64,000 nucleotides of DNA from Amphibalanus amphitrite (taxonomy: Eukaryota > Arthropoda > Thecostraca > Balanomorpha > Balanidae). The notes under the pieces are model-generated. The model did no database searches. It was not told where the DNA came from and saw only the letters and a program-made list of their open reading frames with translations. Positions 1 through 64,000 of the stretch are shown here, piece by piece. Position 1 is the first letter of the stretch. Every line of letters begins with the position of its first letter. Made by a program: the position numbers and the translations under genes. The stretch spans positions 62,001 to 126,000 of the forward strand of contig NW_024882904.1 in the NCBI RefSeq assembly GCF_019059575.1, written 5' to 3'.

Positions 1-338
1 AACCCGTTCATCATCATCTCCTGCGGTTTCGAACACGCCTGTTAGGTGGTGCGGTAGACCGCGCCCAAAGCCAGGGCCCCGGTAACGTGAGGTAGCCGAG
101 TCGGGGCAGCGTGCGCTGACCCAAGCCGGGGCCGCGCGTCCTCCCGGTGTCATGTGATAGCCCGGGGCTGCCCGCGGGGATGCGGTAGACCGCGCCCAAA
201 GCTGCGGCCCCGGCTTGGGTCAGCGCACGCTGCCCCGACTCGGCTACCTCACGTTACCGGGGCCCTGGCTTTGGGCGCGGTCTACCGCACCACCTAACAG
301 GCGTGTTCGAAACCGCAGGAGATGATGATGAACGGGTT
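1..338. repeat. GC-rich long hairpin (inverted repeat)
   Basis: Bases 1 to about 143 are repeated as the reverse complement at about 203-338, leaving a loop of roughly 60 bases. The match looks nearly perfect, from the outer AACCCGTTCATC to the inner CAAGCCGGGGCCGC. The loop starts its final part with a second direct copy of GGTAGACCGCGCCCAAAGC, also present in the left arm at about 52. The left end coincides with the window edge, so the arm may extend further. Small reading frames here are products of the hairpin. Confidence 0.85.
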
Positions 339-839
339 TATCGAAACTTGATTGGATGAGCCTATCGGTAATAGCGATTTCAGTATGTGCATTTATTGTT
401 CATAGTGGTGTGAAATGTGGTTGGGGTACGACCGACAACCCGTCGGGGCGAATTTCGCACTGGGGTACTCAAAATTTGAAGAATTTAAGACGTTTCCATG
501 AGTTTTGAAGGTATGGATCAGTTCTAAAAATCCAGCCGAGGTGAGGTGTGGCATTCTGACATCTCATTCAAAATCATTATTTGAAAATAGTCGGATCTGA
601 ACAAAAATATCAGAGGACATTCTCAGCACTATTCTAATCATGAATCTGCCAGGCATTTGATGCGCATTTGCTTCAATTAGGGTGCAGATCTGCTTTTGTA
701 TGGGGCCGTACCCAAATCTGCTATATTTGGGTACGATGACGTCACATGCGTAGCCATTTTTAGCAGATTTCTGTTAAGAATAGCAGACTGCTAAAAATAG
801 CAGATTTTACCATAGTTTCCCCGACTGCTATGATCCCCA
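339..839. other. anonymous sequence, no gene seen
   Basis: No coding signal. Between about 690 and 812 the word AGCAGA/TCTGCT recurs several times on both strands, probably a relic of a short inverted element. Confidence 0.5.
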
Positions 840-1376
840 CAGCACAGGCAGGTTTGCCGTCTGCGCCCGCCATTGCCTCGCCAATCTGTTTTGCACGGGC
901 TGGAAGGTTCTCAACGTCCAGATCGGGGCATAGTAGCCGCAGCTGAGCAGACGCAGTCGCATTTCAATTTATACCGTCGAGAAACAGAGATTTTATCAGA
1001 GCCCGTTGACGACAGAAGTGTCCGCCTTGGTATCAGGAAAGGCGTTCACAAACAGAGACTGCAACGCAGCCAGAAACATACCGTAAGTCTCGCCGGGAAG
1101 TCTGGCGCGGGTCCCGAGCGCAGTCTGGTACGACCTGCTGGCCACCGAGCTCGTGTCGTCCTCCGTCAGCGAGTCAGAGTCCATGATGCCGATCCTCGAG
1201 CCCAGGCCCAGCAACGCCTTGCCGATCGCCTTTTTCCCATCTCCCACTTGCAGCCGGTACGCCTTCACTTTCCGCATGAACGTATCAAGTTCCTCCCCTT
1301 CACCCCACACCACACGGCTGTCCCCATGTCCATCCATCGCGACTATCGCTGCCACCAGTGTGACGGTCCGCCCCAC
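840..1376 (-). pseudogene. gag-like retroelement fragment, broken
   Basis: On the minus strand a 126-residue frame (1376 to 996) contains a stretch reading PGETYGMFLAALQSLFVNAF. This resembles the capsid-like part of LTR-retrotransposon Gag proteins, where a short Arg-rich patch precedes a PGE(S/T) motif and an amphipathic helix. The upstream part has FMRKVKAYRLQ, also like a Gag helix. After the stop near 996 a second frame continues to about 840 with an Ala-rich stretch (ENLPARAKQIGEA), suggesting a frame break. No zinc knuckle, protease, reverse transcriptase or LTR was found next to it. The recognition rests on motif style only, so a different Ala/Arg-rich relic is possible. Confidence 0.35.
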
Positions 1377-1794
1377 TCACCGGTCACTGTAGTACCTACT
1401 GATTCTCCGCCGCCGCGCTGACCCGTGGGTCAGCTGATGTCCGACCCGTCCACCAGAGGCGCGCCAGTCGCCCATAGGCGCGCTCAGGTATCCCAGAACC
1501 CCACACAACACCACACCATATTTTGATCTTGATTATTGATCCCTCGCCCTCTCCGGCCGAGAGGAGGCACGAGTGCAAACCCAATCGCTCGAAGGTTTTC
1601 TTGCGATTACTCGCTACGCGCTGGTCAGGGAAAAATAAAAGCCGGTACGCTTGACCTTTGATTTCAGCTGGTTCTTGTGACACCAATGTTTTTTTTTTCA
1701 GGTTAGGTAAGGTCACTGAACTATGATGTCATAAGTAAACCTGCGTATGGTCTTAAAATATCACAGTCACAACGTTTTCAGTGACAGGAGATCT
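1377..1794. other. anonymous sequence, no gene seen
   Basis: No recognisable coding or repeat structure apart from a T-run at about 1687-1699. The minus-strand 106-residue frame over it shows no family features. Confidence 0.4.
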
Positions 1795-2975
1795 TTAACC
1801 CGCGCCCCAATGGGATCGGGATCTGTGTATAACACGCCCCACTGGGGAGGGGGGGGGGCTATTCATAGCCCCCTCCTAACTTCAAAATTACTGGGCCGAT
1901 CGTCCAAATTCAAACGGCATTTGATAGCCCCTGAAAACCTGTTGAGCGGATTCTAATTTCATTGACCTCAAGGTCACCGATGACGTCACAGGTCAGGTCA
2001 AAGTAAAAATTATTGATTATTGGCTTGTTCACTTTTTGGGCTCTGGCTGCCGTCTTACAAGTCAGATCAGGCTGATTTTTGGTTTACACACTCGTGAACA
2101 GATGCTTTAGATACCCTGAGGGTACTAAGCTTATACTTTGATTTTCAGGTCAGGGTCAGGTCATCATAGGTCACGGAAATCTTATGTCATAAGTCGGTCA
2201 CGTGACACATGTTTTATCGTCCATTTAGGCCATATATTTCTAATTCGGTGTCGCCTGTGTCATTTGAGGCCATTTTCATCTTAATATGGCTGAGGTCAAG
2301 TCACGCTCAGGTCAAAAAAGGTCAATTTTCAAAGTTGAAATTTTTCAACAAAAACATTTCTATCGGATGCAGTTGGAGCTCAGAAACACAATGGTGCTAT
2401 TTATATTGGTGTACGATATCAAAAACGTACCGAAAAATTGATTTGATAAATTTATAATTGTGATTTCTTTGCAATAATGCGTATAACTTGGCTATTTTTG
2501 AAGATATTTAGCTAAAACTTGCTAGAGTAAGTCATAACCATGTGTTCTATCACATATATTCCAGTTTTTTTTTCGAAAATAAAAAAGACAAAAATATAAA
2601 CATATAAATTTTGAAATTTATTATATATACTTCTCAAAATTTGCAAATTTTTGAAAATCCGTGATAGAAGTGTGATAGCGCAGTCTATTATGAGTCCTCT
2701 CATGCAAAGAAATTGGATCTAGCTTAAAAACTGAGCTCTTGGGAGCGATTGCCGTGGTTCAATGTTTTGCGTCGAAATCGGACGAACATGACGTCACTCT
2801 GACGTCATTTCCGGCCGACCTATGGTAGCTACGAAGTTCATATTTTAACGCAAGGTGTCAAATTGATGCAGCCAAAGGTATTGAAAGTTTGGCGTCGATA
2901 CGTCAAGTGGTTTGGAAGTTATTGCAGACAAACGGGAGGGGGCTATGAAGCCCCCCCCCGTGGGGCGCGGGTTAA
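1795..2975 (+). mobile_element. TTAA-flanked non-autonomous element, family A copy 1
   Basis: Bounded by TTAA at 1795-1798 and 2972-2975, with ends reading inward CCCGCGCCCCA on both sides. Just inside each end is a G-tract/C-tract hairpin whose spacer is itself complementary (CTAT..ATAG on the left). No transposase is encoded. The interior is rich in AGGTCA/TGACCT and TGACGTCA words. A related copy in the opposite orientation lies at 40227-41421. The TTAA duplication fits piggyBac- or Kolobok-type transposition, but the source of transposase is unknown. Confidence 0.8.
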
Positions 2976-3088
2976 CAAGAAGATGAAACTTACAGGATTG
3001 AGTGATCTTCCGAGCCATCAAAACTTGTACATCTCGGACTTTTGATAAAGTTCACCTCATTTCAGGTCAGTCACGTGACCTTACCATT

Positions 3089-3976
3089 TTAACCCGCGCC
3101 CTGATGGGGTCTGCCGAGCAACGTGGTCTGATGGGGGGGCATTTTGGCCCCCCTTAAGATCTCGAGAACCACGCACCATAGCGACAAGCGGCAAACGGCG
3201 TTGGATAGCCCCAACGGGGAACTACCTTGTGACCCAATGTCATTGACCTCGGTCTAACCGATGACGTCACAGGTCAGGTCAAAGGTCGAATTTTCACCGT
3301 TTACAGGCATTTCAAGAAATGCGTTGTAAAAATGCGTTGTATTTTTAATTTGTGACCCTCAGTAACCTTACCTCTGTGACCTGACCTGGTATCAGTGACC
3401 TCAAATAGCAAAATATGTGTTTGAAGAACATTTCGTCATTAAGAGTGTGACGTCATTTATGACGTCATTAGGGTCATATTAGTTTTTCGTCAATAACCGA
3501 TCAAGTTGGGCTAGCGAGGCGGAAAAGCCACCAATGGACTCAGGAAGACCTGCCGAATCGATTGCTATGCGACATGACTTACTTCGACCAATTTCGTGAC
3601 CTGGGGGCGCTGACCTGACCTTGACCTGAGGTCAACACCCCAAGTTGACCTCATACACACAAAAAGTATATCATTCGACGTGCCAGAGCAAGGCGAGCAC
3701 GATGCTGCCCAAATCGCGGCTCTGCGACCATGTATTGCGAAATTATTCACCAAAAACGGAACCGTACCTTGGGGCCCTTGACCTGACTTCAGAGGTCACC
3801 GGTTGACCTAGGACCTTAAAACCGGGTATCAGTCTCTGCGTCTCGTAACGGCGCACACGCTCGTTTTTTCCGCGACGCGCTAGCTCCACCAGGGGCGAAA
3901 CGGCGGGGGGTCGTACCCCCCCCCCCCCCCTCGGCCGGCGTGTATGTAGAAAACCAATAGGTCCGGCGAGGGTTAA
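3089..3976 (+). mobile_element. TTAA-flanked non-autonomous element, family B copy 1
   Basis: TTAA at 3089-3092 and 3973-3976. The left end reads CCCGCGCCCTGATGGGG; the right end reads inward CCCTCGCCGGACC, so the two ends are less alike than in other copies and the unit may be a recombinant. G/C-tract hairpins lie near 3133-3153 and 3904-3932. The segment 3400-3700 is a reverse-complement relative of 33.95-34.14 kb plus 35.06-35.27 kb, where another element has inserted. Confidence 0.65.
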
Positions 3977-4028
3977 AGACTCATAACCGCAAAGTATAAT
4001 CTGTTTTCAATAACTAACAGTGTGTTTC

Positions 4029-4195
4029 TTAACCCGGCGGCCGCTGGGCCTCCGCACCACCCGTCAGCCGCTGAAGGGGGGCGGTGCATATAGTTGCCCC
4101 CCCCTTTACTTCTGCGACGATTCGTCGCAACGCGAAGAGATAAAGAGACGAAACTTCGCACACATCTTCCTGAATACCTAGCCGAGGTTTTTAAC
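4029..4195 (+). mobile_element. left part of a TTAA element, interrupted
   Basis: Begins with TTAACCCGGCGG at 4029, then a G-tract (about 4075) and C-tract (about 4097) as in the other TTAA elements. It runs into the palindrome at 4242-4828. The body appears to resume after 4829 with TGACGTCA words. The right end was not located. Confidence 0.5.
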
Positions 4196-4241
4196 AAATT
4201 TGGTGTCGTATGTTGTTTTAAAGTCATTTTTCCCAGGAAAT

Positions 4242-4828
4242 TAGTTATGTATGCTCACTTTTCGGATTATTCTCTGGGATAATAATATCTAACTCACAAG
4301 TCCATATATTTCGGATGATATTGCTCACCCTTGGTCACTGGACAAAATAAAAACAATTACATGTATGAAAAACCACACACCAAAATTATTCCCTAGACGG
4401 GTTACATTTTTCAAAAATATATCACTTGCCAAAAAACTGACACGGTCTTTTAGCTTGCATGTTCCTCTACATAACAAGTAGTGCAACCAATCTTCTAAGT
4501 TCTACATATACCTATGGATGTATCTCTGTAGACACAAGTATAGGTAGTAGGTATCCATAGGTATATGTAGAACTTAGAAGATTGGTTGCACTACTTGTTA
4601 TGTAGAGGAACATGCAAGCTAAAAGACCGTGTCAGTTTTTTGGCAAGTGATATATTTTTGAAAAATGTAACCCGTCTAGGGAATAATTTTGGTGTGTGGT
4701 TTTTCATACATGTAATTGTTTTTATTTTGTCCAGTGACCAAGGGTGAGCAATATCATCCGAAATATATGGACTTGTGAGTTAGATATTATTATCCCAGAG
4801 AATAATCCGAAAAGTGAGCATACATAAT
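4242..4828. repeat. near-perfect palindromic foldback element
   Basis: An arm of about 275 bases (4242-4518) is repeated as its reverse complement at about 4551-4828, with a spacer of about 32 bases. The ends read TTATGTATGCTCAC and GTGAGCATACATAA. By eye the arms are almost identical. The 13-mer AAATTTGGTGTCG stands on both sides (4197-4209 and about 4829-4841) and could be a duplicated target or shared ancestry. Confidence 0.85.
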
Positions 4829-5178
4829 AAATTTGGTGTCGATTTCATTTCAACTGACGTCACAGTGACGTCAGAAGTCAAATTGTAGATTTGCGACTTC
4901 CAGCTTCTTCATGATATATGCGATATATGAGACCGAATAAAAATGACCGATTATTGGTCAGGAACTAGCTGGAAGTGTACCTAGATGTTTTAGGATGACA
5001 GCAGGTGCTGCTTAATTCACTTAAAGGTACATTGTCAGCTAAAATACACAATTTGATATTTGGTAGAATCAGCACTCCACTTTACGAAATTGAAGTCAGA
5101 TTTTCGAAATTCGGTCTGAGTCACGAGCAATTTAATGTTGAAATTGGGATTTCACCTACTTTTTGTACTATTTTTACC

Positions 5179-6136
5179 TTAACCCTAGAACGCCTAGGGG
5201 GGGGGGGGTTGTATCAACCCCCGCCCCCCCCCCCCCCGAGGTTTTTTCGAAGTGCACGCTAAACGGCTTGTCGTAGCGGCCTGAAATTTTCAATACCCTC
5301 TGGGGCAACCTTTGCGCATCTTTTGCCGAAAAAAATTGATCGGGTCATGTCAGGTCACGGAATTATGACGTCATAAGAGGTACAGCCTCCGGCCGACAGT
5401 TACCAAACGTGTGCGCCGAATCCCTAGGTTTTCTGCCGGCGATACCCACATTGTTTGATGGATCATGATGAAACTTCCCATGCATGTTCAGGCAAGCATT
5501 GGCTATCGTGTGGTGCAAGAAAATTGACCGGGTCAGGTCAGGTCACGGAGCTATGACGTCACAAGAGGAACAGCGTCCGGTGCTATTTTTGAAAAGCGCC
5601 CGAACCACTATTTTGCTAATTCTTGTCACCTCAATGGGAATATGCAGCAATATTAGCTTCTATAGGGAGCAAATGGACCTCCCAAATCCAAAAATACAAT
5701 CAGATTTCAAAAATTTTTATTTTGATTTTTCGAATTTCTGCCGCCGACTGTGACCTTGCCGACTTCCGGCGCTCCCAACGCGCCATTTTTAGAGCTAGGG
5801 AAACGAAATACATACCAAACGATAGAGAATTGATCAAGGAACACGATAGTGAAGGTTTTAAGTCGATATCTCCCACCGTTTTGCCGCAATCGCCGCGGAA
5901 AGTTGAAAAAGTTTGATTTTTTCGGAAAATTTGACCTTTGACCGGTCATAAGTAGGTCAAATGTTGACCTAGGACCAAAAAGTATACCACCAATCGCGAG
6001 ATCTCGTTAAGAGCAATCCGTTGGTTTTTTCCGCTAAGCTCTACGACCTTCCGTTTCGAAACGCCAGGGGGGGTCGTAACAGCCCCCCCCCTGGTCGTTC
6101 GTGTTATGAGAAATGGCCTGGTCGTGCGAGGGTTAA
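5179..6136 (+). mobile_element. TTAA-flanked non-autonomous element, family D copy 1
   Basis: TTAA at 5179-5182 and 6133-6136. Subterminal hairpins: a G-run then TTG..CAA then a C-run at 5199-5236, and a second near 6066-6092. The right half (5700-6092) is the inverted relative of 34190-34560, and the left part the relative of 34860-35040, so this family has a second full copy at 34137-35057. No coding capacity. Confidence 0.8.
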
Positions 6137-7014
6137 CCCTATTAGTGGCAGGGGGGGTTGTTTTCATCCACCCCTCAGGTTTTTCGGGAATATCTCCGAA
6201 ACCGCTGAAGCTACGATGCTGAAATTTTCTGACTTTTCCTAAAACTAAATTGGGCACATTCCCTGACAATGTCAAGTTCATAACTTTACCAGGAGCGGCT
6301 CCAGAGTACTGGGAATTGGGGGGTCCTATTCGTGAAGCGAGTCATTTGGGCGAAGATCACGATGCTGGACCAGTTTTACGAACAGTGAATGAAAGGTATC
6401 ATGTGATAACATATACAGTTATTGTGCATCCTCTTTTGACACGTTTTTGCTATAACAGGCGGATCCAGGCGTCCAAAAAGGGGGGTTATGTTTTACCTCC
6501 TAACATAGGTGCCCTGACACCGCCTATGCATGACCAATACAATTGTAGTCGTTCTCTCATAAGAAAATTCTAACATAACAAGACCATTACCACCCTTTTT
6601 AGAAACAGTACCAACAAAAACCTTATTTACTATACTTTTTGTGTACCCCCAATCTCAATGATCTGTATCCGCCTATGATTTTTGAAAATGCATATTTTTA
6701 GGATCCATGTGAATTCCTGGTACATTCTCTATCGATCGGCAAAAGTTGCGTTAAGATTGGTTCAGAAACCTGGCCGTGATAAACAGTCTAAAATGTATCT
6801 GCAATTTGCCCTTTTTACCCCCCTCTACCCCCCCCCCTATTGACATTTTTTAATTCTTATTTTTTAGAAATGTAGATCACGTTGAGCGAAATCGAATGCC
6901 GTTTGAATTTTGAAAATCGGCCCGTTAGATCTCGAGATATCAAGGGGGGGTCGTAAACAGCCCCCCCCCTGCCACTAATAGGGGTAGCCAGGAGCCTGCC
7001 ACTAATAGGGTTAA
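6133..7014 (+). mobile_element. TTAA-flanked non-autonomous element, family E
   Basis: The left end TTAACCCTATTAGTGGCAGG at 6133 is matched by the inverted right end, CCACTAATAGGGTTAA, finishing at 7014. A second internal copy of GCCACTAATAGGGG lies at 6970-6984. It shares the TTAA at 6133-6136 with the preceding element, so one inserted at the other's end. The spacer hairpins are weaker here. No coding capacity. Confidence 0.8.
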
Positions 7015-7229
7015 AACCCACCAGATTCCTCAACTATCACTATATTTGAATCGCGTGAAATCGGAGCTTCTCTACGAAACTTCAAATCAAAAGTTAATTT
7101 GCGATTTTGCCGAATATCAACATAATAATACCAGTAAAACGCCTTTTGGGCGAAGAACGAGCGAGCGAGATAGTGAGCCCTGCACGTGCGGCAAAGGCGA
7201 GAGGGTACTTCCAACGGGCTTGCGCAAAG

Positions 7230-8000
7230 CATCCTTCTAACCGGTCGCTAGCGGTGTACCAAATTTGAACGCAATCGGCCCAGCCGTTCCTGAGATCTGG
7301 AAGCGGCATTCTGCACGTGCGCACGTGCAAACGGGGTCCAAACTGACTTTTGCAAGGCACCTTACTAACTGGTCCCCAGCCGTGTACCAAATTTGAGCGC
7401 AATCGGCCCAGCCGTTCTCGAGATCTGGAAGCGCCCCCTGCACGTGCGCACGTGCAGTAGCACCTTAACCGCAACACATGGGAATACATTGCCTGGTGGG
7501 TGCCTACCTGTATGCCAAGTTTCAGCGAAATGGCCCCAGTAATTACCGAGTTATTAAAATGGGAACAAATTTGACACCTCTCATTGTTGTATTTTGCACG
7601 TGCACTGGGGGTGACCCACATGCATCGGCAGTATCCTATTTTTGGTAGAAGGGATGCTGCTACCCTACAAAAATTACCGCAAGTCAATCGCCCAAGCGGC
7701 TGCTGAGATATGAGCCTCTCAAAATCACTACTTTTGCAAAACAGCTTGAACACCCATCACTTTTCACGTGGCACGTGCCACGACGGGTCACTGAGGTGTA
7801 TCAAAAGTAGTCAATTACGGGGTAGAAGGGATGGGGCTACCCAGCAAAAAAGACCGCAGGCCAATCGGTCCAGCGGTCGCTGAGATATAAGCCTCTCAAA
7901 AGCGTTACAGGCCAGGCCGGGCCGCTCATACTGAGATTTTTCCGTTATATTGAAAAGACTCGCTTCGCTCGCTGCGCTCGCTCGCTCGTAATCATCCTAG
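7230..8000. repeat. diverged tandem units with CACGTGC palindromes
   Basis: Four to five diverged units of about 120-200 bases. Each has a segment like CCAAATTTGAACGCAATCGG, then CCAGCCGTTCTCGAGATCT, then a CACGTGCGCACGTGC-type palindrome. The last unit ends in a CTCGCTTCGCTCGCTG-type run (about 7960). Similar units occur at 15626-16150. Long minus-strand frames across it (7094-7753) follow the repeat and are not taken as genes. Confidence 0.6.
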
Positions 8001-8610
8001 GTTATGAAAATTATAAATGTATTACCAGTTAAATTATTTTCAAAAACCATTGGCGTTTCGCATTTTTCATTTTGCAAAAAGAAAGCAGAAACCGATTCGC
8101 CGATGCTGTGGCTTTGGACAAGCTTTGGAGATTAGTAAACATTAGTAACATTCACTCAACGTTGGCGCCGGAATTCCCGGCTTTGGACCCGGCGAATCGA
8201 TACGCCGCAAAAGTAAACAAAGCCGGGTTGACGAGATTCAACGTTCGGGTATGGTGGTACGAGGGTATTTGGTTGTGTGTTGGCATCATTTTTTTTTTTG
8301 CCTTTTTCTTTAAATGTGGAACGGGCGTGAGGCTTATATTGAAAAAATATCGTTATAGCTTGCCTTCGGAAATTGCGTGATAGATGTATGAAGTGCGCCA
8401 TTCAAGGTGACGATTTCGCTGTCGGCCATCATGAAAATAGTGATGAAGGCTTTTCGCACGTACTATTTTAGACTCGCAAGCGACTCTGTAATCATTTATC
8501 GAAAGATCGTGTTTGAAGAATCCGGTAATTCTGAAACTTGCACAGAACGACTTCTAAAATTCGATTTGTGCAATCTTATAAAAATGAAAAAGGTGATAGT
8601 TTCCCTTTAA
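8001..8610. other. anonymous sequence, no gene seen
   Basis: Short frames only; the 102-residue plus frame at 8072-8380 has no family features. A T-run lies at 8289-8299. Confidence 0.4.
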
Positions 8611-8792
8611 GGCCGAAACAGATTCTTTCCGCGTTCAGGAAATCGCATGCGAGAGCCTATTTAAATACATTATAATTCTTCCCGCATCAATCGCATCCGG
8701 GAGGTGCGTGCGATTGATGCGAGCGTGCTTCCATGTATTTGAAAAGGCTCTCGCATGCGATTTCCTGACTGCGGAAAGAGTCTGTTTCTGGC
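8611..8792. repeat. short foldback (miniature inverted-repeat) element
   Basis: GGCCGAAACAGA at 8611 is matched in inverted form by TCTGTTTCTGGC ending at 8792. Arms of about 75 bases include the shared GGAAATCGCATGCGAGAGCC; the loop contains GCGATTGATGCG. Some mismatches separate the arms. Confidence 0.8.
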
Positions 8793-8929
8793 ATTACAGT
8801 TGAGTTTCATGCTCAGCGACATCAGAAACGGTACATATCGGAAAACGACAAAATTTTATGACGTCACTGTGACGTCATCATAAGTGCTGCAACCACTTAA
8901 CTTTCCTCAAACATTGCCTAGGTATCCAT

Positions 8930-9817
8930 TTAACCCTCGCCCGTATAGGGGGGGGGGGGGTCGAACGGACCCCCCCTCGGTTTTTCGCGAATAACTCGCG
9001 TAAAAAGCGGCCGATCGCGACGAAACTTTCAGTACCCTCGCGTTAATCAATTTTACACCTACCCTGAAATTTTCATGACCCTGACCCTAATGACCTTTGA
9101 CCTGTGCCCTACTTTTCGAGACCATGTTTGGCCGGAATCGCGATTCGGCATATGTCGGCTCGCATTAGCCGCGCGTTTGCAGTCTTTTCGTGGTTTTAAG
9201 CGTTCAAACATGGGATCTGATGTTGCTCCTATCCATTAGGGTGGGTGTCAAGGTCACCGGAAGGTCAGGTCAGGTCATTGACCTTTGATGACCTCGGTTC
9301 ACTTTTCCGAGTTTTACATGTTTCTAGGCCAGTTTTTGGAGCTGAATTCGAATTTGGCAACCATATGAACATTTACGAAGTAGTTTTAGCACCTTCGTAA
9401 CATGTTACGAAGCTGTCAGAGGCGGTTGCCACCTACTACGAATACCCTTACTGGTTGACCTGACCTGACCTGACCCAACCTGGCCTAAATGCATGAAGAC
9501 ATCATCTGTGATCAAAACTAACATGATATTCGTGATCAGCACCCCGAAAAACCTCATAACAGCCACGCTTTACGACTTTCTAACAGGTCCCGATTTTCCC
9601 GACTTTTGGGTCATTGACCTGACCTGGAAGGTCAACCGATGACCTAGGACCTTAAAATTGGGTATCATCGGCTTTCTCTCGTCACGGGCAACACGCTCGT
9701 TTTTTCCGCGAAGCTCTAGCTCGATCAGGGGCGAAACGGCAAGGGGGGGTCCAACGGACCCCCCCCCCCCCCTTATACGTTCGCGGCTGTAAAAACACCA
9801 ATACGGGCGAGGGTTAA
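8930..9817 (+). mobile_element. TTAA-flanked non-autonomous element, family F
   Basis: TTAA at 8930-8933 and 9814-9817 with matching inverted ends CCCTCGCCCGTAT. Hairpins with complementary inner stems stand at both ends (TC..GA on the left, TCC..GGA on the right). The right 200 bases resemble the right end of family B (3770-3976), including CACGCTCGTTTTTTCCGCG. The inside has many AGGTCA/TGACCT words. Confidence 0.85.
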
Positions 9818-10195
9818 AGCTATGCCAAGTTTCACGTTCGTAGCTCATCAGGTTTCGGAGATATTCTACAAAACGTAAAGGGGGCAACTTTATGCCCCCT
9901 CCAGTGGCTCGTGGGCTAAGAAATGGAACGCAGTTGAAATGGAAGGCAATTTAATAGGGATCAGGATCATACAAAATAAATTATCAGGAGAAATTTTCCC
10001 AATTTAAGAATGAAGCATCAGCATCGAAAAAAGCGAGCAGGGAAGAACGGGGCAAGGAAGGTAGGCTTTGGCCCGGTCTCCCCTACTCCAACGCACGCCG
10101 CACATATCATACACAAATAGCCACACATGATACAAAAGTAGCACAAGCAGTACCGGCACAAACGCACGCATACAAAAACATGACGAGTGCCGAGT
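9818..10195. other. anonymous sequence, no gene seen
   Basis: Starts with the recurring element module (AAGTTTCACG...GTTTCGGAGATAT at about 9827) and a small G/C hairpin at 9877-9900, so probably the remainder of an older element around family F. Nothing coding. Confidence 0.4.
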
Positions 10196-10470
10196 AGTGA
10201 TGTCAATTACGGAAAATTGGATTACCGATACCAAACCAACTACCGACCAAAACCACGGGAAAATACCAAAACCAAACCAACTTGGGAAAATGAGGGAAAT
10301 ACCAACTTTTACCGATTTCTTAGCCTCTTATACATTAGTGAGGGCTTATGATACCAACAAAATACCAAACACATTACGATTGAAATACCAAATGCCAAGT
10401 TGGTATCGGTTTGGTATCGGTATACCAAAAAGTTGGTATCCGATTGACATCTCTAGTGCCGAGCGTACCA
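10196..10470. repeat. GGTATCGG/CCGATACC word-repeat element
   Basis: The left part has repeated ATACCAAACC-type words. The right part has their complement, GGTATCGGTTTGGTATCGG. The two form a degenerate inverted repeat centred near 10335. Confidence 0.6.
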
Positions 10471-10696
10471 CGAACATAGGTACTTAATACTCACTCGGCA
10501 GCAGAAGTCAATTTGTTCTGTAACGACTTGGCCATCTGCGATACATGATTCATGTCTGTAAACGAGAGAACATGATCAGAGCAGTGATGATGTGCATGGC
10601 CCGCCAGGGTGGAGACGGCGGCCACCGTACAACCAGTCTCAACTATATACTTTGGCATTGAAGGTTTGAGATCCCTACCTATTTTTTTTTCAATAT

Positions 10697-10750
10697 GGTC
10701 TATTCAGGGGTGCGGAGCCGGAGCCGGAGCTGGAGCCGGCATATTTTGCT

Positions 10751-10782
<32 letters not shown>

Positions 10783-11131
10783 TGAAACAGTATAGCCCGG
10801 AGCCGGAGCCGGAGTCGGAGTCGTCAAAGAAGGCGGCGACTCCGGCTCCTTTTTGTTTGAAGAGGAAATAATTATTGACCTAGTTTGGTTTGACAGATCA
10901 AGGCAGTAAAACATGCGGTATTCAAAATATGAAAATAGCCTTGTTATGCAAATACAGAAGCAGCGTGCACCAATCCCATCGTCTTTTTTCTTCCATCCGT
11001 ATTTAATTGCATGGGGGATGTACTGAGTATTGGAGCCGGAGCCGGAGCCGGACCATTTTACTCGGAGCCGAGGCCGGAGCCGGAGCCGGAGCCGTCTGAA
11101 ATTTCCACGGCTCCGCATCCCTGGGTCTATT
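10697..11131 (+). mobile_element. hAT-type miniature element copy 1 with 8-bp target duplication
   Basis: The element is 10705-11123. It starts CAGGGGTGCGGAGCC and ends GGCTCCGCATCCCTG, a good inverted pair. Both sides carry the perfect 8-bp direct repeat GGTCTATT (10697-10704 and 11124-11131), which fits hAT transposition. Inside each end are runs of the hexamer GGAGCC or its complement; the middle 250 bases are not repetitive. A second copy is at 18421-18869. No transposase. Confidence 0.9.
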
Positions 11132-11169
11132 AACAAAAAAATAAAAAAGGCACTTATTGACTGATAATG

Positions 11170-11207
11170 TTAACCCGCGCCCGTATTGGTGTTTCCATTA
11201 CGGGCGC
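11170..11207 (+). mobile_element. TTAA element end remnant
   Basis: TTAACCCGCGCCCGTATTGG matches the ends of the TTAA elements and is followed by an inverted TACGGGCGC. The rest of the element is missing or replaced. Confidence 0.5.
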
Positions 11208-11210
11208 AAG

Positions 11211-11393
11211 AGCAAAAATTCGGGTATATTCGGTTACAGATATTTGTCAACCGATACCAGCAGGCGCCACAATTGTAGATGTCAAAACAGAATTGAACTT
11301 TGTCAACCAGTAAATTCTTTTGACATATACAATGTGGCGCCTGCTGGTATTGGTTGACAAAGTTCTGTAATCGAATATTTCCGAATTTTTGCT
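11211..11393. repeat. foldback element
   Basis: The left arm, AGCAAAAATTCGG onward (11211-11278), is matched by the inverted right arm ending CCGAATTTTTGCT (about 11328-11393). The arms share CCAGCAGGCGCCACA. Loop about 50 bases. Confidence 0.85.
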
Positions 11394-11404
11394 ATTTTGT
11401 CATT

Positions 11405-11555
11405 TTATTCAGACTAGAGGTACACGTACATGTTTACGCGATAACTGTATGTTTTGATTTATGTTATGCTACGGGTGCATTAGGTTGGGTGATTGACTTG
11501 TATTTTTAGCTGTATTATTTGGGTAGATTTGGGTAGCTGTTTTTAATTTAATTGT
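11405..11555 (+). repeat. AGACTAGAGGTAC repeat, copy 1, 5' part
   Basis: About 150 bases similar to 16205-16365. This copy is interrupted by the L2/CR1-like retrotransposon; its continuation is at 15341-15625. Confidence 0.7.
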
Positions 11556-14500
11556 GTATTGTGTATTGTGTATTCAAAGGCCGTTCCACAAAGTGGCTCT
11601 TAGGGCCCAGTCAATACAAACTCAATGAAGCAAAGCACATTAAAAAGGGTAAAAACTTGAGACATGCATCTGTCATAAATATCAAATCAGGCTTTAAAAT
11701 GATCACACAAGGAGCGCCTGGTCGGACATGACGTGACATCTCGTGGAAGCTCATTCCACGATACCGCGGCCCTGTATGGGAAGAGCCGCCTCGCCATGGT
11801 GAGCCGATAGTGGGGCAGCCCCAGCACCGACACCCCCGCGGCAGCGCTGCGCGTCACGCGCTCCGATACGGCGGCACGAGGGCGAAACATCGCACGCAGG
11901 GGGCCGGGCGCGGAAACAACGTGGAGAGCGCGATATACGTTCAGCGCGTCACGACGCGCGATCATCTCCCGAATGTCCGGCCAGCCGAGCGCGGCGAGAG
12001 CGGGGCCGACATGGTCGTATCGGCGGAGACCTGTAACCAGCCGAGCTGCGAAATGGAGGACTTTTTGCAGCCGGTCAAGACGGGAGTTAGGAGCACCACC
12101 CCACACTGACGAGCAGTAATGGAGGTGGGGGAAAACGTGGGCAAGGACAAGGATTTTGAGAATGTTGGGGGAGAGGAAATGACGGATTTTGTATAGGGAT
12201 ATGAGGATTGTGTTCAGGCGTCGGACCAAGGATGAGATGTGCGCTTCCCAGCTCAGTGTTTGGTCGAAGAGAACACCTAGGATTTTGATGTGCTTTTGAG
12301 GCCGAATGTCCACTCCATCCACATGTAAGATGAAGTCTGATGATTTGGAGACTGAGTTAGGCGAACCAAAAATAGTGAAACATGTTTTTTCGGTGTTCAT
12401 TTTTAGACCGTTAGAACTGAACCAAACCTGCAAAATCCTGATGTTCTCCTCGACCCGGGACTTCATGGATTGGAGTTCACTGGGTATGGACGGTGTTGAG
12501 TCAAGGATCTGGGTATCGTCTGCATAGGATAGAAGTCGGCCGTGGGGAAGGAAACATGACAGGTCGTTAACGAAGGTGAGGAAGAGGATTGGGCCGACTA
12601 TGGACCCCTGAGGGACACCATGGGTTAGAGGAAGTTGAAGAGTGCCGCCGCGGACGATCTGAGAACGGCAGGATAGGTAGCTGCTGAACCAGCGGGAAGA
12701 GATGCCATACCACTCCAGCTTGTTCAGCAGCATGGAGTGGTCGACACTGTCGAACGCCTTGCTCAGGTCGATGGACGTCAGCGACACGAGGTGACCGACG
12801 TCAATCTTCCCGGCCGCCCACTCGACAATGTCGAGCAGGGCATCTTCAGTGGAATGGGAAGGACGGTAGGCGTATTGGAAGGGTGATAGGATGTGGTTGT
12901 TGATAAGGTAAGAGCTGAGCTGGGAGCACACGATCTTTTCAAGGATTTTTGAGAGGGCGGGTAGGATCGATATGGGACGAAAGTTTCCAGGATTGTCGGT
13001 GTTGCCAGACTTATGGATAGGTGTAACGATGGCAACTTTCCAATCGGTAGGAAAGGTAAGGGTGGATATGGATGAGTTGATGAGATGAAGGATATGCGGG
13101 GCTATGACAGGGAAACAGCTTAGGATAGCGTGGAGTGGGATCCCATCGGCCCCGACCGCTCTCGACGCGCCCAGCTGACGGACAGTAAGCGAGAGCTCAG
13201 GCAGAGTCACAACATGTGGTGAAAAAGCTGACGCACAGACTCGATAGGGTCGCGGGCCGGCAGCAGGGGCTCCGACACGGAGCGCGGCACGAGCGGTTGC
13301 TGCAATACGAGCACCCACACCAGCAAAATGGGTATTAAGCTGATCGGCACTCAGATCGATGTCACTCGTTCCCACGCCACTCCTATCACCCTTCGGTGAG
13401 AAATTCGCCCCGAACTGCCTCAGCCTGGCCCAGAAACGTCTGGCGTCACGTCCTAGCAATTCGCCCAGATAGGCGCGGCGGTGTCGGTCTAAAACTAGTT
13501 TTGTCTCATTTCGGAGGCGTCGGTAAACATTGCGGTCACGATCAGAGCGAGAAGCAGCCCAGGCACGACGCGCAGCATCGCGCCTCAACATCACATCACG
13601 CACCTCATCATCACGCAGCCAGGGACAATCAGGGCGCCGTATACGTCTGCTGACGATCGGACAGTGTGAGTCGACGATACTGTTCCACACGTTCATAAAA
13701 TGCGACAGCTTAGTGTTAACATCACCCGCAGAATAAAAACACTCCCATTCAGCATTCAGTAAATCCAGAGAAAAGGCATCCCAGTCGACAAGATGCCAAA
13801 GGCGTGTTTGGATTGTCTTTGGAGGGGGACGAGCACGGGCAGCGGATGGTCGGATGATGATCGGGAAGTGGTCAGCTACCAGGTGGGGATGGACTGCTGC
13901 GTTGTGATTGGTACCGGAGGTGTTTGAAATAACCAAGTCCAGGAGAGCCGGGGTCGGAAAAGGGTGCGTAGGATCCGAGATATGCTGCACTAAATTCAAG
14001 TCATTTAGCAACAAGTTAAAATTACGACAGTCGGCAGAGTCACAGTTTAAAAGATTCACGTTAAAATCACCGAGCACATACACAGGCTTGCCAGTCGCCA
14101 GCGCCATCTCGAACTGACATCGAATGGTGTTCAGTACGCGAATGCTGAGTGCTCCGGGCGGCCGGTAGATGGCGCCAATCACAACCGCGGTCCGGCCCGG
14201 GCCACCGACAGACAGCCAGAGAGCCTCGACGCCGCCGTCGCCGTCACCAGTCTGATGCAGACGAGTCGCACGGAGCTCATCAGACACCAGCACTGCCACA
14301 CCGCCTCCCCGGCGCCCATCAGGCCGGTCGCAGCGGTACAGCGTGAAGCCCGGCACGAGGAGGACAGCGCCGAGCACCCTGTCGGAGAGCCAGGTCTCAG
14401 AGATGCAGAGTATCTCGAGTCGCTCGTCCTGCAAGAAGTGACACACCTCGTTCAGCCGAGGCACCAGAGAACGAGCGTTTACATGTCCGATGGAGTAAGT

Positions 14501-15340
14501 CTTGTCAGCCGTCCTCAGCTGCTGCAGCGCCCGGTGCGTCTCGCGAGCAGATAGACGGGGCGGTTCCAGCAGACAGCGAACGGCGCGGTACGCAGCGTAC
14601 CGGGCTGCCGGCGGGCCGGTTCCGCTGACGAATCCGCCGCCATGCGGCTGAAAGTGGCGTGTCTCGGTGTGATCGTCGGTCCAGAGGGGCGTCACTCTTT
14701 CCGGGAGTCGCTCGGGGCTGACCGGCGTCCCGTCTCGGTGTGATGGTAAGGCAGAGTCGATTAGTGGTGTTTGCATCCTGTGCCGCCTGCGCTGCGCTCG
14801 GCGTCCAGCGCGCGTGCCGCGGCAACGCCGGCCGGACCGCCCACACCGGGAAGGCAGACTTCGTCTCCACCGCCCACCCGAGCAGCGGCCGGCCAGCTCC
14901 GGTCCCATTGCTCCAATCGACCAGGGCCTGACGCAGCCATCGCCCAGCCAGGCGGGCCGGAGCGGCGGCGGCCGGGTGCACCGGCCCGGGACCAGGTCAG
15001 GCGAGGCCGGTAGAACACGGTAGAGCATAATCTCTCTCTCTGATAGGTGCAGCTCCACCGTAGCTTCTTCCGGAAACGGTAGAATACGGTTGGGTGCGGT
15101 GTGACCCCTCCCTTACCGCGCTCGCGGACATCGAGCGACAGCGGGGGCGACGCAAACAATCCAGTTTCAGGACACATAGATGAAAAACGTGACTGAAAAA
15201 CATCAAAACTGGGTAGAAGCAGTCTCAAACTCGGTCTGTGCACATTCCCAGCGCCATGCACTCACCAGGAACACTGTAAAGTCGTGTAAAAACGGAGCAC
15301 TATACGCCACGGCCGCCATAGTCAGGCGCCAGCTGGCAAG
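11556..15340 (-). mobile_element. full-length L2/CR1-like non-LTR retrotransposon
   Basis: A 3.8 kb element read on the minus strand. The 3' end (11556) has a short repeat of the CAATACA type, as in L2/CR1-type elements that lack poly(A). The 5' end is at about 15340. Flanks TTTAATTGT (11547-11555) and TTTAACTGT (15341-15349) form a 9-bp target duplication with one change. The repeat interrupted here exists uninterrupted at 16205-16400, which confirms both junctions. About 310 bases of 5' leader and 130 bases of 3' tail surround one open frame. Full length, the intact frame and the duplication suggest a fairly recent insertion. Confidence 0.85.
11687..15028 (-). CDS. endonuclease/reverse transcriptase of an L2/CR1-like retrotransposon
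   Basis: An uninterrupted frame of 1,113 residues from the ATG at 15028. The frame stays open upstream to a GTG at 15058, but ATG is preferred in a eukaryote. Residues 1-175 are Arg/Pro-rich and unassigned; ATGs at about residues 41 and 85 are alternatives. Residues about 178-395 form an apurinic-type endonuclease with the expected motifs: VNARS (Asn184), SETWLS (Glu211), YRPP, GDFN (320-323) and ADHF (Asp386, His387). Residues about 625-900 are the reverse transcriptase: FRPIS, IDLSKAFDSVDH, GVPQGSIVGP and the catalytic YADD at 835-838. The tail has LGVLFDQTLSW, typical of this group. No separate ORF1 was recognised. The product would nick target DNA and copy the element's RNA at the nick. 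All key catalytic residues look intact. Confidence 0.9.
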   Translation of the reverse strand: MLYRVLPASPDLVPGRCTRPPPLRPAWLGDGCVRPWSIGAMGPELAGRCSGGRWRRSLPSRCGRSGRRCRGTRAGRRAQRRRHRMQTPLIDSALPSHRDGTPVSPERLPERVTPLWTDDHTETRHFQPHGGGFVSGTGPPAARYAAYRAVRCLLEPPRLSARETHRALQQLRTADKTYSIGHVNARSLVPRLNEVCHFLQDERLEILCISETWLSDRVLGAVLLVPGFTLYRCDRPDGRRGGGVAVLVSDELRATRLHQTGDGDGGVEALWLSVGGPGRTAVVIGAIYRPPGALSIRVLNTIRCQFEMALATGKPVYVLGDFNVNLLNCDSADCRNFNLLLNDLNLVQHISDPTHPFPTPALLDLVISNTSGTNHNAAVHPHLVADHFPIIIRPSAARARPPPKTIQTRLWHLVDWDAFSLDLLNAEWECFYSAGDVNTKLSHFMNVWNSIVDSHCPIVSRRIRRPDCPWLRDDEVRDVMLRRDAARRAWAASRSDRDRNVYRRLRNETKLVLDRHRRAYLGELLGRDARRFWARLRQFGANFSPKGDRSGVGTSDIDLSADQLNTHFAGVGARIAATARAALRVGAPAAGPRPYRVCASAFSPHVVTLPELSLTVRQLGASRAVGADGIPLHAILSCFPVIAPHILHLINSSISTLTFPTDWKVAIVTPIHKSGNTDNPGNFRPISILPALSKILEKIVCSQLSSYLINNHILSPFQYAYRPSHSTEDALLDIVEWAAGKIDVGHLVSLTSIDLSKAFDSVDHSMLLNKLEWYGISSRWFSSYLSCRSQIVRGGTLQLPLTHGVPQGSIVGPILFLTFVNDLSCFLPHGRLLSYADDTQILDSTPSIPSELQSMKSRVEENIRILQVWFSSNGLKMNTEKTCFTIFGSPNSVSKSSDFILHVDGVDIRPQKHIKILGVLFDQTLSWEAHISSLVRRLNTILISLYKIRHFLSPNILKILVLAHVFPHLHYCSSVWGGAPNSRLDRLQKVLHFAARLVTGLRRYDHVGPALAALGWPDIREMIARRDALNVYRALHVVSAPGPLRAMFRPRAAVSERVTRSAAAGVSVLGLPHYRLTMARRLFPYRAAVSWNELPRDVTSCPTRRSLCDHFKA

Positions 15341-15625
15341 TTTAACTGTAAGGGATGGTGATAGTTGCGGGGTGTTCAAGTGTTTTGTATGTTAGGCCCT
15401 TTTTGAACTCAACTCTACCCCTACCCTACCCCTAGTCCCCTACCCTACCCTACCCTACACTACCCCTACCCCTACCCCTACCCCTACCCCTACCCCTACC
15501 CTACTCCTACTCTACTCCTACACTACACTACACTACACTACACTACACTACACTACACTACACTACACTACACTACACTACACTACACTACACTACACTA
15601 CACTACCCTATCCTACACTACACTA
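15341..15625 (+). repeat. AGACTAGAGGTAC repeat copy 1, 3' part, with CCCTA and CACTA tracts
   Basis: Continues the repeat interrupted at 11555, matching 16350-16540. It then enters a CCCTA-type tract (15411-15510) and about 19 copies of CACTA (15510-15605). Confidence 0.8.
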
Positions 15626-16150
15626 CCACCGACAGTCCAAGCTTCAGCTAAATCGGCCAAGTAACGGCTGAGTTATTGCAAAAACAAATTAATTGTATTT
15701 ACTGGCGAATCCCCTTGGCGAGCGGTGCCTTGTGTCGGCCTTCGTTGTCAAAGGTCAATGACCTGCCGGCTCTGATATTTCCACTCAGTTTTTTAAGCGA
15801 ACAACTGAGCCTAAAGCACGTGCCCTCTGGTCGGCGCCGGTCGCGGCCCTATCACGTGCACACCGCTGAACCCACACCCTCGAAAATTTAATACGACAAA
15901 TGAGTGCACGCGCTCGACTTGTAGCGAAAATTTCAGTCCCGTAGCCCCTACCGTTCCCGAGCAATGGCCTGTTTTTGCCGTTTTTAATGTTAACCCTATG
16001 GCACACATGAGCACGCGCCACGGGGGCACCCCCGGCCGCATCGTGCCCAAAATGTAATACGACCTGTTTAATTACGTGACCCACGAGTGGTAAAAAATTT
16101 CACCATCCTGCGTCAATCGACGGCTTTGTAATGAGCGTTTTTGGGATTAA
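15626..16150. repeat. diverged CACGTGC-type units
   Basis: Two to three units like those at 7230-8000. Each has a TTCAGCTAAATCGGCCAAG-like module (15648, 15928, 16097) and CACGTG sites (15818, 15853). No gene. Confidence 0.5.
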
Positions 16151-16190
16151 CCCCGACGGCGGCGGCGGCGTGGGCGGCGGCGGCGGACTT
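16151..16190. repeat. CGG microsatellite
   Basis: About ten GGC triplets with one TGG interruption. Confidence 0.8.
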
Positions 16191-16199
16191 TTTAAGATT

Positions 16200-16538
16200 T
16201 ATAATAGTAGATAGACTAGAGGTACAGGTTTACGCAGGATAACTGTATGTTTTGATATGTATGATTAACGGATGCATTAGTTTGGGTGTAGAAACTTGCA
16301 TTTTCATTGGTATTATTTGTGAAGAACTGGGTAACTGCTTTTAATTGAACTGTAAAGTATGATGGTGATGCATGCGAGTTGTTCGAGCCCTTTGTAAGTT
16401 AGGATGTTACTCAATTCAATCCTACCCTACCCTACCCCCTACCCTACCCTACCCCTACCCTACCCCTACCCTATCCTACCCTACCCTACCCTACCCTACC
16501 CCTACCCCTACCCCTACACAACCCTAACCTACCCTACC
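16200..16538 (+). repeat. AGACTAGAGGTAC repeat copy 2 with CCCTA tract
   Basis: 16205-16410 matches the two halves of copy 1 at 11405 and 15341. The CCCTA/CCCCTA tract at 16421-16538 is interrupted by the element starting at about 16539 and resumes at 21896. Confidence 0.75.
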
Positions 16539-17188
16539 TGGTATCGGTAACCCTGGCGTCGCCGGTGCGTATTTGGAAATTCCGACCTCGACGAGCATCT
16601 GTGGTAGAAAACCACCACTTTGGTAGGAGAAACTACTGCTGTGTGCTACCATTTGCACTGCATGTGTCGCTATAGCTGCGGCATCTATGCATATACCAAG
16701 GCTATGTAAACCAGGTAGAACGCTCCCGACGAAAAACTGGGGACAACAATGAATTTAGTAACCGCGACTCTGGGGACCAAACAAACTCAGGTTGCCATGG
16801 TAACGGGGCAAATTTGGCATGAGTACGCATCTAATAACTCATTTTTCAACAAATTGTTTTAGAAAAAAGCAAAAAGACTTGTTGGACCACTACTAGAATG
16901 AACTGCAGTTTTCATAACCGACCAGAGTTTTTATCAGACAGGCCTAAATAATATCAAAATCAAGTCCTAAACGTAGGGGCCCGGGCTGCATTAGGTTACC
17001 TCTAACGCTCTGGCCCCCAAAATCGTCACTGGCTTATCAGCCAATGAGCGTCGAGTATTGTCGTACGCTGATTGGTGGGATTACTGCAGTTGTTGTTTGG
17101 AATGCTACCGATGCTGACAGCGCTAGCGAAGGTGTCTCCACTTTTCGTAATGCTAAAAGCCCGGAGCGCACCCCCCTGGCATATACAT

Positions 17189-18374
17189 ATAACCCGGCCG
17201 GGCCCGGGGGGTAATCCCAACCACCGCAGCCCGGGGGGGGCGTTTTTCGCCCCCCCTGTCTAACTCCGTAAATAAGAGAGCTACGGAAACAAAAGCGATA
17301 CCAAACGAAAGGTCCTTACGAGACGATTCTAATGCACCTAAAATTTTTGACCTCAGGTCAATTTTCAAGGTCAGAGGTCAAGGTCAAAGGCCAAAACCGG
17401 CACATGTGTAGTGATCTCAAAGTAAGCCTTCTAGAGGACGGCAGGCTGCATCAAACCGGCAAAATTGGGTGTCAAACGAAAGAAGAGAATCTGAGAATTC
17501 TGAAAATGTGCTCTAAATCAAAGGTCAAGGTCAAGGTCACGCTCAAAATTGACCTCAAACTTGGCACTTTTTCGCACATCTTGCGTGCTAACTTCCAAGA
17601 TGTTTTGAAATGTTTTGAGGCTTATCAGTTCCCTATTTGTGGTTCATCTTACGATACAAGGCTGCTCAAAGGTCAAGGTCACACAAGAGTATCCCTGCTA
17701 GAGGCTATTTCACTTATTAAGTTAGTAATAATAAATAAGACAATTTTGCCATCCGGAAGCTCTAAATGAAGGCTTAGAGGAAAATAGATGCCAGATTCGT
17801 GATCAGCGGGTACAAATCCATCATAAACGACCTTTCATGTGTCAAGGTCAACCAGAGGTCATTCGAGGTCACATGAGGTCAACATGAAACTTGACCTTTT
17901 CCGAACAAAATATATATCATTCGACGCGGCTTGACAAGGCGAATGCGATGGTACCACTGCCGTAGCTCTAGGACCATTTTTGTCGAAGTTATTTGCGAAA
18001 AACTAAAACCACATTTCGGGGTCGTTGACCTGACCTCTGACCTCAGGTCACCAAAACTATTTTTCTATTTTTCTCTAGGTCAAACGCTACACAGCCGTGC
18101 TCGTAATTTGTCTTTATCTCTAAAACTCTATTTTTAGCAGCTATTTGAAGTTTGCGTCTGTGACGCCGAAGTTTGCCGTGCAGGGGTCTAGAAAAATGGA
18201 CCTTGTGACGTCATCAAGGGGGCTAGGTCCAAATTTTTTACTTCAAAAGATGTCAAATTGATGGGAGAAAATTTACTGAAAGTTTCGCCTTCCTATCCCT
18301 AAGCGTTCGGGAGTTATCGCAAATATTCGCCAGGGGGGGCGAAAAACGCCCCCCCCCGGGCCCGCGAGGGATAA
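17189..18374 (+). mobile_element. G/C-hairpin element with ATAA target duplication
   Basis: The element is 17193-18370, with ATAA on both sides (17189-17192, 18371-18374). Its ends are C-rich, with hairpins GCG-TTTTT-CGC inside G and C runs at 17222-17258 and 18330-18358. The 145-residue plus frame at 17332-17769 only reads through AGGTCA words and is not a gene. Confidence 0.75.
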
Positions 18375-18420
18375 ACCGCGACATCTGTGTGCGTTGATTC
18401 TAGTTAGCGATTAGGCAGTG

Positions 18421-18869
18421 CCGGGGTGCGGAGCCGGAGCCGGCATATTTTGCCCGGAGCCGGACCCGAGGCCGTGAAACAATATAGCCCGAAGCCGGAG
18501 CCGGAGCCGGAGCTGTCAAAAAGGGGACGACTCCGGCTCCTTTTTTTAAGAGGAAAAAAAATTATTGACCTAGTTCGGTTTGTCAAACCGATTAACTGCC
18601 TTGAACTTGCAGTTCCAGGCAGTAAAACATGCGGTAATCAAAATATGAAAATAGCCTTGTTATATTAAATGCAGAAGCAACGTGCACCAATCCCATCTTC
18701 TTTTTTTCTGCCACACGTATTTAATATGTACTGAGTATTGGAGCCGGAGCCGCCGGAGCCGGACCATTTTACTCGGGGCCGGAGCCGGAGCCGGAGCCGC
18801 CATGGCATTTCACCCGCAGCCGGAGCCGGAGTCGGAGCCGTCTGAAATTTCCACGGCTCCGCATCCCTG
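18421..18869 (+). mobile_element. hAT-type miniature element copy 2
   Basis: Same family and orientation as 10705-11123: CCGGGGTGCGGAGCC start, GGCTCCGCATCCCTG end, GGAGCC hexamers inside the ends and the same middle (for example TAAAACATGCGGTA). The flanks AGGCAGTG and TTTAAGGG do not match, so the target duplication is lost or the copy was rearranged. Confidence 0.85.
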
Positions 18870-19102
18870 TTTAAGGGTGAGGGAACTAATGGCCAGCCCG
18901 ATCCCCTGCAGTCCGGTTGCTGAGCGGGGGGGGGGGAGAAAGGTCCCATATGATGCCACGCCTATTGCCTATAGGTATATATACGTATGTATTGGTACGT
19001 ATTGGTAAAGTTAAAGCTAAAAGTTATTAAATAAGCTAAAAAAAAAACATCAACGCGGAGCGCTGCCGTTTTTAAGATATCCGCGAAAAACAAATCGTCA
19101 AC

Positions 19103-19589
19103 TTAAAGGGACCCTCCCACCTTAACATTAGATTTGAGTTGAGATAGCCAAAATGGGGTCCCTGGCTCACAATTACCGGTTTCGGCACTCACAACATCGA
19201 GAAATGCCTTAAATCGGAAATATTGAATTTCAAAATTGCAGCATTTTGATTCAGAGGGGTTAATGCTTAGGAATACCCCTCTGAATGTGTGACGTCAGCG
19301 CAAAGATCTAACGATTTTTAAATGTTTGACTAAAACGTTTTGTAGCACGCGGTGGTATATGATATTTGCGCGCAACATCTGCCGCAAACGCCGCACTTCT
19401 AAAATAAAGCCGCTAGAAACAGCGGAGATCCCAAAAAAAGTAAACAAAAGTAGAAGTCTAATATCTTGAAAACCGGTGAATATTTTTCGGTGAAATTTGG
19501 TAGATATTCGTTTTCGCCCTTTCTGAACCGAGCGACATCACTTTCATGCCAATTCATAAACTTTTTTGAAGGTGGGAGGGTCCCTTTAA
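19103..19589 (+). mobile_element. TTAA miniature element, family G copy 1
   Basis: TTAAAGGGACCCTCCCACCT at 19103 with the inverted end finishing at 19589. The interior GTTTGAGTTGAGATAGCC-like stretch (about 19133) is shared with 35501-36005. TTAA at both ends. No coding capacity. Confidence 0.85.
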
Positions 19590-20154
19590 TGAAACGATAA
19601 AATTCACTAACATCTCAGGAGGCACACTGCTGAGTGCTGATACCAATACATAGTTCCTACCTATAGGGAATAGGCATGTCTTTTGTGGCATCATATTGGA
19701 CCTTCCTTCCGCCCCCCCCCCCCCCCTCAATCAACAACTTTGACTGCCGGGGATCGGGCCGGCCATGAATCCCCCAGTCCCCACCCATAAACTGAAAGCC
19801 TCTGGAATCTGGATCCACCCTGGTGCCCTCGCTAATCGCTAATTAGAATCAGCACACACAGATGTCGCGGTTGATATGTATCAACTATCAGTATATGCAT
19901 TATGGATAGGTGTCGCAGCTATAGCGACACTTGCAGTGCAAATGGTAGCAGACAGCAGTAGTTTCCCCTACCAAAGTGGTGGTTTTCTACCACAGATGCT
20001 CGTCGAGGTCGGAATTTCCAAATACCGATAGCGTTTTCGTTCAAGGTTAAGGTTTCCTGTATTACTCGTAGGCAGCATTAGGCCACCGTGCCAAGCCGAA
20101 GCATGCTGCGACGTCACTGAGTAAGAGAACGTACCACGCTATCAGTATCGACTG

Positions 20155-21755
20155 AGACTCAGATAGACTCAGAACGACTCAGGCAGACTCAAACTGACTC
20201 AGGCAGACTCAAACTGACTCAGGCAGACTCAAACTGACTCAGACCGACTCAACCGACTCAAATATATTCCAATCGACTCAGACCGACTCAGAACGACCCA
20301 AACTGACTCAGACCGACTCAACCGACTCAAATCGATTCCGATCGACTCAGACCGACTCAGACTGACTCGGAACGACTCAAACTGACTCAGATCGACTCAA
20401 ATCGATTCCGATCGACTCAGACAGACTCCGAACGACTAAGGCAGACTCAAACCGACTCAGGCAGACTCAAACTGACTCGACCGACTCAGAACTACTCAAA
20501 CTGACTCAGACCGACTCAAACTGACTCAGACCGACTCAAACTGACTCAGACCGACTCAACCGACTCAAATCGATGCCGATCGACTCAGACCGACTCAGAA
20601 CGACTGAAACTGACTCAGACAGACTCAAACTGACTCAACCGACTCAAATCGATTCCGATCGACGCAGACAGACTCAGAACGACTCAGGCAGACTCAAACT
20701 GACTTGACCGACTCAGAACGACTCAAACTGACTCAGACCGACTCAAACTGACTCAGACCGACTCAAACTGACTCAAATCGATTCCGATCGACTCAGAACG
20801 ACTCAGACAGACCCAGAGCGACTCAGGCAGACTCAAGAAGACTCAAACCGACCAAGCCGACTTAAACCGATTCAGATCGACTCAGACAGACTCCGACTCA
20901 GTTTGAGTCGTTCTAAGTCTGTCTGAGTCGCTCGGAATCTATTTGAGTCGGTTGAGTCGGTCTGAGTCAGTTGAGTCGCTCGGAATCGATTTGAGTAGGT
21001 TTGAGTCTGCCTGAGTCGTTCTGAGTCTGTCTGAGTCTGCCTGAGTCGTTCTGAGTCTGTCTGAGTCGTTCGGAATCGATTTGAGTCGGTTGAGTCGGTC
21101 TGAGTCAGTTTGAGTCGTTATGAGTCTGGCTGAATCAATCTGAATCGGTTTGAGTCGGTCGAGTCGGTTTGAATCCGCCTGAGTCTGTCTGAGTCGTTCT
21201 GAGTCTTTCTGAGTCGCTCGGAATCGATCTGAATCAGTCTGAGTCTGCCTGAGTCGGTTTGAGTTTGCCTGAGTCTATCTGAATCGGCCCGAGTCTGCCT
21301 GAGTCGTTCTGAGTCTGTCTGAGTCGCTCGGAATCAATTTTAGTCGGTTTGAGTCTGCCTGAGTCGTTCTGAGTCTGTCTGAGTCTGCCTGAGTCATTCT
21401 GAGTCTGTCTGAGACGCTCGGAATCGATTTGAGTCGGTTTGAGTCCGCCTGAGTCGTTCTGAGTCGATCGGAATCGATCTGAGTCGGTTGAGTCGGTCTG
21501 AGTCAGTTTGAGTCGTTCTGAGTCGGTCGAGTTAGTTTGAGTCTGCCTGAGTCGGTTTGAGTCTTCCTGAGTCGTTCTGAGTCTGTCTGAGACCTGAGTC
21601 GATCGGAATCGCTTTGAGTCGGTTGAGTCGGTCTGAGTCAGTTTGGGTCGTTCTGAGTCGGTCTGAGTCGATCGGAATCTATTTGAGTCGTTTGAGTCGG
21701 TCTGAGTCAGTTTGAGTCTGCCTGAGTCGTTCTGAGTCTATCTGAGTCTCAGTCG
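20155..21755. repeat. palindromic array of GACTCA-like words
   Basis: 20155-20900 is built of 10-11 base words such as GACTCAGACC and GACTCAAACT. From about 20900 to 21755 the complementary words (CTGAGTCGGT, TTGAGTCG) follow, so the array is a large inverted repeat. The words vary but the GACTC core is nearly constant. Confidence 0.9.
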
Positions 21756-21895
21756 ATACTGATAGCGTGGTACGTTCTCTTACCCAGTGACGTCACAGCA
21801 TGCTTCGGCTTGGCACGGTGGCCTAATGCTGCCTAATACAGGAAACCTTAACCTTGAACGAAAACGCTACCGGTGACGCCAGGGTTACCGATACC

Positions 21896-21970
21896 CCCTA
21901 CCCTACCCCTACCCTACCCTACCCTACCCTACCCCTACCCCTACACTACCCTACCCACTTTCTACCCACT
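21896..21970. repeat. CCCTA tract, continuation
   Basis: CCCTA/CCCCTA repeats resume directly at the end of the palindromic element, marking the insertion site seen at 16538. Confidence 0.85.
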
Positions 21971-22072
21971 ACCCAGTTTCAGGGCTTTTGGTCAATGGCT
22001 TGCTACATTTTCATCCACATCGCAGCAAAATCGTAAAATACATATCCATGAAGGCCATGAGGACGGTGCGGC

Positions 22073-22213
22073 GAAACTGACCTGTCCGGGTGCTGGCCGC
22101 CGCAGGAGCGCCGGGCGGAGAAACTGACCTGTCCGGGTGCTGGCCGCCGCAGGAGCGCCGGGCGGCGAAACTGACCTGTCCGGGTGCTGGCCGCCGCAGG
22201 AGCGCCGGGCGCA
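22073..22213. repeat. 47-bp minisatellite, three copies
   Basis: Starts at 22073, 22120 and 22167. The unit begins GAAACTGACCTGTCCGGGTG and is nearly identical in all three. Overlapping proline/alanine-rich frames are a by-product. Confidence 0.9.
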
Positions 22214-22319
22214 GTGCTAGCCGGCCGGCTGGCCCCGTCGGCTGGCACTCACTGAGCTCCACCTGAGAGCCAGGTGTCGGTCGGCAATGTCCGTCGGCGG
22301 CGGCGACAATTCGTCGGGG

Positions 22320-22393
22320 ACGACGGGGAGGGAGGGGACTGCACGTCGGGGGAGGGAGGGGACTGTACTTTCGGCGGCGAGGGAGGGGACCGC
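22320..22393. repeat. short GAGGGAGGGGAC repeats
   Basis: Three close copies of GGGAGGGAGGGGACTG-like sequence, about 25-30 bases apart. Confidence 0.75.
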
Positions 22394-22397
22394 ATTA

Positions 22398-22530
22398 AAG
22401 TTATGCTCAGCTCGCCTAAAAATGAAGCGTGCATGGTAAAAGGAAGTGACATTTGCGCTACTGAAACAGTTTTACTTACCCAGAGTCAAACTGGAGCTTT
22501 GTATGACCCATAAGACTTAAAAATATATAT
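22398..22530 (+). mobile_element. fragment of the GGGGCAATTTGAACA element family
   Basis: Similar over about 130 bases to 38680-38815, the right end of the element at 37491-38835 (for example GACATTTGCGCTACTGAAAC versus GACACTTGCGCTACTGAAGC). The terminal repeat itself is missing. Confidence 0.65.
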
Positions 22531-23135
22531 GTAGAATATCCAAGACAGTTAGTTAGGATTAATGATAACAATAACAATAACTATTTAATATTTTTTGTAC
22601 AAGCTACCTGCGACAATTTCTGTCCTCATTTCTGTTTAACACAGTGCTCAAGGTATTTTCATAACGAAAGCAGTGGTGTTTAAATATACATTTGACGTGT
22701 TATTGAATCAAGAGCAGCCATGGTAACGTTTGATTAGCTTTCAGAAAACCTTGGAAGACGCCAGACGGTGAGCAATCAAGAGATCTTAAAAGACCAGTAG
22801 TTACTTGAAAATGAAAGCCGCCAGGAAAATCAGTAGATTCTTAAATGGAGACACATTTCAACATCTATCTAGCAATGATTTGCACCAGCGAGGTGCTATC
22901 ATTGTGTTTTGTGTCTGTATCCCTAAATGCTCAAAAAATATTTGCATAAATAAACAAACAAACAATAAACAAACAAATAATGCGTCTTTTTCTACTGAAA
23001 GTACGTCCTCCAAGTGGCAGGGGATAGATAATTGAAGGTACCTAATTAATAATCATCTATTCATTCAATTCATAGGCAATTCAGGGCATCGATCGGCAGC
23101 GCCCTTACTGCATGGTACTGCGGATCGTCAATGGG
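22531..23135. other. anonymous sequence with AAAC microsatellite
   Basis: No gene. AAACAAACAAAC-type repeats at about 22946-22983. Confidence 0.4.
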
Positions 23136-23506
23136 TTTCTTGATGACTCCGACTCTGACTCAGACTTTCAAAAATCGACTCTGACTGATTTCAAATGCCG
23201 GCTCTGACCAACTCCGACTCCACAGCCCTAGCAGGTCTGCGGAGGCAATGTATTTTTGGTGACTCCGACTCCGACTCTGGCTTTCAAAATCGACTCTGAC
23301 TCTGACTCTGGTCAGAACTGTCGAATCTGACCGACTGCAACTCCGACTACGGAACCCTGAAAGCAGAAAGGTCTGCGGAGGAGATCGCATTCGGTGACTG
23401 ACTCAGACTCCAGCTTTTAAAATCTACTCTGACTCCGACTTGACGACTCAGGTCAGAACTGTCAACTCCGACCGACTTCATGACTCCGACTCCGGAGCCC
23501 TACTGG
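23136..23506. repeat. GACTCCGACTC word-repeat element, about three tandem units
   Basis: Units of about 130-140 bases. Each has AGGTCTGCGGAGG, GGTGACTCCGACTC, AAAATCGACTCTGAC and TCAGAACTGTC. The words are GGAGTC-like, as the hAT miniature elements use GGAGCC. Confidence 0.7.
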
Positions 23507-24640
23507 CAGCTATCACGCCAGGGAGCTGCAAATCGTATGTTCCGTGGCGGTTTATGGTATTAAAGTCGATAATGCGACTGAATCGCACTATGAAACACCC
23601 TTATTGGCTGCAAGAACCACGAAAGTTAGCGCATCACCACTGAAAAACGTGACAAGTTATCGATTAATTGGCCCTGGATTTGGATAAATAACATGTTGAT
23701 GATCATATTAGCACACATTTACATAATCATCTATCTCAAGGTTGCCGTTCAGGCGGCTCTAAATTATGGCAACTTTCCCTATCTTCAACATGTAAATGCC
23801 CTCGGGTGTCCTCGTGGTGACGTAGGCATGCAATGGGAGTGCCAGGTTGGTAGGAACTAAACTTCGACGCCCCCTGGTGCGTTTTGGTATGCTATTTGCT
23901 GACTTCAGATCCGGTTTCTCTTGAAGTGGGGTGGTCATCTATAGGGGACCCCTGTTTGTCAAAGCCGGATGCGCCTTTTGTGTGGACGCCGGCTGGGACG
24001 GAGATAGGATGTCACAGCCGATTTAGCCGGCTGACCGTGTGTGCGCGACGCTCACGGAAGATGGTTGTGTTTCAGCTTTTGGCACAGCTTGCAGTTCAGC
24101 ATGAAAGATGAAAAAATGTAACGCACTTGCGTTACATACCCCTAGTGCACCTGCACCCCAAACTGGCTCAAGCACCTTCTCAAAATGAGGCTCGAGACAC
24201 ATTTCAAAAACAGGTAGGTACAGGTAAGGGGAAATTGTGTCGGCATTAGTAGAGCAGACGTCACGTCCCACAAAGGTTTTCCAACAAAGAATCGACCGGC
24301 TGTAGGTTTGTAGGTTTTTTCATGCATATTTTACATTATATAGGCACGCTCACAATCAGACTTCACAAAACTGCACCGCAGGCAACGGCATCTATCACAA
24401 AGAACGGCACGCGCAAGTTGCCCAGATTTGCCATTTGTGAAGCGCACAGGAAGTGCTTCCGTCTGAGGCGAGGATTCTGTAGTGTACACAGTACACACAC
24501 ACGCGTACGTACACACGCATAGGCGATTATTGCCTCAGGGCGGCCAAGTAAATGGGAAAGAAAAACATAGGATGAAAAAAGACAAAAGAAAGGACAAAAA
24601 CGCGCATAAAAATCATCCAGTACCCACATGAGCACAACCT
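23507..24640. other. anonymous sequence, no gene seen
   Basis: Only short frames. 24246-24290 (GTAGAGCAGACGTCAC...AAGGTTTTC) resembles 44907-44940, a minor dispersed repeat. An ACAC/CGTA-rich stretch lies at 24485-24520. Confidence 0.4.
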
Positions 24641-24865
24641 AAACAGCGGCGGCGGCACGAAAAACGGGTCGCGATGGCGGCAGACACCGACACGGTCACC
24701 ATCGCGGCACAGAGCACAGCCACAGGCGCAGCGGCGGCACAGGCCCGACGGCCCGACAGCGGCGGCCAGGACGGGACGGAGGGTTCGGGAGCGGCAGCTG
24801 GCCCCATCCGGCGGCGGCAGCAGCATCGACGGCGGCGGCAGCACGTCAGCTTGGACCCGGAGTGA
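24641..24865. other. GC-rich GGC/GCC-biased block
   Basis: A strongly GC-rich segment directly downstream of the L1/Tx1 reading frame, compositionally like 31250-31500 upstream of the same element. It may be the element's untranslated end or flanking DNA. Confidence 0.35.
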
Positions 24866-24877
24866 TGGGAAAGAGGC

Positions 24878-25087
24878 TCAGTTGGTTGATGGTATGTCTA
24901 AGGCTTGTAATATGTTAATGACGTTCCCCCATTTATTCTCAAATTTGTTATAGCATCGACTCCTCAGGGCTGCTCCTTTTTCTTTTAATGCTTCAGCTGC
25001 TAGTAAGGAAGTGAAAAGGTGAATATTTGGGGGGCGCTTTAAGGTCTTTGAGCGTAAGATTGTATGCTTGGCTACTGTTTTAATCAA
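24878..25087 (-). pseudogene. L1/Tx1 ORF2 extreme C-terminus, after a frameshift
   Basis: A short frame reading AKHTILRSKTLKR and then a Lys/Arg-rich helix with FENKWGNVI. This has the style of the C-terminal tail of L1-type ORF2 proteins (an AKxxI segment, then a conserved helix containing a W). The frame overlaps the end of the preceding part at 25080-25087 and is offset from it, so a small indel near 25085 probably broke the protein. Stop at 24878. Confidence 0.6.
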
Positions 25088-26064
25088 TATGTTTAATGTT
25101 AATGCTAGATTCTGAGTCGTGTCGCGGGAAAAACCAGCGGCCTGCCGTAGTAACTAACGTTATGCTATACTTTTCATGCACGTGACTTTTCAATTCGCTA
25201 ATGAAGCTTTGTACGATATCGCAGCTGTAAAATGCGTGCATTGAAGATTCCATATCGCATCCGCAGAGAGCACATGAAGCGTCATCGGTCTTACCAATGC
25301 GGCATAAAAAGGAATTTGTAGCAATAATGCGATTAACAATCCTATAGTGTAGGGTCTGCAGATAGCTATTACGCGTGGCAGACTGTACATCCCAGAGTGA
25401 GCCGAGAAACATTTGCCCAACGTCTCTGTTCCATTTGCGTTCTAACTTGGAGAATTCTGAGCTTCGTCTTGTTTTTATGGCTTTTACCAACGTAGCGTAT
25501 ACTATTTGGTTCAGTTGAGTTTTGGTGGACAATAAAGCTATTTTGTACGGAAGGATGGGGTGTGCAATTTCTTTATCTCTATTTATGGAATTACTCGCGA
25601 TGCTAGACGGTAAACTTCTGACTATAGAAGCATAACATAGAAAGGTCATTTTTATTTTAAATGCTGATGTCAGATGATCCTTACTACGTAATGACCCATC
25701 ACTAGCGTTGAAAAGATCTGATACAAACCGAATCCCTTTTTCATTCCACTCCCTCACAATAGACTTCTTAAATTTAGTACTGTCAGAAAACCAAATATAG
25801 TCTGTGAGTATTTCTTTGTCGTTGGGTTTGTACGCTTTACTGAAGCTCGCCCACGCTAGAACAACTTCTTTCCAAAAGTTGTTCTTCAAATTCTTGGCGG
25901 TTTGCGCGAGTTTAGAGCTAAAACATACCAGATCTTCAAGCACGGGGAGTTTTTCTCGTGCCAGATTTGCCCAGGTGACATTAGCAGATGCCCAGTATAG
26001 TCTTTTGAGCCAGGATGTTTTTAGGCTCACTAAAAAGGAGTGAATGTCAATCATTTTTAGCCCC
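25080..26064 (-). pseudogene. L1/Tx1 ORF2 C-terminal domain, after a frameshift
   Basis: Continues the reverse transcriptase in another frame from a run of seven C (26061-26067 on the plus strand), where one base too many shifts the frame at the conserved HEGG position. The part carries SLKTSWLKRLYWAS, typical of the connection after the RT thumb, and near its end a zinc-knuckle-like CALCGCDMESSMHAFYSC, as in the C-terminus of L1 ORF2. The run of one base could also be a sequencing or assembly error. Confidence 0.8.
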
Positions 26065-27482
26065 CCCTTCATGGTAGTCTTTAACTAATGTGGTTCTCTT
26101 TACTTTGTCTGGTCTCTCGTTCCATATAAAGCGGAACAAAATACTATTTAAATCCTTAATTGTCGACTCTCTCGGATTCGGTAGAGCTGTTAAGACGTGT
26201 ACTAGCTTCGACACCAAAAGAGATTTAACTACAGTTATTTTTCCGACCAGTGTTAATTGCCTTCTCCGCCACTGACAAATCTCTTTCTTTATTTTAGGTA
26301 TAATTGCTTTTATATTAATTGAGGCAATGTTATCATTTGTTTTATGGTAGTGAATACCTAATATTTTCAAGTCGTTGACAACGGATAGTCCTAATGTTTT
26401 AAGTTGTTCCGTTGGTACGTTATTACCTATAGGAAGACACTTCGTTTTCTGTAAGTTGACTTTTAGGCCACTGACTTTAGAAAATTTACTTAGTTCCTCA
26501 AGAATACCTTCAATTGAACTTATTTTCGGACTTGAAAATACGATCAAGTCATCGGCATATTGGGATACTCTTGCTTCTGTTTTGTCTGATATTCGTATTC
26601 CTTCGATATTGTTAGAACTATTCAGTTGATTAGCAAGCGGTTCCATTACTAGGTTAAACAGGTAGCCGGAAGCTGGGTCGCCCTGCCTTATACCCCTTCC
26701 CATGAATATTTTTGTACCAAGATTTCCATCAATTAGGATACGAGAGTTTACATCGGAATTCAAATAAAGCACCGTAATTAGTTTTTGGAAGTATTGACCA
26801 AAGTTATATTTTTCTAATGCCTCTACTAAAAATTCCCAAGACACGGTATCAAAGGCGGCCTCAAAATCAATGCCGGTGACAATACCTGAGCGCTCTTCAC
26901 AGTTTAAGTGCTCGATGACATCGTATGTTAATCTACTGTTTTCGCCTATAAAACGACCTTGAATGTAGGCGGTTTGGGAAGGGGAAATTATGTTGCTCAT
27001 TACTTTCTTCAATCTATTGGCAACAGTTGCAGAAATTACCTTAAAATCCACGTTTAACAGCGAAATTGGCCTCCAGCCTTTGGTCGTGTCGTGTGGCACG
27101 CCCGCTTTAGGGATTAGGGTGACAATGCTTTCGTTATGGGAACCAATGTTCTTGTTTGTCTTAAATCTCTCTTTCCAAGCACGAAACAGGAAATCACCTA
27201 GTAAATCCCAAAAATACTTGAAAAAATCTGCCGTGAAACCATTTGATCCGGGGGTTTTGCCTTTTTTCATATTCATTAAGGCTGACTTCAATTCGCCCTT
27301 GGTGATGGGTTCGTCTAATTGTCTCTTTTCGTCCTCGGTAAGCTTTTGCCTGATATTTCTGTTGAGGTAACTGGAAGGGCTCGCGGTGTCTGATTTTAAA
27401 TACTTTTCCTTGAGGTTTTGAGAAAAGTATGTCAGTATCTCCGCTTTGTTGGTGATTACTCTATCGTTTTTCCCATACATGC
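26058..27482 (-). pseudogene. L1/Tx1 ORF2 reverse transcriptase domain
   Basis: The open frame of 530 residues starts at 27639, but its first 53 residues lie in the inserted block; element sequence begins near YGKNDRVITNK. The RT motifs are in order: PGSNGF (130-135, usually PGxDGF), GWRPISLLN (188), GIDFEAAFDTVSW (256; catalytic Asp258), GIRQGDPASGYLFNLVMEPL (316), and YADD at 361-364. The catalytic Asp residues are present. The frame ends at a C-run slip (26061-26067) at the HEGG motif. It belongs with the endonuclease at 29860-31087 as one interrupted ORF2. Confidence 0.9.
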
Positions 27483-28031
27483 AACACTGCACGGTTAGAT
27501 CGAGAAAGCCAGGCATTAAAATGGCACGTGCATTATACTGCACTTTTGAAACATACAAGAAGTCAATGCTGATTGGCTTCCGAGACATGCAGGAAAATAT
27601 GTTTTCCTGCACCTCTCGACGTTTTCCTGCACCCCTCAACGTTTTCCTGCACCTCTCAAATATCTGACGTCATTATGAATGACGTCACATCATAAAGTTG
27701 AAGAGCATCATTTTGCTCCTTATAACTTCAATTTATCTATCGTCCATTTTATTTGATTGGCTTATGATGTAGGTATCTACCTACATTGTGTTTGATGCAA
27801 GGATTTTATTATTTGTCATGAATAAAGCGAAACATCACCACATAAAACTTAAACTTTGGCGCTATTTCACAACAAAGCATGTCAGACTGTTGTGCTTGTA
27901 TTTGTTGTATACCTACTTGTGAAAGTACAAGTACAGGACTACATGGGTACCCACATACAACATTACCTGTCCATTCTTTGGTAAATAACGAGAACGTCTA
28001 GGAACAACTGCACCTTTCTTTCCTTTGGCGA

Positions 28032-29201
28032 CTAGCGTGTGTAGTTATTGATAGTTATGGTTGAGCATCCATGGGTGCAACTTGAGGTGCTTGTACTGGC
28101 GACGTTGAAGGCGGCTCCTGTAAGTGCACTCCGTGCCATTTTCTTTTGAACGTCTTCACAAGCCTCCGCATATCCACGAAGACTTGCCACATTCTTGTGG
28201 CCGGTCAGCTGGGCGGCATACTCAGCAGGACAGCCGGCATCCAGCATCCTCTTCACCGACGTCTTTCGGACTGAGTGATTTGTGTGTCGCCCGGGTATAC
28301 CAGCAGCTTCGCACCCCGTCTTCATCAGGTTCCCGAGAGTGTTTTTGCCGAGCGGGGCCGCGGAGAACCAGATGTCGCTGCCTTCCTTGCGCTTGTGGTT
28401 GACTGAGAGGAAGAATGGGCTGTCTGGCTTACAGAACGTGGAAGGTCGGCGCCTTGCATACTCTTTGTACAGGTGCACTGGACACTTCTCTTGGTCGTCT
28501 CCTGGGAACGCCTTCGGAGAAAAGGCTCTAGTGCCTGTTCCTTCCGCTCCTGTTCTTGTCTTCGTTAGCCGTTCACTGAATTCCAAATATTCCTTGCCAT
28601 CACTGTCAACCTTCAGGGTCACGTCTCCCCACATCATTTGTCTGGCTTCATGGCGCCCTCGCAGACCGAACGACATGCTCAGCGTGTACCAGACAGCCCG
28701 TGTTAGTGCCATTGGCTCGTGCGACCCCAGCTGACCGGAAGCCCACATCTTTTCCTCTTCAGCGAGGGATATTGGCATTGGCAATGCCCTATTAGGGCGG
28801 TTGCCTTTCCCTGCGGCCTTAAGCTTCTTGACTTTGGTCAACTTTGCCTCTCTGAATGACTTAAAAGCCGGATCACTGTCAATGCTGGCACAGTAGTTAT
28901 TGTCTGTCAAGTACTTTCCTACGCATGAGAACAGGCCGTGAACGGAGGCCACTTCGAAGTCCGAGCCATCTATTCTCTTCATAGAAAGCGTGTAACTCGT
29001 GAGCACCGTGTTTAGGGTTTTCGGGTCTAAATCCACGATGCTCTTGATCTTTAGCCCTAATTTCTTTGCCTCGCCTTCGACCTTGTCAACCCAGTAGGCT
29101 ATCTTCTTCTTGGTCGCTACATTCTTTGTTGCCTCAATTTCTTCGAGAGCCTTTTCCATTACACCTTCTAGAAGGTCTTCATTATCTGAGTCCATAGCCA
29201 T
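28032..29201 (-). CDS. Crypton-type tyrosine recombinase (DUF3504-like)
   Basis: An intact 389-residue frame from ATG at 29201. Residues about 30-130 look like the helical core-binding domain of the KCTD1/ZMYM/QRICH1-like recombinase family that animal Cryptons gave rise to (TKKKIAYWV, LDPKTLNTVL, GKGNRP). Residues about 145-355 are the catalytic domain. The expected active-site set is visible: Arg181 in GLRGRHEARQ, Lys214 in RLTKTR, His309 and Arg312 in TNHSVRKTS, His335 in LTGHKN, and the nucleophile Tyr344 in RGYAEA. Residues 360-389 are Ser/Thr-rich and unassigned. The enzyme would cut and rejoin DNA through a covalent Tyr link and move its own element. No DNA-binding C2H2 or GCR1-like domain was seen. 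A domesticated host gene is the alternative, but the position within a retrotransposon favours a mobile element. Confidence 0.88.
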   Translation of the reverse strand: MAMDSDNEDLLEGVMEKALEEIEATKNVATKKKIAYWVDKVEGEAKKLGLKIKSIVDLDPKTLNTVLTSYTLSMKRIDGSDFEVASVHGLFSCVGKYLTDNNYCASIDSDPAFKSFREAKLTKVKKLKAAGKGNRPNRALPMPISLAEEEKMWASGQLGSHEPMALTRAVWYTLSMSFGLRGRHEARQMMWGDVTLKVDSDGKEYLEFSERLTKTRTGAEGTGTRAFSPKAFPGDDQEKCPVHLYKEYARRRPSTFCKPDSPFFLSVNHKRKEGSDIWFSAAPLGKNTLGNLMKTGCEAAGIPGRHTNHSVRKTSVKRMLDAGCPAEYAAQLTGHKNVASLRGYAEACEDVQKKMARSALTGAAFNVASTSTSSCTHGCSTITINNYTR

Positions 29202-29697
29202 GAAAGGCTCAACGAGGTTGAAATCAGGGCTGTCTCATCCCTATCCCCGTAACGTGTCGTGTGCGACCAATGACGTCACGGCATTGCGGCGTTCTGATTG
29301 GGCGGCAGCTCTGAATCGCCCAACTGGTGGTCCCCGCTCGACAAGCGCACGTGCGCCGACTAGACATTTGTAGTGGCATTGACGGCAGAAAAAGTGAGGT
29401 AATGCAGAGCTCTGATTATACTTGAATTGAGTCTAAGCCGTTAGTAATACGTAAAAACGTCAGATAGGTTTCTTCTTCGTCTTGATTTGAGCTTTTATGT
29501 GATATAACTTTTACCTTAGTGTCGAGGTTGGCAGCTACGTGGGAGAGCCCTAAAGTTGGGTCATTTTCCATAGGATTGCATTACAGCCGTCCGACCCTTC
29601 GTACCAGTGACGTCACGGAAATCGCTGCTTCGGCCTAATGAGCATACCTTCTATATAGGGCCTTGGGTTGAAATTGGGGCGTTCCATGACATTGTAC
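29202..29697 (-). promoter_or_regulatory. upstream region of the Crypton recombinase
   Basis: The 500 bases upstream of the recombinase ATG contain TGACGTCA at 29271 and 29610 and an inverted CCAAT (ATTGG at 29297). These are plausible promoter elements, but no TATA box or initiator can be fixed. Nothing else coding is seen here. Confidence 0.3.
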
Positions 29698-29715
29698 GCA
29701 TGTATGGGAAATAGC

Positions 29716-29852
29716 TTCCTGCCCTGAGCTGGAAAAAATTTAATGGTGTCACCTCGGATTTTAATCGAAAGTACCTCGGGCCTACCGGCCCTCGGTACTT
29801 TCGATTAAAAACCTCGGTGACACCATTAAATTTTCCCAGCCCCGGGCAGGAA
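29716..29852. repeat. 137-bp hairpin at the Crypton/L1 junction
   Basis: Left arm TTCCTGCCC...TTTAATGGTGTCACC and its complement ending GGGCAGGAA form arms of about 65 bases around TACCG. The inner part holds CGAAAGTACCTCGGGCC and its complement. It may be a separate miniature element or the end structure of the insertion. Confidence 0.85.
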
Positions 29853-29859
29853 TGTGTTA

Positions 29860-31087
29860 TCCTGAGTGATTGTATGGAATTTCTTACTGCGTTTCTTTTT
29901 TCCAGTGAGAGAAAGTATTTCGTACATTTTTCCCCTTCCTCATACCAATTAATTCGAGATCTTGTTATAAGGCCTTCTATTTTTGGTTTTCTTATATCCT
30001 CTAGTCTTTGCTGTGCTTCCTCTAGACAGCGTAGTTTTTCGGGATTGGGATTATTTGCAAGTTCTTCTCTGATACATGCTATTTCGGTATTTATCTTCCC
30101 TTCTTTTTCCCTCGCCTGTCTTGCTTTTCTCTTCGAAAATCTTACGGTTTCACCACGGATTAACATAATCAGAGTCTCATAAAACAAATGACAACTGATT
30201 GTTAATTGAATCTCATCGAAGTGCGTTTGGTCGGTTACAAAATCAGCTTTGTAAATCGGAATGGCATATTGCCTGACCGTGTCCATCACCAGTTCTTTGA
30301 TTACTTTTTCGTATTGTTCATCCCTCAGCAGGGAGTTATTAAATTTCCAAACACCAGGGCCTCTTTTCTTTTGAGGTGTACGCAAATGAACTGTTACTAT
30401 ACTGTGGTCCGAGCGATACCCAGGCAAAATTGAACTCGACAAAACGCTATCTATAAGATGTTCTCCTATGAAGAACATATCTAGTCGTCCGAACTTGTAC
30501 GGGTTTAGTTTTGTCCATGTGAATTCGCGTTTCAAAGGGTTCATCTGTCTCCATATATCTGACAAATTTTCCTCCTCGACAATTTGAACAAATGCATCTC
30601 TAGCACTGGGGTTGTTTTGACGGTGATAATTGGAGTCGAGCTTAAAGTCCATAACGAAATTAAAATGACCTGCTATGATCAGGTTTTCACAAGAAAGTTT
30701 ACTTAATTGCTCTTTTAGGTGGAGAAAAAAGGACGGTCTGTCGTCATTCGGACCGTAAATATTTAGAAGAGTATATGTATTGCCGTGTATCTTAGCTACA
30801 CATAATATATAGTCCCCTTTTTGACACTTCTCTTCATAAATAATATCGTGTTGTAACTGTGGGTTTATGAGAATGGAAGTACCACGACTGTTAAACGTTC
30901 CGAAGGAATGGTAAGACTTCCCTCGCCAAACACTGTTTAGTAGAGGATCCTTTCGATCAGTCAAGTGCGTATCCTGTAGAAAATATATATCGTAATTCAT
31001 GTCCTTGAGATAGTGTAGTACGTCGCGCCTCTTTTTGCTGCTGCCTAACCCTCGGCAGTTCAGAGATAATATTTTAATTTCCTCCAT
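29860..31087 (-). pseudogene. L1/Tx1 ORF2 endonuclease domain
   Basis: Starts at ATG 31087 and stays open through the hairpin to 29651, but true ORF2 sequence ends near 29860 at NSIQSLRI. Endonuclease motifs: LSLNCRGLG (Asn near residue 9), FLQDTHLTD (in place of the Glu-containing QETH), NIYGPND, then AGHFNFVMD where GDFN is expected, RLDMFF and SDHSIV. The Asp-to-His change (CAT at 30665-30667 on the plus strand ATG) removes a residue normally needed for catalysis. A long Lys/Glu-rich segment links to the RT. The domain is cut off by the inserted block, so the parent element cannot make a normal protein. Confidence 0.85.
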
Positions 31088-31100
31088 TCCTTGCGAGTTG

Positions 31101-31910
31101 AGATAGACTGTGGTTATCGAATGTAAGTGTTAATTCAACTTGTAGATAAACAGTAATAGTTATTAGTGAGGGATGGGAAGGGATATGACCCAAGACGCTA
31201 TCTGGACCGATTGCCGCAGATATTTCGTAGGTCTTAAACTTGCGCATGGCAGTAGATGATGTAGTGAAGCCGCCGCCACCGTCGACCCCGCCACCGCCGC
31301 CAAGATGAAGCCCCCCGCCAGCGTCACCGCCGCCAACCCCGTCACCGAAGAGCTCGCCGCCGCCGGACGCCGAGGCCGGCACCACCGCCAGCAGCACGGC
31401 GACCGGTCCGGCCACAGACAGCGCCGGCGGGTCGCCGCCAGCAGCCGCCCTAGGTCGGCCGCCACTCGCGACGGCGGGAGGCCCAAATCGCCGCTGCAGG
31501 GACACAGAAAGGGAACCGAGAGAAAAACAGGAACACAAAACGGTAACATAAAATGGTATCATTTCACACAATGCTCGTAACGGGATCGTGACACGAGAGG
31601 CATCGAAGGAAAACACAGTGAGACACCTAATGGACAACCTAACACAACAGAATGCAAATAATATTGAATTAACTAAGAACGTTGACCACACTGCTACAAC
31701 TAGGCTACTGCTCGAGTGCTTAACACTGAGGAGATTCAGAGATAGCATCACCTACTCCTTAATCGCGAACCCGAGTTCCCGCAGGTTAGGTTGTAGGGTT
31801 TGTAGGTTAGGTTGTAGGTTGTGCCCGTCAGATGAGCCGGTGTGGACCTCCTCCGGGGTGCGCAGCCGGACGGCGCCCGCCGACGCCCTCAGGGTCGGCC
31901 GGCGCCGTTC
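31101..31910. other. GC-rich block and anonymous sequence
   Basis: 31260-31500 is rich in GCCGCC-type triplets and may be the 5' untranslated region of the L1/Tx1 element. The overlapping Gly/Ala-rich frame (31074-31751, minus) is probably compositional. Short TAGGTTAGGTTGTAGG-like repeats lie at 31784-31820. Confidence 0.35.
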
Positions 31911-31913
31911 GGG

Positions 31914-32814
31914 TTATCCCGCGAGTTGCTGGGGGGGGGGGGGCGTAAAGCGCCCCCACTTTTTAGCCGCGCCATAGCATATTTGGGTACCTGTAGGGAA
32001 TTAATTGATGTTTATTGTGACATAGTTTCAAAAAATCGGTCGGAATTTTTTTGAGATATCGAGGTTTTAGTGACATCATGATTTCTGAGTTTTCGACCAA
32101 AAACGGCATACCTATGTTCAAAAGATCATAAAAACACAGAATAGAAATACGGACATGCCGTAAACGGCATTAGACTGCCAATACCATGAACAATCAAATG
32201 GCTATCTTCGATTATTGATTATCGTTCCGCATTTTCCAAAATCTTGAATTGAATCTTGGCAATTTCTCGTGACTACTTCACGACTATGATACATGCATTT
32301 CTTAATTGAACTTTTTGAGCCAAACACGTACACATATGATAACATGAATGTTACCATCGTGTTCTACGCCCAAAATTACCCATAAAACATGTGTCACAGG
32401 CTGCGAATATCAGTTTTGATTTTCGGGGATATGTGCCTACCCGGTTGACCTGACCTTGACCCTGACCTATGCTTGACTGACCCCTACATGGCGCTGACAC
32501 TCTTGTAGGCCTTATATATAGGATTGTGCACCGTTTTGACAGAGTTTATGACGAGAGGCGCCCATTGCGAAGTCCTGAAGTCCATGCTACTGAAAGCCCG
32601 ATTTCAGGTGTTTGACCTGACCTTGACGCGACCTGTGACCTTAAAATTCAATCTTAAAGTACTCATCTGAAGCGTCTTGTCGCGCCTTTCGTTTGCCGCC
32701 TCATGCGTTTCGCTGTGCCTATTGTTTCTCGAGTTATCGGCTGGGGGTGTTTAACGCCCCCCCCCCCCCCAGCAAACGGCGGGTGGCGAAATACCCCAAC
32801 AACTGCCGGGTTAT
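31914..32814 (+). mobile_element. TTAT-flanked G/C-hairpin element, family H copy 1
   Basis: TTAT at 31914-31917 and 32811-32814. The left end is CCCGCGAGTTGCTGGGG; the right reads inward CCCGGCAGTTGTTGGGG. Hairpins: GCG..CGC-type at 31928-31957, TG..CG wobble type at 32745-32770. The right 190 bases recur inverted at 36970-37130. No coding capacity. Confidence 0.75.
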
Positions 32815-32844
32815 ATTGCTGCTCTGCGAGCAGCAATATAACTC
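32811..32844. repeat. perfect small hairpin
   Basis: GTTATATTGCTGCTC followed by TGC and its exact complement, GAGCAGCAATATAAC, directly at the right end of the family H element (about 32810-32842). Confidence 0.8.
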
Positions 32845-33349
32845 CGGTGGTGTGCGGTGCATGGGATGGCACGCGTCACGTGCACCCGTGAGGGCACTTT
32901 TGTTGAAAAAATGCTGTTTTTGACGGATTTTGGAATTGATTTTATTTTCAGGTGACCGTTAAACGGAGCGAGTTGAAACAACGCCTGTTGGCAAGAGAAA
33001 TGTACAGTATATCTAAAAAGTATGTCCCCTGGTTTGGCTCTCCCACAGGAGGCGAATCGGTAACTTGGCTGAATCCCAGTTGCGGCACCCGGCCGCCAGG
33101 GTCGCTGCCGCGCGAGTGGCCTTGACCGCTCGCATGCCATTGGCAGTTCGGTCCCTCCTCATCTATACCGAGGTGGGGAGGGGAGAAGAGGGGAAGAGAG
33201 GGGAGGGAGCGGCATCCGCTCGGCACTGGGCGATACCTGGCTGACCCCGCGCTCCCTCGCTGACCTCCGTCCTGCCCTCAGGCGAAGACCGACTTCCTCG
33301 GCCCGTAGCGGCCGAGCGGAAAACCGAGCTCGCGGGGCGCGACTCCATT
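32845..33349. other. anonymous GC-rich sequence
   Basis: No gene seen. A purine-rich GGGGAGAAGAGGGGAAG tract lies at 33176-33210. Confidence 0.4.
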
Positions 33350-33647
33350 GGCCCAATCTTATAAATGGAATGCTGTCGTATTCACGGCATTACAAACGAA
33401 AGCACACGATTGGTGCATAATGCGCCCTCCCATTCAAATAAGCCCACCCACTTCAATAGATGGTGTAGTTTCTTAGGGCGTAAAAGATGCAAAACACTAC
33501 CGAACTTTCTTAGCTCGGCCACTGGGACCGTCAATATACAATTGACTGAAATGCATGAAAACCATTTTGCATTTAATAGCCGTTTTCTGCACCCAAACTT
33601 CAGCCAGTGACGCCCTGTCCATCCTAAAGCGTTTATAAGATTGGTCC
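33350..33647 (+). mobile_element. miniature element, family I copy 1
   Basis: Inverted ends GGCCCAATCTTATAAA (33350) and TTTATAAGATTGGTCC (ending about 33646). The interior matches 58758-58990 in inverted orientation, including TGCAAAATGGTTTTCA. A 112-residue minus frame over it reflects this repeat and is not recognised as a protein. Confidence 0.75.
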
Positions 33648-33781
33648 CAGCACCCGATTTTATATGAGGAAGTCGTTTAAACAGCATCTCATCTCTAACC
33701 AATTTATTCATTATGGCCACTTTTACAGGAAGTCTATAGAGCTTTGACTTTTACATTTCTTCCTCGCTCAGGAGCAACGTT

Positions 33782-35270
33782 TTAACCCTCACCGGACCTT
33801 TAGGTTTTCTGAATAACGAGGGGGCGTTGGGGGGTTGGAAGTGAGGGAACAACCCCCTTCGCCGATTCGCCCCTAATTGAGCCCCTTGAGCTAGCCCCAC
33901 GAAAGAACGATCGTGTGCGTCGTTACGAAATGCAGCGATTGGTCTCCGATTTTAAGGACTAGGGTCAGCCGATGACTTCTGAGGTGAGGTCAAGTGGCCC
34001 AAGGTACAGGTTCGGTTTTTGGTAAATAACTTCGCTAAAAATGATCGCCGATCAGCGATTTTAGCAGCATCCTGTTTGTCTGGCTCAGGCGTGTCGAATG
34101 GTATACTTTTTCTTCGGGTGAGATCAACTAAAGGTGTTAACCCTCGCCCGTAAACGGTGTTTTGCCACCTTCGCCCATGCAGGGGGGGGGGGGTGTTGGT
34201 GCGACCCCCCTGGCGTTTGAAAACGGAGCGTCGTAGAGCTTAGCGGAAAATACCAACGGATTGCTATCAACGAGATCTCGCGATTGGTGGTATATTTTTG
34301 GTCCTAGGTCAACATTTGACCTACTTATGACCGGTCAAAGGTCAAATTTTCGAAAAAATCTAACTTTTTCAGAGTTCCGCGCCGATTGCAGCAAAACGGT
34401 AAGAGATATCGACTTAAAACCATCACTATCGTGATCCTTGATCAATTCTCTATCGTTTGGTGTGTATTTCGATGTCATAACTCTAAAAATAATGCGTTGG
34501 GAGCATCGGAAGTCTGCAAGGTCATTTGTGCATTGGGTCACGTCAGGCGTGTGACGTCACTGACCTGACCCTGACCCAAAATGAACTACAAGAAACAACC
34601 GACGATGTCTGAAATGGATAGCAAATTCAAATTCAGGGCATCAAAATACCCCGAAAAGGCATACAAGTGCAAGAAGTCATTACAGGTCAACCGAGGTCAC
34701 CGACCTTACCTTGACCTTTAGTAAGCTTCAAAATGTCAACGGACATTGTGCCAATGTCAAATCAGCCAGTTGTGATTCTAAAACAATCCATCAGTGTGTC
34801 AGGTCAGTCGGCATTTATACCAATGTGAAGCAATCTCCAATTTAGCGTAAATCTGGCCGGAGGTTGTTCCCTTTATGACGTCATAACTCCGTGACCTGAC
34901 ATGACCTTGACAAAAAAAAAACCAAAAGTTGCGCAAAGGATGCCCCAGAGGGTACTGAAAATTTGAGCAGGCTATCAGAAACGGTTCGGCGTGTAGCTAA
35001 GAAAAACCTCAGGGGGGGGTTGCACAACCCCTCCCCCCCTACATGGGCGAGGGTTAACCTCGGGGCAAGGTCAGGTCGTAGCCCGTCAGGTCACGGAGCT
35101 GGTCAAAGGAGGTCATATTGCATATCAATCGATTCGGCAGGTCTTTCGATGTCCATTAGTGGCTTTATCGACTCGGTAGCTTCTGTTGATCGGGAGTTAT
35201 TGACGAAAAACTGATAGCCTTAGTAACGTGATAAATGACGTCACGCAAGATCAACAATGCAAAAGAGAAG
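33782..35270 (-). mobile_element. family B-like TTAA element, interrupted
   Basis: TTAACCCTCACCGGACC at 33782 matches the inverted right end of 3089-3976. 33950-34136 plus 35058-35270 together match 3400-3830 in reverse. The interruption, 34137-35057, falls exactly at TTAA. Its far end beyond 35270 is unclear. Confidence 0.7.
34137..35057 (-). mobile_element. TTAA element, family D copy 2, nested
   Basis: TTAA at 34137-34140 and 35054-35057. Inverted relative of 5179-6136 over most of its length. Hairpins at 34180-34212 and 35008-35038 (GTTG..CAAC). The paralogous empty site in 3640-3660 reads GTTGACC where this copy has GTTAACC around the insertion. Confidence 0.85.
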
Positions 35271-35500
35271 CATCAGACCTTGTGCACGCAGTCCTAAAAT
35301 GTTCATTTTAGCCTAGGACAGTTAAGGACAGTTTCACACAGTTCATTTTAGGACTGTTCATTTATGACGTCATAGATCAGTGACCTGACTTGACCTAAAA
35401 ATGCAGTTGGCGTAAAAAAAAACCCGACTTATCAAATTCCGACTAAAAAATAGACTTATAATCCGGTTAATCAAATCCCGACCTTGTTTTTCTCTGACCA
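35271..35500. other. remnant with internal inverted TCCTAAAATG words
   Basis: 35293-35367 has TCCTAAAATGTTCATTTTAG and the inverted CATTTTAGGACTG. Probably part of the interrupted element. No gene. Confidence 0.4.
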
Positions 35501-36005
35501 TTAAAGGGACTATCCCACCTTTAACATGGGGTTTGAGTTGAGATAGCCAAGTTTGCGGCGAGGTTCAGAAACCACTATCTATCTAGGTTGCAACCCCCGC
35601 GGCCTCTTGGTGTTGAAGAAATTCGTTCCCTTCATTTGAAAATGGGCCTTGTACAAGGCCCTATCTTCAACATGGAGCGACCGTTAGTGTGACGTCACCT
35701 CGTTTAGTCATTCTGATTTAAATGGGTTTGTTCGTTGAAAAATCGCTTAAAACTTGGTCTGAACTTTGTTGTGGTGCCTACAGAGTAAAAAGAATCAGCT
35801 TTATGACAGCAATGTGGCCTGGGGAAGGAGGTAATTTTGGGCTGTGACGTCACATATTTGAAAGTTTGTGTTTGGAATATGGGAAGGCTAAGATGTTTAA
35901 TGAAAAATAAATGCCAGAACCGTGTTCCTGGTCATCCAATCTATAAAGTAGGGCACAATTTAACTGGTTTTAACAACATTTTAGAAGGTGGGATAGTCCC
36001 TTTAA
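35501..36005 (+). mobile_element. TTAA miniature element, family G copy 2
   Basis: TTAAAGGGACTATCCCACCT at 35501 with the inverted end at 36005. Same family and orientation as 19103-19589; the changed bases in one end (ACTATC) are matched in the other (GATAGT), as expected if ends stay paired or are copied together. TTAA at both ends. Confidence 0.85.
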
Positions 36006-36966
36006 TGTTGAAGCCTTACAGGCGATTGTTTTGAACGCGGAAGATGCTGAATCTTGGTTAACCCCTTACTTATCGTATGATCAAGAACGTCAGTGTTAGA
36101 AAGTTAATTAACAATTTTATTTAGGGTAGTTAAATTCAAGTCGGTATGAATCCGACTTGACAATTTACTAGGTGGGTTTCGCAGCGCTATTAGTTCGGCA
36201 TGTAATTATAAATCATTGCTAATTTCGATCCGGATATCGTTATTCAATGCTGGCCTTTGCGTCCTCAGAAAAGTTGTTTATAGTCATGAAGACTTGCATT
36301 GACCCATACTTTCCATTTTTTCAGCACCATTATTCGCCGTAGTTGACCAGGTGTTTTTCTTCAGCTCTCCCCTGAATCCTTTGGCTTAGACCTGGCGTAT
36401 CACCCGTGCATCGCAAGACGCACCTACCACACAAAAGTTCACGATCCCCACGAACCCACATCAGCGTCCGTTCGCTTGGTGTGTGACCCCCTGACCTTTG
36501 GCCGCGACAACTGCCAGCTTGCCGGAGCACCCCTCCCTACACGCGCTCCCCCGCCCGCTCCCCTCCCTCCTTCTCGGGGTCGTGTCACTGAGGCTTGGGC
36601 TTACGCTACTATCGGCCGCTGCGTAGCTCTCACCGAGCGCATGAGAATACGTAGTCTCTCGGTGCGGATTCAGCCAACTACCGGCTCGCGACACCAGCGC
36701 CGCGTAGTGGCGACGGTACATTCTTTTTAGACATACCTACTGTACCGCCTCTCATGAGAAAATTGTGAATAGCTAATTGATGGACGCCAAGGTGGTGCAA
36801 AGCGCTGCAGAAAATGGTGTTTGTCGATGATGTGCCACTTTATTAATCACACGGGGTTTGCTGCATAACTTGATGCGTTTAGCAATTAAAAATGGCACCG
36901 TTGGAAAGAGCATTCAATTCTGGCAAAGGTTCAGTCTTCATTTTTGCATGATGAGCAGCATTATTC
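36006..36966. other. anonymous sequence, no gene seen
   Basis: GC-rich patch 36500-36720 without a recognisable protein. No repeat identified. Confidence 0.4.
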
Positions 36967-37290
36967 TCAACCCGGCAGTTGCTGGGGTATTTCGCCACCC
37001 GCCGTTTGCTGGGGAGGGGCGTTAAACGCCCCCAGCCGATAACTCGAGAACCAATTGGCGCAGTGAAACGCACGAGGCGGCAAACGAAAGAACGCGACGA
37101 GACGCTTCAGATGAGTACTTAAAAAATGAATTTCGAAGTCACTGGTCGGGTCAAGGTCAGGTCAAACACCTGAAATCGGGCTTTCGGTAGCATGAACTTC
37201 AGAACCTCGATTGCCGCTTACTGCGTGTCGCTACCAGGAGCCAAGTTAGGAGCCAGGTCGCGTGAAAACGCCCGCCCGCCCCCCCCCCCC
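36967..37290 (-). mobile_element. family H element, partial inverted copy
   Basis: 36967-37130 is the reverse complement relative of 32640-32814 (ACCCGGCAGTTGCTGGGG, CACCCGCCGTTTGCTGG). Its hairpin has GCGTT..AACGC where copy 1 has a G-T pair. The other end is missing or lies near the C-run at 37277-37293. Confidence 0.65.
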
Positions 37291-37490
37291 CCCAGCATGA
37301 CACGGAAAACACAGGCCACCAGCACTAATAACTAATAGGTAATGGAGAGGTCGCAAAATTGACCTGTCCCTCAATGTACATATTTTGTCTGGGGATTACG
37401 CAAGGCGAATGTTCGGTGAGCTCAGCAGGTATCTATGGCGCTTATTCAAAGTCGATTATGCACACTCACATAATCAAAGGTCGTCTTCTA

Positions 37491-38835
37491 TAGGGTAGGG
37501 TGGGGCAATTTGAACATGTGGGGCAATTTGAACATAGTGTGAATAACAGAAAATTACGGAAAATCCATAAGTGGCATGACAATAAGACCAATGGGAGAAA
37601 TTGTCGTAACTAAAAGGGCTATCATATGAACGGGGTTTAAAGTTTCAGGGAATGAAGATGTTGACGCACAGTGTAAAAATCAATTTCGCAAGGAAAAAAC
37701 GCCTAACAACACGTCATTGCAACTTCATTGCAGCGCAAAATCTTGCATTGCTAGCGCCTAATACGCAACGGCTTTTGTTGTATAATGACCTAATCAGTGC
37801 CTTCAATCCAAGAAATTTGCTTTTGAACTCTGTTTTTTAAAATGGCAAAATAACTTTTAGCGTGGGGTAATGTGAACATAGTGTAAGAATTTGAATGAAG
37901 ACAGGGATAGCTCCAAAAAAAAACAACGCTCCCAGTTTTTTTTGCCAATATTTTCGACCCAAGGCAATAGCAGATAAGTGATGCCAGTTTTAGAAAATTT
38001 ACGTCTAACATCCGTCTAATGTCCAGCATTTTTGTTGATTTTCCGTCCAAAAATGTTAAAGTCAACTATTTGTCCAAATATGTCCGAAAATTATGCAGCT
38101 ATCAACACTCAAAACTGTCATTTATATTGCTTATCATGTAATTTTACCAGCCGAAAAGTGTTCATTATATTGAGAGCTTAACAAGCTTTCCATTCGCCAA
38201 TCAATGCTATGCACGATTACTTTATAAAAAGCGCTGAAGTGTAGCAAGCCATCGTCCAATGTTGTCCAGTCTGCTACCTTTGTCCAACCAATTCCGAATT
38301 GGACATTGGACAAAATCAGAATTCCAAATGTCCAGGTTTCGATTGGCACCACTTTAACAGATGTAGTACGGTTGGGAGAGTTTTTATCGAACAAAAATGA
38401 CAGACGTTCTGTTAATTGAAGAGGCGCGAATTCTGTCAACTGACCGGTGTGCAGCGTGCAGATAATGATGCTCTGCAACTGTTATTTTTGCTGTTGTGTT
38501 GATTTTTCAAGTAAAGGTATGTTTAGAATTGTTCTGCCTATTTGTTTATGGGTCAAACAACATCGGTGCTGGCGAGACTATCGTTTTTATGACAGGTAAA
38601 GGCAGTATGTTCAAATTACCCCACGGTGGGGCAATTTGAACACACCGTGACTTGGTGGAGAAGTGAGGCTATGCTATTCAAGGTATGCTCGGCTCGTCCA
38701 AAAATGAGGCTTGCATGGTGACAGCAAGTGACACTTGCGCTACTGAAGCAGTTTTTCTTCATCCAGGGTTGAACTGGAATTTGGTACAACGGAGAAGACG
38801 TAAAAATATGTTCAAATTACCCCACACTACCCTAC
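37491..38835. mobile_element. element with GGGGCAATTTGAACA terminal repeats
   Basis: The left end is TAGGGTAGGGTGGGGCAA followed by two GGGGCAATTTGAACAT copies. The right end has two inverted copies and CACACTACCCTA. Further single copies occur at 38610-38642. TA at the ends would fit a TA target. The inside has a 114-residue minus frame (38134-38478) that I cannot assign. A fragment of the same family is at 22398-22530. Confidence 0.7.
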
Positions 38836-39499
38836 TACGTCAGCCGAGGACATCCTTATACCTCAGTGCCACTACATGGGACAGTCTCACGCCTCATCCA
38901 TCTGGCACTCATGCCAGTCACCCATGTCCACAAGTAGGGACTGCGCGCACTATAGACATAGAATTTAAGGTGATTTGTGGAGAGAAAATCCAGAACGTAT
39001 GTCAGCGTTCGGTCGCCTCTGACTGCAGTCGCTGCTAGTATGACAATCAGTTGGGATCTCATGGTGGATCTTATGGTCTGAAATGTTCAAGTCTTTCCTG
39101 GATTCCAATTTCGGCAATAAATCGCAGCGTGAATCCTTCATACTACGTGCGGTCTTAGATTCTAAGCACGGCCACTCCGGTCGACCACAGGCTGCAGCCC
39201 ACAGGTCACTTTGGAAATCAGTGAGTGAACCTGTATAATTTTTTTGCAACGAATAAAAAATGTGCTCATCGATCAATGTATGATTTACCGTTTCAAATTC
39301 GCATGGTTGCGTTTTTTGAGAATACAATGTCCGTAGCCTGAGCTCCTTTCATATATCGTGCTAAATATTCATCAAGATCAAGGTTTTTTTGCTAAAACAA
39401 CACCGGGCTGCAAATTGCATTAATTGGATTTTATGACAAATCAGCGAAACCTAGTTTTTATACTCGCATTTTGCAGCACCTAGTAAATCATGCATGAAC
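38836..39499. other. anonymous sequence, no gene seen
   Basis: Minus frame of 120 residues (38965-39327) without recognised features. No repeat seen. Confidence 0.35.
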
Positions 39500-39622
39500 T
39501 CATGACGTTATATTTTAGACTGACGCCCCTGTCGCGAGCTGACAATGGCGCCCCTCTCAAGGGAAAAAGTCGCCCCCTCGAGCACCATGGCCCCCTTTCG
39601 CTGATTTCTGGCTACGCCACTG
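39500..39622. mobile_element. end fragment of a CAGTGGCGTAGCC-type (hAT-like) element
   Basis: The plus strand ends ATTTCTGGCTACGCCACTG at 39622, the complement of the CAGTGGCGTAGCCAG end common to a group of hAT elements. The opposite end was not found. G/C runs at 39673-39765 look like parts of related GGCGGATCCAGGGGG sequences. Confidence 0.5.
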
Positions 39623-40226
39623 TATGTCGGTGCATGGAAAAAAATGACTTTAGTTCTTAAAAACTGCTGAGTCAAGGGCGGATCCAGGGGGCCAACGGGG
39701 CCATGCCCCCCCCCCCCAAGACGGTTAAAGGGGGACCATACTATGTTTTGCCCCCCCCCCCCCAAGACATAAGTCAAGAAAACTAATGAATACACATTCT
39801 CTAAGTTCCTATTGTCAAAAACTGCAATATTGCTTCCATGGCTGAGTGGCCTTGGGGCAAAACGGTGAAAAAAGGTGAAAAAAGTCTGCCAACCAGTTAA
39901 ATTTGGCAGCCTGATCCGCGCGATGAAGCGCAATGATTCAAAACAAAGTACGAATAATGAGCCGTGTTCGGGCTCCGTGCAAAATATTTTGCCGTGTGTG
40001 ACGGGCGGGACACATGAATGACGTCAGCCACCTGGCTCCGCCCACTTTCCGCCGGCCGCAGAGCCGAGGGCCGCGGCCGCCGCGGCAGTTCGATGCGCAG
40101 CGAGCCGTGGCGCGGACGGACTGGTGATTTTCGTTACATAACTGAGTAAAATACATTCAAATGTGGTTAATAGCAATGTGCCTCTGAAAAGAAAGATAGT
40201 GATGCCCAAAAAACAGCACACAACCA
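39623..40226. other. anonymous sequence with G/C runs and a GC-rich patch
   Basis: C-runs at 39706-39718 and 39750-39764; a GC-rich segment at 40030-40130 with TGACGTCA at 40018. No gene seen. Confidence 0.35.
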
Positions 40227-41421
40227 TTCACCCGCGCCCCACTGGCGGGGGGGCTATTCATAGCCCCCTTCCTGTTTTTTCTGCAATAACTTCCAAACCA
40301 CTTGACGTATCAACGCCAAACTTTCAGTACCTTCGGCTGCATCAATTTAACGCCTTGTGTCAAAATTTGAACTTCATAGCTACCATAGGTCGGCCGAAAA
40401 TGACGTCAGAATGACGTCACGTTCGGCCGATTTCGACGCAAAACATTGAACCACGGCAATCACTCCCAAGAGCTCAGTTTTTAAGCTAGATCAAATTTCT
40501 TTGCATGAGAGGACTCAGAATAGACTGCGCTATCAAACTGCCATCTCGGATTTTCAAAAATTTAAAAATTTCGAAAATTATCCATAACAAAATTCAAAAT
40601 TTAAACTTTATATTTTTTTCTTCAAAACTTTTTAACTTTTCAAAAAAAAACGGAATAAATGTGATAGAACACTTGGTTATGACTTACTCTAGCAAGTTTT
40701 AGCTAAATATCTTCGAAAACGGCCAAGTTATACGCATTATTGAAAAAAATCACAAATATAAAGTTTCAAATCAATTAATCAATTTTCCAGTACGTTTTTG
40801 ACATCATACACCAATATAAATAGCACCACATCGTGTTTCAGAGCTGAAACTGCATCCGATAGACATGTTTTTTGTTGAAAAATTTCAACTTTGTAATTTG
40901 ACCTTTTTTTACCTGAAAGTGACCTGACCTCAGCTATATTCAGATGAAAATGGCCTCAAATGACACAAGCGACACCGAATTCGAAATCTATGGTCTAAAT
41001 GGACCATAAAACATGTGTCACGGGACCAACTTATGACATAAGATTTCCGTGACCTATGATGACCTGACCCTGACCTGAAAATCAAAGTACAAGTTTGGTA
41101 CCCTCAGGGTATCTAGAGCATCTGTTCACGAGTGTGTAAACCAAAAATCAGCCTGATCTGACTTGTAAGACGGCAGCCAGAGCTCAAAAAGTGAACAAGC
41201 CAAATATCGATAATTTTTACTTTGACCTGACCTGTGACCTCATCGGTGACCTCGAGGTCAATCAAATTAGGTTTCGTTCGACAGTTTTTCCGGGGCTATC
41301 AGATGTCGTTTGAATTTTGACGATCGGCCCATTAGTGTCGGAGTTAGGAGGGGGCTATGAATAGCCCCCCCCCCCCCCAGTGGGGCGTGTTATACACAGA
41401 CCCCAGTGGGGCGCGGGTTAA
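40227..41421 (-). mobile_element. TTAA-type element, family A copy 2
   Basis: Inverted relative of 1795-2975 through almost its full length. The right flank is TTAA (41418-41421); the left is TTCA (40227-40230), a decayed or variant site. The CTAT..ATAG hairpins are kept at both ends (40246-40268 and 41350-41378). Confidence 0.85.
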
Positions 41422-41754
41422 CAATAAGAAATCTAGGAGGGTACGCTTTAATCCGCGCCACTTTCGCCTCCTGCAGCTACTATTTTCTTCTTGCGCAAAA
41501 CTGAAAGATTTTGCGCGAACCTACGTCACACGTGCGACGTCATGCGCCGAAGAGCGGAGCTTGGCACCCGAGGGACCCCAACTGCACATGCGTGATGCAA
41601 AATTTTACAATACCGATGCGCTGCCCGAACACGGCCCTGGGCAGACCATGGTACATACGATTAGATGTATTCGATAAAAGAGATTACGTCACCAGCTCAT
41701 GACGCCTGAGCAACCAGAGCGGTGGAATCGGATATCATCGGTCAAAACACTCTT
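41422..41754. other. anonymous sequence
   Basis: No gene recognised; 106-residue plus frame without family features. Confidence 0.35.
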
Positions 41755-43650
41755 CACTGTAAAAAATGTTAACTAACTTCCGTGTTATCATGGCAAATCT
41801 CACTAACCTAAAGCGTGTAAAGTTTACACGCATGTACTGGCCAAACGTGTTTTATATGACACGCTTTTAAGAAAAAACGTGTTATGAAACTAAGACATTA
41901 GTTTTCGACGTGGTGTTGACCTACACGCCTTTTGCGTGTGACCGTGTTACTTAACTAATATCTACCTATCAATGTACTAATATTATGCGTGTAAAGTAAC
42001 TAAAAAGTTAGTTATCCTGGCAAATCTCACTAGGCAAAAGCGTGTGAAGCTTACTAGCATTTTGCGTGTAAGCGTGTTTCCTTTTGTGCGTGTTATGTAA
42101 CACCGAAGTTAGTTATCATGCAACTAGGCATCGCCTAGTTGCAGGATAACTAACTTCGGTGTTACATAACACACACAGAAGAAAACACGCTTACACGCAA
42201 AATGTGAGTAAGCTTCACAAGCTTCTGCCGAGATTTGCACAACGTGCAATGTTATCCAGGCAAGCCAAATGCGTGTAAACTTCGGGATGCAGTGTGTAAA
42301 TACAAAGTTTACACGCATTTGGTTAGTGAGATTTGCCAGGATTACTCGAAACGTGCAAATATGTTTTACAGTATATACATGCGTGCGTTTTCACACACCG
42401 TGTTGCGACACGCGTCGAAATTTTTATTTAAAAAAAAAGTATCATACAGACGAGTATTTAAACACAAAGATGTTTATTCAAACCAACGTATAAAGCAACG
42501 CAACCAGCCTCATGCCAACCAACGTCATAAATCAGTCGGTAATCTGCACCGGTCGTGGTGACAAATCTGCACTGATTCACACCTGCAACTATATATAGCC
42601 TGCAGGAATCCGCACCAGCCATGACACCATACAGGCTCCAAATACCTATTACGAAAACATTGAGAATGCTTCATTTCTGTCGATATGGGTAAACTAAATT
42701 GCAACAAAAGGGCAAAAATTCCCTGACCGAACAATGGTGGCTCATGTGTCTACAAAAATTTTATTTGACAACATGGGTGCAGTGACAGGAATTGCATAAA
42801 ACCACCTCACCGCGTTCACTGGTTGAGTGCCCAACCAAAAATTAGGTACATTTAACTTCTTGTTCAAAGCTTAATGCAGTTTTAGTGTGCAACATGCTCA
42901 TTGTTCAGTCCGTCATATGTACTTATAGACGTCAATTGACAGTCAACAAATGAACAGTGTCTCCAACCTGAGACCCTCTAAAGCCTGGTTGGAGCTTCAT
43001 TTGAAAAGAAAATAAGTGACATGGGTACATAAACCACACTAAAACGCCAGCAATATCTGCACTGATCTTTCCCATATTCACTCACCATACCAGTAAGGAT
43101 GAAAGCCATGTCCAACAATCCATATCATTTCACTGTTTGATTTCTTATTATTCTTATTCTTAACACCACAGCAGCTCCTTATACTGCACACGCAACACTT
43201 ATACGCCACAGCTCAGCTCCTTCACAACGCACACGTCCTCTCCCTTCTCTGACTTGGCACAGACTGAACATGGCGGGCGTGCAGAGGGGCGCACAAAATG
43301 GCGATTTTTTTCAATTAACTAAGGTCTTTGTAATGATACAACAAAAAGGGTAGTAAGAAAACTAAGATTGTGAGTTACAACATGCGTTTGATTTGTTAGT
43401 TAACACGTTACCCAGAAAAAAAGGCAAAGGAAGCATAAACAAACATGTTTGTCAAATAACACGGCATGGTTTGCACGGATAATATTTGTCGGCTTACAAT
43501 GATGTTAGCTTTTCTGCTTCGATGAAATGGATGCGGTGTTAGGTTGCAAACATATGTGTTATCTGACCCGTTTTTTGCAACAACGTGTGTTTTGATACTA
43601 GATTTTGCTTGAAGAATTAACTAACTGGTTTGTTAGCATTTTTTACAGTG
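41755..43650. mobile_element. CACTG-ended element with internal palindrome
   Basis: Starts CACTGTAAAAAATGTTAAC at 41755 and ends with the complement, GTTAGCATTTTTTACAGTG, at 43650. CACTG ends resemble EnSpm/CACTA-type elements. Inside, a palindrome centred at about 42131 (GCAACTAGGC-ATC-GCCTAGTTGC) has arms of over 100 bases built from words such as GCGTGTAAAGTTTACACGC. No transposase frame was found in the remaining 1.3 kb. Confidence 0.7.
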
Positions 43651-43879
43651 TTGGTTCGAAAGTTGCGCTCACGATTGGTCGAAAAATCAACTACGTCATT
43701 GGTTTCATTAAACATGTAAGAGAAGTCCACATGACATCACATTGTTTTTCGGATTTATGGGCACGTGTTTGTGATATTGTGTAGTGTGTACTTACTGGTT
43801 GGTTATAATTGTAAATTTGTTGGAAATAAGACATCATGGACATCAGGCACTTTTTTAAGAAAGAGGAAGTCACAGGTCC
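43651..43879. other. anonymous sequence
   Basis: Nothing recognised. Confidence 0.3.
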
Positions 43880-44667
43880 CAGGGTGATTCATAGCCGTGT
43901 GACCTATTTAGTTGATCTCTCTTGAGAAGAGGATTGCATATTTTCGCGTGAAATTTCACGTGCTAGTAGCAAATTTTATGAAGTTTTGTTCGGTCTTGGT
44001 CTGGTCTCTGTATATCGCTCAAGATGTACACCGTGCAGCAAAATGTAGAAATGTGTAATTTTTATAATTTAACGCAGTCCGTTAAGCGGACACCAAGATA
44101 GTTCTGCGCGTCTGAGGGCCTGCACCCCAGGGAAGCTCCAAAGAAGATAACAATTAATAGAATTGTTAATAAATTCAAAACAGAGGACACGGTTTAATGA
44201 TAAATACGGCAGAAAAAAATTGGTAAGCGAACCCCGGAAAGTTGATTTCAAAGAGCGCCGAGGTCCCGTGGGCGCCACACTCGCCGGATCTCAACGTCGC
44301 ATGCAATTCTTCCTCGGGGCTATGCAAAGTCCGAGATCTTTTAGGAGAGTCCCCAGGATATTATGCGACTGAAGGACGCCATTGCAAGCTTCTTTGGCTC
44401 CATTTCCTTAGACATGTGGTGCGCCCGCGCCATCGCCAACTTTAGGTCTCTGGTGCTGGAGTCATCCGTCGCCGAGGTGGCCATTTTGAGCATCTTGTCT
44501 AAAATGAGTGTGAGCTTCAAAGGAAAAGTGTATATATGACTGATACAATACATGGATCAAAACTTCAGATTTGGCTCTTTCATATGGTGCTTCGCAATCG
44601 CATGTAACACGAAAGCATTTCCTGTAGTTTTCATTTATTTTCGGTCACACGGCTATGAATCACCCTG
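43880..44667 (+). mobile_element. mariner-type miniature or decayed element
   Basis: Inverted ends CAGGGTGATTCATAGCCGTG (43880) and its complement finishing at 44667. Between them lies the broken transposase end at 44255-44530. Only about 790 bases long, so most of the transposase is gone. A clear TA duplication was not seen. Confidence 0.8.
44255..44530 (+). pseudogene. IS630/mariner-type transposase C-terminus, broken
   Basis: The plus strand reads PWAPHSPDLN, the hallmark just before the last catalytic acidic residue in this superfamily. A frame change then follows within a few bases. The next frame gives GYAKSEIF, a stop, and SPQDIMRLKDAIASFFGSIS, then ARAIANFRS, matching in style the usual tail where a FFLWG motif is followed by LKxxI and RxxxxC segments. 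The FFLWG motif itself is damaged. With at least one frameshift and one stop it cannot make an enzyme. Confidence 0.75.
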
Positions 44668-44969
44668 TATTTTCAACGCTTGTCGCTTGCTGTAGTAAAG
44701 TTATCTTTGCTTGCGTTGGCCAAATATGTGATTCTTGTCGGAAAACTAAGGGCTGATCATCGCAACACTGAGATTATTAACTTCAGCTTGAGGGATTTCA
44801 GAAGCTTCATTCCAATTTCAAATTAATAGCAGCTTATTCATTAACACTATTAACCAGGTCCCAGGAGGGAATTGTCAAAAGCTCAGGGGTGCTTTCTTGG
44901 ATATTAGTAGAGCAGACGTCACACGAAGGTTTTCAAACCATGAAAAAAAAACCTAACCAAACCTGACCT
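44668..44969. other. anonymous sequence
   Basis: No gene. 44907-44940 resembles 24246-24290. Confidence 0.35.
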
Positions 44970-45030
44970 ATGTACGTTTTTTCGGCTACTAGTCGTTTAT
45001 AAACAACTAGTAGCCGAAAAAAACGTACAT
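44970..45030. repeat. perfect 26-bp-arm hairpin
   Basis: ATGTACGTTTTTTCGGCTAC and on to TAGT, then a loop of about 10 bases including TTTATAAA, then the complement. The arms look identical apart from one base in the T/A run. Confidence 0.85.
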
Positions 45031-45109
45031 CGAATTACAATGTCTAGTCGTAAAAGCTTGAAATCATACATAAACCTGACCTAACCTGACCTACAAGTGA
45101 CGGTCGCCC

Positions 45110-45960
45110 ACCGGCGACTCTGAGGGCCCACTGGCGTCCATGCCGGTCTCTAAGAACCGCTCAGGGCTCCGAAAGGCCATAGGCGTCGCCAGAGATTTTC
45201 GGTTGGGGGGGGGGGGCAAAACCAACTTTTGTGTTAAAACTTGTTTTTCCCCAGTCGTTACTCACTCGTTTTACATATCATTCGACGCGCAATGGTGCGA
45301 GGAATCCGATGGTGACAAAGGTTTCCTTCTAGCTATGACATGTATATTTTTTTACAAAAAAAAATCGATTTTTTTTTAATTTCTGAACAAAAACGACTGG
45401 TAGAATTACAGTGTCTGCGATTGCCGACGCGCTGCAGAGGCCCCTGTGCAGACGCTCGTCGCTCATAATCATCACCCAGAAAAAAAGGTGAAAAACGCAC
45501 CATTTAATTGGATCAGCCTGCTAAAACCTCCATTCACGCAGGTTTTGGCCTGCTAAAACCTCCATTCACGCATGCATGCACAGGCCCTCAGAAGCCAGTG
45601 TGGGCGGCGGGTGCTAAGAGACTAGGCCCAGGGTGAGCCTGGAGCCCTCGGATAACAGTGTGAACCCTCGGGGTCTGTGTCGAATACCTAAGGATCCTGC
45701 GTAGGGACATAAGAAACATGTGTTGCGGCCCTCAGAGGAACACGTGAGCTGTGACCCCTCAGATACCGGCTTGGGGTTAGTAAAGTCTGTCGCCTCCAAA
45801 GTTTGGCTGAACTATCAGAGGCCATTAAGGTTCTCAGAAATGTTCGAAGGCTCAAAGATCCCTGTATTGGCCCTCAGAGAATATGGACACCAGTGGGACT
45901 TTCAGAGGCCAGTTTGCCCTCTGAAAGCTTCTTAGGGCCTCCTTAGGAGCCTGTGTGAAA
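45110..45960. repeat. diverged minisatellite of CCCTCAGA-type words
   Basis: Repeated GGCCCTCAGA, CTCGGATAC and CTCAGAGG words about every 30-35 bases at 45110-45180 and 45590-45960. In between is a G-run element end (GGCGTCGCCAGAGATTTTCG at 45183). No gene. Confidence 0.5.
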
Positions 45961-46429
45961 AGCAAGCTCATGAGCCCTGCGACACTTGTACGGTACTTGA
46001 GCCTGTCGCAGACATTTGACGAGAGTCACGAGAGTTGAGAAAAGCCCCGAAGATTTCGTTTCACGCTTTGAACGAAAATGGTGTCAGCACTCCAAAACTT
46101 ATGAAAATCAGCTATAAAATGTAATAAAGAACCAACTAGGAACATGGAATGAATCACAGCATTGACATTTCCGAGTCTAGAGTCGGAGTCTTGAAGATTT
46201 TCGCGACTGCGACTCAAACTCTGGTTTGAACTGCACGCTCCAACCGAGGCTCCAACCAACGCTCAAACCTCACAGGCATTCTCAGAAAGGCACTCCCATT
46301 TTTTCCCGACTCCAACTCCTCATCGGGTCTGTATCGATCTCAGGGGTCGCCCGGTCTGAGGTTGGGAGGGGGGCAAGCTGCCCCGATTGCCCCCCCCCCC
46401 CGTGGCGACGCTAATGCGAAAGGCATCCC
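45961..46429. other. anonymous sequence with GACTC-like words and an element end
   Basis: 46165-46340 has GAGTCGGAGTC and related words, a diverged relative of 23136-23506. 46338-46410 has a GGTCGCCCGGTCTGAGG end and G/C runs like 45183. No gene. Confidence 0.4.
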
Positions 46430-46760
46430 ACGGGCTCCCGAAGGCACCTGACCACACAAACTCTTACATAGTCACGCTTAGGTCTGATAGGTCTCATACC
46501 GCCATCTGTGAGCCCCACGCCACCGCTTTTCATAGCCCCGCATTGGCATCTGCAAGAGTCTCATCTCGGCGCCTTTTAAGACCCCACACCGGCGCCTCTT
46601 TTGGCCCGACAACGGCACCTCTAAGGGCTCCACGCCATTGCTTCTGTTGTGTTGGCCCCACACGGCACACTGGCACCTCAGATGGCCCACACCGGCTATT
46701 CTGAAGACAATCATCAGCGTCTGAGAGTACCACGCCGGTCTTCAAGGGTTGTACACCTTT
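46430..46760. repeat. diverged minisatellite of about 30-bp units
   Basis: About ten units like CCCCACACCGGCGCCTCTTT. Overlapping frames on both strands of 78-105 residues reflect the repeat. Confidence 0.6.
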
Positions 46761-47223
46761 TTGCATTGCGAGTCGGCATAGATTCAATTATCCGTAACTA
46801 TAGGCGGTTCAGTTCGGTAAATGAGCATTGTGTTAGACTTACTTTGGACTGTACGACAGTTTTCATTTCGTTAGTTTATCCGCTGTTCATTTTCGAATGG
46901 TGTCACAGTATATCGACAAGGGCACTTTATATCGACGCTGACAATAGATTTAGTCTTAGTTTACTTAATTTAGTCGTTTCTCGATTGAATTAGGCAATAC
47001 AAAATGGATTTCGTTACTGGATCGTTTGATTTTTATTTGCATTTAATTTTTTTGTAGGACAATGACAATATTACACATGTTTTTTGTGTTGATAAACTTT
47101 GTATAAAGTAGCAAACTGACCACGTGGCGTCATCTATATCCTTTACACTTGAATCTCTACTGATTCCCGGTAGGCTAGGTGACCTCAAGCCAGGTCAGTG
47201 TGCTTGCGTCATTCGGTATCAAG
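46761..47223. other. anonymous AT-rich sequence
   Basis: No gene or repeat recognised. Confidence 0.35.
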
Positions 47224-47375
47224 ATGCCGAGACGCCGCCATACCGTTTGTGCCGCGGACCGCGAGCGAATCATCCAAGCGTACCGTGATGGCAACGATTA
47301 CGTCGCTGTGGCCCGCCGGTTGAGCGTAAAGAGGACGACCGCCTGGTCCCGACCCCCGCCGAAGTTAGTTGGTAA
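47224..47375 (+). pseudogene. Tc1/mariner-type transposase N-terminus fragment
   Basis: From ATG 47224 the frame reads MPRRRHTVCAADRERIIQAY and continues into ARRLSVKRTTAW. This is the paired-type helix-turn-helix start of a Tc1/mariner/IS630 transposase. Similarity stops after GCCTGGTCC at about 47350; the following Pro-rich residues do not belong. A later segment of the same kind of protein lies at 58567-58757, and the words around GCCTGGTCC recur there. They could be halves of one copy pushed 11 kb apart by insertions, or two separate fragments. Confidence 0.65.
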
Positions 47376-47632
47376 CACTGCTGCTCCACGGCGTACATTT
47401 CCTACCAGCCCATAGGGTTTACATGTTAAATGGCCTGTTTTCGGCGAACGATATCTCGGTCAACCTTTGAAGGAATCAGTGGTTCTTAGTCTCAAATGAT
47501 AGATCGATGAATTTTCTTTCGACAATTCCTCTACCATTTTTCACGAAACCCAGCCGATCTTCTACGGCGTACAGGGTAAAGATTTCTCTGCACGCCAGCA
47601 CCCGCGATCCGCCTCTCCGATCGTCGGCGCGC
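47376..47632. other. anonymous sequence
   Basis: No gene recognised. Confidence 0.3.
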
Positions 47633-47706
47633 GGTCCTCGGTAGCGCAGTCGGTAGGGTAACGGGCTGCGGATCCGAGGGTCGTGAGTTCGAATCCTGGG
47701 AGCGCC
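47633..47706 (+). tRNA. tRNA-Arg(GCG)-like pseudogene or SINE head
   Basis: A 74-base tRNA-like unit. Acceptor GGTCCTC/GAGCGCC pairs in six of seven positions (one G-T). The A-box-like TAGCGCAGTCGG is at 47642 and the B-box-like GTTCGAATC at 47687. The anticodon loop CTGCGGA gives GCG. The T stem is poorly paired and GCG is not a usual eukaryotic Arg anticodon, so a pseudogene or tRNA-derived SINE is more likely than a working tRNA. The A+T-rich segment to about 47830 could be the SINE body. Confidence 0.5.
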
Positions 47707-47932
47707 GCGTGATTTTGGCTAGAATTGAATGATGTAGATTATTGAATGTTTGCATAATCAATTATTAATAGCTAATTAAATGTATCTGCCCACTAATCGG
47801 CCCCTAAAACCTGTTATTTTAAGAAATTAAAGAGATGAATGTCACATACACGACAAATTCCACGACAAATCGACAAATAAAAAATTAAATTTGCACCCTC
47901 ATATTTTATTCTTCGTTGAAAACTGGTGTAAG

Positions 47933-49387
47933 GGGTTGTGATGGGCGGGGAAGCCAGCTGTGGCAAGGATTTTTTTCTTTGAACAACCGTTTCCGAGATA
48001 TAGCCTCGGGCAATTCCTGGAGATCGCGCTGCAGCCCTATGTTTGGCGGCCTATAACTCAGAAACTATTGGTTTTCTATGATAAAACTTTATATGGTTCA
48101 ACTCACAATCAACCAACAAACATTTTGGCTATCTCAGATTTTCAATTTTTGAAAATTTTGATCACGTGACCTTTTGACCTACTTTTCAAAGAGTGACCTT
48201 GATATTTTCCCCACTGAAAATTAAAGTTTTGTCTGATGACGATTAAAGCCTTATCAATTGTCATTCATATGCGATAATAAAAAAGTGGTTATCGCCCTGC
48301 GTTGACCTCAGGTCAGGTCATTTTTATGATCTGTCCATTATTACGAGCGGGAGCGACAGCGAGATCTCGAGAATAAAGCAAGATAGCGACAAGCGGTAAA
48401 CGGTACAGGGTACACACGGATAAGGTCTATAATTTTTACTCAAGTCATTTTCAGGTCAGGTCAAAGATGACGTCACAGGAGCAAAAAGGAAGTCAAAATA
48501 GCGGCACTACAGATATATATTAAGTTTTTCTCGAATAACTTTCAAGGTATCCCAGATAGGAACAAACTAATAGCACCATCGTGATCCTCTCGTCGATCCG
48601 CATCGAAACATATGTATGTTGACCTCGAAAGGTCTAAAGTTGACCTTAGGTCACGTGACCTGAGGTCAGCTTTTGACCTTTCGACCTTTCGAGGTCAACA
48701 TACATATGTTTCGATGCGGATCGACGAGAGGATCACGATGGTGCTATTAGTTTGTTCCTAGCTGGGATACCTTGAAAGTTATTCGAGAAAAACTTCATAT
48801 ATATCTGTAGTGCCGCTATTTTGACTTCCTTTTTGCTCCTGTGACGTCATCTTTGACCTGACCTGAAAATGACCTCAGTAAAAATTATAGACCTTATCCG
48901 TGTGTACCCTGTACCGTTTACCGCTTGTCGCTATCTTGCTTTATTCTCGAGATCTCGCTGACGCTCCCGCTCGTAATAATGGACAGGTCATAAAAATGAC
49001 CTGACCTGAGGTCAACGCAAGGCGATAACCACTTTTTTTATTATCGCATATGAATGACAATTGATAAGGCTTTAATCTTCATCAGACAAAATTGCAACTT
49101 TCAGTGGGGAAAACATCAAGGTCACTCTTCGAAAAATAGGACAAAAGGTCACGTGATCAAAATTTTCAAAAATTGAAAATCTGAGATAGCCAAAATGATT
49201 GTTAGTTGATTGTGAATTGAACCATATAAAGTTTTTGTCGTAGAAAACCAATAGTTTCTGAGTTATAGGCCGCCAAACATAGGGCTGCAGCGCGACCTCC
49301 AGGAATTGCCCGAGGCTATATCTCGGAAACCGTTGTTCGAAGAAAAAAAATCCTTGCCACAGCTGGCTTCCCCGCCCATCACAACCC
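47933..49387. repeat. 1.45 kb near-perfect palindrome
   Basis: GGGTTGTGATGGGCGGGG at 47933 to its complement ending 49387, centred near 48655 on GGTCACGTGACC. The arms of about 720 bases are almost identical by eye. AGGTCA words are dense around the centre. No gene; the two similar frames on opposite strands are mirror images. Confidence 0.9.
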
Positions 49388-49399
49388 ATTAGACCAATT

Positions 49400-50597
49400 T
49401 TAACCCGCGCCCGGCTGGGGGTCCTGGATTTCCACGCCCTGCTGGGGGGGGGGTGTTTGAACACCCCCCCTTGTAACTCGGCTCCTGGGCCACGTAGCGA
49501 TACGCGGAAAGCGGCGTTCGAAAGAGCGCCAAAAATAATGACGAAATCACTTCGGTCAATTTTTTGTTCAGGTCAAAGGTCAGGTCACCAGAGGTCATTG
49601 AAGGCAAAATTTCGCCGATTTCCAGGTGAAATGTCGAAAATTTCCAAGAAGCCAACGCATAACTCGGGAACCAATAGAGCTACAGCGCCGCGGAAAAGCG
49701 CATTCGATAGCCCTATTAACGCCCTTTCTGAGTAGTTCTCTCAGATTTGACCTAACGTAAACGGTTTTGCCTGCAGGGGGCAAAAACTGCAAAAATAGCC
49801 GATTTTTTCGGAAACAGTTTTTCTGCAATAACTTTTGACCCAAGCCTTGTACGAGCTTACTTTTACCGGCATCGTGTTCCTCTCGTCAAGATGCATCGAA
49901 TGAACTATAACTTGACCTTGAAAGGTCAACTTGAAAATTTGACCTCAGGTCAAGGTCATGACCTGACCGGAAAGGGTCATGTTGCATATCAGTCGATCCG
50001 TATCGTCGAGCTGAACACATCTAAGGCGTTTTCATCGCTCTAGCATGCCTCTATCAAAAGTTATTTGCGAAAAAACTGTTAGCTACCATTCGTGACCTAA
50101 GATGACCTCAGGGCATAAACAGGGGTCACGGACACCATTTTCATGTTCAGTGTGTCTAAACCACTTATAATTCGGTGTTTGGGAGTGTTTATAATGTCTT
50201 TCGTCCAAAAGAGGCGCATTTCAATTTTCTCCCATTGACTTATAATGGGGAGGTCGCAAAATTGATCTGACCTTAGGTCATCGATATCAAAATTCTGAGA
50301 TATACATTTTGTACATGCTATTGCTCTTAGCAATCGCTGAAAGTTTCAAAGCGATCGGTCACTCGGTGTAGCTATGACAGACATTGAAACTTTTTATGAG
50401 GTGAGGTCACTTCAAGTGACCTGGTGACCTGACCTTGAATGACCTTGGTCTGAAATTTTTACAACATGTGTAGAATTGATGTATGATAAGGTGTACCAAA
50501 AACGGCGGCGCTCCGTGCCGCCGTTTTTGAGATATTCGCGAAAAACCACAAGGGGGGTGTTCAAACACCCCCCCCCCCCCAGCAGGGCGCGGGTTAA
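49400..50597 (+). mobile_element. TTAA element, family K copy 1
   Basis: TTAA at 49400-49403 and 50594-50597. Ends CCCGCGCCC, hairpins TGTT..AACA within G and C runs at both ends (49443-49470, 50551-50580). The right 650 bases are the inverse of 63352-64000. No coding capacity. Confidence 0.85.
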
Positions 50598-50815
50598 GCA
50601 AAAAATAAAATATGAGGGTGCAGGGCACTTGTCGATTTGTCGTGGAACGCCCCATACGCGTCATGACTGCCAACCATAAGCGCTACCATATTCTAGTTTG
50701 AACTAACTTTTTGCTAGTCCCGAGTCCGACCATATGTTGTAGGTTTTCTAGTAGTTATACTAGAAATTCGGACCAAAATTCGTCCTACCCTTCACTCAAT
50801 ACACCCTGGCCTGAC
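50598..50815. other. anonymous sequence
   Basis: Contains the right bracket copy and short inverted CTAGT words (50693-50764). No gene. Confidence 0.3.
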
Positions 50816-51389
50816 GTGCATAAAGTTGCATTATATTCACATTCAGATTCGCGTGCACATTCGCGGACCCCTCAGATTTGGCTCAAAATTGCACAGCTTA
50901 TAGATTTTGAGCTCCTGATTGCAAAAATCATGTTTTTATTTCACGCCGTCAAGTGGTTCTCAAAATATTCACATTTGTATTACTGCTAACATATTCTGGA
51001 CCGTAACCCTTATTGGAAAAATCGGACCCCTCCAAATTTTTCAAAAACTCCTGAGTTGATGTAAACATAAGCGCTGATCCCAAAAAACTAATTTGTACTT
51101 AACGCCGTCCCATAGTTTTCTCAGGATGAGCATCTAAAGTTCAAGGTCGTTTAAGGTCATGTACCTTTTCTCACCTTTTGGCGCTATTTGACACGCGACA
51201 GCTTTATATTTATGATGGACATTCGCACTACCTCCTACAAAAACAATATACTGAAATCTAAGGGGCGTTGCTGTACCAAAATGTAAAAAAAGCGTCAAAA
51301 CCTCTTTCATACAGCTAACAGTTAAGTACAAGGGATATTCGAATTTGCTACACATAAAGCAAATTTGTCGGACATGGTCGGACCCCTCC

Positions 51390-54300
51390 GATATCGTTCA
51401 AAATCTCAGGAATGATGCTCCTTGACCTCCTGAACATGAAAATGGTACTCCCTTTGAACGCCGTCAAGAACTTTTCCAGATATACGCATCCATGCACATT
51501 CAAATTACATAGGTGTTGCATATGGACGTTCGGCGGACCCCTCCGATTTCGTTCAAAATCTCAGGAATGATGCTCCTTGACCTCCTGAACATGAAAATGG
51601 CACTCCCTTTGAACGCCGTCAAGAACTTTTCCAGATATACGCATCCATGCACATTCAAATTGCATAGGTGTTGCATATGCACGTTCGGCGGACCCCTCCG
51701 ATTCCGTTCAAAATCTCAGGAATGATGCTCCTTGACCTCCTGAACATGAAAATGGCACTCCCTTTGAACGCCGTCAATAACTTTTCCAGATATACGCATC
51801 CATGCACATTCAAATTGCATAGGTGTTGCATATGCACGTTCGGCGGACCCCTCCGATTTCGTTCAAAATCTCAGGAATGATGCTCCTTGACCTCCTGAAC
51901 ATTAAAATAGTACTCCCTTTGAACGCCGTCAAGAACTTTTCGTGATATACGCATCCATGCACATTCAAATTGCATAGGTGTTGCATATGCACGTTCGGCG
52001 GACCCCTCCGATTTCGTTCAAAATCTCAGGAATGATGCTCCTTGACCTCCTGAACATGAAAATGGTACTCCCTTTGAACGCCGTCAAGAACTTTTCCAGA
52101 TATACGCATCCATGCACATTCAAATTGCATAGGTGTTGCATATGCACGTTCGGCGGACCCCTCCGATTTCGTTCAAAATCTCAGGAATGATGCTCCTTCA
52201 CCTCCTTAACATGAAAATAACACTCCCTTTGAACGTCGTCAAGAACTTTTCCAGATATACGCATCCATGCACATTCAAATTGCATAGGTGTTGCATATGC
52301 ACGTTCGGCGGACCCCTCCGATTTCGTTCAAAATCTCAGGAATGATGCTCCTTGATCTCCTGAACATGAAAATAGTACTCCCTTTGAACGCCGTCAAGAA
52401 CTTTTCCAGATATACGCATCCATGCACATTCAAATTGCATAGGTGATGGATATGCACGTTCGGCGGACCCCTCCGATTTCGTTCAAAATCTCAGGAATGA
52501 TGCTCCTTGATCTCCTGAACATGAAAATGGTACTCCCTTTGAACGCCGTCAAGAACTTTTCCAGATATGCGCATCCATGCACATTCAAATTGCATAGGTG
52601 TTGCATATGCACGCTCGGCGGACCCCTCCGATTTCGTTCAAAATCTCAGTAATGATGCTCCTTGACCTCCTGAACATGAAAATGGTAGTCCCTTTGAACG
52701 CCGTCAAGAACTTTTCCAGATATGCGCATCAATGCACATTCAAATCGCATAGCCGTGTTGCATATGCACGTTCGGCGGACCCCTCCGATTTTGTTCAAAA
52801 TCTCAGGAATGATGCTCCTTGATCTCCTGAACATGAAAATGGTACTCCCTTTGAACGCCGTCAAGAACTTTTCCAGATATGCGCATCCATGCACATTCAA
52901 ATTGCATAGGTGTTGCATATGCACGCTCGGCGGACCCCTCCGATTTCGTTCAAAATCTCAGTAATGATGCTCCTTGACCTCCTGAACATGAAAATGGTAG
53001 TCCCTTTGAACGCCGTCAAGAACTTTTCCAGATATGCGCATCAATGCACATTCAAATCGCATAGCCGTGTTGCATATGCACGTTCGGCGGACCCCTCCGA
53101 TTTTGTTCAAAATCTCAGGAATGATGCTCCTTGACCTCCTAAACATGAAAATAAGACTCCCTTTGAACGCCGTCAAAAACTTTTCCAGATATACGCATCC
53201 ATGCACATTCAAATTGCATAGGTGTTGCATATGCACATTCGGCGGACCCCTCCGATTTCGTTCAAAATCTCAGGAATGATGCTCCTTGACCTCCTGAACA
53301 TGAAAATAGTACTCCCTTTGAACGCCGTCAAGAACTTTTCCAGATATACGCATCCATGCACATTCAAATTGCATAGGTGATGCATATGCACGTTCGGCAG
53401 ACCCCTCCGATTTCGTTCAAAATCTCAGGAATGATGCTCCTTGACCTCCTGAACATTAAAATAGTACTCCCTTTGAACGCCGTCAAGAACTTTTCGTGAT
53501 ATACGCATCCATGCACATTCAAATTGCATAGGTGTTGCATATGCACGTTCGGCGGACCCCTCCGATTTCGTTCAAAATCTCAGGAATGATGCTCCTTGAC
53601 CTCCTGAACATGAAAATGGTACTCCCTTTGAACGCCGTCAAGAACTTTTCCAGATATACGCATCCATGCACATTCAAATTGCATAGGTGTTGCATATGCA
53701 CGTTCGGCGGACCCCTCCGATTTCGTTCAAAATCTCAGGAATGATGCTCCTTCACCTCCTTAACATGAAAATAACACTCCCTTTGAACGTCGTCAAGAAC
53801 TTTTCCAGATATACGCATCCATGCACATTCAAATTGCATAGGTGTTGCATATGCACGTTCGGCGGACCCCTCCGATTTCGTTCAAAATCTCAGGAATGAT
53901 GCTCCTTGATCTCCTGAACATGAAAATAGTACTCCCTTTGAACGCCGTCAAGAACTTTTCCAGATATACGCATCCATGCACATTCAAATTGCATAGGTGA
54001 TGGATATGCACGTTCGGCGGACCCCTCCGATTTCGTTCAAAATCTCAGGAATGATGCTCCTTGATCTCCTGAACATGAAAATGGTACTCCCTTTGAACGC
54101 CGTCAAGAACTTTTCCAGATATGCGCATCCATGCACATTCAAATTGCATAGGTGTTGCATATGCACGCTCGGCGGACCCCTCCGATTTCGTTCAAAATCT
54201 CAGTAATGATGCTCCTTGACCTCCTGAACATGAAAATGGTAGTCCCTTTGAACGCCGTCAAGAACTTTTCCAGATATGCGCATCAATGCACATTCAAATC

Positions 54301-56475
54301 GCATAGCCGTGTTGCATATGCACGTTCGGCGGACCCCTCCGATTTTGTTCAAAATCTCAGGAATGATGCTCCTTGATCTCCTGAACATGAAAATGGTACT
54401 CCCTTTGAACGCCGTCAAGAACTTTTCCAGATATGCGCATCCATGCACATTCAAATTGCATAGGTGTTGCATATGCACGCTCGGCGGACCCCTCCGATTT
54501 CGTTCAAAATCTCAGTAATGATGCTCCTTGACCTCCTGAACATGAAAATGGTAGTCCCTTTGAACGCCGTCAAGAACTTTTCCAGATATGCGCATCAATG
54601 CACATTCAAATCGCATAGCCGTGTTGCATATGCACGTTCGGCGGACCCCTCCGATTTTGTTCAAAATCTCAGGAATGATGCTCCTTGACCTCCTAAACAT
54701 GAAAATAAGACTCCCTTTGAACGCCGTCAAAAACTTTTCCAGATATACGCATCCATGCACATTCAAATTGCATAGGTGTTGCATATGCACATTCGGCGGA
54801 CCCCTCCGATTTCGTTCAAAATCTCAGGAATGATGCTCCTTGACCTCCTGAACATGAAAATAGTACTCCCTTTGAACGCCGTCAAGAACTTTTCCAGATA
54901 TACGCATCCATGCACATTCAAATTGCATAGGTGATGCATATGCACGTTCGGCAGACCCCTCCGATTTCGTTCAAAATCTCAGGAATGATGCTCCTTGACC
55001 TCCTGAACATGAAAATAGTACTCCCTTTGAACGCCGTCAAGAACTTTTCCAGATATACGCATCCATGCACATTCAAATTGCATAGGTGATGCATATGCAC
55101 GTTCGGCGGACCCCTCCGATTTCGTTCAAAATCTCAGGAATGATGCTCCTTGATCTCCTGAACATGAAAATGGTACTCCCTTTGAACGCCGTCAAGAACT
55201 TTTCCAGATATGCGCATCCATGCACATTCAAATTGCATAGGTGTTGCATATGCACGCTCGGCGGACCCCTCCGATTTCGTTCAAAATCTCAGTAATGATG
55301 CTCCTTGACCTCCTGAACATGAAAATGATACTCCCTTTGAACGCTGTCAAGAACTTTTCCAGATACGCGCATCAATGCACATTTAAATTGCATCCGTGTT
55401 GCATATGCACGTTCGGCGGACCCCTCTGATTTCGTTCAAAATCTCAGGAATGATGCTCCTTGACCTCCTGAACATGAAAATGGTACTCCCTTTGAACGCC
55501 GTCAAGAACTTTTCCAGATATACGCATCCATGCACATTCAAATTGCATAGGTGTTGCATATGGACGTTCGGCGGACCCCTCCGATTTCGTTCAAAATCTC
55601 AGGAATGGTGCTCCTTGACCTCCTGAACATGAAAATCGCACTCCCTTTGAACGCCGTCAAGAACTTTTCCAGATATACGCATCCATGCACATTCAAATTG
55701 CATAGGTGTTACATATGCACGTTCGGCGGGCCCCTCCGATTTCGTTCAAAATCTCAGGAATGATGCTCCTTGACCTCCTGAACATGAAAATAGTACTCCC
55801 TTTGAACGCCGTCAAGAACTTTTCGTGATATACGCATCCATGCACATTCAAATTGCATAGGTGTTGCATATGCACGTTCGGCGGACCCCTCCGATTTCGT
55901 TCAAAATCTCAGGAATGGTGCTCCTTGACCTCCTGAACATGAAAATGGCACTCCCTTTGAACGCCGTCAAGAACTTTTCCAGATATACGCATCCATGCAC
56001 ATTCAAATTGCATAGGTGTTGCATATGCACGTTCGGCGGACCCCTCCGATTTCGTTCAAAATTTCAGGAATGATGCTCCTTGACCTCCTGAACATGAAAA
56101 TGGTACTCCCTTTGAACGCCGTCAAGAACTTTTCCAGATATGCGCACCAATGCACATTCAAATTGCATAGGTGTTGCATATGCACGTTCGGCGGACCCCT
56201 CCGATTTCGTTCAAAATCTCAGGAATGATGTTCCTTGACCTCCTTAACATGAAAATGGTACTCCCTTTGAACGCCGTCAAGAACTTTTTCAGATATACGC
56301 ACCCATGCACATTCAAATTGCATAGGTGATGCATATGCACGTTCGGCGGACCCCTCCGATTTCGTTCAAAATCTCAGGAATGATGCTCCTTGACCTCCTG
56401 AACATGAAAATAGTACTCCCTTTGAACGCCGTCAAGAACTTTTCTAGGTATACGCATCCAAGCACATTCAAATTG
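51390..56475 (+). repeat. 155-bp satellite array, left arm
   Basis: About 33 head-to-tail monomers of 155 bases (157 in some with CCGTGTTG). Each contains GACCTCCTGAACATGAAAAT, CCAGATATACGCATCCATGC and CGGACCCCTCCGATTTCG. Small frames of 60-92 residues recur on both strands in each monomer because of the repeat; they are not genes. Confidence 0.95.
51845..55008 (+). repeat. 1,554-bp higher-order duplication within the array
   Basis: The ten-monomer block from about 51845 repeats from about 53399. Diagnostic variants recur at a spacing of exactly 1,554 bases: CTTCACCTCCTTAAC (52196, 53750), GATGGATATGCACG (52443, 53997), ATCGCATAGCCGTG (52745, 54299). The match ends near 53454/55008. Confidence 0.9.
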
Positions 56476-56489
56476 CAATTTGAATGTGC
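56462..56489. repeat. palindrome centre of the satellite foldback
   Basis: TGCACATTCAAATTG runs directly into its own complement here, so the orientation of monomers flips with no spacer. Confidence 0.9.
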
Positions 56490-57990
56490 ATGAATGCGTA
56501 TATCTGGAAAAGTTCTTGACGGCGTTAAAAGGGAGTACCATTTTCATGTTCAGGAGGTCAAGGAGCATCATTCCTGAGATTTTGAACGAAATCGGAGGGG
56601 TCCGCCGAACGTGCATATGCAACACCTATGCAATTTGAATGTGCATTGATGCGCATATCTGGAAAAGTTCTTGACGGCGTGCAAAGGGAGTACCATTTTC
56701 ATGTTCAGGAGATCAAGGAGCATCATTCCTGAGATTTTGAACGAAATCGGAGGGGTCCGCCGAACGTGCATATGCAACACCTATGCAATTTGAATGTCCA
56801 TGGATGCGTATATCTGGAAAAGTTCTTGACGGCGTTCAAAGGGAGTGCCATTTTCATGTTCAGGAGGTCAAGGAGCATCATTCCTGAGATTTTGAACGAA
56901 ATCGAAGGGGTCCGCCGAACGTCCATATGCAACACCTATGCAATTTGAATGTGCATGGATGCGTATATCTGGAAAAGTTCTTGACGGCGTTCAAAGGGAG
57001 TACCATTTTCATGTTCAGGAGGTCAAGGAGCATCATTCCTGAGATTTTGAACGAAATCGGAGGGGTCCGCCGAACGTGCATATGCAACACGGCTATGCAA
57101 TTTGAATGTGCATTGATGCGCATATCTGGAAAAGTTCTTGACGGCGTTCAAAGGGAGTACCATTTTCATGTTCAGGAGATCAAGGAGCATCATTCCTGAG
57201 ATTTTGAACGAAATCGGAGGGGTCCGCCGAACGTGCATATGCATCACTTATGCAATTTGAATGTGCATGGATGCGTTTATCTGGAAAAGTTCTTGACGGC
57301 GTTCAAAGGGAGTACGATTTTCATGTTCAGGAGGTCAAGGAGCATCATTCCTGAGATTTTGAACGAAATCGGAGGGGTCCGCCGAACGTGCATATGCAAC
57401 ACCTATGCAATTTGAATGTGCATGGATGCGTATATCTGGAAAAGTTCTTGACGGCGTTCAAAGGGAGTGCCATTTTCATGTTCAGGAGGTCAAGGAGCAT
57501 CATTCCTGAGATTTTGAACGAAATCGGAGGGGTCCGCCGAACGTGCATATGCATCACTTATGCAATTTGAATGTGCATGGATGCGTTTATCTGGAAAAGT
57601 TCTTGACGACGTTCAAAGGGAGTACCATTTTCATGTTCAAGAGGTCAAGGAGCATCATTCCTGAGATTTTGAACGGAATCGGAGGGGTCCGCCGAACGTG
57701 CATATGCAACACCTATGCAATTTGAATGTGCATGGATGCGTATATCTGGAAAAGTTCTTGACGGCGTTCAAAGGGAGTGCCATTTTCATGTTCAGGAGGT
57801 CAAGGAGCATCATTCCTGAGATTTTGAACGAAATCGGAGGGGTCCGCCGAACGTCCATATGCAACACCTATGTAATTTGAATGTGCATGGATGCGTATAT
57901 CTGGAAAAGTTCTTGACGGCGTTCAAGGGGAGTACCATTTTCATGTTCAGGAGGTCAAGGAGCATCATTCCTGAGATTTTGAACGATATC
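56476..57990 (-). repeat. 155-bp satellite array, right arm
   Basis: About ten monomers in the opposite orientation to the left array, followed by the mirrored unique outer arm. Confidence 0.95.
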
Positions 57991-58566
57991 GGAGGGGTCC
58001 GACCATGTCCGACAAATTTGCTTTATGTGTTGGAAGTTCGAATATCCCTTGTATTTAACTGTTAGCCATATGAAAGAGGTTTTGACGCTTTTTTTATATG
58101 TTGGTACAGCAACGCCCCTTGGATTTCAGTATATTGTCTTTGTAGGAGGAAGTGCGAATATCCATCATAAATATAAAGCTGTCACGTGTCAAATAGCGCC
58201 AAAAGGTGAGAAAAGGTACATGACCTTGAACGACCTTGAACTTTAGATGCTCATCCTGAGAAAACTATGGGACGGCGTTAAGTACAAATTAGTTTTTTGG
58301 TAGCAGCGTTTATGTTTACATCAACTCAGGAGTTTTTGAAAAATTTGGAGGGGTCCGATTTTTCCAATAAGGGTTACGCTCCAGAATATGTTAGCAGTAA
58401 TACAAATGTGAATATTTTGAGAACCACTTGACGGCGTGAAATAAAAACATGATTTTCGCAATCAGGAGCTCAAAATCTATAAGCTGTGCAATTTTGAGCC
58501 AAATCTGAGGGGTCCGCGAAGGTGCACGCGAATCTGAATGTGAATATAATGCAACTTTATGCACGT

Positions 58567-58757
58567 CCTGGCCTGGTCCATCGTGGCAAAGTGGATGCGT
58601 AACGGGGAGTCTGCTGCACTAAGGAGAGGGGGCAACCGACCGAGGAAGCTGGACGATGACATGATCGACTTCTTCCTGATGCTGATTGACGACGATCCGA
58701 CCATCACCCTAAAGAGGATGAACAACATGGTGCGGGAAACGTGGCCAGAGAAGCCCC
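58567..58757 (+). pseudogene. Tc1/mariner-type transposase fragment, second HTH and linker
   Basis: Reads WSIVAKWMRNGESAALRRGG, then RPRKLDDDMIDFF, DDDPTITLKRM and WPEKP. This fits the second helix-turn-helix part of a Tc1/mariner/IS630 transposase. It starts directly at the foldback element's right junction and is cut by the family I miniature element at about 58758, so neither the start nor the catalytic DDE part is present. Confidence 0.65.
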
Positions 58758-58990
58758 GGGGCTCAATCTTATAAACGCCGTGGAATGGATATGGCAGCAC
58801 TGGGTGAAGTTCAGCTGCAGAAAACGACTATCAAATGCAAAATGGTTTTCACGCTTTTCAGTTCATCGTAATTTGACGGTCTAAAGAATCATTTCGTTGA
58901 CTCAGATAAACCTTTGTCAGCACTGGTATCACTGTTAATGTTACCAAATGCCGTAAATAGAATAGTACAGCATTTTATAAGATAGGGCCC
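58758..58990 (-). mobile_element. miniature element, family I copy 2
   Basis: Ends CTCAATCTTATAAACG and TTTTATAAGATAGGGCCC. Inverted relative of 33350-33647, sharing TGCAGAAAACGACTATCAAA-like sequence. Confidence 0.7.
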
Positions 58991-59007
58991 CTGGCCCAAG
59001 GTGTGGA

Positions 59008-61052
59008 TTAACCTTCAAGGCGGTGGGGGGATTTTTTTGCCCCCCCCCCCCTTTAGTTTTTTCGATATATCCCCAGAACCGATGCGCCGATCGTCACCAA
59101 ACTTTCAGTACCCTCCCGTGAACAGCTATTACACATCGTGACCAAATTTTTTCAAAGGCTATGACAGGTTGGCCGCTAATGACGTCAGAGTGACGTCATT
59201 TATGCCATTTTCGACCAAAAAAAAAGTTTCGTGGGAAGAGCTGTCAGGCCTACAGCTTTAGAGATACAGAAAAATGTTTAAGATATAAAAGGTGTAGAAT
59301 CAAAAGTGCTACAAAACTGCCATCTCGGATTTTTGAAATTTTTATTTTGACCCCCAAAAATCAAAACAGATTTTTTAGATATAATAGCCGAAAAATCCAA
59401 AAAGTTTTTTGAATTTCGAAAAACGGAATATATGTGATAGTCCCTACCGCCGTCTATCTACATACCAATTTTGAGATCGATGCCTCTTTTTTTGGCCAAG
59501 TTATAGCGAAAAAAAACAGTTCAAAATTGATGACGTCAAATTTTCAAACTCATTTTTTTAGCAATTCTAGACCTCGTAGCGCAAAACAAAGACCATCATT
59601 AGACTCCCCGTGACGAGCTGCATCGAATCAATACCCATTTTAGGCAAAACTATCAACTTTGAAATTTGACCTCTTTTGGCCTGACCTTGACCTGACCTCC
59701 ACCAGAAAGTGACCTAAACCGTACCTGATGGTCTTATTACGAACACCATTGAGTTGAATATGAAAAATTGGCCATAAAACATGCATCGCACAACCTTAAC
59801 CCTCGCCCGCACATGCCATTTTCCCATCCTAGAACGCACATGGGGGGGGGGGGGGGTTGCCACCCCCCCGCGCCATTTCGTTCCTGTTGGAGATAGAGCT
59901 TAGCAGTAAAGACCAAAAAGATTCTTTGGGAAGAGACAAATCCAATGATACCCAGTTGTACCTTCTCAGGTCAGTCATTGACCTTCCAGGTCAGGTCAAA
60001 CTAAAAAATGTTGCTGTTTTGGGTCACCGTTGGATATCAGGTGCGCTGCTTATCAAATACCGATGACGATGCTGTTTTCTGGTGCCAAGCCAGCTAGAAC
60101 CTCTTTGTCGCACTATCCGACCAGAATTTTGCTGCTGAGGTCATTTCAGGTCAAGTTAGGTCAAGGTCAATTATATGTGTTTGTATGTCTGTGTGTGTCT
60201 GTGTGTATACTGATGTGTGCACCGATTGTTTTTGGGTCCATATCACATGAAATCATGTTCTGAGAAGCTTTTACCAAAAATGCAGTCAAAAAACTTCACA
60301 AAAAGTAAATTCAGCTTGCCTAAAACGCAATTATCTTAGATGACCTAGGTTGACCTTGACCCTGACCTTGACCCCTGTACATCGTCGAACAACATGTTCC
60401 ATGATAGGTGGGAGGTAAGACTGGCAAAAAAGGCCGAAATCAGGGTGTCAAAAGCTCACAAGGCCCATGGCAAACGCAAGATGTTGAGAATTGGCCATTT
60501 GGGTCATGACATGACCTGAAAAACAAGGTCATATCTCCGAAAACAAAAATCACAGAAGCTTGAAATTTTCAGTGGACATCAAGAAAGGATAGACGAGCAG
60601 CTATACGAAAAATCAGCCTTCTAGCTCTAAAAATGTTGAGTGTGGAGCAGAAAGACTGCCTGGGGGGGTGGCAACCACCCCCCCCCCCCATGTGCGGGCG
60701 AGGGTTAATAAAGTTGGGTTCATGTGGTGGCCCTTGGTGACCTGACCTGTGACCTGACCTGGTATGACCAGTGACCTCTAATAGCAACATATTACTATAC
60801 AACTGACGCCCTATCGCTGATTTTCGACAAAATGCGTTTTACTCGGTGTTATAGCGCTTTCCCTAGAAGACCCGTGAACGGTGAAACATTTTATCTTTGA
60901 CCTGACCTGTGACGTCATCGGTGACACCGAGGTCAATGAAATTTGGTTTCCTTCGACAAATTTGACAGGGCTATCGAACGCCGTTTGAATTTTCCAGATC
61001 CGTCCAGTAGTTTCGGAGATACCGGGGAATGCCCCCCCCCCCCACCCCTAGT
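59008..61052. mobile_element. TTAA element, interrupted by another
   Basis: The left end TTAACCTTCAAGGCGG at 59008 is followed by G-run and C-run (59025-59053). The right part (60709-61052), ending in a C-run, resembles 3230-3420 and 41220-41380. The insertion of 59796-60708 splits it. The right TTAA is not visible. Confidence 0.55.
59796..60708 (+). mobile_element. TTAA element, nested, family L
   Basis: TTAA at 59796-59799 and 60705-60708; ends CCCTCGCCCGCACATG and its complement. Hairpin TGG..CCA at 60661-60690 and a shorter one at 59841-59870. AGGTCA words are frequent. A TGTGTG run lies at 60177-60215. Confidence 0.85.
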
Positions 61053-61600
61053 AGCACAGTTACATTGAAACAACGTTGTATCAATATTGTTTCCAATATT
61101 GATAAATATTGATTTGTTAGCCACTTTTATATTGTACAAATATTTTAAACTAATGTTGTTGCAATGTTAAAAACAACATTGTTAAATATTCGAAACCAAC
61201 GTTGTCTCGATATTGAGACACAATATTGTAGTGATGTTTGCGGTCAACACTGTACCAATAATCCGGTTTACATAGCATATTTGACGAGGCTCTAGCTCGT
61301 TAATTTGGCGATAATTTCGATTTAGTGGTCTTCAAATATTTAGAGGGGATCATTTTGTAAATCGTTAAGCACCATTGGCATCTTTTGCAACATCACGGAC
61401 GGAGATATAAGCTTGCAACAAACCCTATGTAAACCGGGTTAATGTTAGATCACGATATCACACAATCATTTCAGCTCAATGTTATAGCAATGTGATTTCA
61501 CAATATCGTTGTGATGTTTGATTTCAATATTGTTTTATTTTGTAGTGTGACATTAAATCCATGTTTTAAAACAATATATTATCAATATTATTCCTAAATA
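61053..61600. repeat. CAATATTG word-repeat element with inner inverted repeat
   Basis: Words such as ACAATATTGT, AACGTTG and CAACATTG recur across the segment. At 61262-61438 CCGGTTTACATAG and its complement bracket about 150 bases, a likely miniature element inside it. Confidence 0.6.
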
Positions 61601-61794
61601 TTGAAAACATATCCCGGATCGCCTTTATTTATACTTTCAGTTTTATAAAAATTAAGGCGCACATTCTGGAAAGTCCTTGTACTCTGCACTTTCTCTTCGT
61701 ACTCTGCATCACAGTTCAATCACACCATTAGCAAGGAAGACGTGTATTTTGAAAGACATCGCGGTGTGGCGTTGCGGACGGCCGCCATCAGCGC

Positions 61795-62010
61795 GTGCGC
61801 CGGCCGGGCGACGGCGCCGCCGCTGCCAGAACGGCTCGGCTGACCCGTGAGACGCTGAGACGCCCCTACTCAGCGGGTGTTGGCAGAGCTACAGCAGCAC
61901 TTTCTTGCGGAAGGGCATGTGCTCTTGGTTCGTCATCATCCAAGACCACATCGTCCTCCTCTGATGAGGAAGACAGCAACCTCTTTGGCGGCCTGGGAAC
62001 ATCACATTAA
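61795..62010 (+). CDS. uncharacterised 71-residue frame with an acidic Ser tail
   Basis: An ATG frame of 71 residues ending SSSSDEEDSNLFGGLGTSH. The N-terminal half is Arg/Ala-rich and the tail Ser/Asp/Glu-rich, which is unlike the surrounding element DNA. It might be a small exon or chance in a GC-rich patch (61770-61860). No splice context, promoter or homology could be judged by eye. Confidence 0.15.
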   Translation: MRRPGDGAAAARTARLTRETLRRPYSAGVGRATAALSCGRACALGSSSSKTTSSSSDEEDSNLFGGLGTSH

Positions 62011-63351
62011 ATATTGTAAGATCGATTGTTTTAGTACTTTGTGCTGATGAAGTACAAACAACACATATAACCTGATTAGCTTTGCAATGGTTTTGCCTAT
62101 CCTCCAGAGAAAAGGCACAATGATCTATGGAGTGATACTAAACAAGCACATCCAACCACAAGTGCAGTGCAAAACAAGTAAAAACAACACAGCGAGCTTC
62201 AATCAAATCATGTAAAACATAACTCACCTAGTGTAGCTATAGTAAATAGACAGTAAATTCTACAACTACAATTCAAAATTGACCACCGCAATATGAAAAA
62301 CTCCTTAGTACTCAACAAGAACGAAACACTGCGAGCGACTGGAGCGGAAATGGGACACATGCGGCGCCGTTTTTAAAGAAAGCCGCGTAAGTCGTAACAT
62401 AGCAATAGTTTGAGCCTTGGGAAAATGTTAACAGTTATACAATAATTGCTAATAACGTAATTTTAAAATTAACATCTTACAAAAATAAACTTAAAATTCT
62501 TTATCTAAAATAAAATTCTAAAATTCTTTATTGGCCGTTTTCACGACGGAATAGCAGGCATCTATTTGATACCAATATAATCCTTTGGTTCCTCAGGAAT
62601 TTTAGTAGTTCTTTTTAGTAGGTTTACCAGCTTTCGAATGAATGGCGCGTTAGTTTGCTATTTTTCTATTAAATATCACATCGATTTACTTTATCTAAGG
62701 ATTTATCACTAACATCAACATAAAGCGTAAGCACAATTATAAAATTATGAAATTATTAAATACTAGTACAATAGTTAAAGAAAGATACTGAATTGCCACA
62801 CTACAAAAGATATATTCATTTATGGCGCACGACAGACATTTAGAAAGCAGCGCCCTGTTTTATTGCACGCTGCTAGCCGCTTCCATTGGGTTTTGCAGGC
62901 CGACGTCATTGGTTGTTACACGTATGATGTCACGCGACTTGTGGCCTATCACGGCTCTTTAATGATCTCCACTAAATGAATGCAACAATGGCCTTTTAAG
63001 TTGATATCTGTGGCCATCTGTCTATGGAGCGACCAATATGAAAGTTAGATGAATTTACCGGGGTTACATGACTATGAGCAAGCAAATGTGTATCAGGAAT
63101 GGATTCAGGTGGAGAATTGCGCTGGACCATGTGAGTGCTCGAGCGCTCCCAATTCCACGCCAGTTTGGCTTTGGAGCCGAGACAGACGATGCGGGTCAAG
63201 GTCACCGCTGGGGTAACGCTGGATTGGCTGCGCCCGAGCACCCGTAACGCGGCACGATTCTCCATCTATAGATTTTCCTATTCGCTCAGCATTGTGATAC
63301 CTAGGTGTTCGTAATAGCAATTACTCTGCTTATGTACTTATCCCCGGTTAT
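62011..63351. other. anonymous sequence, no gene seen
   Basis: AT-rich; short AAAATTCTTTAT repeats at 62490-62530. The minus frame at 62996-63265 has no recognised features. TGACGTCA-like GACGTCAT at 62904. Confidence 0.4.
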
Positions 63352-64000
63352 TTAACCCGCGCCCTGCTGGGGGGGGGGGTGTTTGAACACCCCCCCTTGT
63401 GGTTTTTCGCGAATATCTCAAAAACGGCGGCGCGGAGCGCCGCCGTTTTTGGTACACCTTATCATACATCAATTCTACACATGTTGTGAAAATTTCAGAC
63501 CAAGGTCATTCAAGGTCAGGTCACCAGGTCACTTGAAGTGACCTCACCTCATAAAAACTTTCAATGTCTGTCATAGCTACACCGAGTGACCGATCGCTTT
63601 GAAACTTTCAGCGATTGCTAAGAGCAATAGCATGTACAAAATGTATATCTCAGAATTTTGATATCGATGACCTAAGGTCAGGTCAATTTTGCGACCTCCC
63701 CATTTAAGTCAATGGGAGAAAATTGAAATGCGCCTCTTTTGGATGAAAGACATTATAAACACTCCCAAACACCGAATTACAAGTGGTTTAGACACACTGA
63801 ACTTGAAAATGGTGTCCGTGACCCTTGTTTATGCCCTGAGGTCATCTTAGGTCACGAATGGTATCTAACAGTTTTTCGCAAATAACTTTTGATAGAGGCA
63901 TGTTAGAGCGATGAAAACGCCTTAGATGTGTTCAGCTCGACGATACGGATCGACTGATATGCAACATGACCCTTTCCGGTCAGGTCATGACCTTGACCTG
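63352..64000 (-). mobile_element. TTAA element, family K copy 2, cut by the window end
   Basis: Begins TTAACCCGCGCCCTGC, then the TGTT..AACA hairpin (63367-63402). It is the reverse complement of 49950-50597 with few differences to the last base, so the rest should lie beyond the window. Confidence 0.85.

Follow-up and report, generated by a model that had tools for sequence, protein, structure and literature searches.

The closest described systems are of piggyBac type, a superfamily whose terminal repeats measure 12-19 bp and contain CC[C/T]T, according to the available text of PMC2872659. In piggyBac of Trichoplusia ni, a palindrome at bp 17-33, with its axis at about bp 25, is bound as duplex DNA by a CRD dimer (two zinc domains), and RE bp 34-63 are nearly the same as LE bp 7-35 (PMC7351741, available sections). 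The available accounts of piggyBat from Myotis lucifugus describe an imperfect subterminal palindrome bound by a CRD dimer, with palindromes on the left end only (PMC11707139, PMC13405395), and duplex recognition of the palindrome has been solved for both transposases, whose sites are unrelated (PMC7351741, PMC11707139, as far as their available text goes). CMITE elements of corals are TTAA-flanked piggyBac-type MITEs of about 100 bp with terminal repeats more variable between families than the interior, and the available text describes no covarying palindromes in them (PMC2872659).

The window analysed here is a whole stretch of 64,000 nt from the barnacle Amphibalanus amphitrite (GCF_019059575.1, contig NW_024882904.1, positions 62,001 to 126,000, forward strand). 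Judged by their sequence, its small elements look like piggyBac MITEs, because they combine duplication of TTAA, a repeat of 13-14 bp that begins with CCC and an end shift of about 28 bp as in LE35/RE63. They resemble T. ni piggyBac in the TTAA, the short CCC-tipped repeat, the subterminal palindrome at both ends, whose axis may lie near bp 25, and the displacement of one end by 28 bp with a partial copy of the repeat; unlike it, they are non-coding, carry G/C runs of variable length in the arms and exist in many arm versions per genome (compared with the available sections of PMC7351741). A CRD dimer is predicted here as described for piggyBat, but each MITE has a palindrome at each end. No title or abstract matched covarying G/C-run palindromes in piggyBac MITEs in a literature scan that covered largely papers outside subscription. 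We consider it probable, at roughly 0.8, that these hairpins are two-fold-symmetric docking sites of a piggyBac-type transposase on double-stranded DNA in non-autonomous piggyBac-like MITEs. The elements and ends in the window are as follows.

1795..2975, unstranded: MITE, TTAA at both flanks; palindromes 1849-1873 (long end, CTATTCATAG) and 2938-2959 (short end)
3089..3153, plus strand: long end of the CCCGCGCCCTGAT family; G/C hairpin 3133-3153
5179..6136, unstranded: MITE, TTAA at both flanks; palindromes 5197-5222 (short end, TTGTATCAA) and 6067-6091 (long end, CTGTTACGA, read inward)
6133..7014, unstranded: probable MITE of the CCCTATTAGTGGC family, outside the 18 curated elements; long-end G/C hairpin 6944-6969
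8930..9817, unstranded: MITE, TTAA at both flanks; palindromes 8948-8976 (short end, TCGAACGGA) and 9743-9772 (long end, TCCGTTGGA, read inward; inverted centre)
17189..18374, unstranded: MITE, ATAA at both flanks (TTAT on the other strand); palindromes 17233-17256 and 18333-18357 (CGTTTTTCG)
31914..32814, unstranded: MITE, TTAT at both flanks; palindromes 31931-31957 (short end) and 32743-32770 (long end)
34137..35057, unstranded: probable MITE with non-identical end repeats, outside the 18 curated elements; hairpins 34182-34210 (long end) and 35012-35039 (short end)
36971..37033, plus strand: long end of the CGTTAAACG family, flank CTCA; hairpin 37011-37033
40231..41421, unstranded: MITE, flanks TTCA (left) and TTAA (right); palindromes 40247-40268 and 41350-41378 (CTATTCATAG)
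49400..50597, unstranded: MITE, TTAA at both flanks; palindromes 49444-49470 (long end) and 50552-50580 (short end), TGTTTGAACA at both
59796..60708, unstranded: MITE, TTAA at both flanks; palindromes 59842-59869 (long end) and 60662-60689 (short end, TGGTTGCCA, read inward)
63352..63396, plus strand: short end of a TGTTTGAACA-family MITE; palindrome 63369-63396

Layout and abundance of the palindromic ends

An earlier note on this DNA had described a G-run, a spacer and a C-run just inside the element ends, and all 14 positions for which it reported them show these three parts, with complementary bases at the two ends of the spacer; the G-run at 37018 is broken by one A. The window was combined with 200 kb of the same genome (twenty 10-kb stretches, one at a fixed position on each of 20 large contigs, picked blind) into a 264-kb sample. 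There, 156 strand-readings match the pattern of at least five G, 3 to 20 nt and at least five C, each hairpin being readable on both strands. The motif TTA[AT]CC[CT] lies within 70 bp upstream in 58 of the 156 (22 in the window, 36 in the 200 kb), a search that overlooks ends with other flanks such as those at 17233, 40247 and 37018.

The distance d from the tip to the start of the G-run is 13 bp at short ends and about 41 bp at long ends. On the forward strand of the genome, which alone was counted, it is bimodal, with 12,720 short ends at d=13 and 24,223 long ends at d=39-43 (4 each for a reversed-pattern control), and only 310 at d=27-31. Each of the 18 curated elements combines a short with a long end, the shift of about 28 bp being of the T. 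ni type. When the 8 bp that immediately precede the G-run are compared, the short and long ends share at least 5 of them in 9 of 14 families. The G/C palindromes are real, and a very large set of small, non-coding transposons retains them.

TTAA target duplications, as in the piggyBac superfamily, are found in the curated set (TTAA on both sides in 14 of 18, TTAT in 2, ATAA in 1 and TTCA/TTAA in 1), and at one empty site: L004d has a single TTAA where a CCCTATTAGTGGC-family copy is nested in L007. The terminal repeats, 13-14 bp long, fall within the 12-19 bp range, start with CCC followed by T or G, and are identical between ends at 167 of 182 bases in 14 families. Excision in the piggyBac superfamily is seamless and passes through 4-nt hairpins. 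Single-strand transposons of the Helitron and IS200/IS605 types are not known to have target duplications or terminal inverted repeats; the present elements have both. TTAA duplication alone is not decisive, being also found in the superfamilies Kolobok and Sola3, yet membership in one of these is very improbable, since CCC tips, a 13-bp repeat and a 28-bp end asymmetry fit piggyBac and the genome holds 116 scored DDE_Tnp_1_7 matches.

TTAT was also considered as a special target and rejected. The forward short-end counts are 335 for TTAT and 335 for TTAC plus TTAG together, against 12,720 for TTAA, so that TTAT amounts to roughly double what TTAC and TTAG average and would mostly reflect rare off-target insertion or mutation. 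Despite this rarity, TTAT or ATAA occurs at both flanks of three elements.

Covariation of the arms and its causes

The spacer ends differ between families while pairing is kept, as had been proposed, and this covariation exceeds the shuffled background, with an inner-arm score of 0.871 against 0.328 (sd 0.066). Across 37 distinct family spacers, 75 of 111 cells of the three inner pairs are Watson-Crick (shuffle mean 38.7; none of 20,000 as high) and 17 spacers are fully paired against 1.6, in shuffles that ignore relatedness among spacers. For the 25 nine-base spacers, paired cells amount to 85.3% against 56.5% and double-change cells to 29 against 11.8. Coarser counts for this set give nothing striking: 3 pairs are changed on both sides against 2.8 (417 of 500 shuffles), and additional pair types number 11 against 8.9 (50 of 500). 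Some families have spacers that are non-palindromic in register (CGGGTACGA, CCTCAGGAG, CTATTTTTTG and ATTTTTTTG). The contrast between 32750 and 37018, formerly read as G-T versus G-C, stems from a single copy that differs on one side only (T.G when read on one strand, C.A on the other) and is not a compensated change.

The arms are also common to the two ends of an element. Arm bases match at 70 of 84 positions against 28.4 in shuffles (0 of 20,000), while the flanking DNA further inside the element is not shared (105 of 350 bases), and in three families the palindrome centres are inverted between ends (CAGAATCTG/CAGATTCTG, CCGAAACG/CCGTTTCG and TCGAACGGA/TCCGTTGGA). L004d and L007a are 87-88% identical along both ends, yet their arms differ at both. 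In L004a the arms are unlike at its two ends, and in the pair L004b/L022a the first 143 bp are 66% identical against 86% for the body, so that exchange of a whole end, and not arm change, may explain this pair. Sequence-specific binding by a dimer accounts for arms common to both ends, which folding alone does not.

Under duplex docking, the core of a putative dimer would read the outer 13 bp, and its two zinc domains would each read one of the half-sites flanking an axis roughly 25 bp in from the tip. At the long end, part of the terminal repeat recurs some 27-28 bp further in, together with the same palindrome, and a second dimer would dock there. Since one protein, presumably of piggyBac type, would read all four half-sites, its preferred sequence would appear in inverted copies within every site and recur at the opposite end. 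A shift of specificity in a family would then change the four half-sites together, in a manner resembling base-pair covariation.

The earlier note held that the folded form itself matters. Its covariation stands, and transposase recognition remains the likely cause, while the step from pairing to folding lacks support because a symmetric dimer on a duplex palindrome yields the same covariation. Selection on a folded hairpin or cruciform appears unlikely, whether it served recognition by the transposase, replication or the handling of single strands, and no sign of the latter two emerged. Pairing is indeed kept while sequence changes, the four hairpins tested as single-stranded DNA fold better than their shuffles (z -2.0 to -4.3), and binding of a hairpin or cruciform by the piggyBac-derived PGBD5 is raised as an open idea in the available text of PMC12324416. 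However, the duplex dimer also explains the fixed tip distances 27-28 bp apart, the sharing of arm sequence between ends and the inverted centres, none of which folding predicts. G- and C-run lengths that often differ within a copy count against folding too, as does the lack of a clear wobble preference: 14 of 36 mismatches are wobble-capable (GT 9, AC 5), near the 4 of 12 possible kinds, though the cells are too few to be decisive.

Slightly less probable still is a purely mutational origin, in which template switching in imperfect palindromes copies arm onto arm, and can flip the loop, with no selection for pairing. The centre inversions speak for it, but an event at one end would not alter the other end alike, and most listed copies within families keep one palindrome (15 of 17 for TGTTTGAACA, 11 of 12 for TAAATTTTA, 7 of 7 for CGGATATCCG and 7 of 10 for CCTCAGGAG). 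Template switching may instead supply the changes on which selection acts.

Duplex docking would carry a general caution, namely that base-pair covariation in DNA can arise from dimer binding and not from folding. With 25 distinct nine-base spacers (both ends counted) and several ten-base ones coexisting in one genome, the elements form a natural collection of docking-site versions; pairing these sites with zinc domains could reveal a recognition code, and the versions may show how non-coding elements switch helper. A bolder extension, which we regard as tentative and rather doubtful, treats the palindrome as a modular address of constant G/C arms and a swappable inner half-site of 3-5 bp. Near-identical MITE bodies would be re-addressed when the tip repeat and all four half-sites change in concert, with every version tracking a piggyBac transposase of its own. 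The zinc domain of piggyBac would then have a natural key-lock table within a single genome.

Transposase genes and the palindrome axis

A DDE_Tnp_1_7 (PF13843) search of the genome, in which the 116 scored matches were among 232 candidates, revealed intact piggyBac genes and, by our own grouping of the scores, about 30 transposase families. The putative mobiliser of the MITEs would be a DDE_Tnp_1_7 transposase carrying a C-terminal zinc domain, a kind of gene that is abundant here. The 43 transposase loci or flanks inspected comprise 8 whole loci, 20 with the upstream flank alone and 15 with the downstream flank alone; in none of them was a G/C-hairpin end belonging to a transposase found, nor was the transposase serving the MITEs. 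Several candidate ends were rejected: that of L028 lies beyond the element's right end, that of L034 is the end of an adjoining MITE, and no TTAA tip stands at a suitable distance from the hairpins in L040, L042, L047, L057 and L061.

Left ends beside DDE_Tnp_1_7 genes do carry palindromes without G/C runs and with an axis at 24.5, with 10 of 10 pairs in L024, 9 in L036 and 8 each in L037 and L049. This axis is weak in L044, L046 and L048 (6 pairs, tied with other axes), and no clear palindrome is seen at bp 24.5 in the left ends of L025, L028, L032 and L035 or in six autonomous right ends, in none of which the best axis lies at 52-53. The L024 protein matches the piggyBat and piggyBac structures, piggyBat being the closest among solved chains.

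In the MITEs, the sum of d and G-run length peaks at 20 among the rows listed in two genome listings, and the commonest G-run there places the palindrome axis at bp 25. Among these rows, G7 occurs in 15 of 74 at d=13 and G6 in 9 of 31 at d=14 (G6 versus G7 by d, Fisher P=0.0075, a comparison picked after the peaks were visible). The runs may have lengthened by slippage from about 7 with a 13-bp repeat or about 6 with a 14-bp repeat. At the short ends of the 264-kb sample the sum peaks at 26, with 1 of 24 rows at 20, so many copies have an axis near bp 31; G-runs are longer in this sample than the commonest of the genome listings. G-runs reach a length of 18, and the G-run and C-run of one copy are often unequal.

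Subterminal palindromes and element architecture

A G-run, a short spacer and a C-run just inside the element ends, the structure described in the earlier note, were present at all 14 of the positions for which it had been named. Hairpins with G5+/C5+ runs and a TTA[AT]CC[CT] tag within 70 bp on the outer side numbered 22 in the window, with 36 more in twenty 10-kb stretches of the same genome (807.55 Mb), chosen blind at one fixed position on each of 20 large contigs. G-runs span 5–18 bases and C-runs 5–14, the outer run often being longer than the inner. In 57 of these 58 rows the G-run lies 12–17 or 39–55 bases (d) inward of the flanking TTA[AT], and in the remaining one d is 27; rows 63369 (d = 27) and L012 (another locus, d = 55) each carry a second tag upstream of the true TTAA with d = 13. 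Genome-wide forward-strand matches reached 12,720 at d = 13, 24,223 at d = 39–43 and 310 at d = 27–31, against 4, 4 and 8 in reversed-pattern controls. If the long-end count is doubled to cover both strands, the genome would hold about 48,000 elements; at about 1 kb each, they would make up roughly 6% of it.

Curation of 22 listed end pairs yielded 18 elements (16 kept, two with one end corrected), the other four pairs being dropped because they joined different families. Each element has one short end (G-run about 13 bp from the tip) and one long end (about 41 bp), and 14 of the 18 have TTAA on both sides. A nested copy in locus L007 (882 bp including both TTAA), compared with its uninterrupted relative L004d, shows TTAA duplication and an empty site. 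Window 3089-3976 is flanked by TTAA yet has two long ends from different families; it may be a chimera or else a pair of truncated copies. By eye, several otherwise unlike families share a motif on the inner side of the palindrome, GGTACTGAAAGTTT..CGATCGG..GAGTTAT or similar, e.g., at window 8977-9060.

Covariation of the arms and its cause

The inner-stem covariation claimed earlier withstood a shuffled null: 25 nine-base spacers scored 0.871 versus 0.328 (sd 0.066), falling to at most 0.247 when partners were slid out of register. Across 37 distinct family spacers, 75/111 inner cells were Watson-Crick (38.7 shuffled; maximum 57 in 20,000) and 17 spacers were fully paired versus 1.6 on shuffling; the shuffles of both spacer sets take no account of relatedness. 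In the 25 nine-base spacers, pairs with double changes (3 versus 2.8 shuffled) showed no excess, and further pair types (11 versus 8.9; 50/500 shuffles) were not outstanding. In the series TCG-ATG-CGA, TTG-ATG-CAA, TTG-GTG-CAA, CAG-GTG-CTG and CGG-ATG-CCG, the outer pairs change while the centre is constant.

The pattern is real and strong, and its cause is largely known. The hairpins are probably (about 0.8) transposase sites, palindromic and subterminal, in piggyBac-like MITEs, putatively bound by a dimer. The arms are alike at both ends of one element (70/84 bases; shuffled mean 28.4, maximum 53), which favors dimer binding over folding. The outer repeat is identical between ends at 167/182 bases, and bases 6–30 inside the C-run agree at only 105/350; the likeness between ends is therefore not just that of an extended inverted repeat. 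Elements L004d and L007a, alignable at 87–88% through both ends, carry TAAATTTTA and CAG..CTG arms, respectively, at both ends; this concerted change in near-alike elements again favors a dimer site. So does the inversion of the palindrome centre between the two ends of one element, seen in three families (L007, L022, window 8930-9817) and tolerated by a dyad site. Elements L004b and L022a share 86% of the body and differ in their arms at both ends (CCATTTTGG versus CCG..CG); their first 143 bp are only 66% alike, so the whole end may have been exchanged. Against dimer binding stand element L004a, whose two ends have unlike arms, and some families with non-palindromic arms.

The earlier note's inference that the folded form matters fared worse than the covariation itself, since a dimer site fits arms shared between ends. 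Possible wobble pairs (14/36 mismatches, a small count) show no clear excess, in line with dimer binding. A role for folding is improbable, although the four hairpins tested as single strands do fold better than shuffles.

As far as searches show, the G/C-run form and the number of coexisting palindrome versions are new to the literature searched, as is the apparent re-addressing of near-identical bodies.

Correspondence with piggyBac and autonomous relatives

In T. ni piggyBac (PMC7351741), the left end has a 19-bp palindrome at bp 17–33 whose two-fold axis falls near bp 25 and which a dimer of C-terminal zinc domains binds in duplex form; at the right end, insertion and duplication make bp 34–63 nearly identical to left-end bp 7–35. 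Among the rows of the genome listings, ends with a 13-bp repeat most often have a G-run of 7 (15/74 rows) and ends with a 14-bp repeat one of 6 (9/31); in both cases the last G falls at bp 20, which sets the axis of a nine-base spacer at bp 25. A second, broad peak at G-runs of about 10 is also present in the first listing. The axis is not sharp in the 264-kb sample (window plus the twenty stretches), which counts against a dimer site: the sum of d and G-run length peaks at 26, with only 1/24 short-end rows at 20. We read the longer G-runs as slippage; the spacing rule would be a loose one if copies with such runs have moved.

There are 116 scored DDE_Tnp_1_7 matches in the genome; many contain open frames of 560–690 codons, and several fall into equal-score groups. 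One lies on the window's own contig (C1407:162962-164068). PiggyBac genes with identical scores occur in groups spread over many contigs (G000), which suggests recent activity. The protein of transposase locus L024 matches the structures of piggyBat (4.4e-31) and piggyBac (7.5e-21), and a cysteine/histidine-rich C-terminal stretch of the CRD (C-terminal zinc domain) type was seen by eye in 8/8 whole transposase loci. Some left ends near these genes, inferred from the left flank only except in L024, carry palindromes lacking G/C runs, in five versions (one of them weak) with the axis at bp 24.5.

Left-end palindromes beside transposase genes (locus; sequence; pairing; axis)
L024; GTGTCCTCATATGAGGACAC; 10/10 pairs; bp 24.5
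L036; GACGTACATAAATGTACGTC; 9 pairs; bp 24.5
L037; CGTATCATTTATGATACG; 8 pairs; bp 24.5
L049; GTATAGATATCTATAC; 8 pairs; bp 24.5
L044, L046, L048; TGGACATTTTTGTCCA; weak (score of 6 in L044, equalled at three other axes); bp 24.5

No palindrome at bp 24.5 was found in L025, L028, L032, L035 or any of six right ends examined, and none of these right ends had its best axis at 52–53. A partner transposase for the G/C-palindrome MITEs was not found among the 43 loci or flanks sampled, a further point against dimer binding.

Other features of the window

28032-29201: matches to DUF3504 and Phage_integrase, with a sub-threshold QRICH1 match; a tyrosine recombinase, presumably Crypton-like.
51379-58001: a 155-bp satellite; by eye, the reported unit seems to be reversed at about 56475, making the array head-to-head.
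20156-21748: two adjoining 10-bp tandem arrays, GACTCAGACC and TGAGTCGGTC, which by eye look like mutual reverse complements and would form a large inverted repeat.
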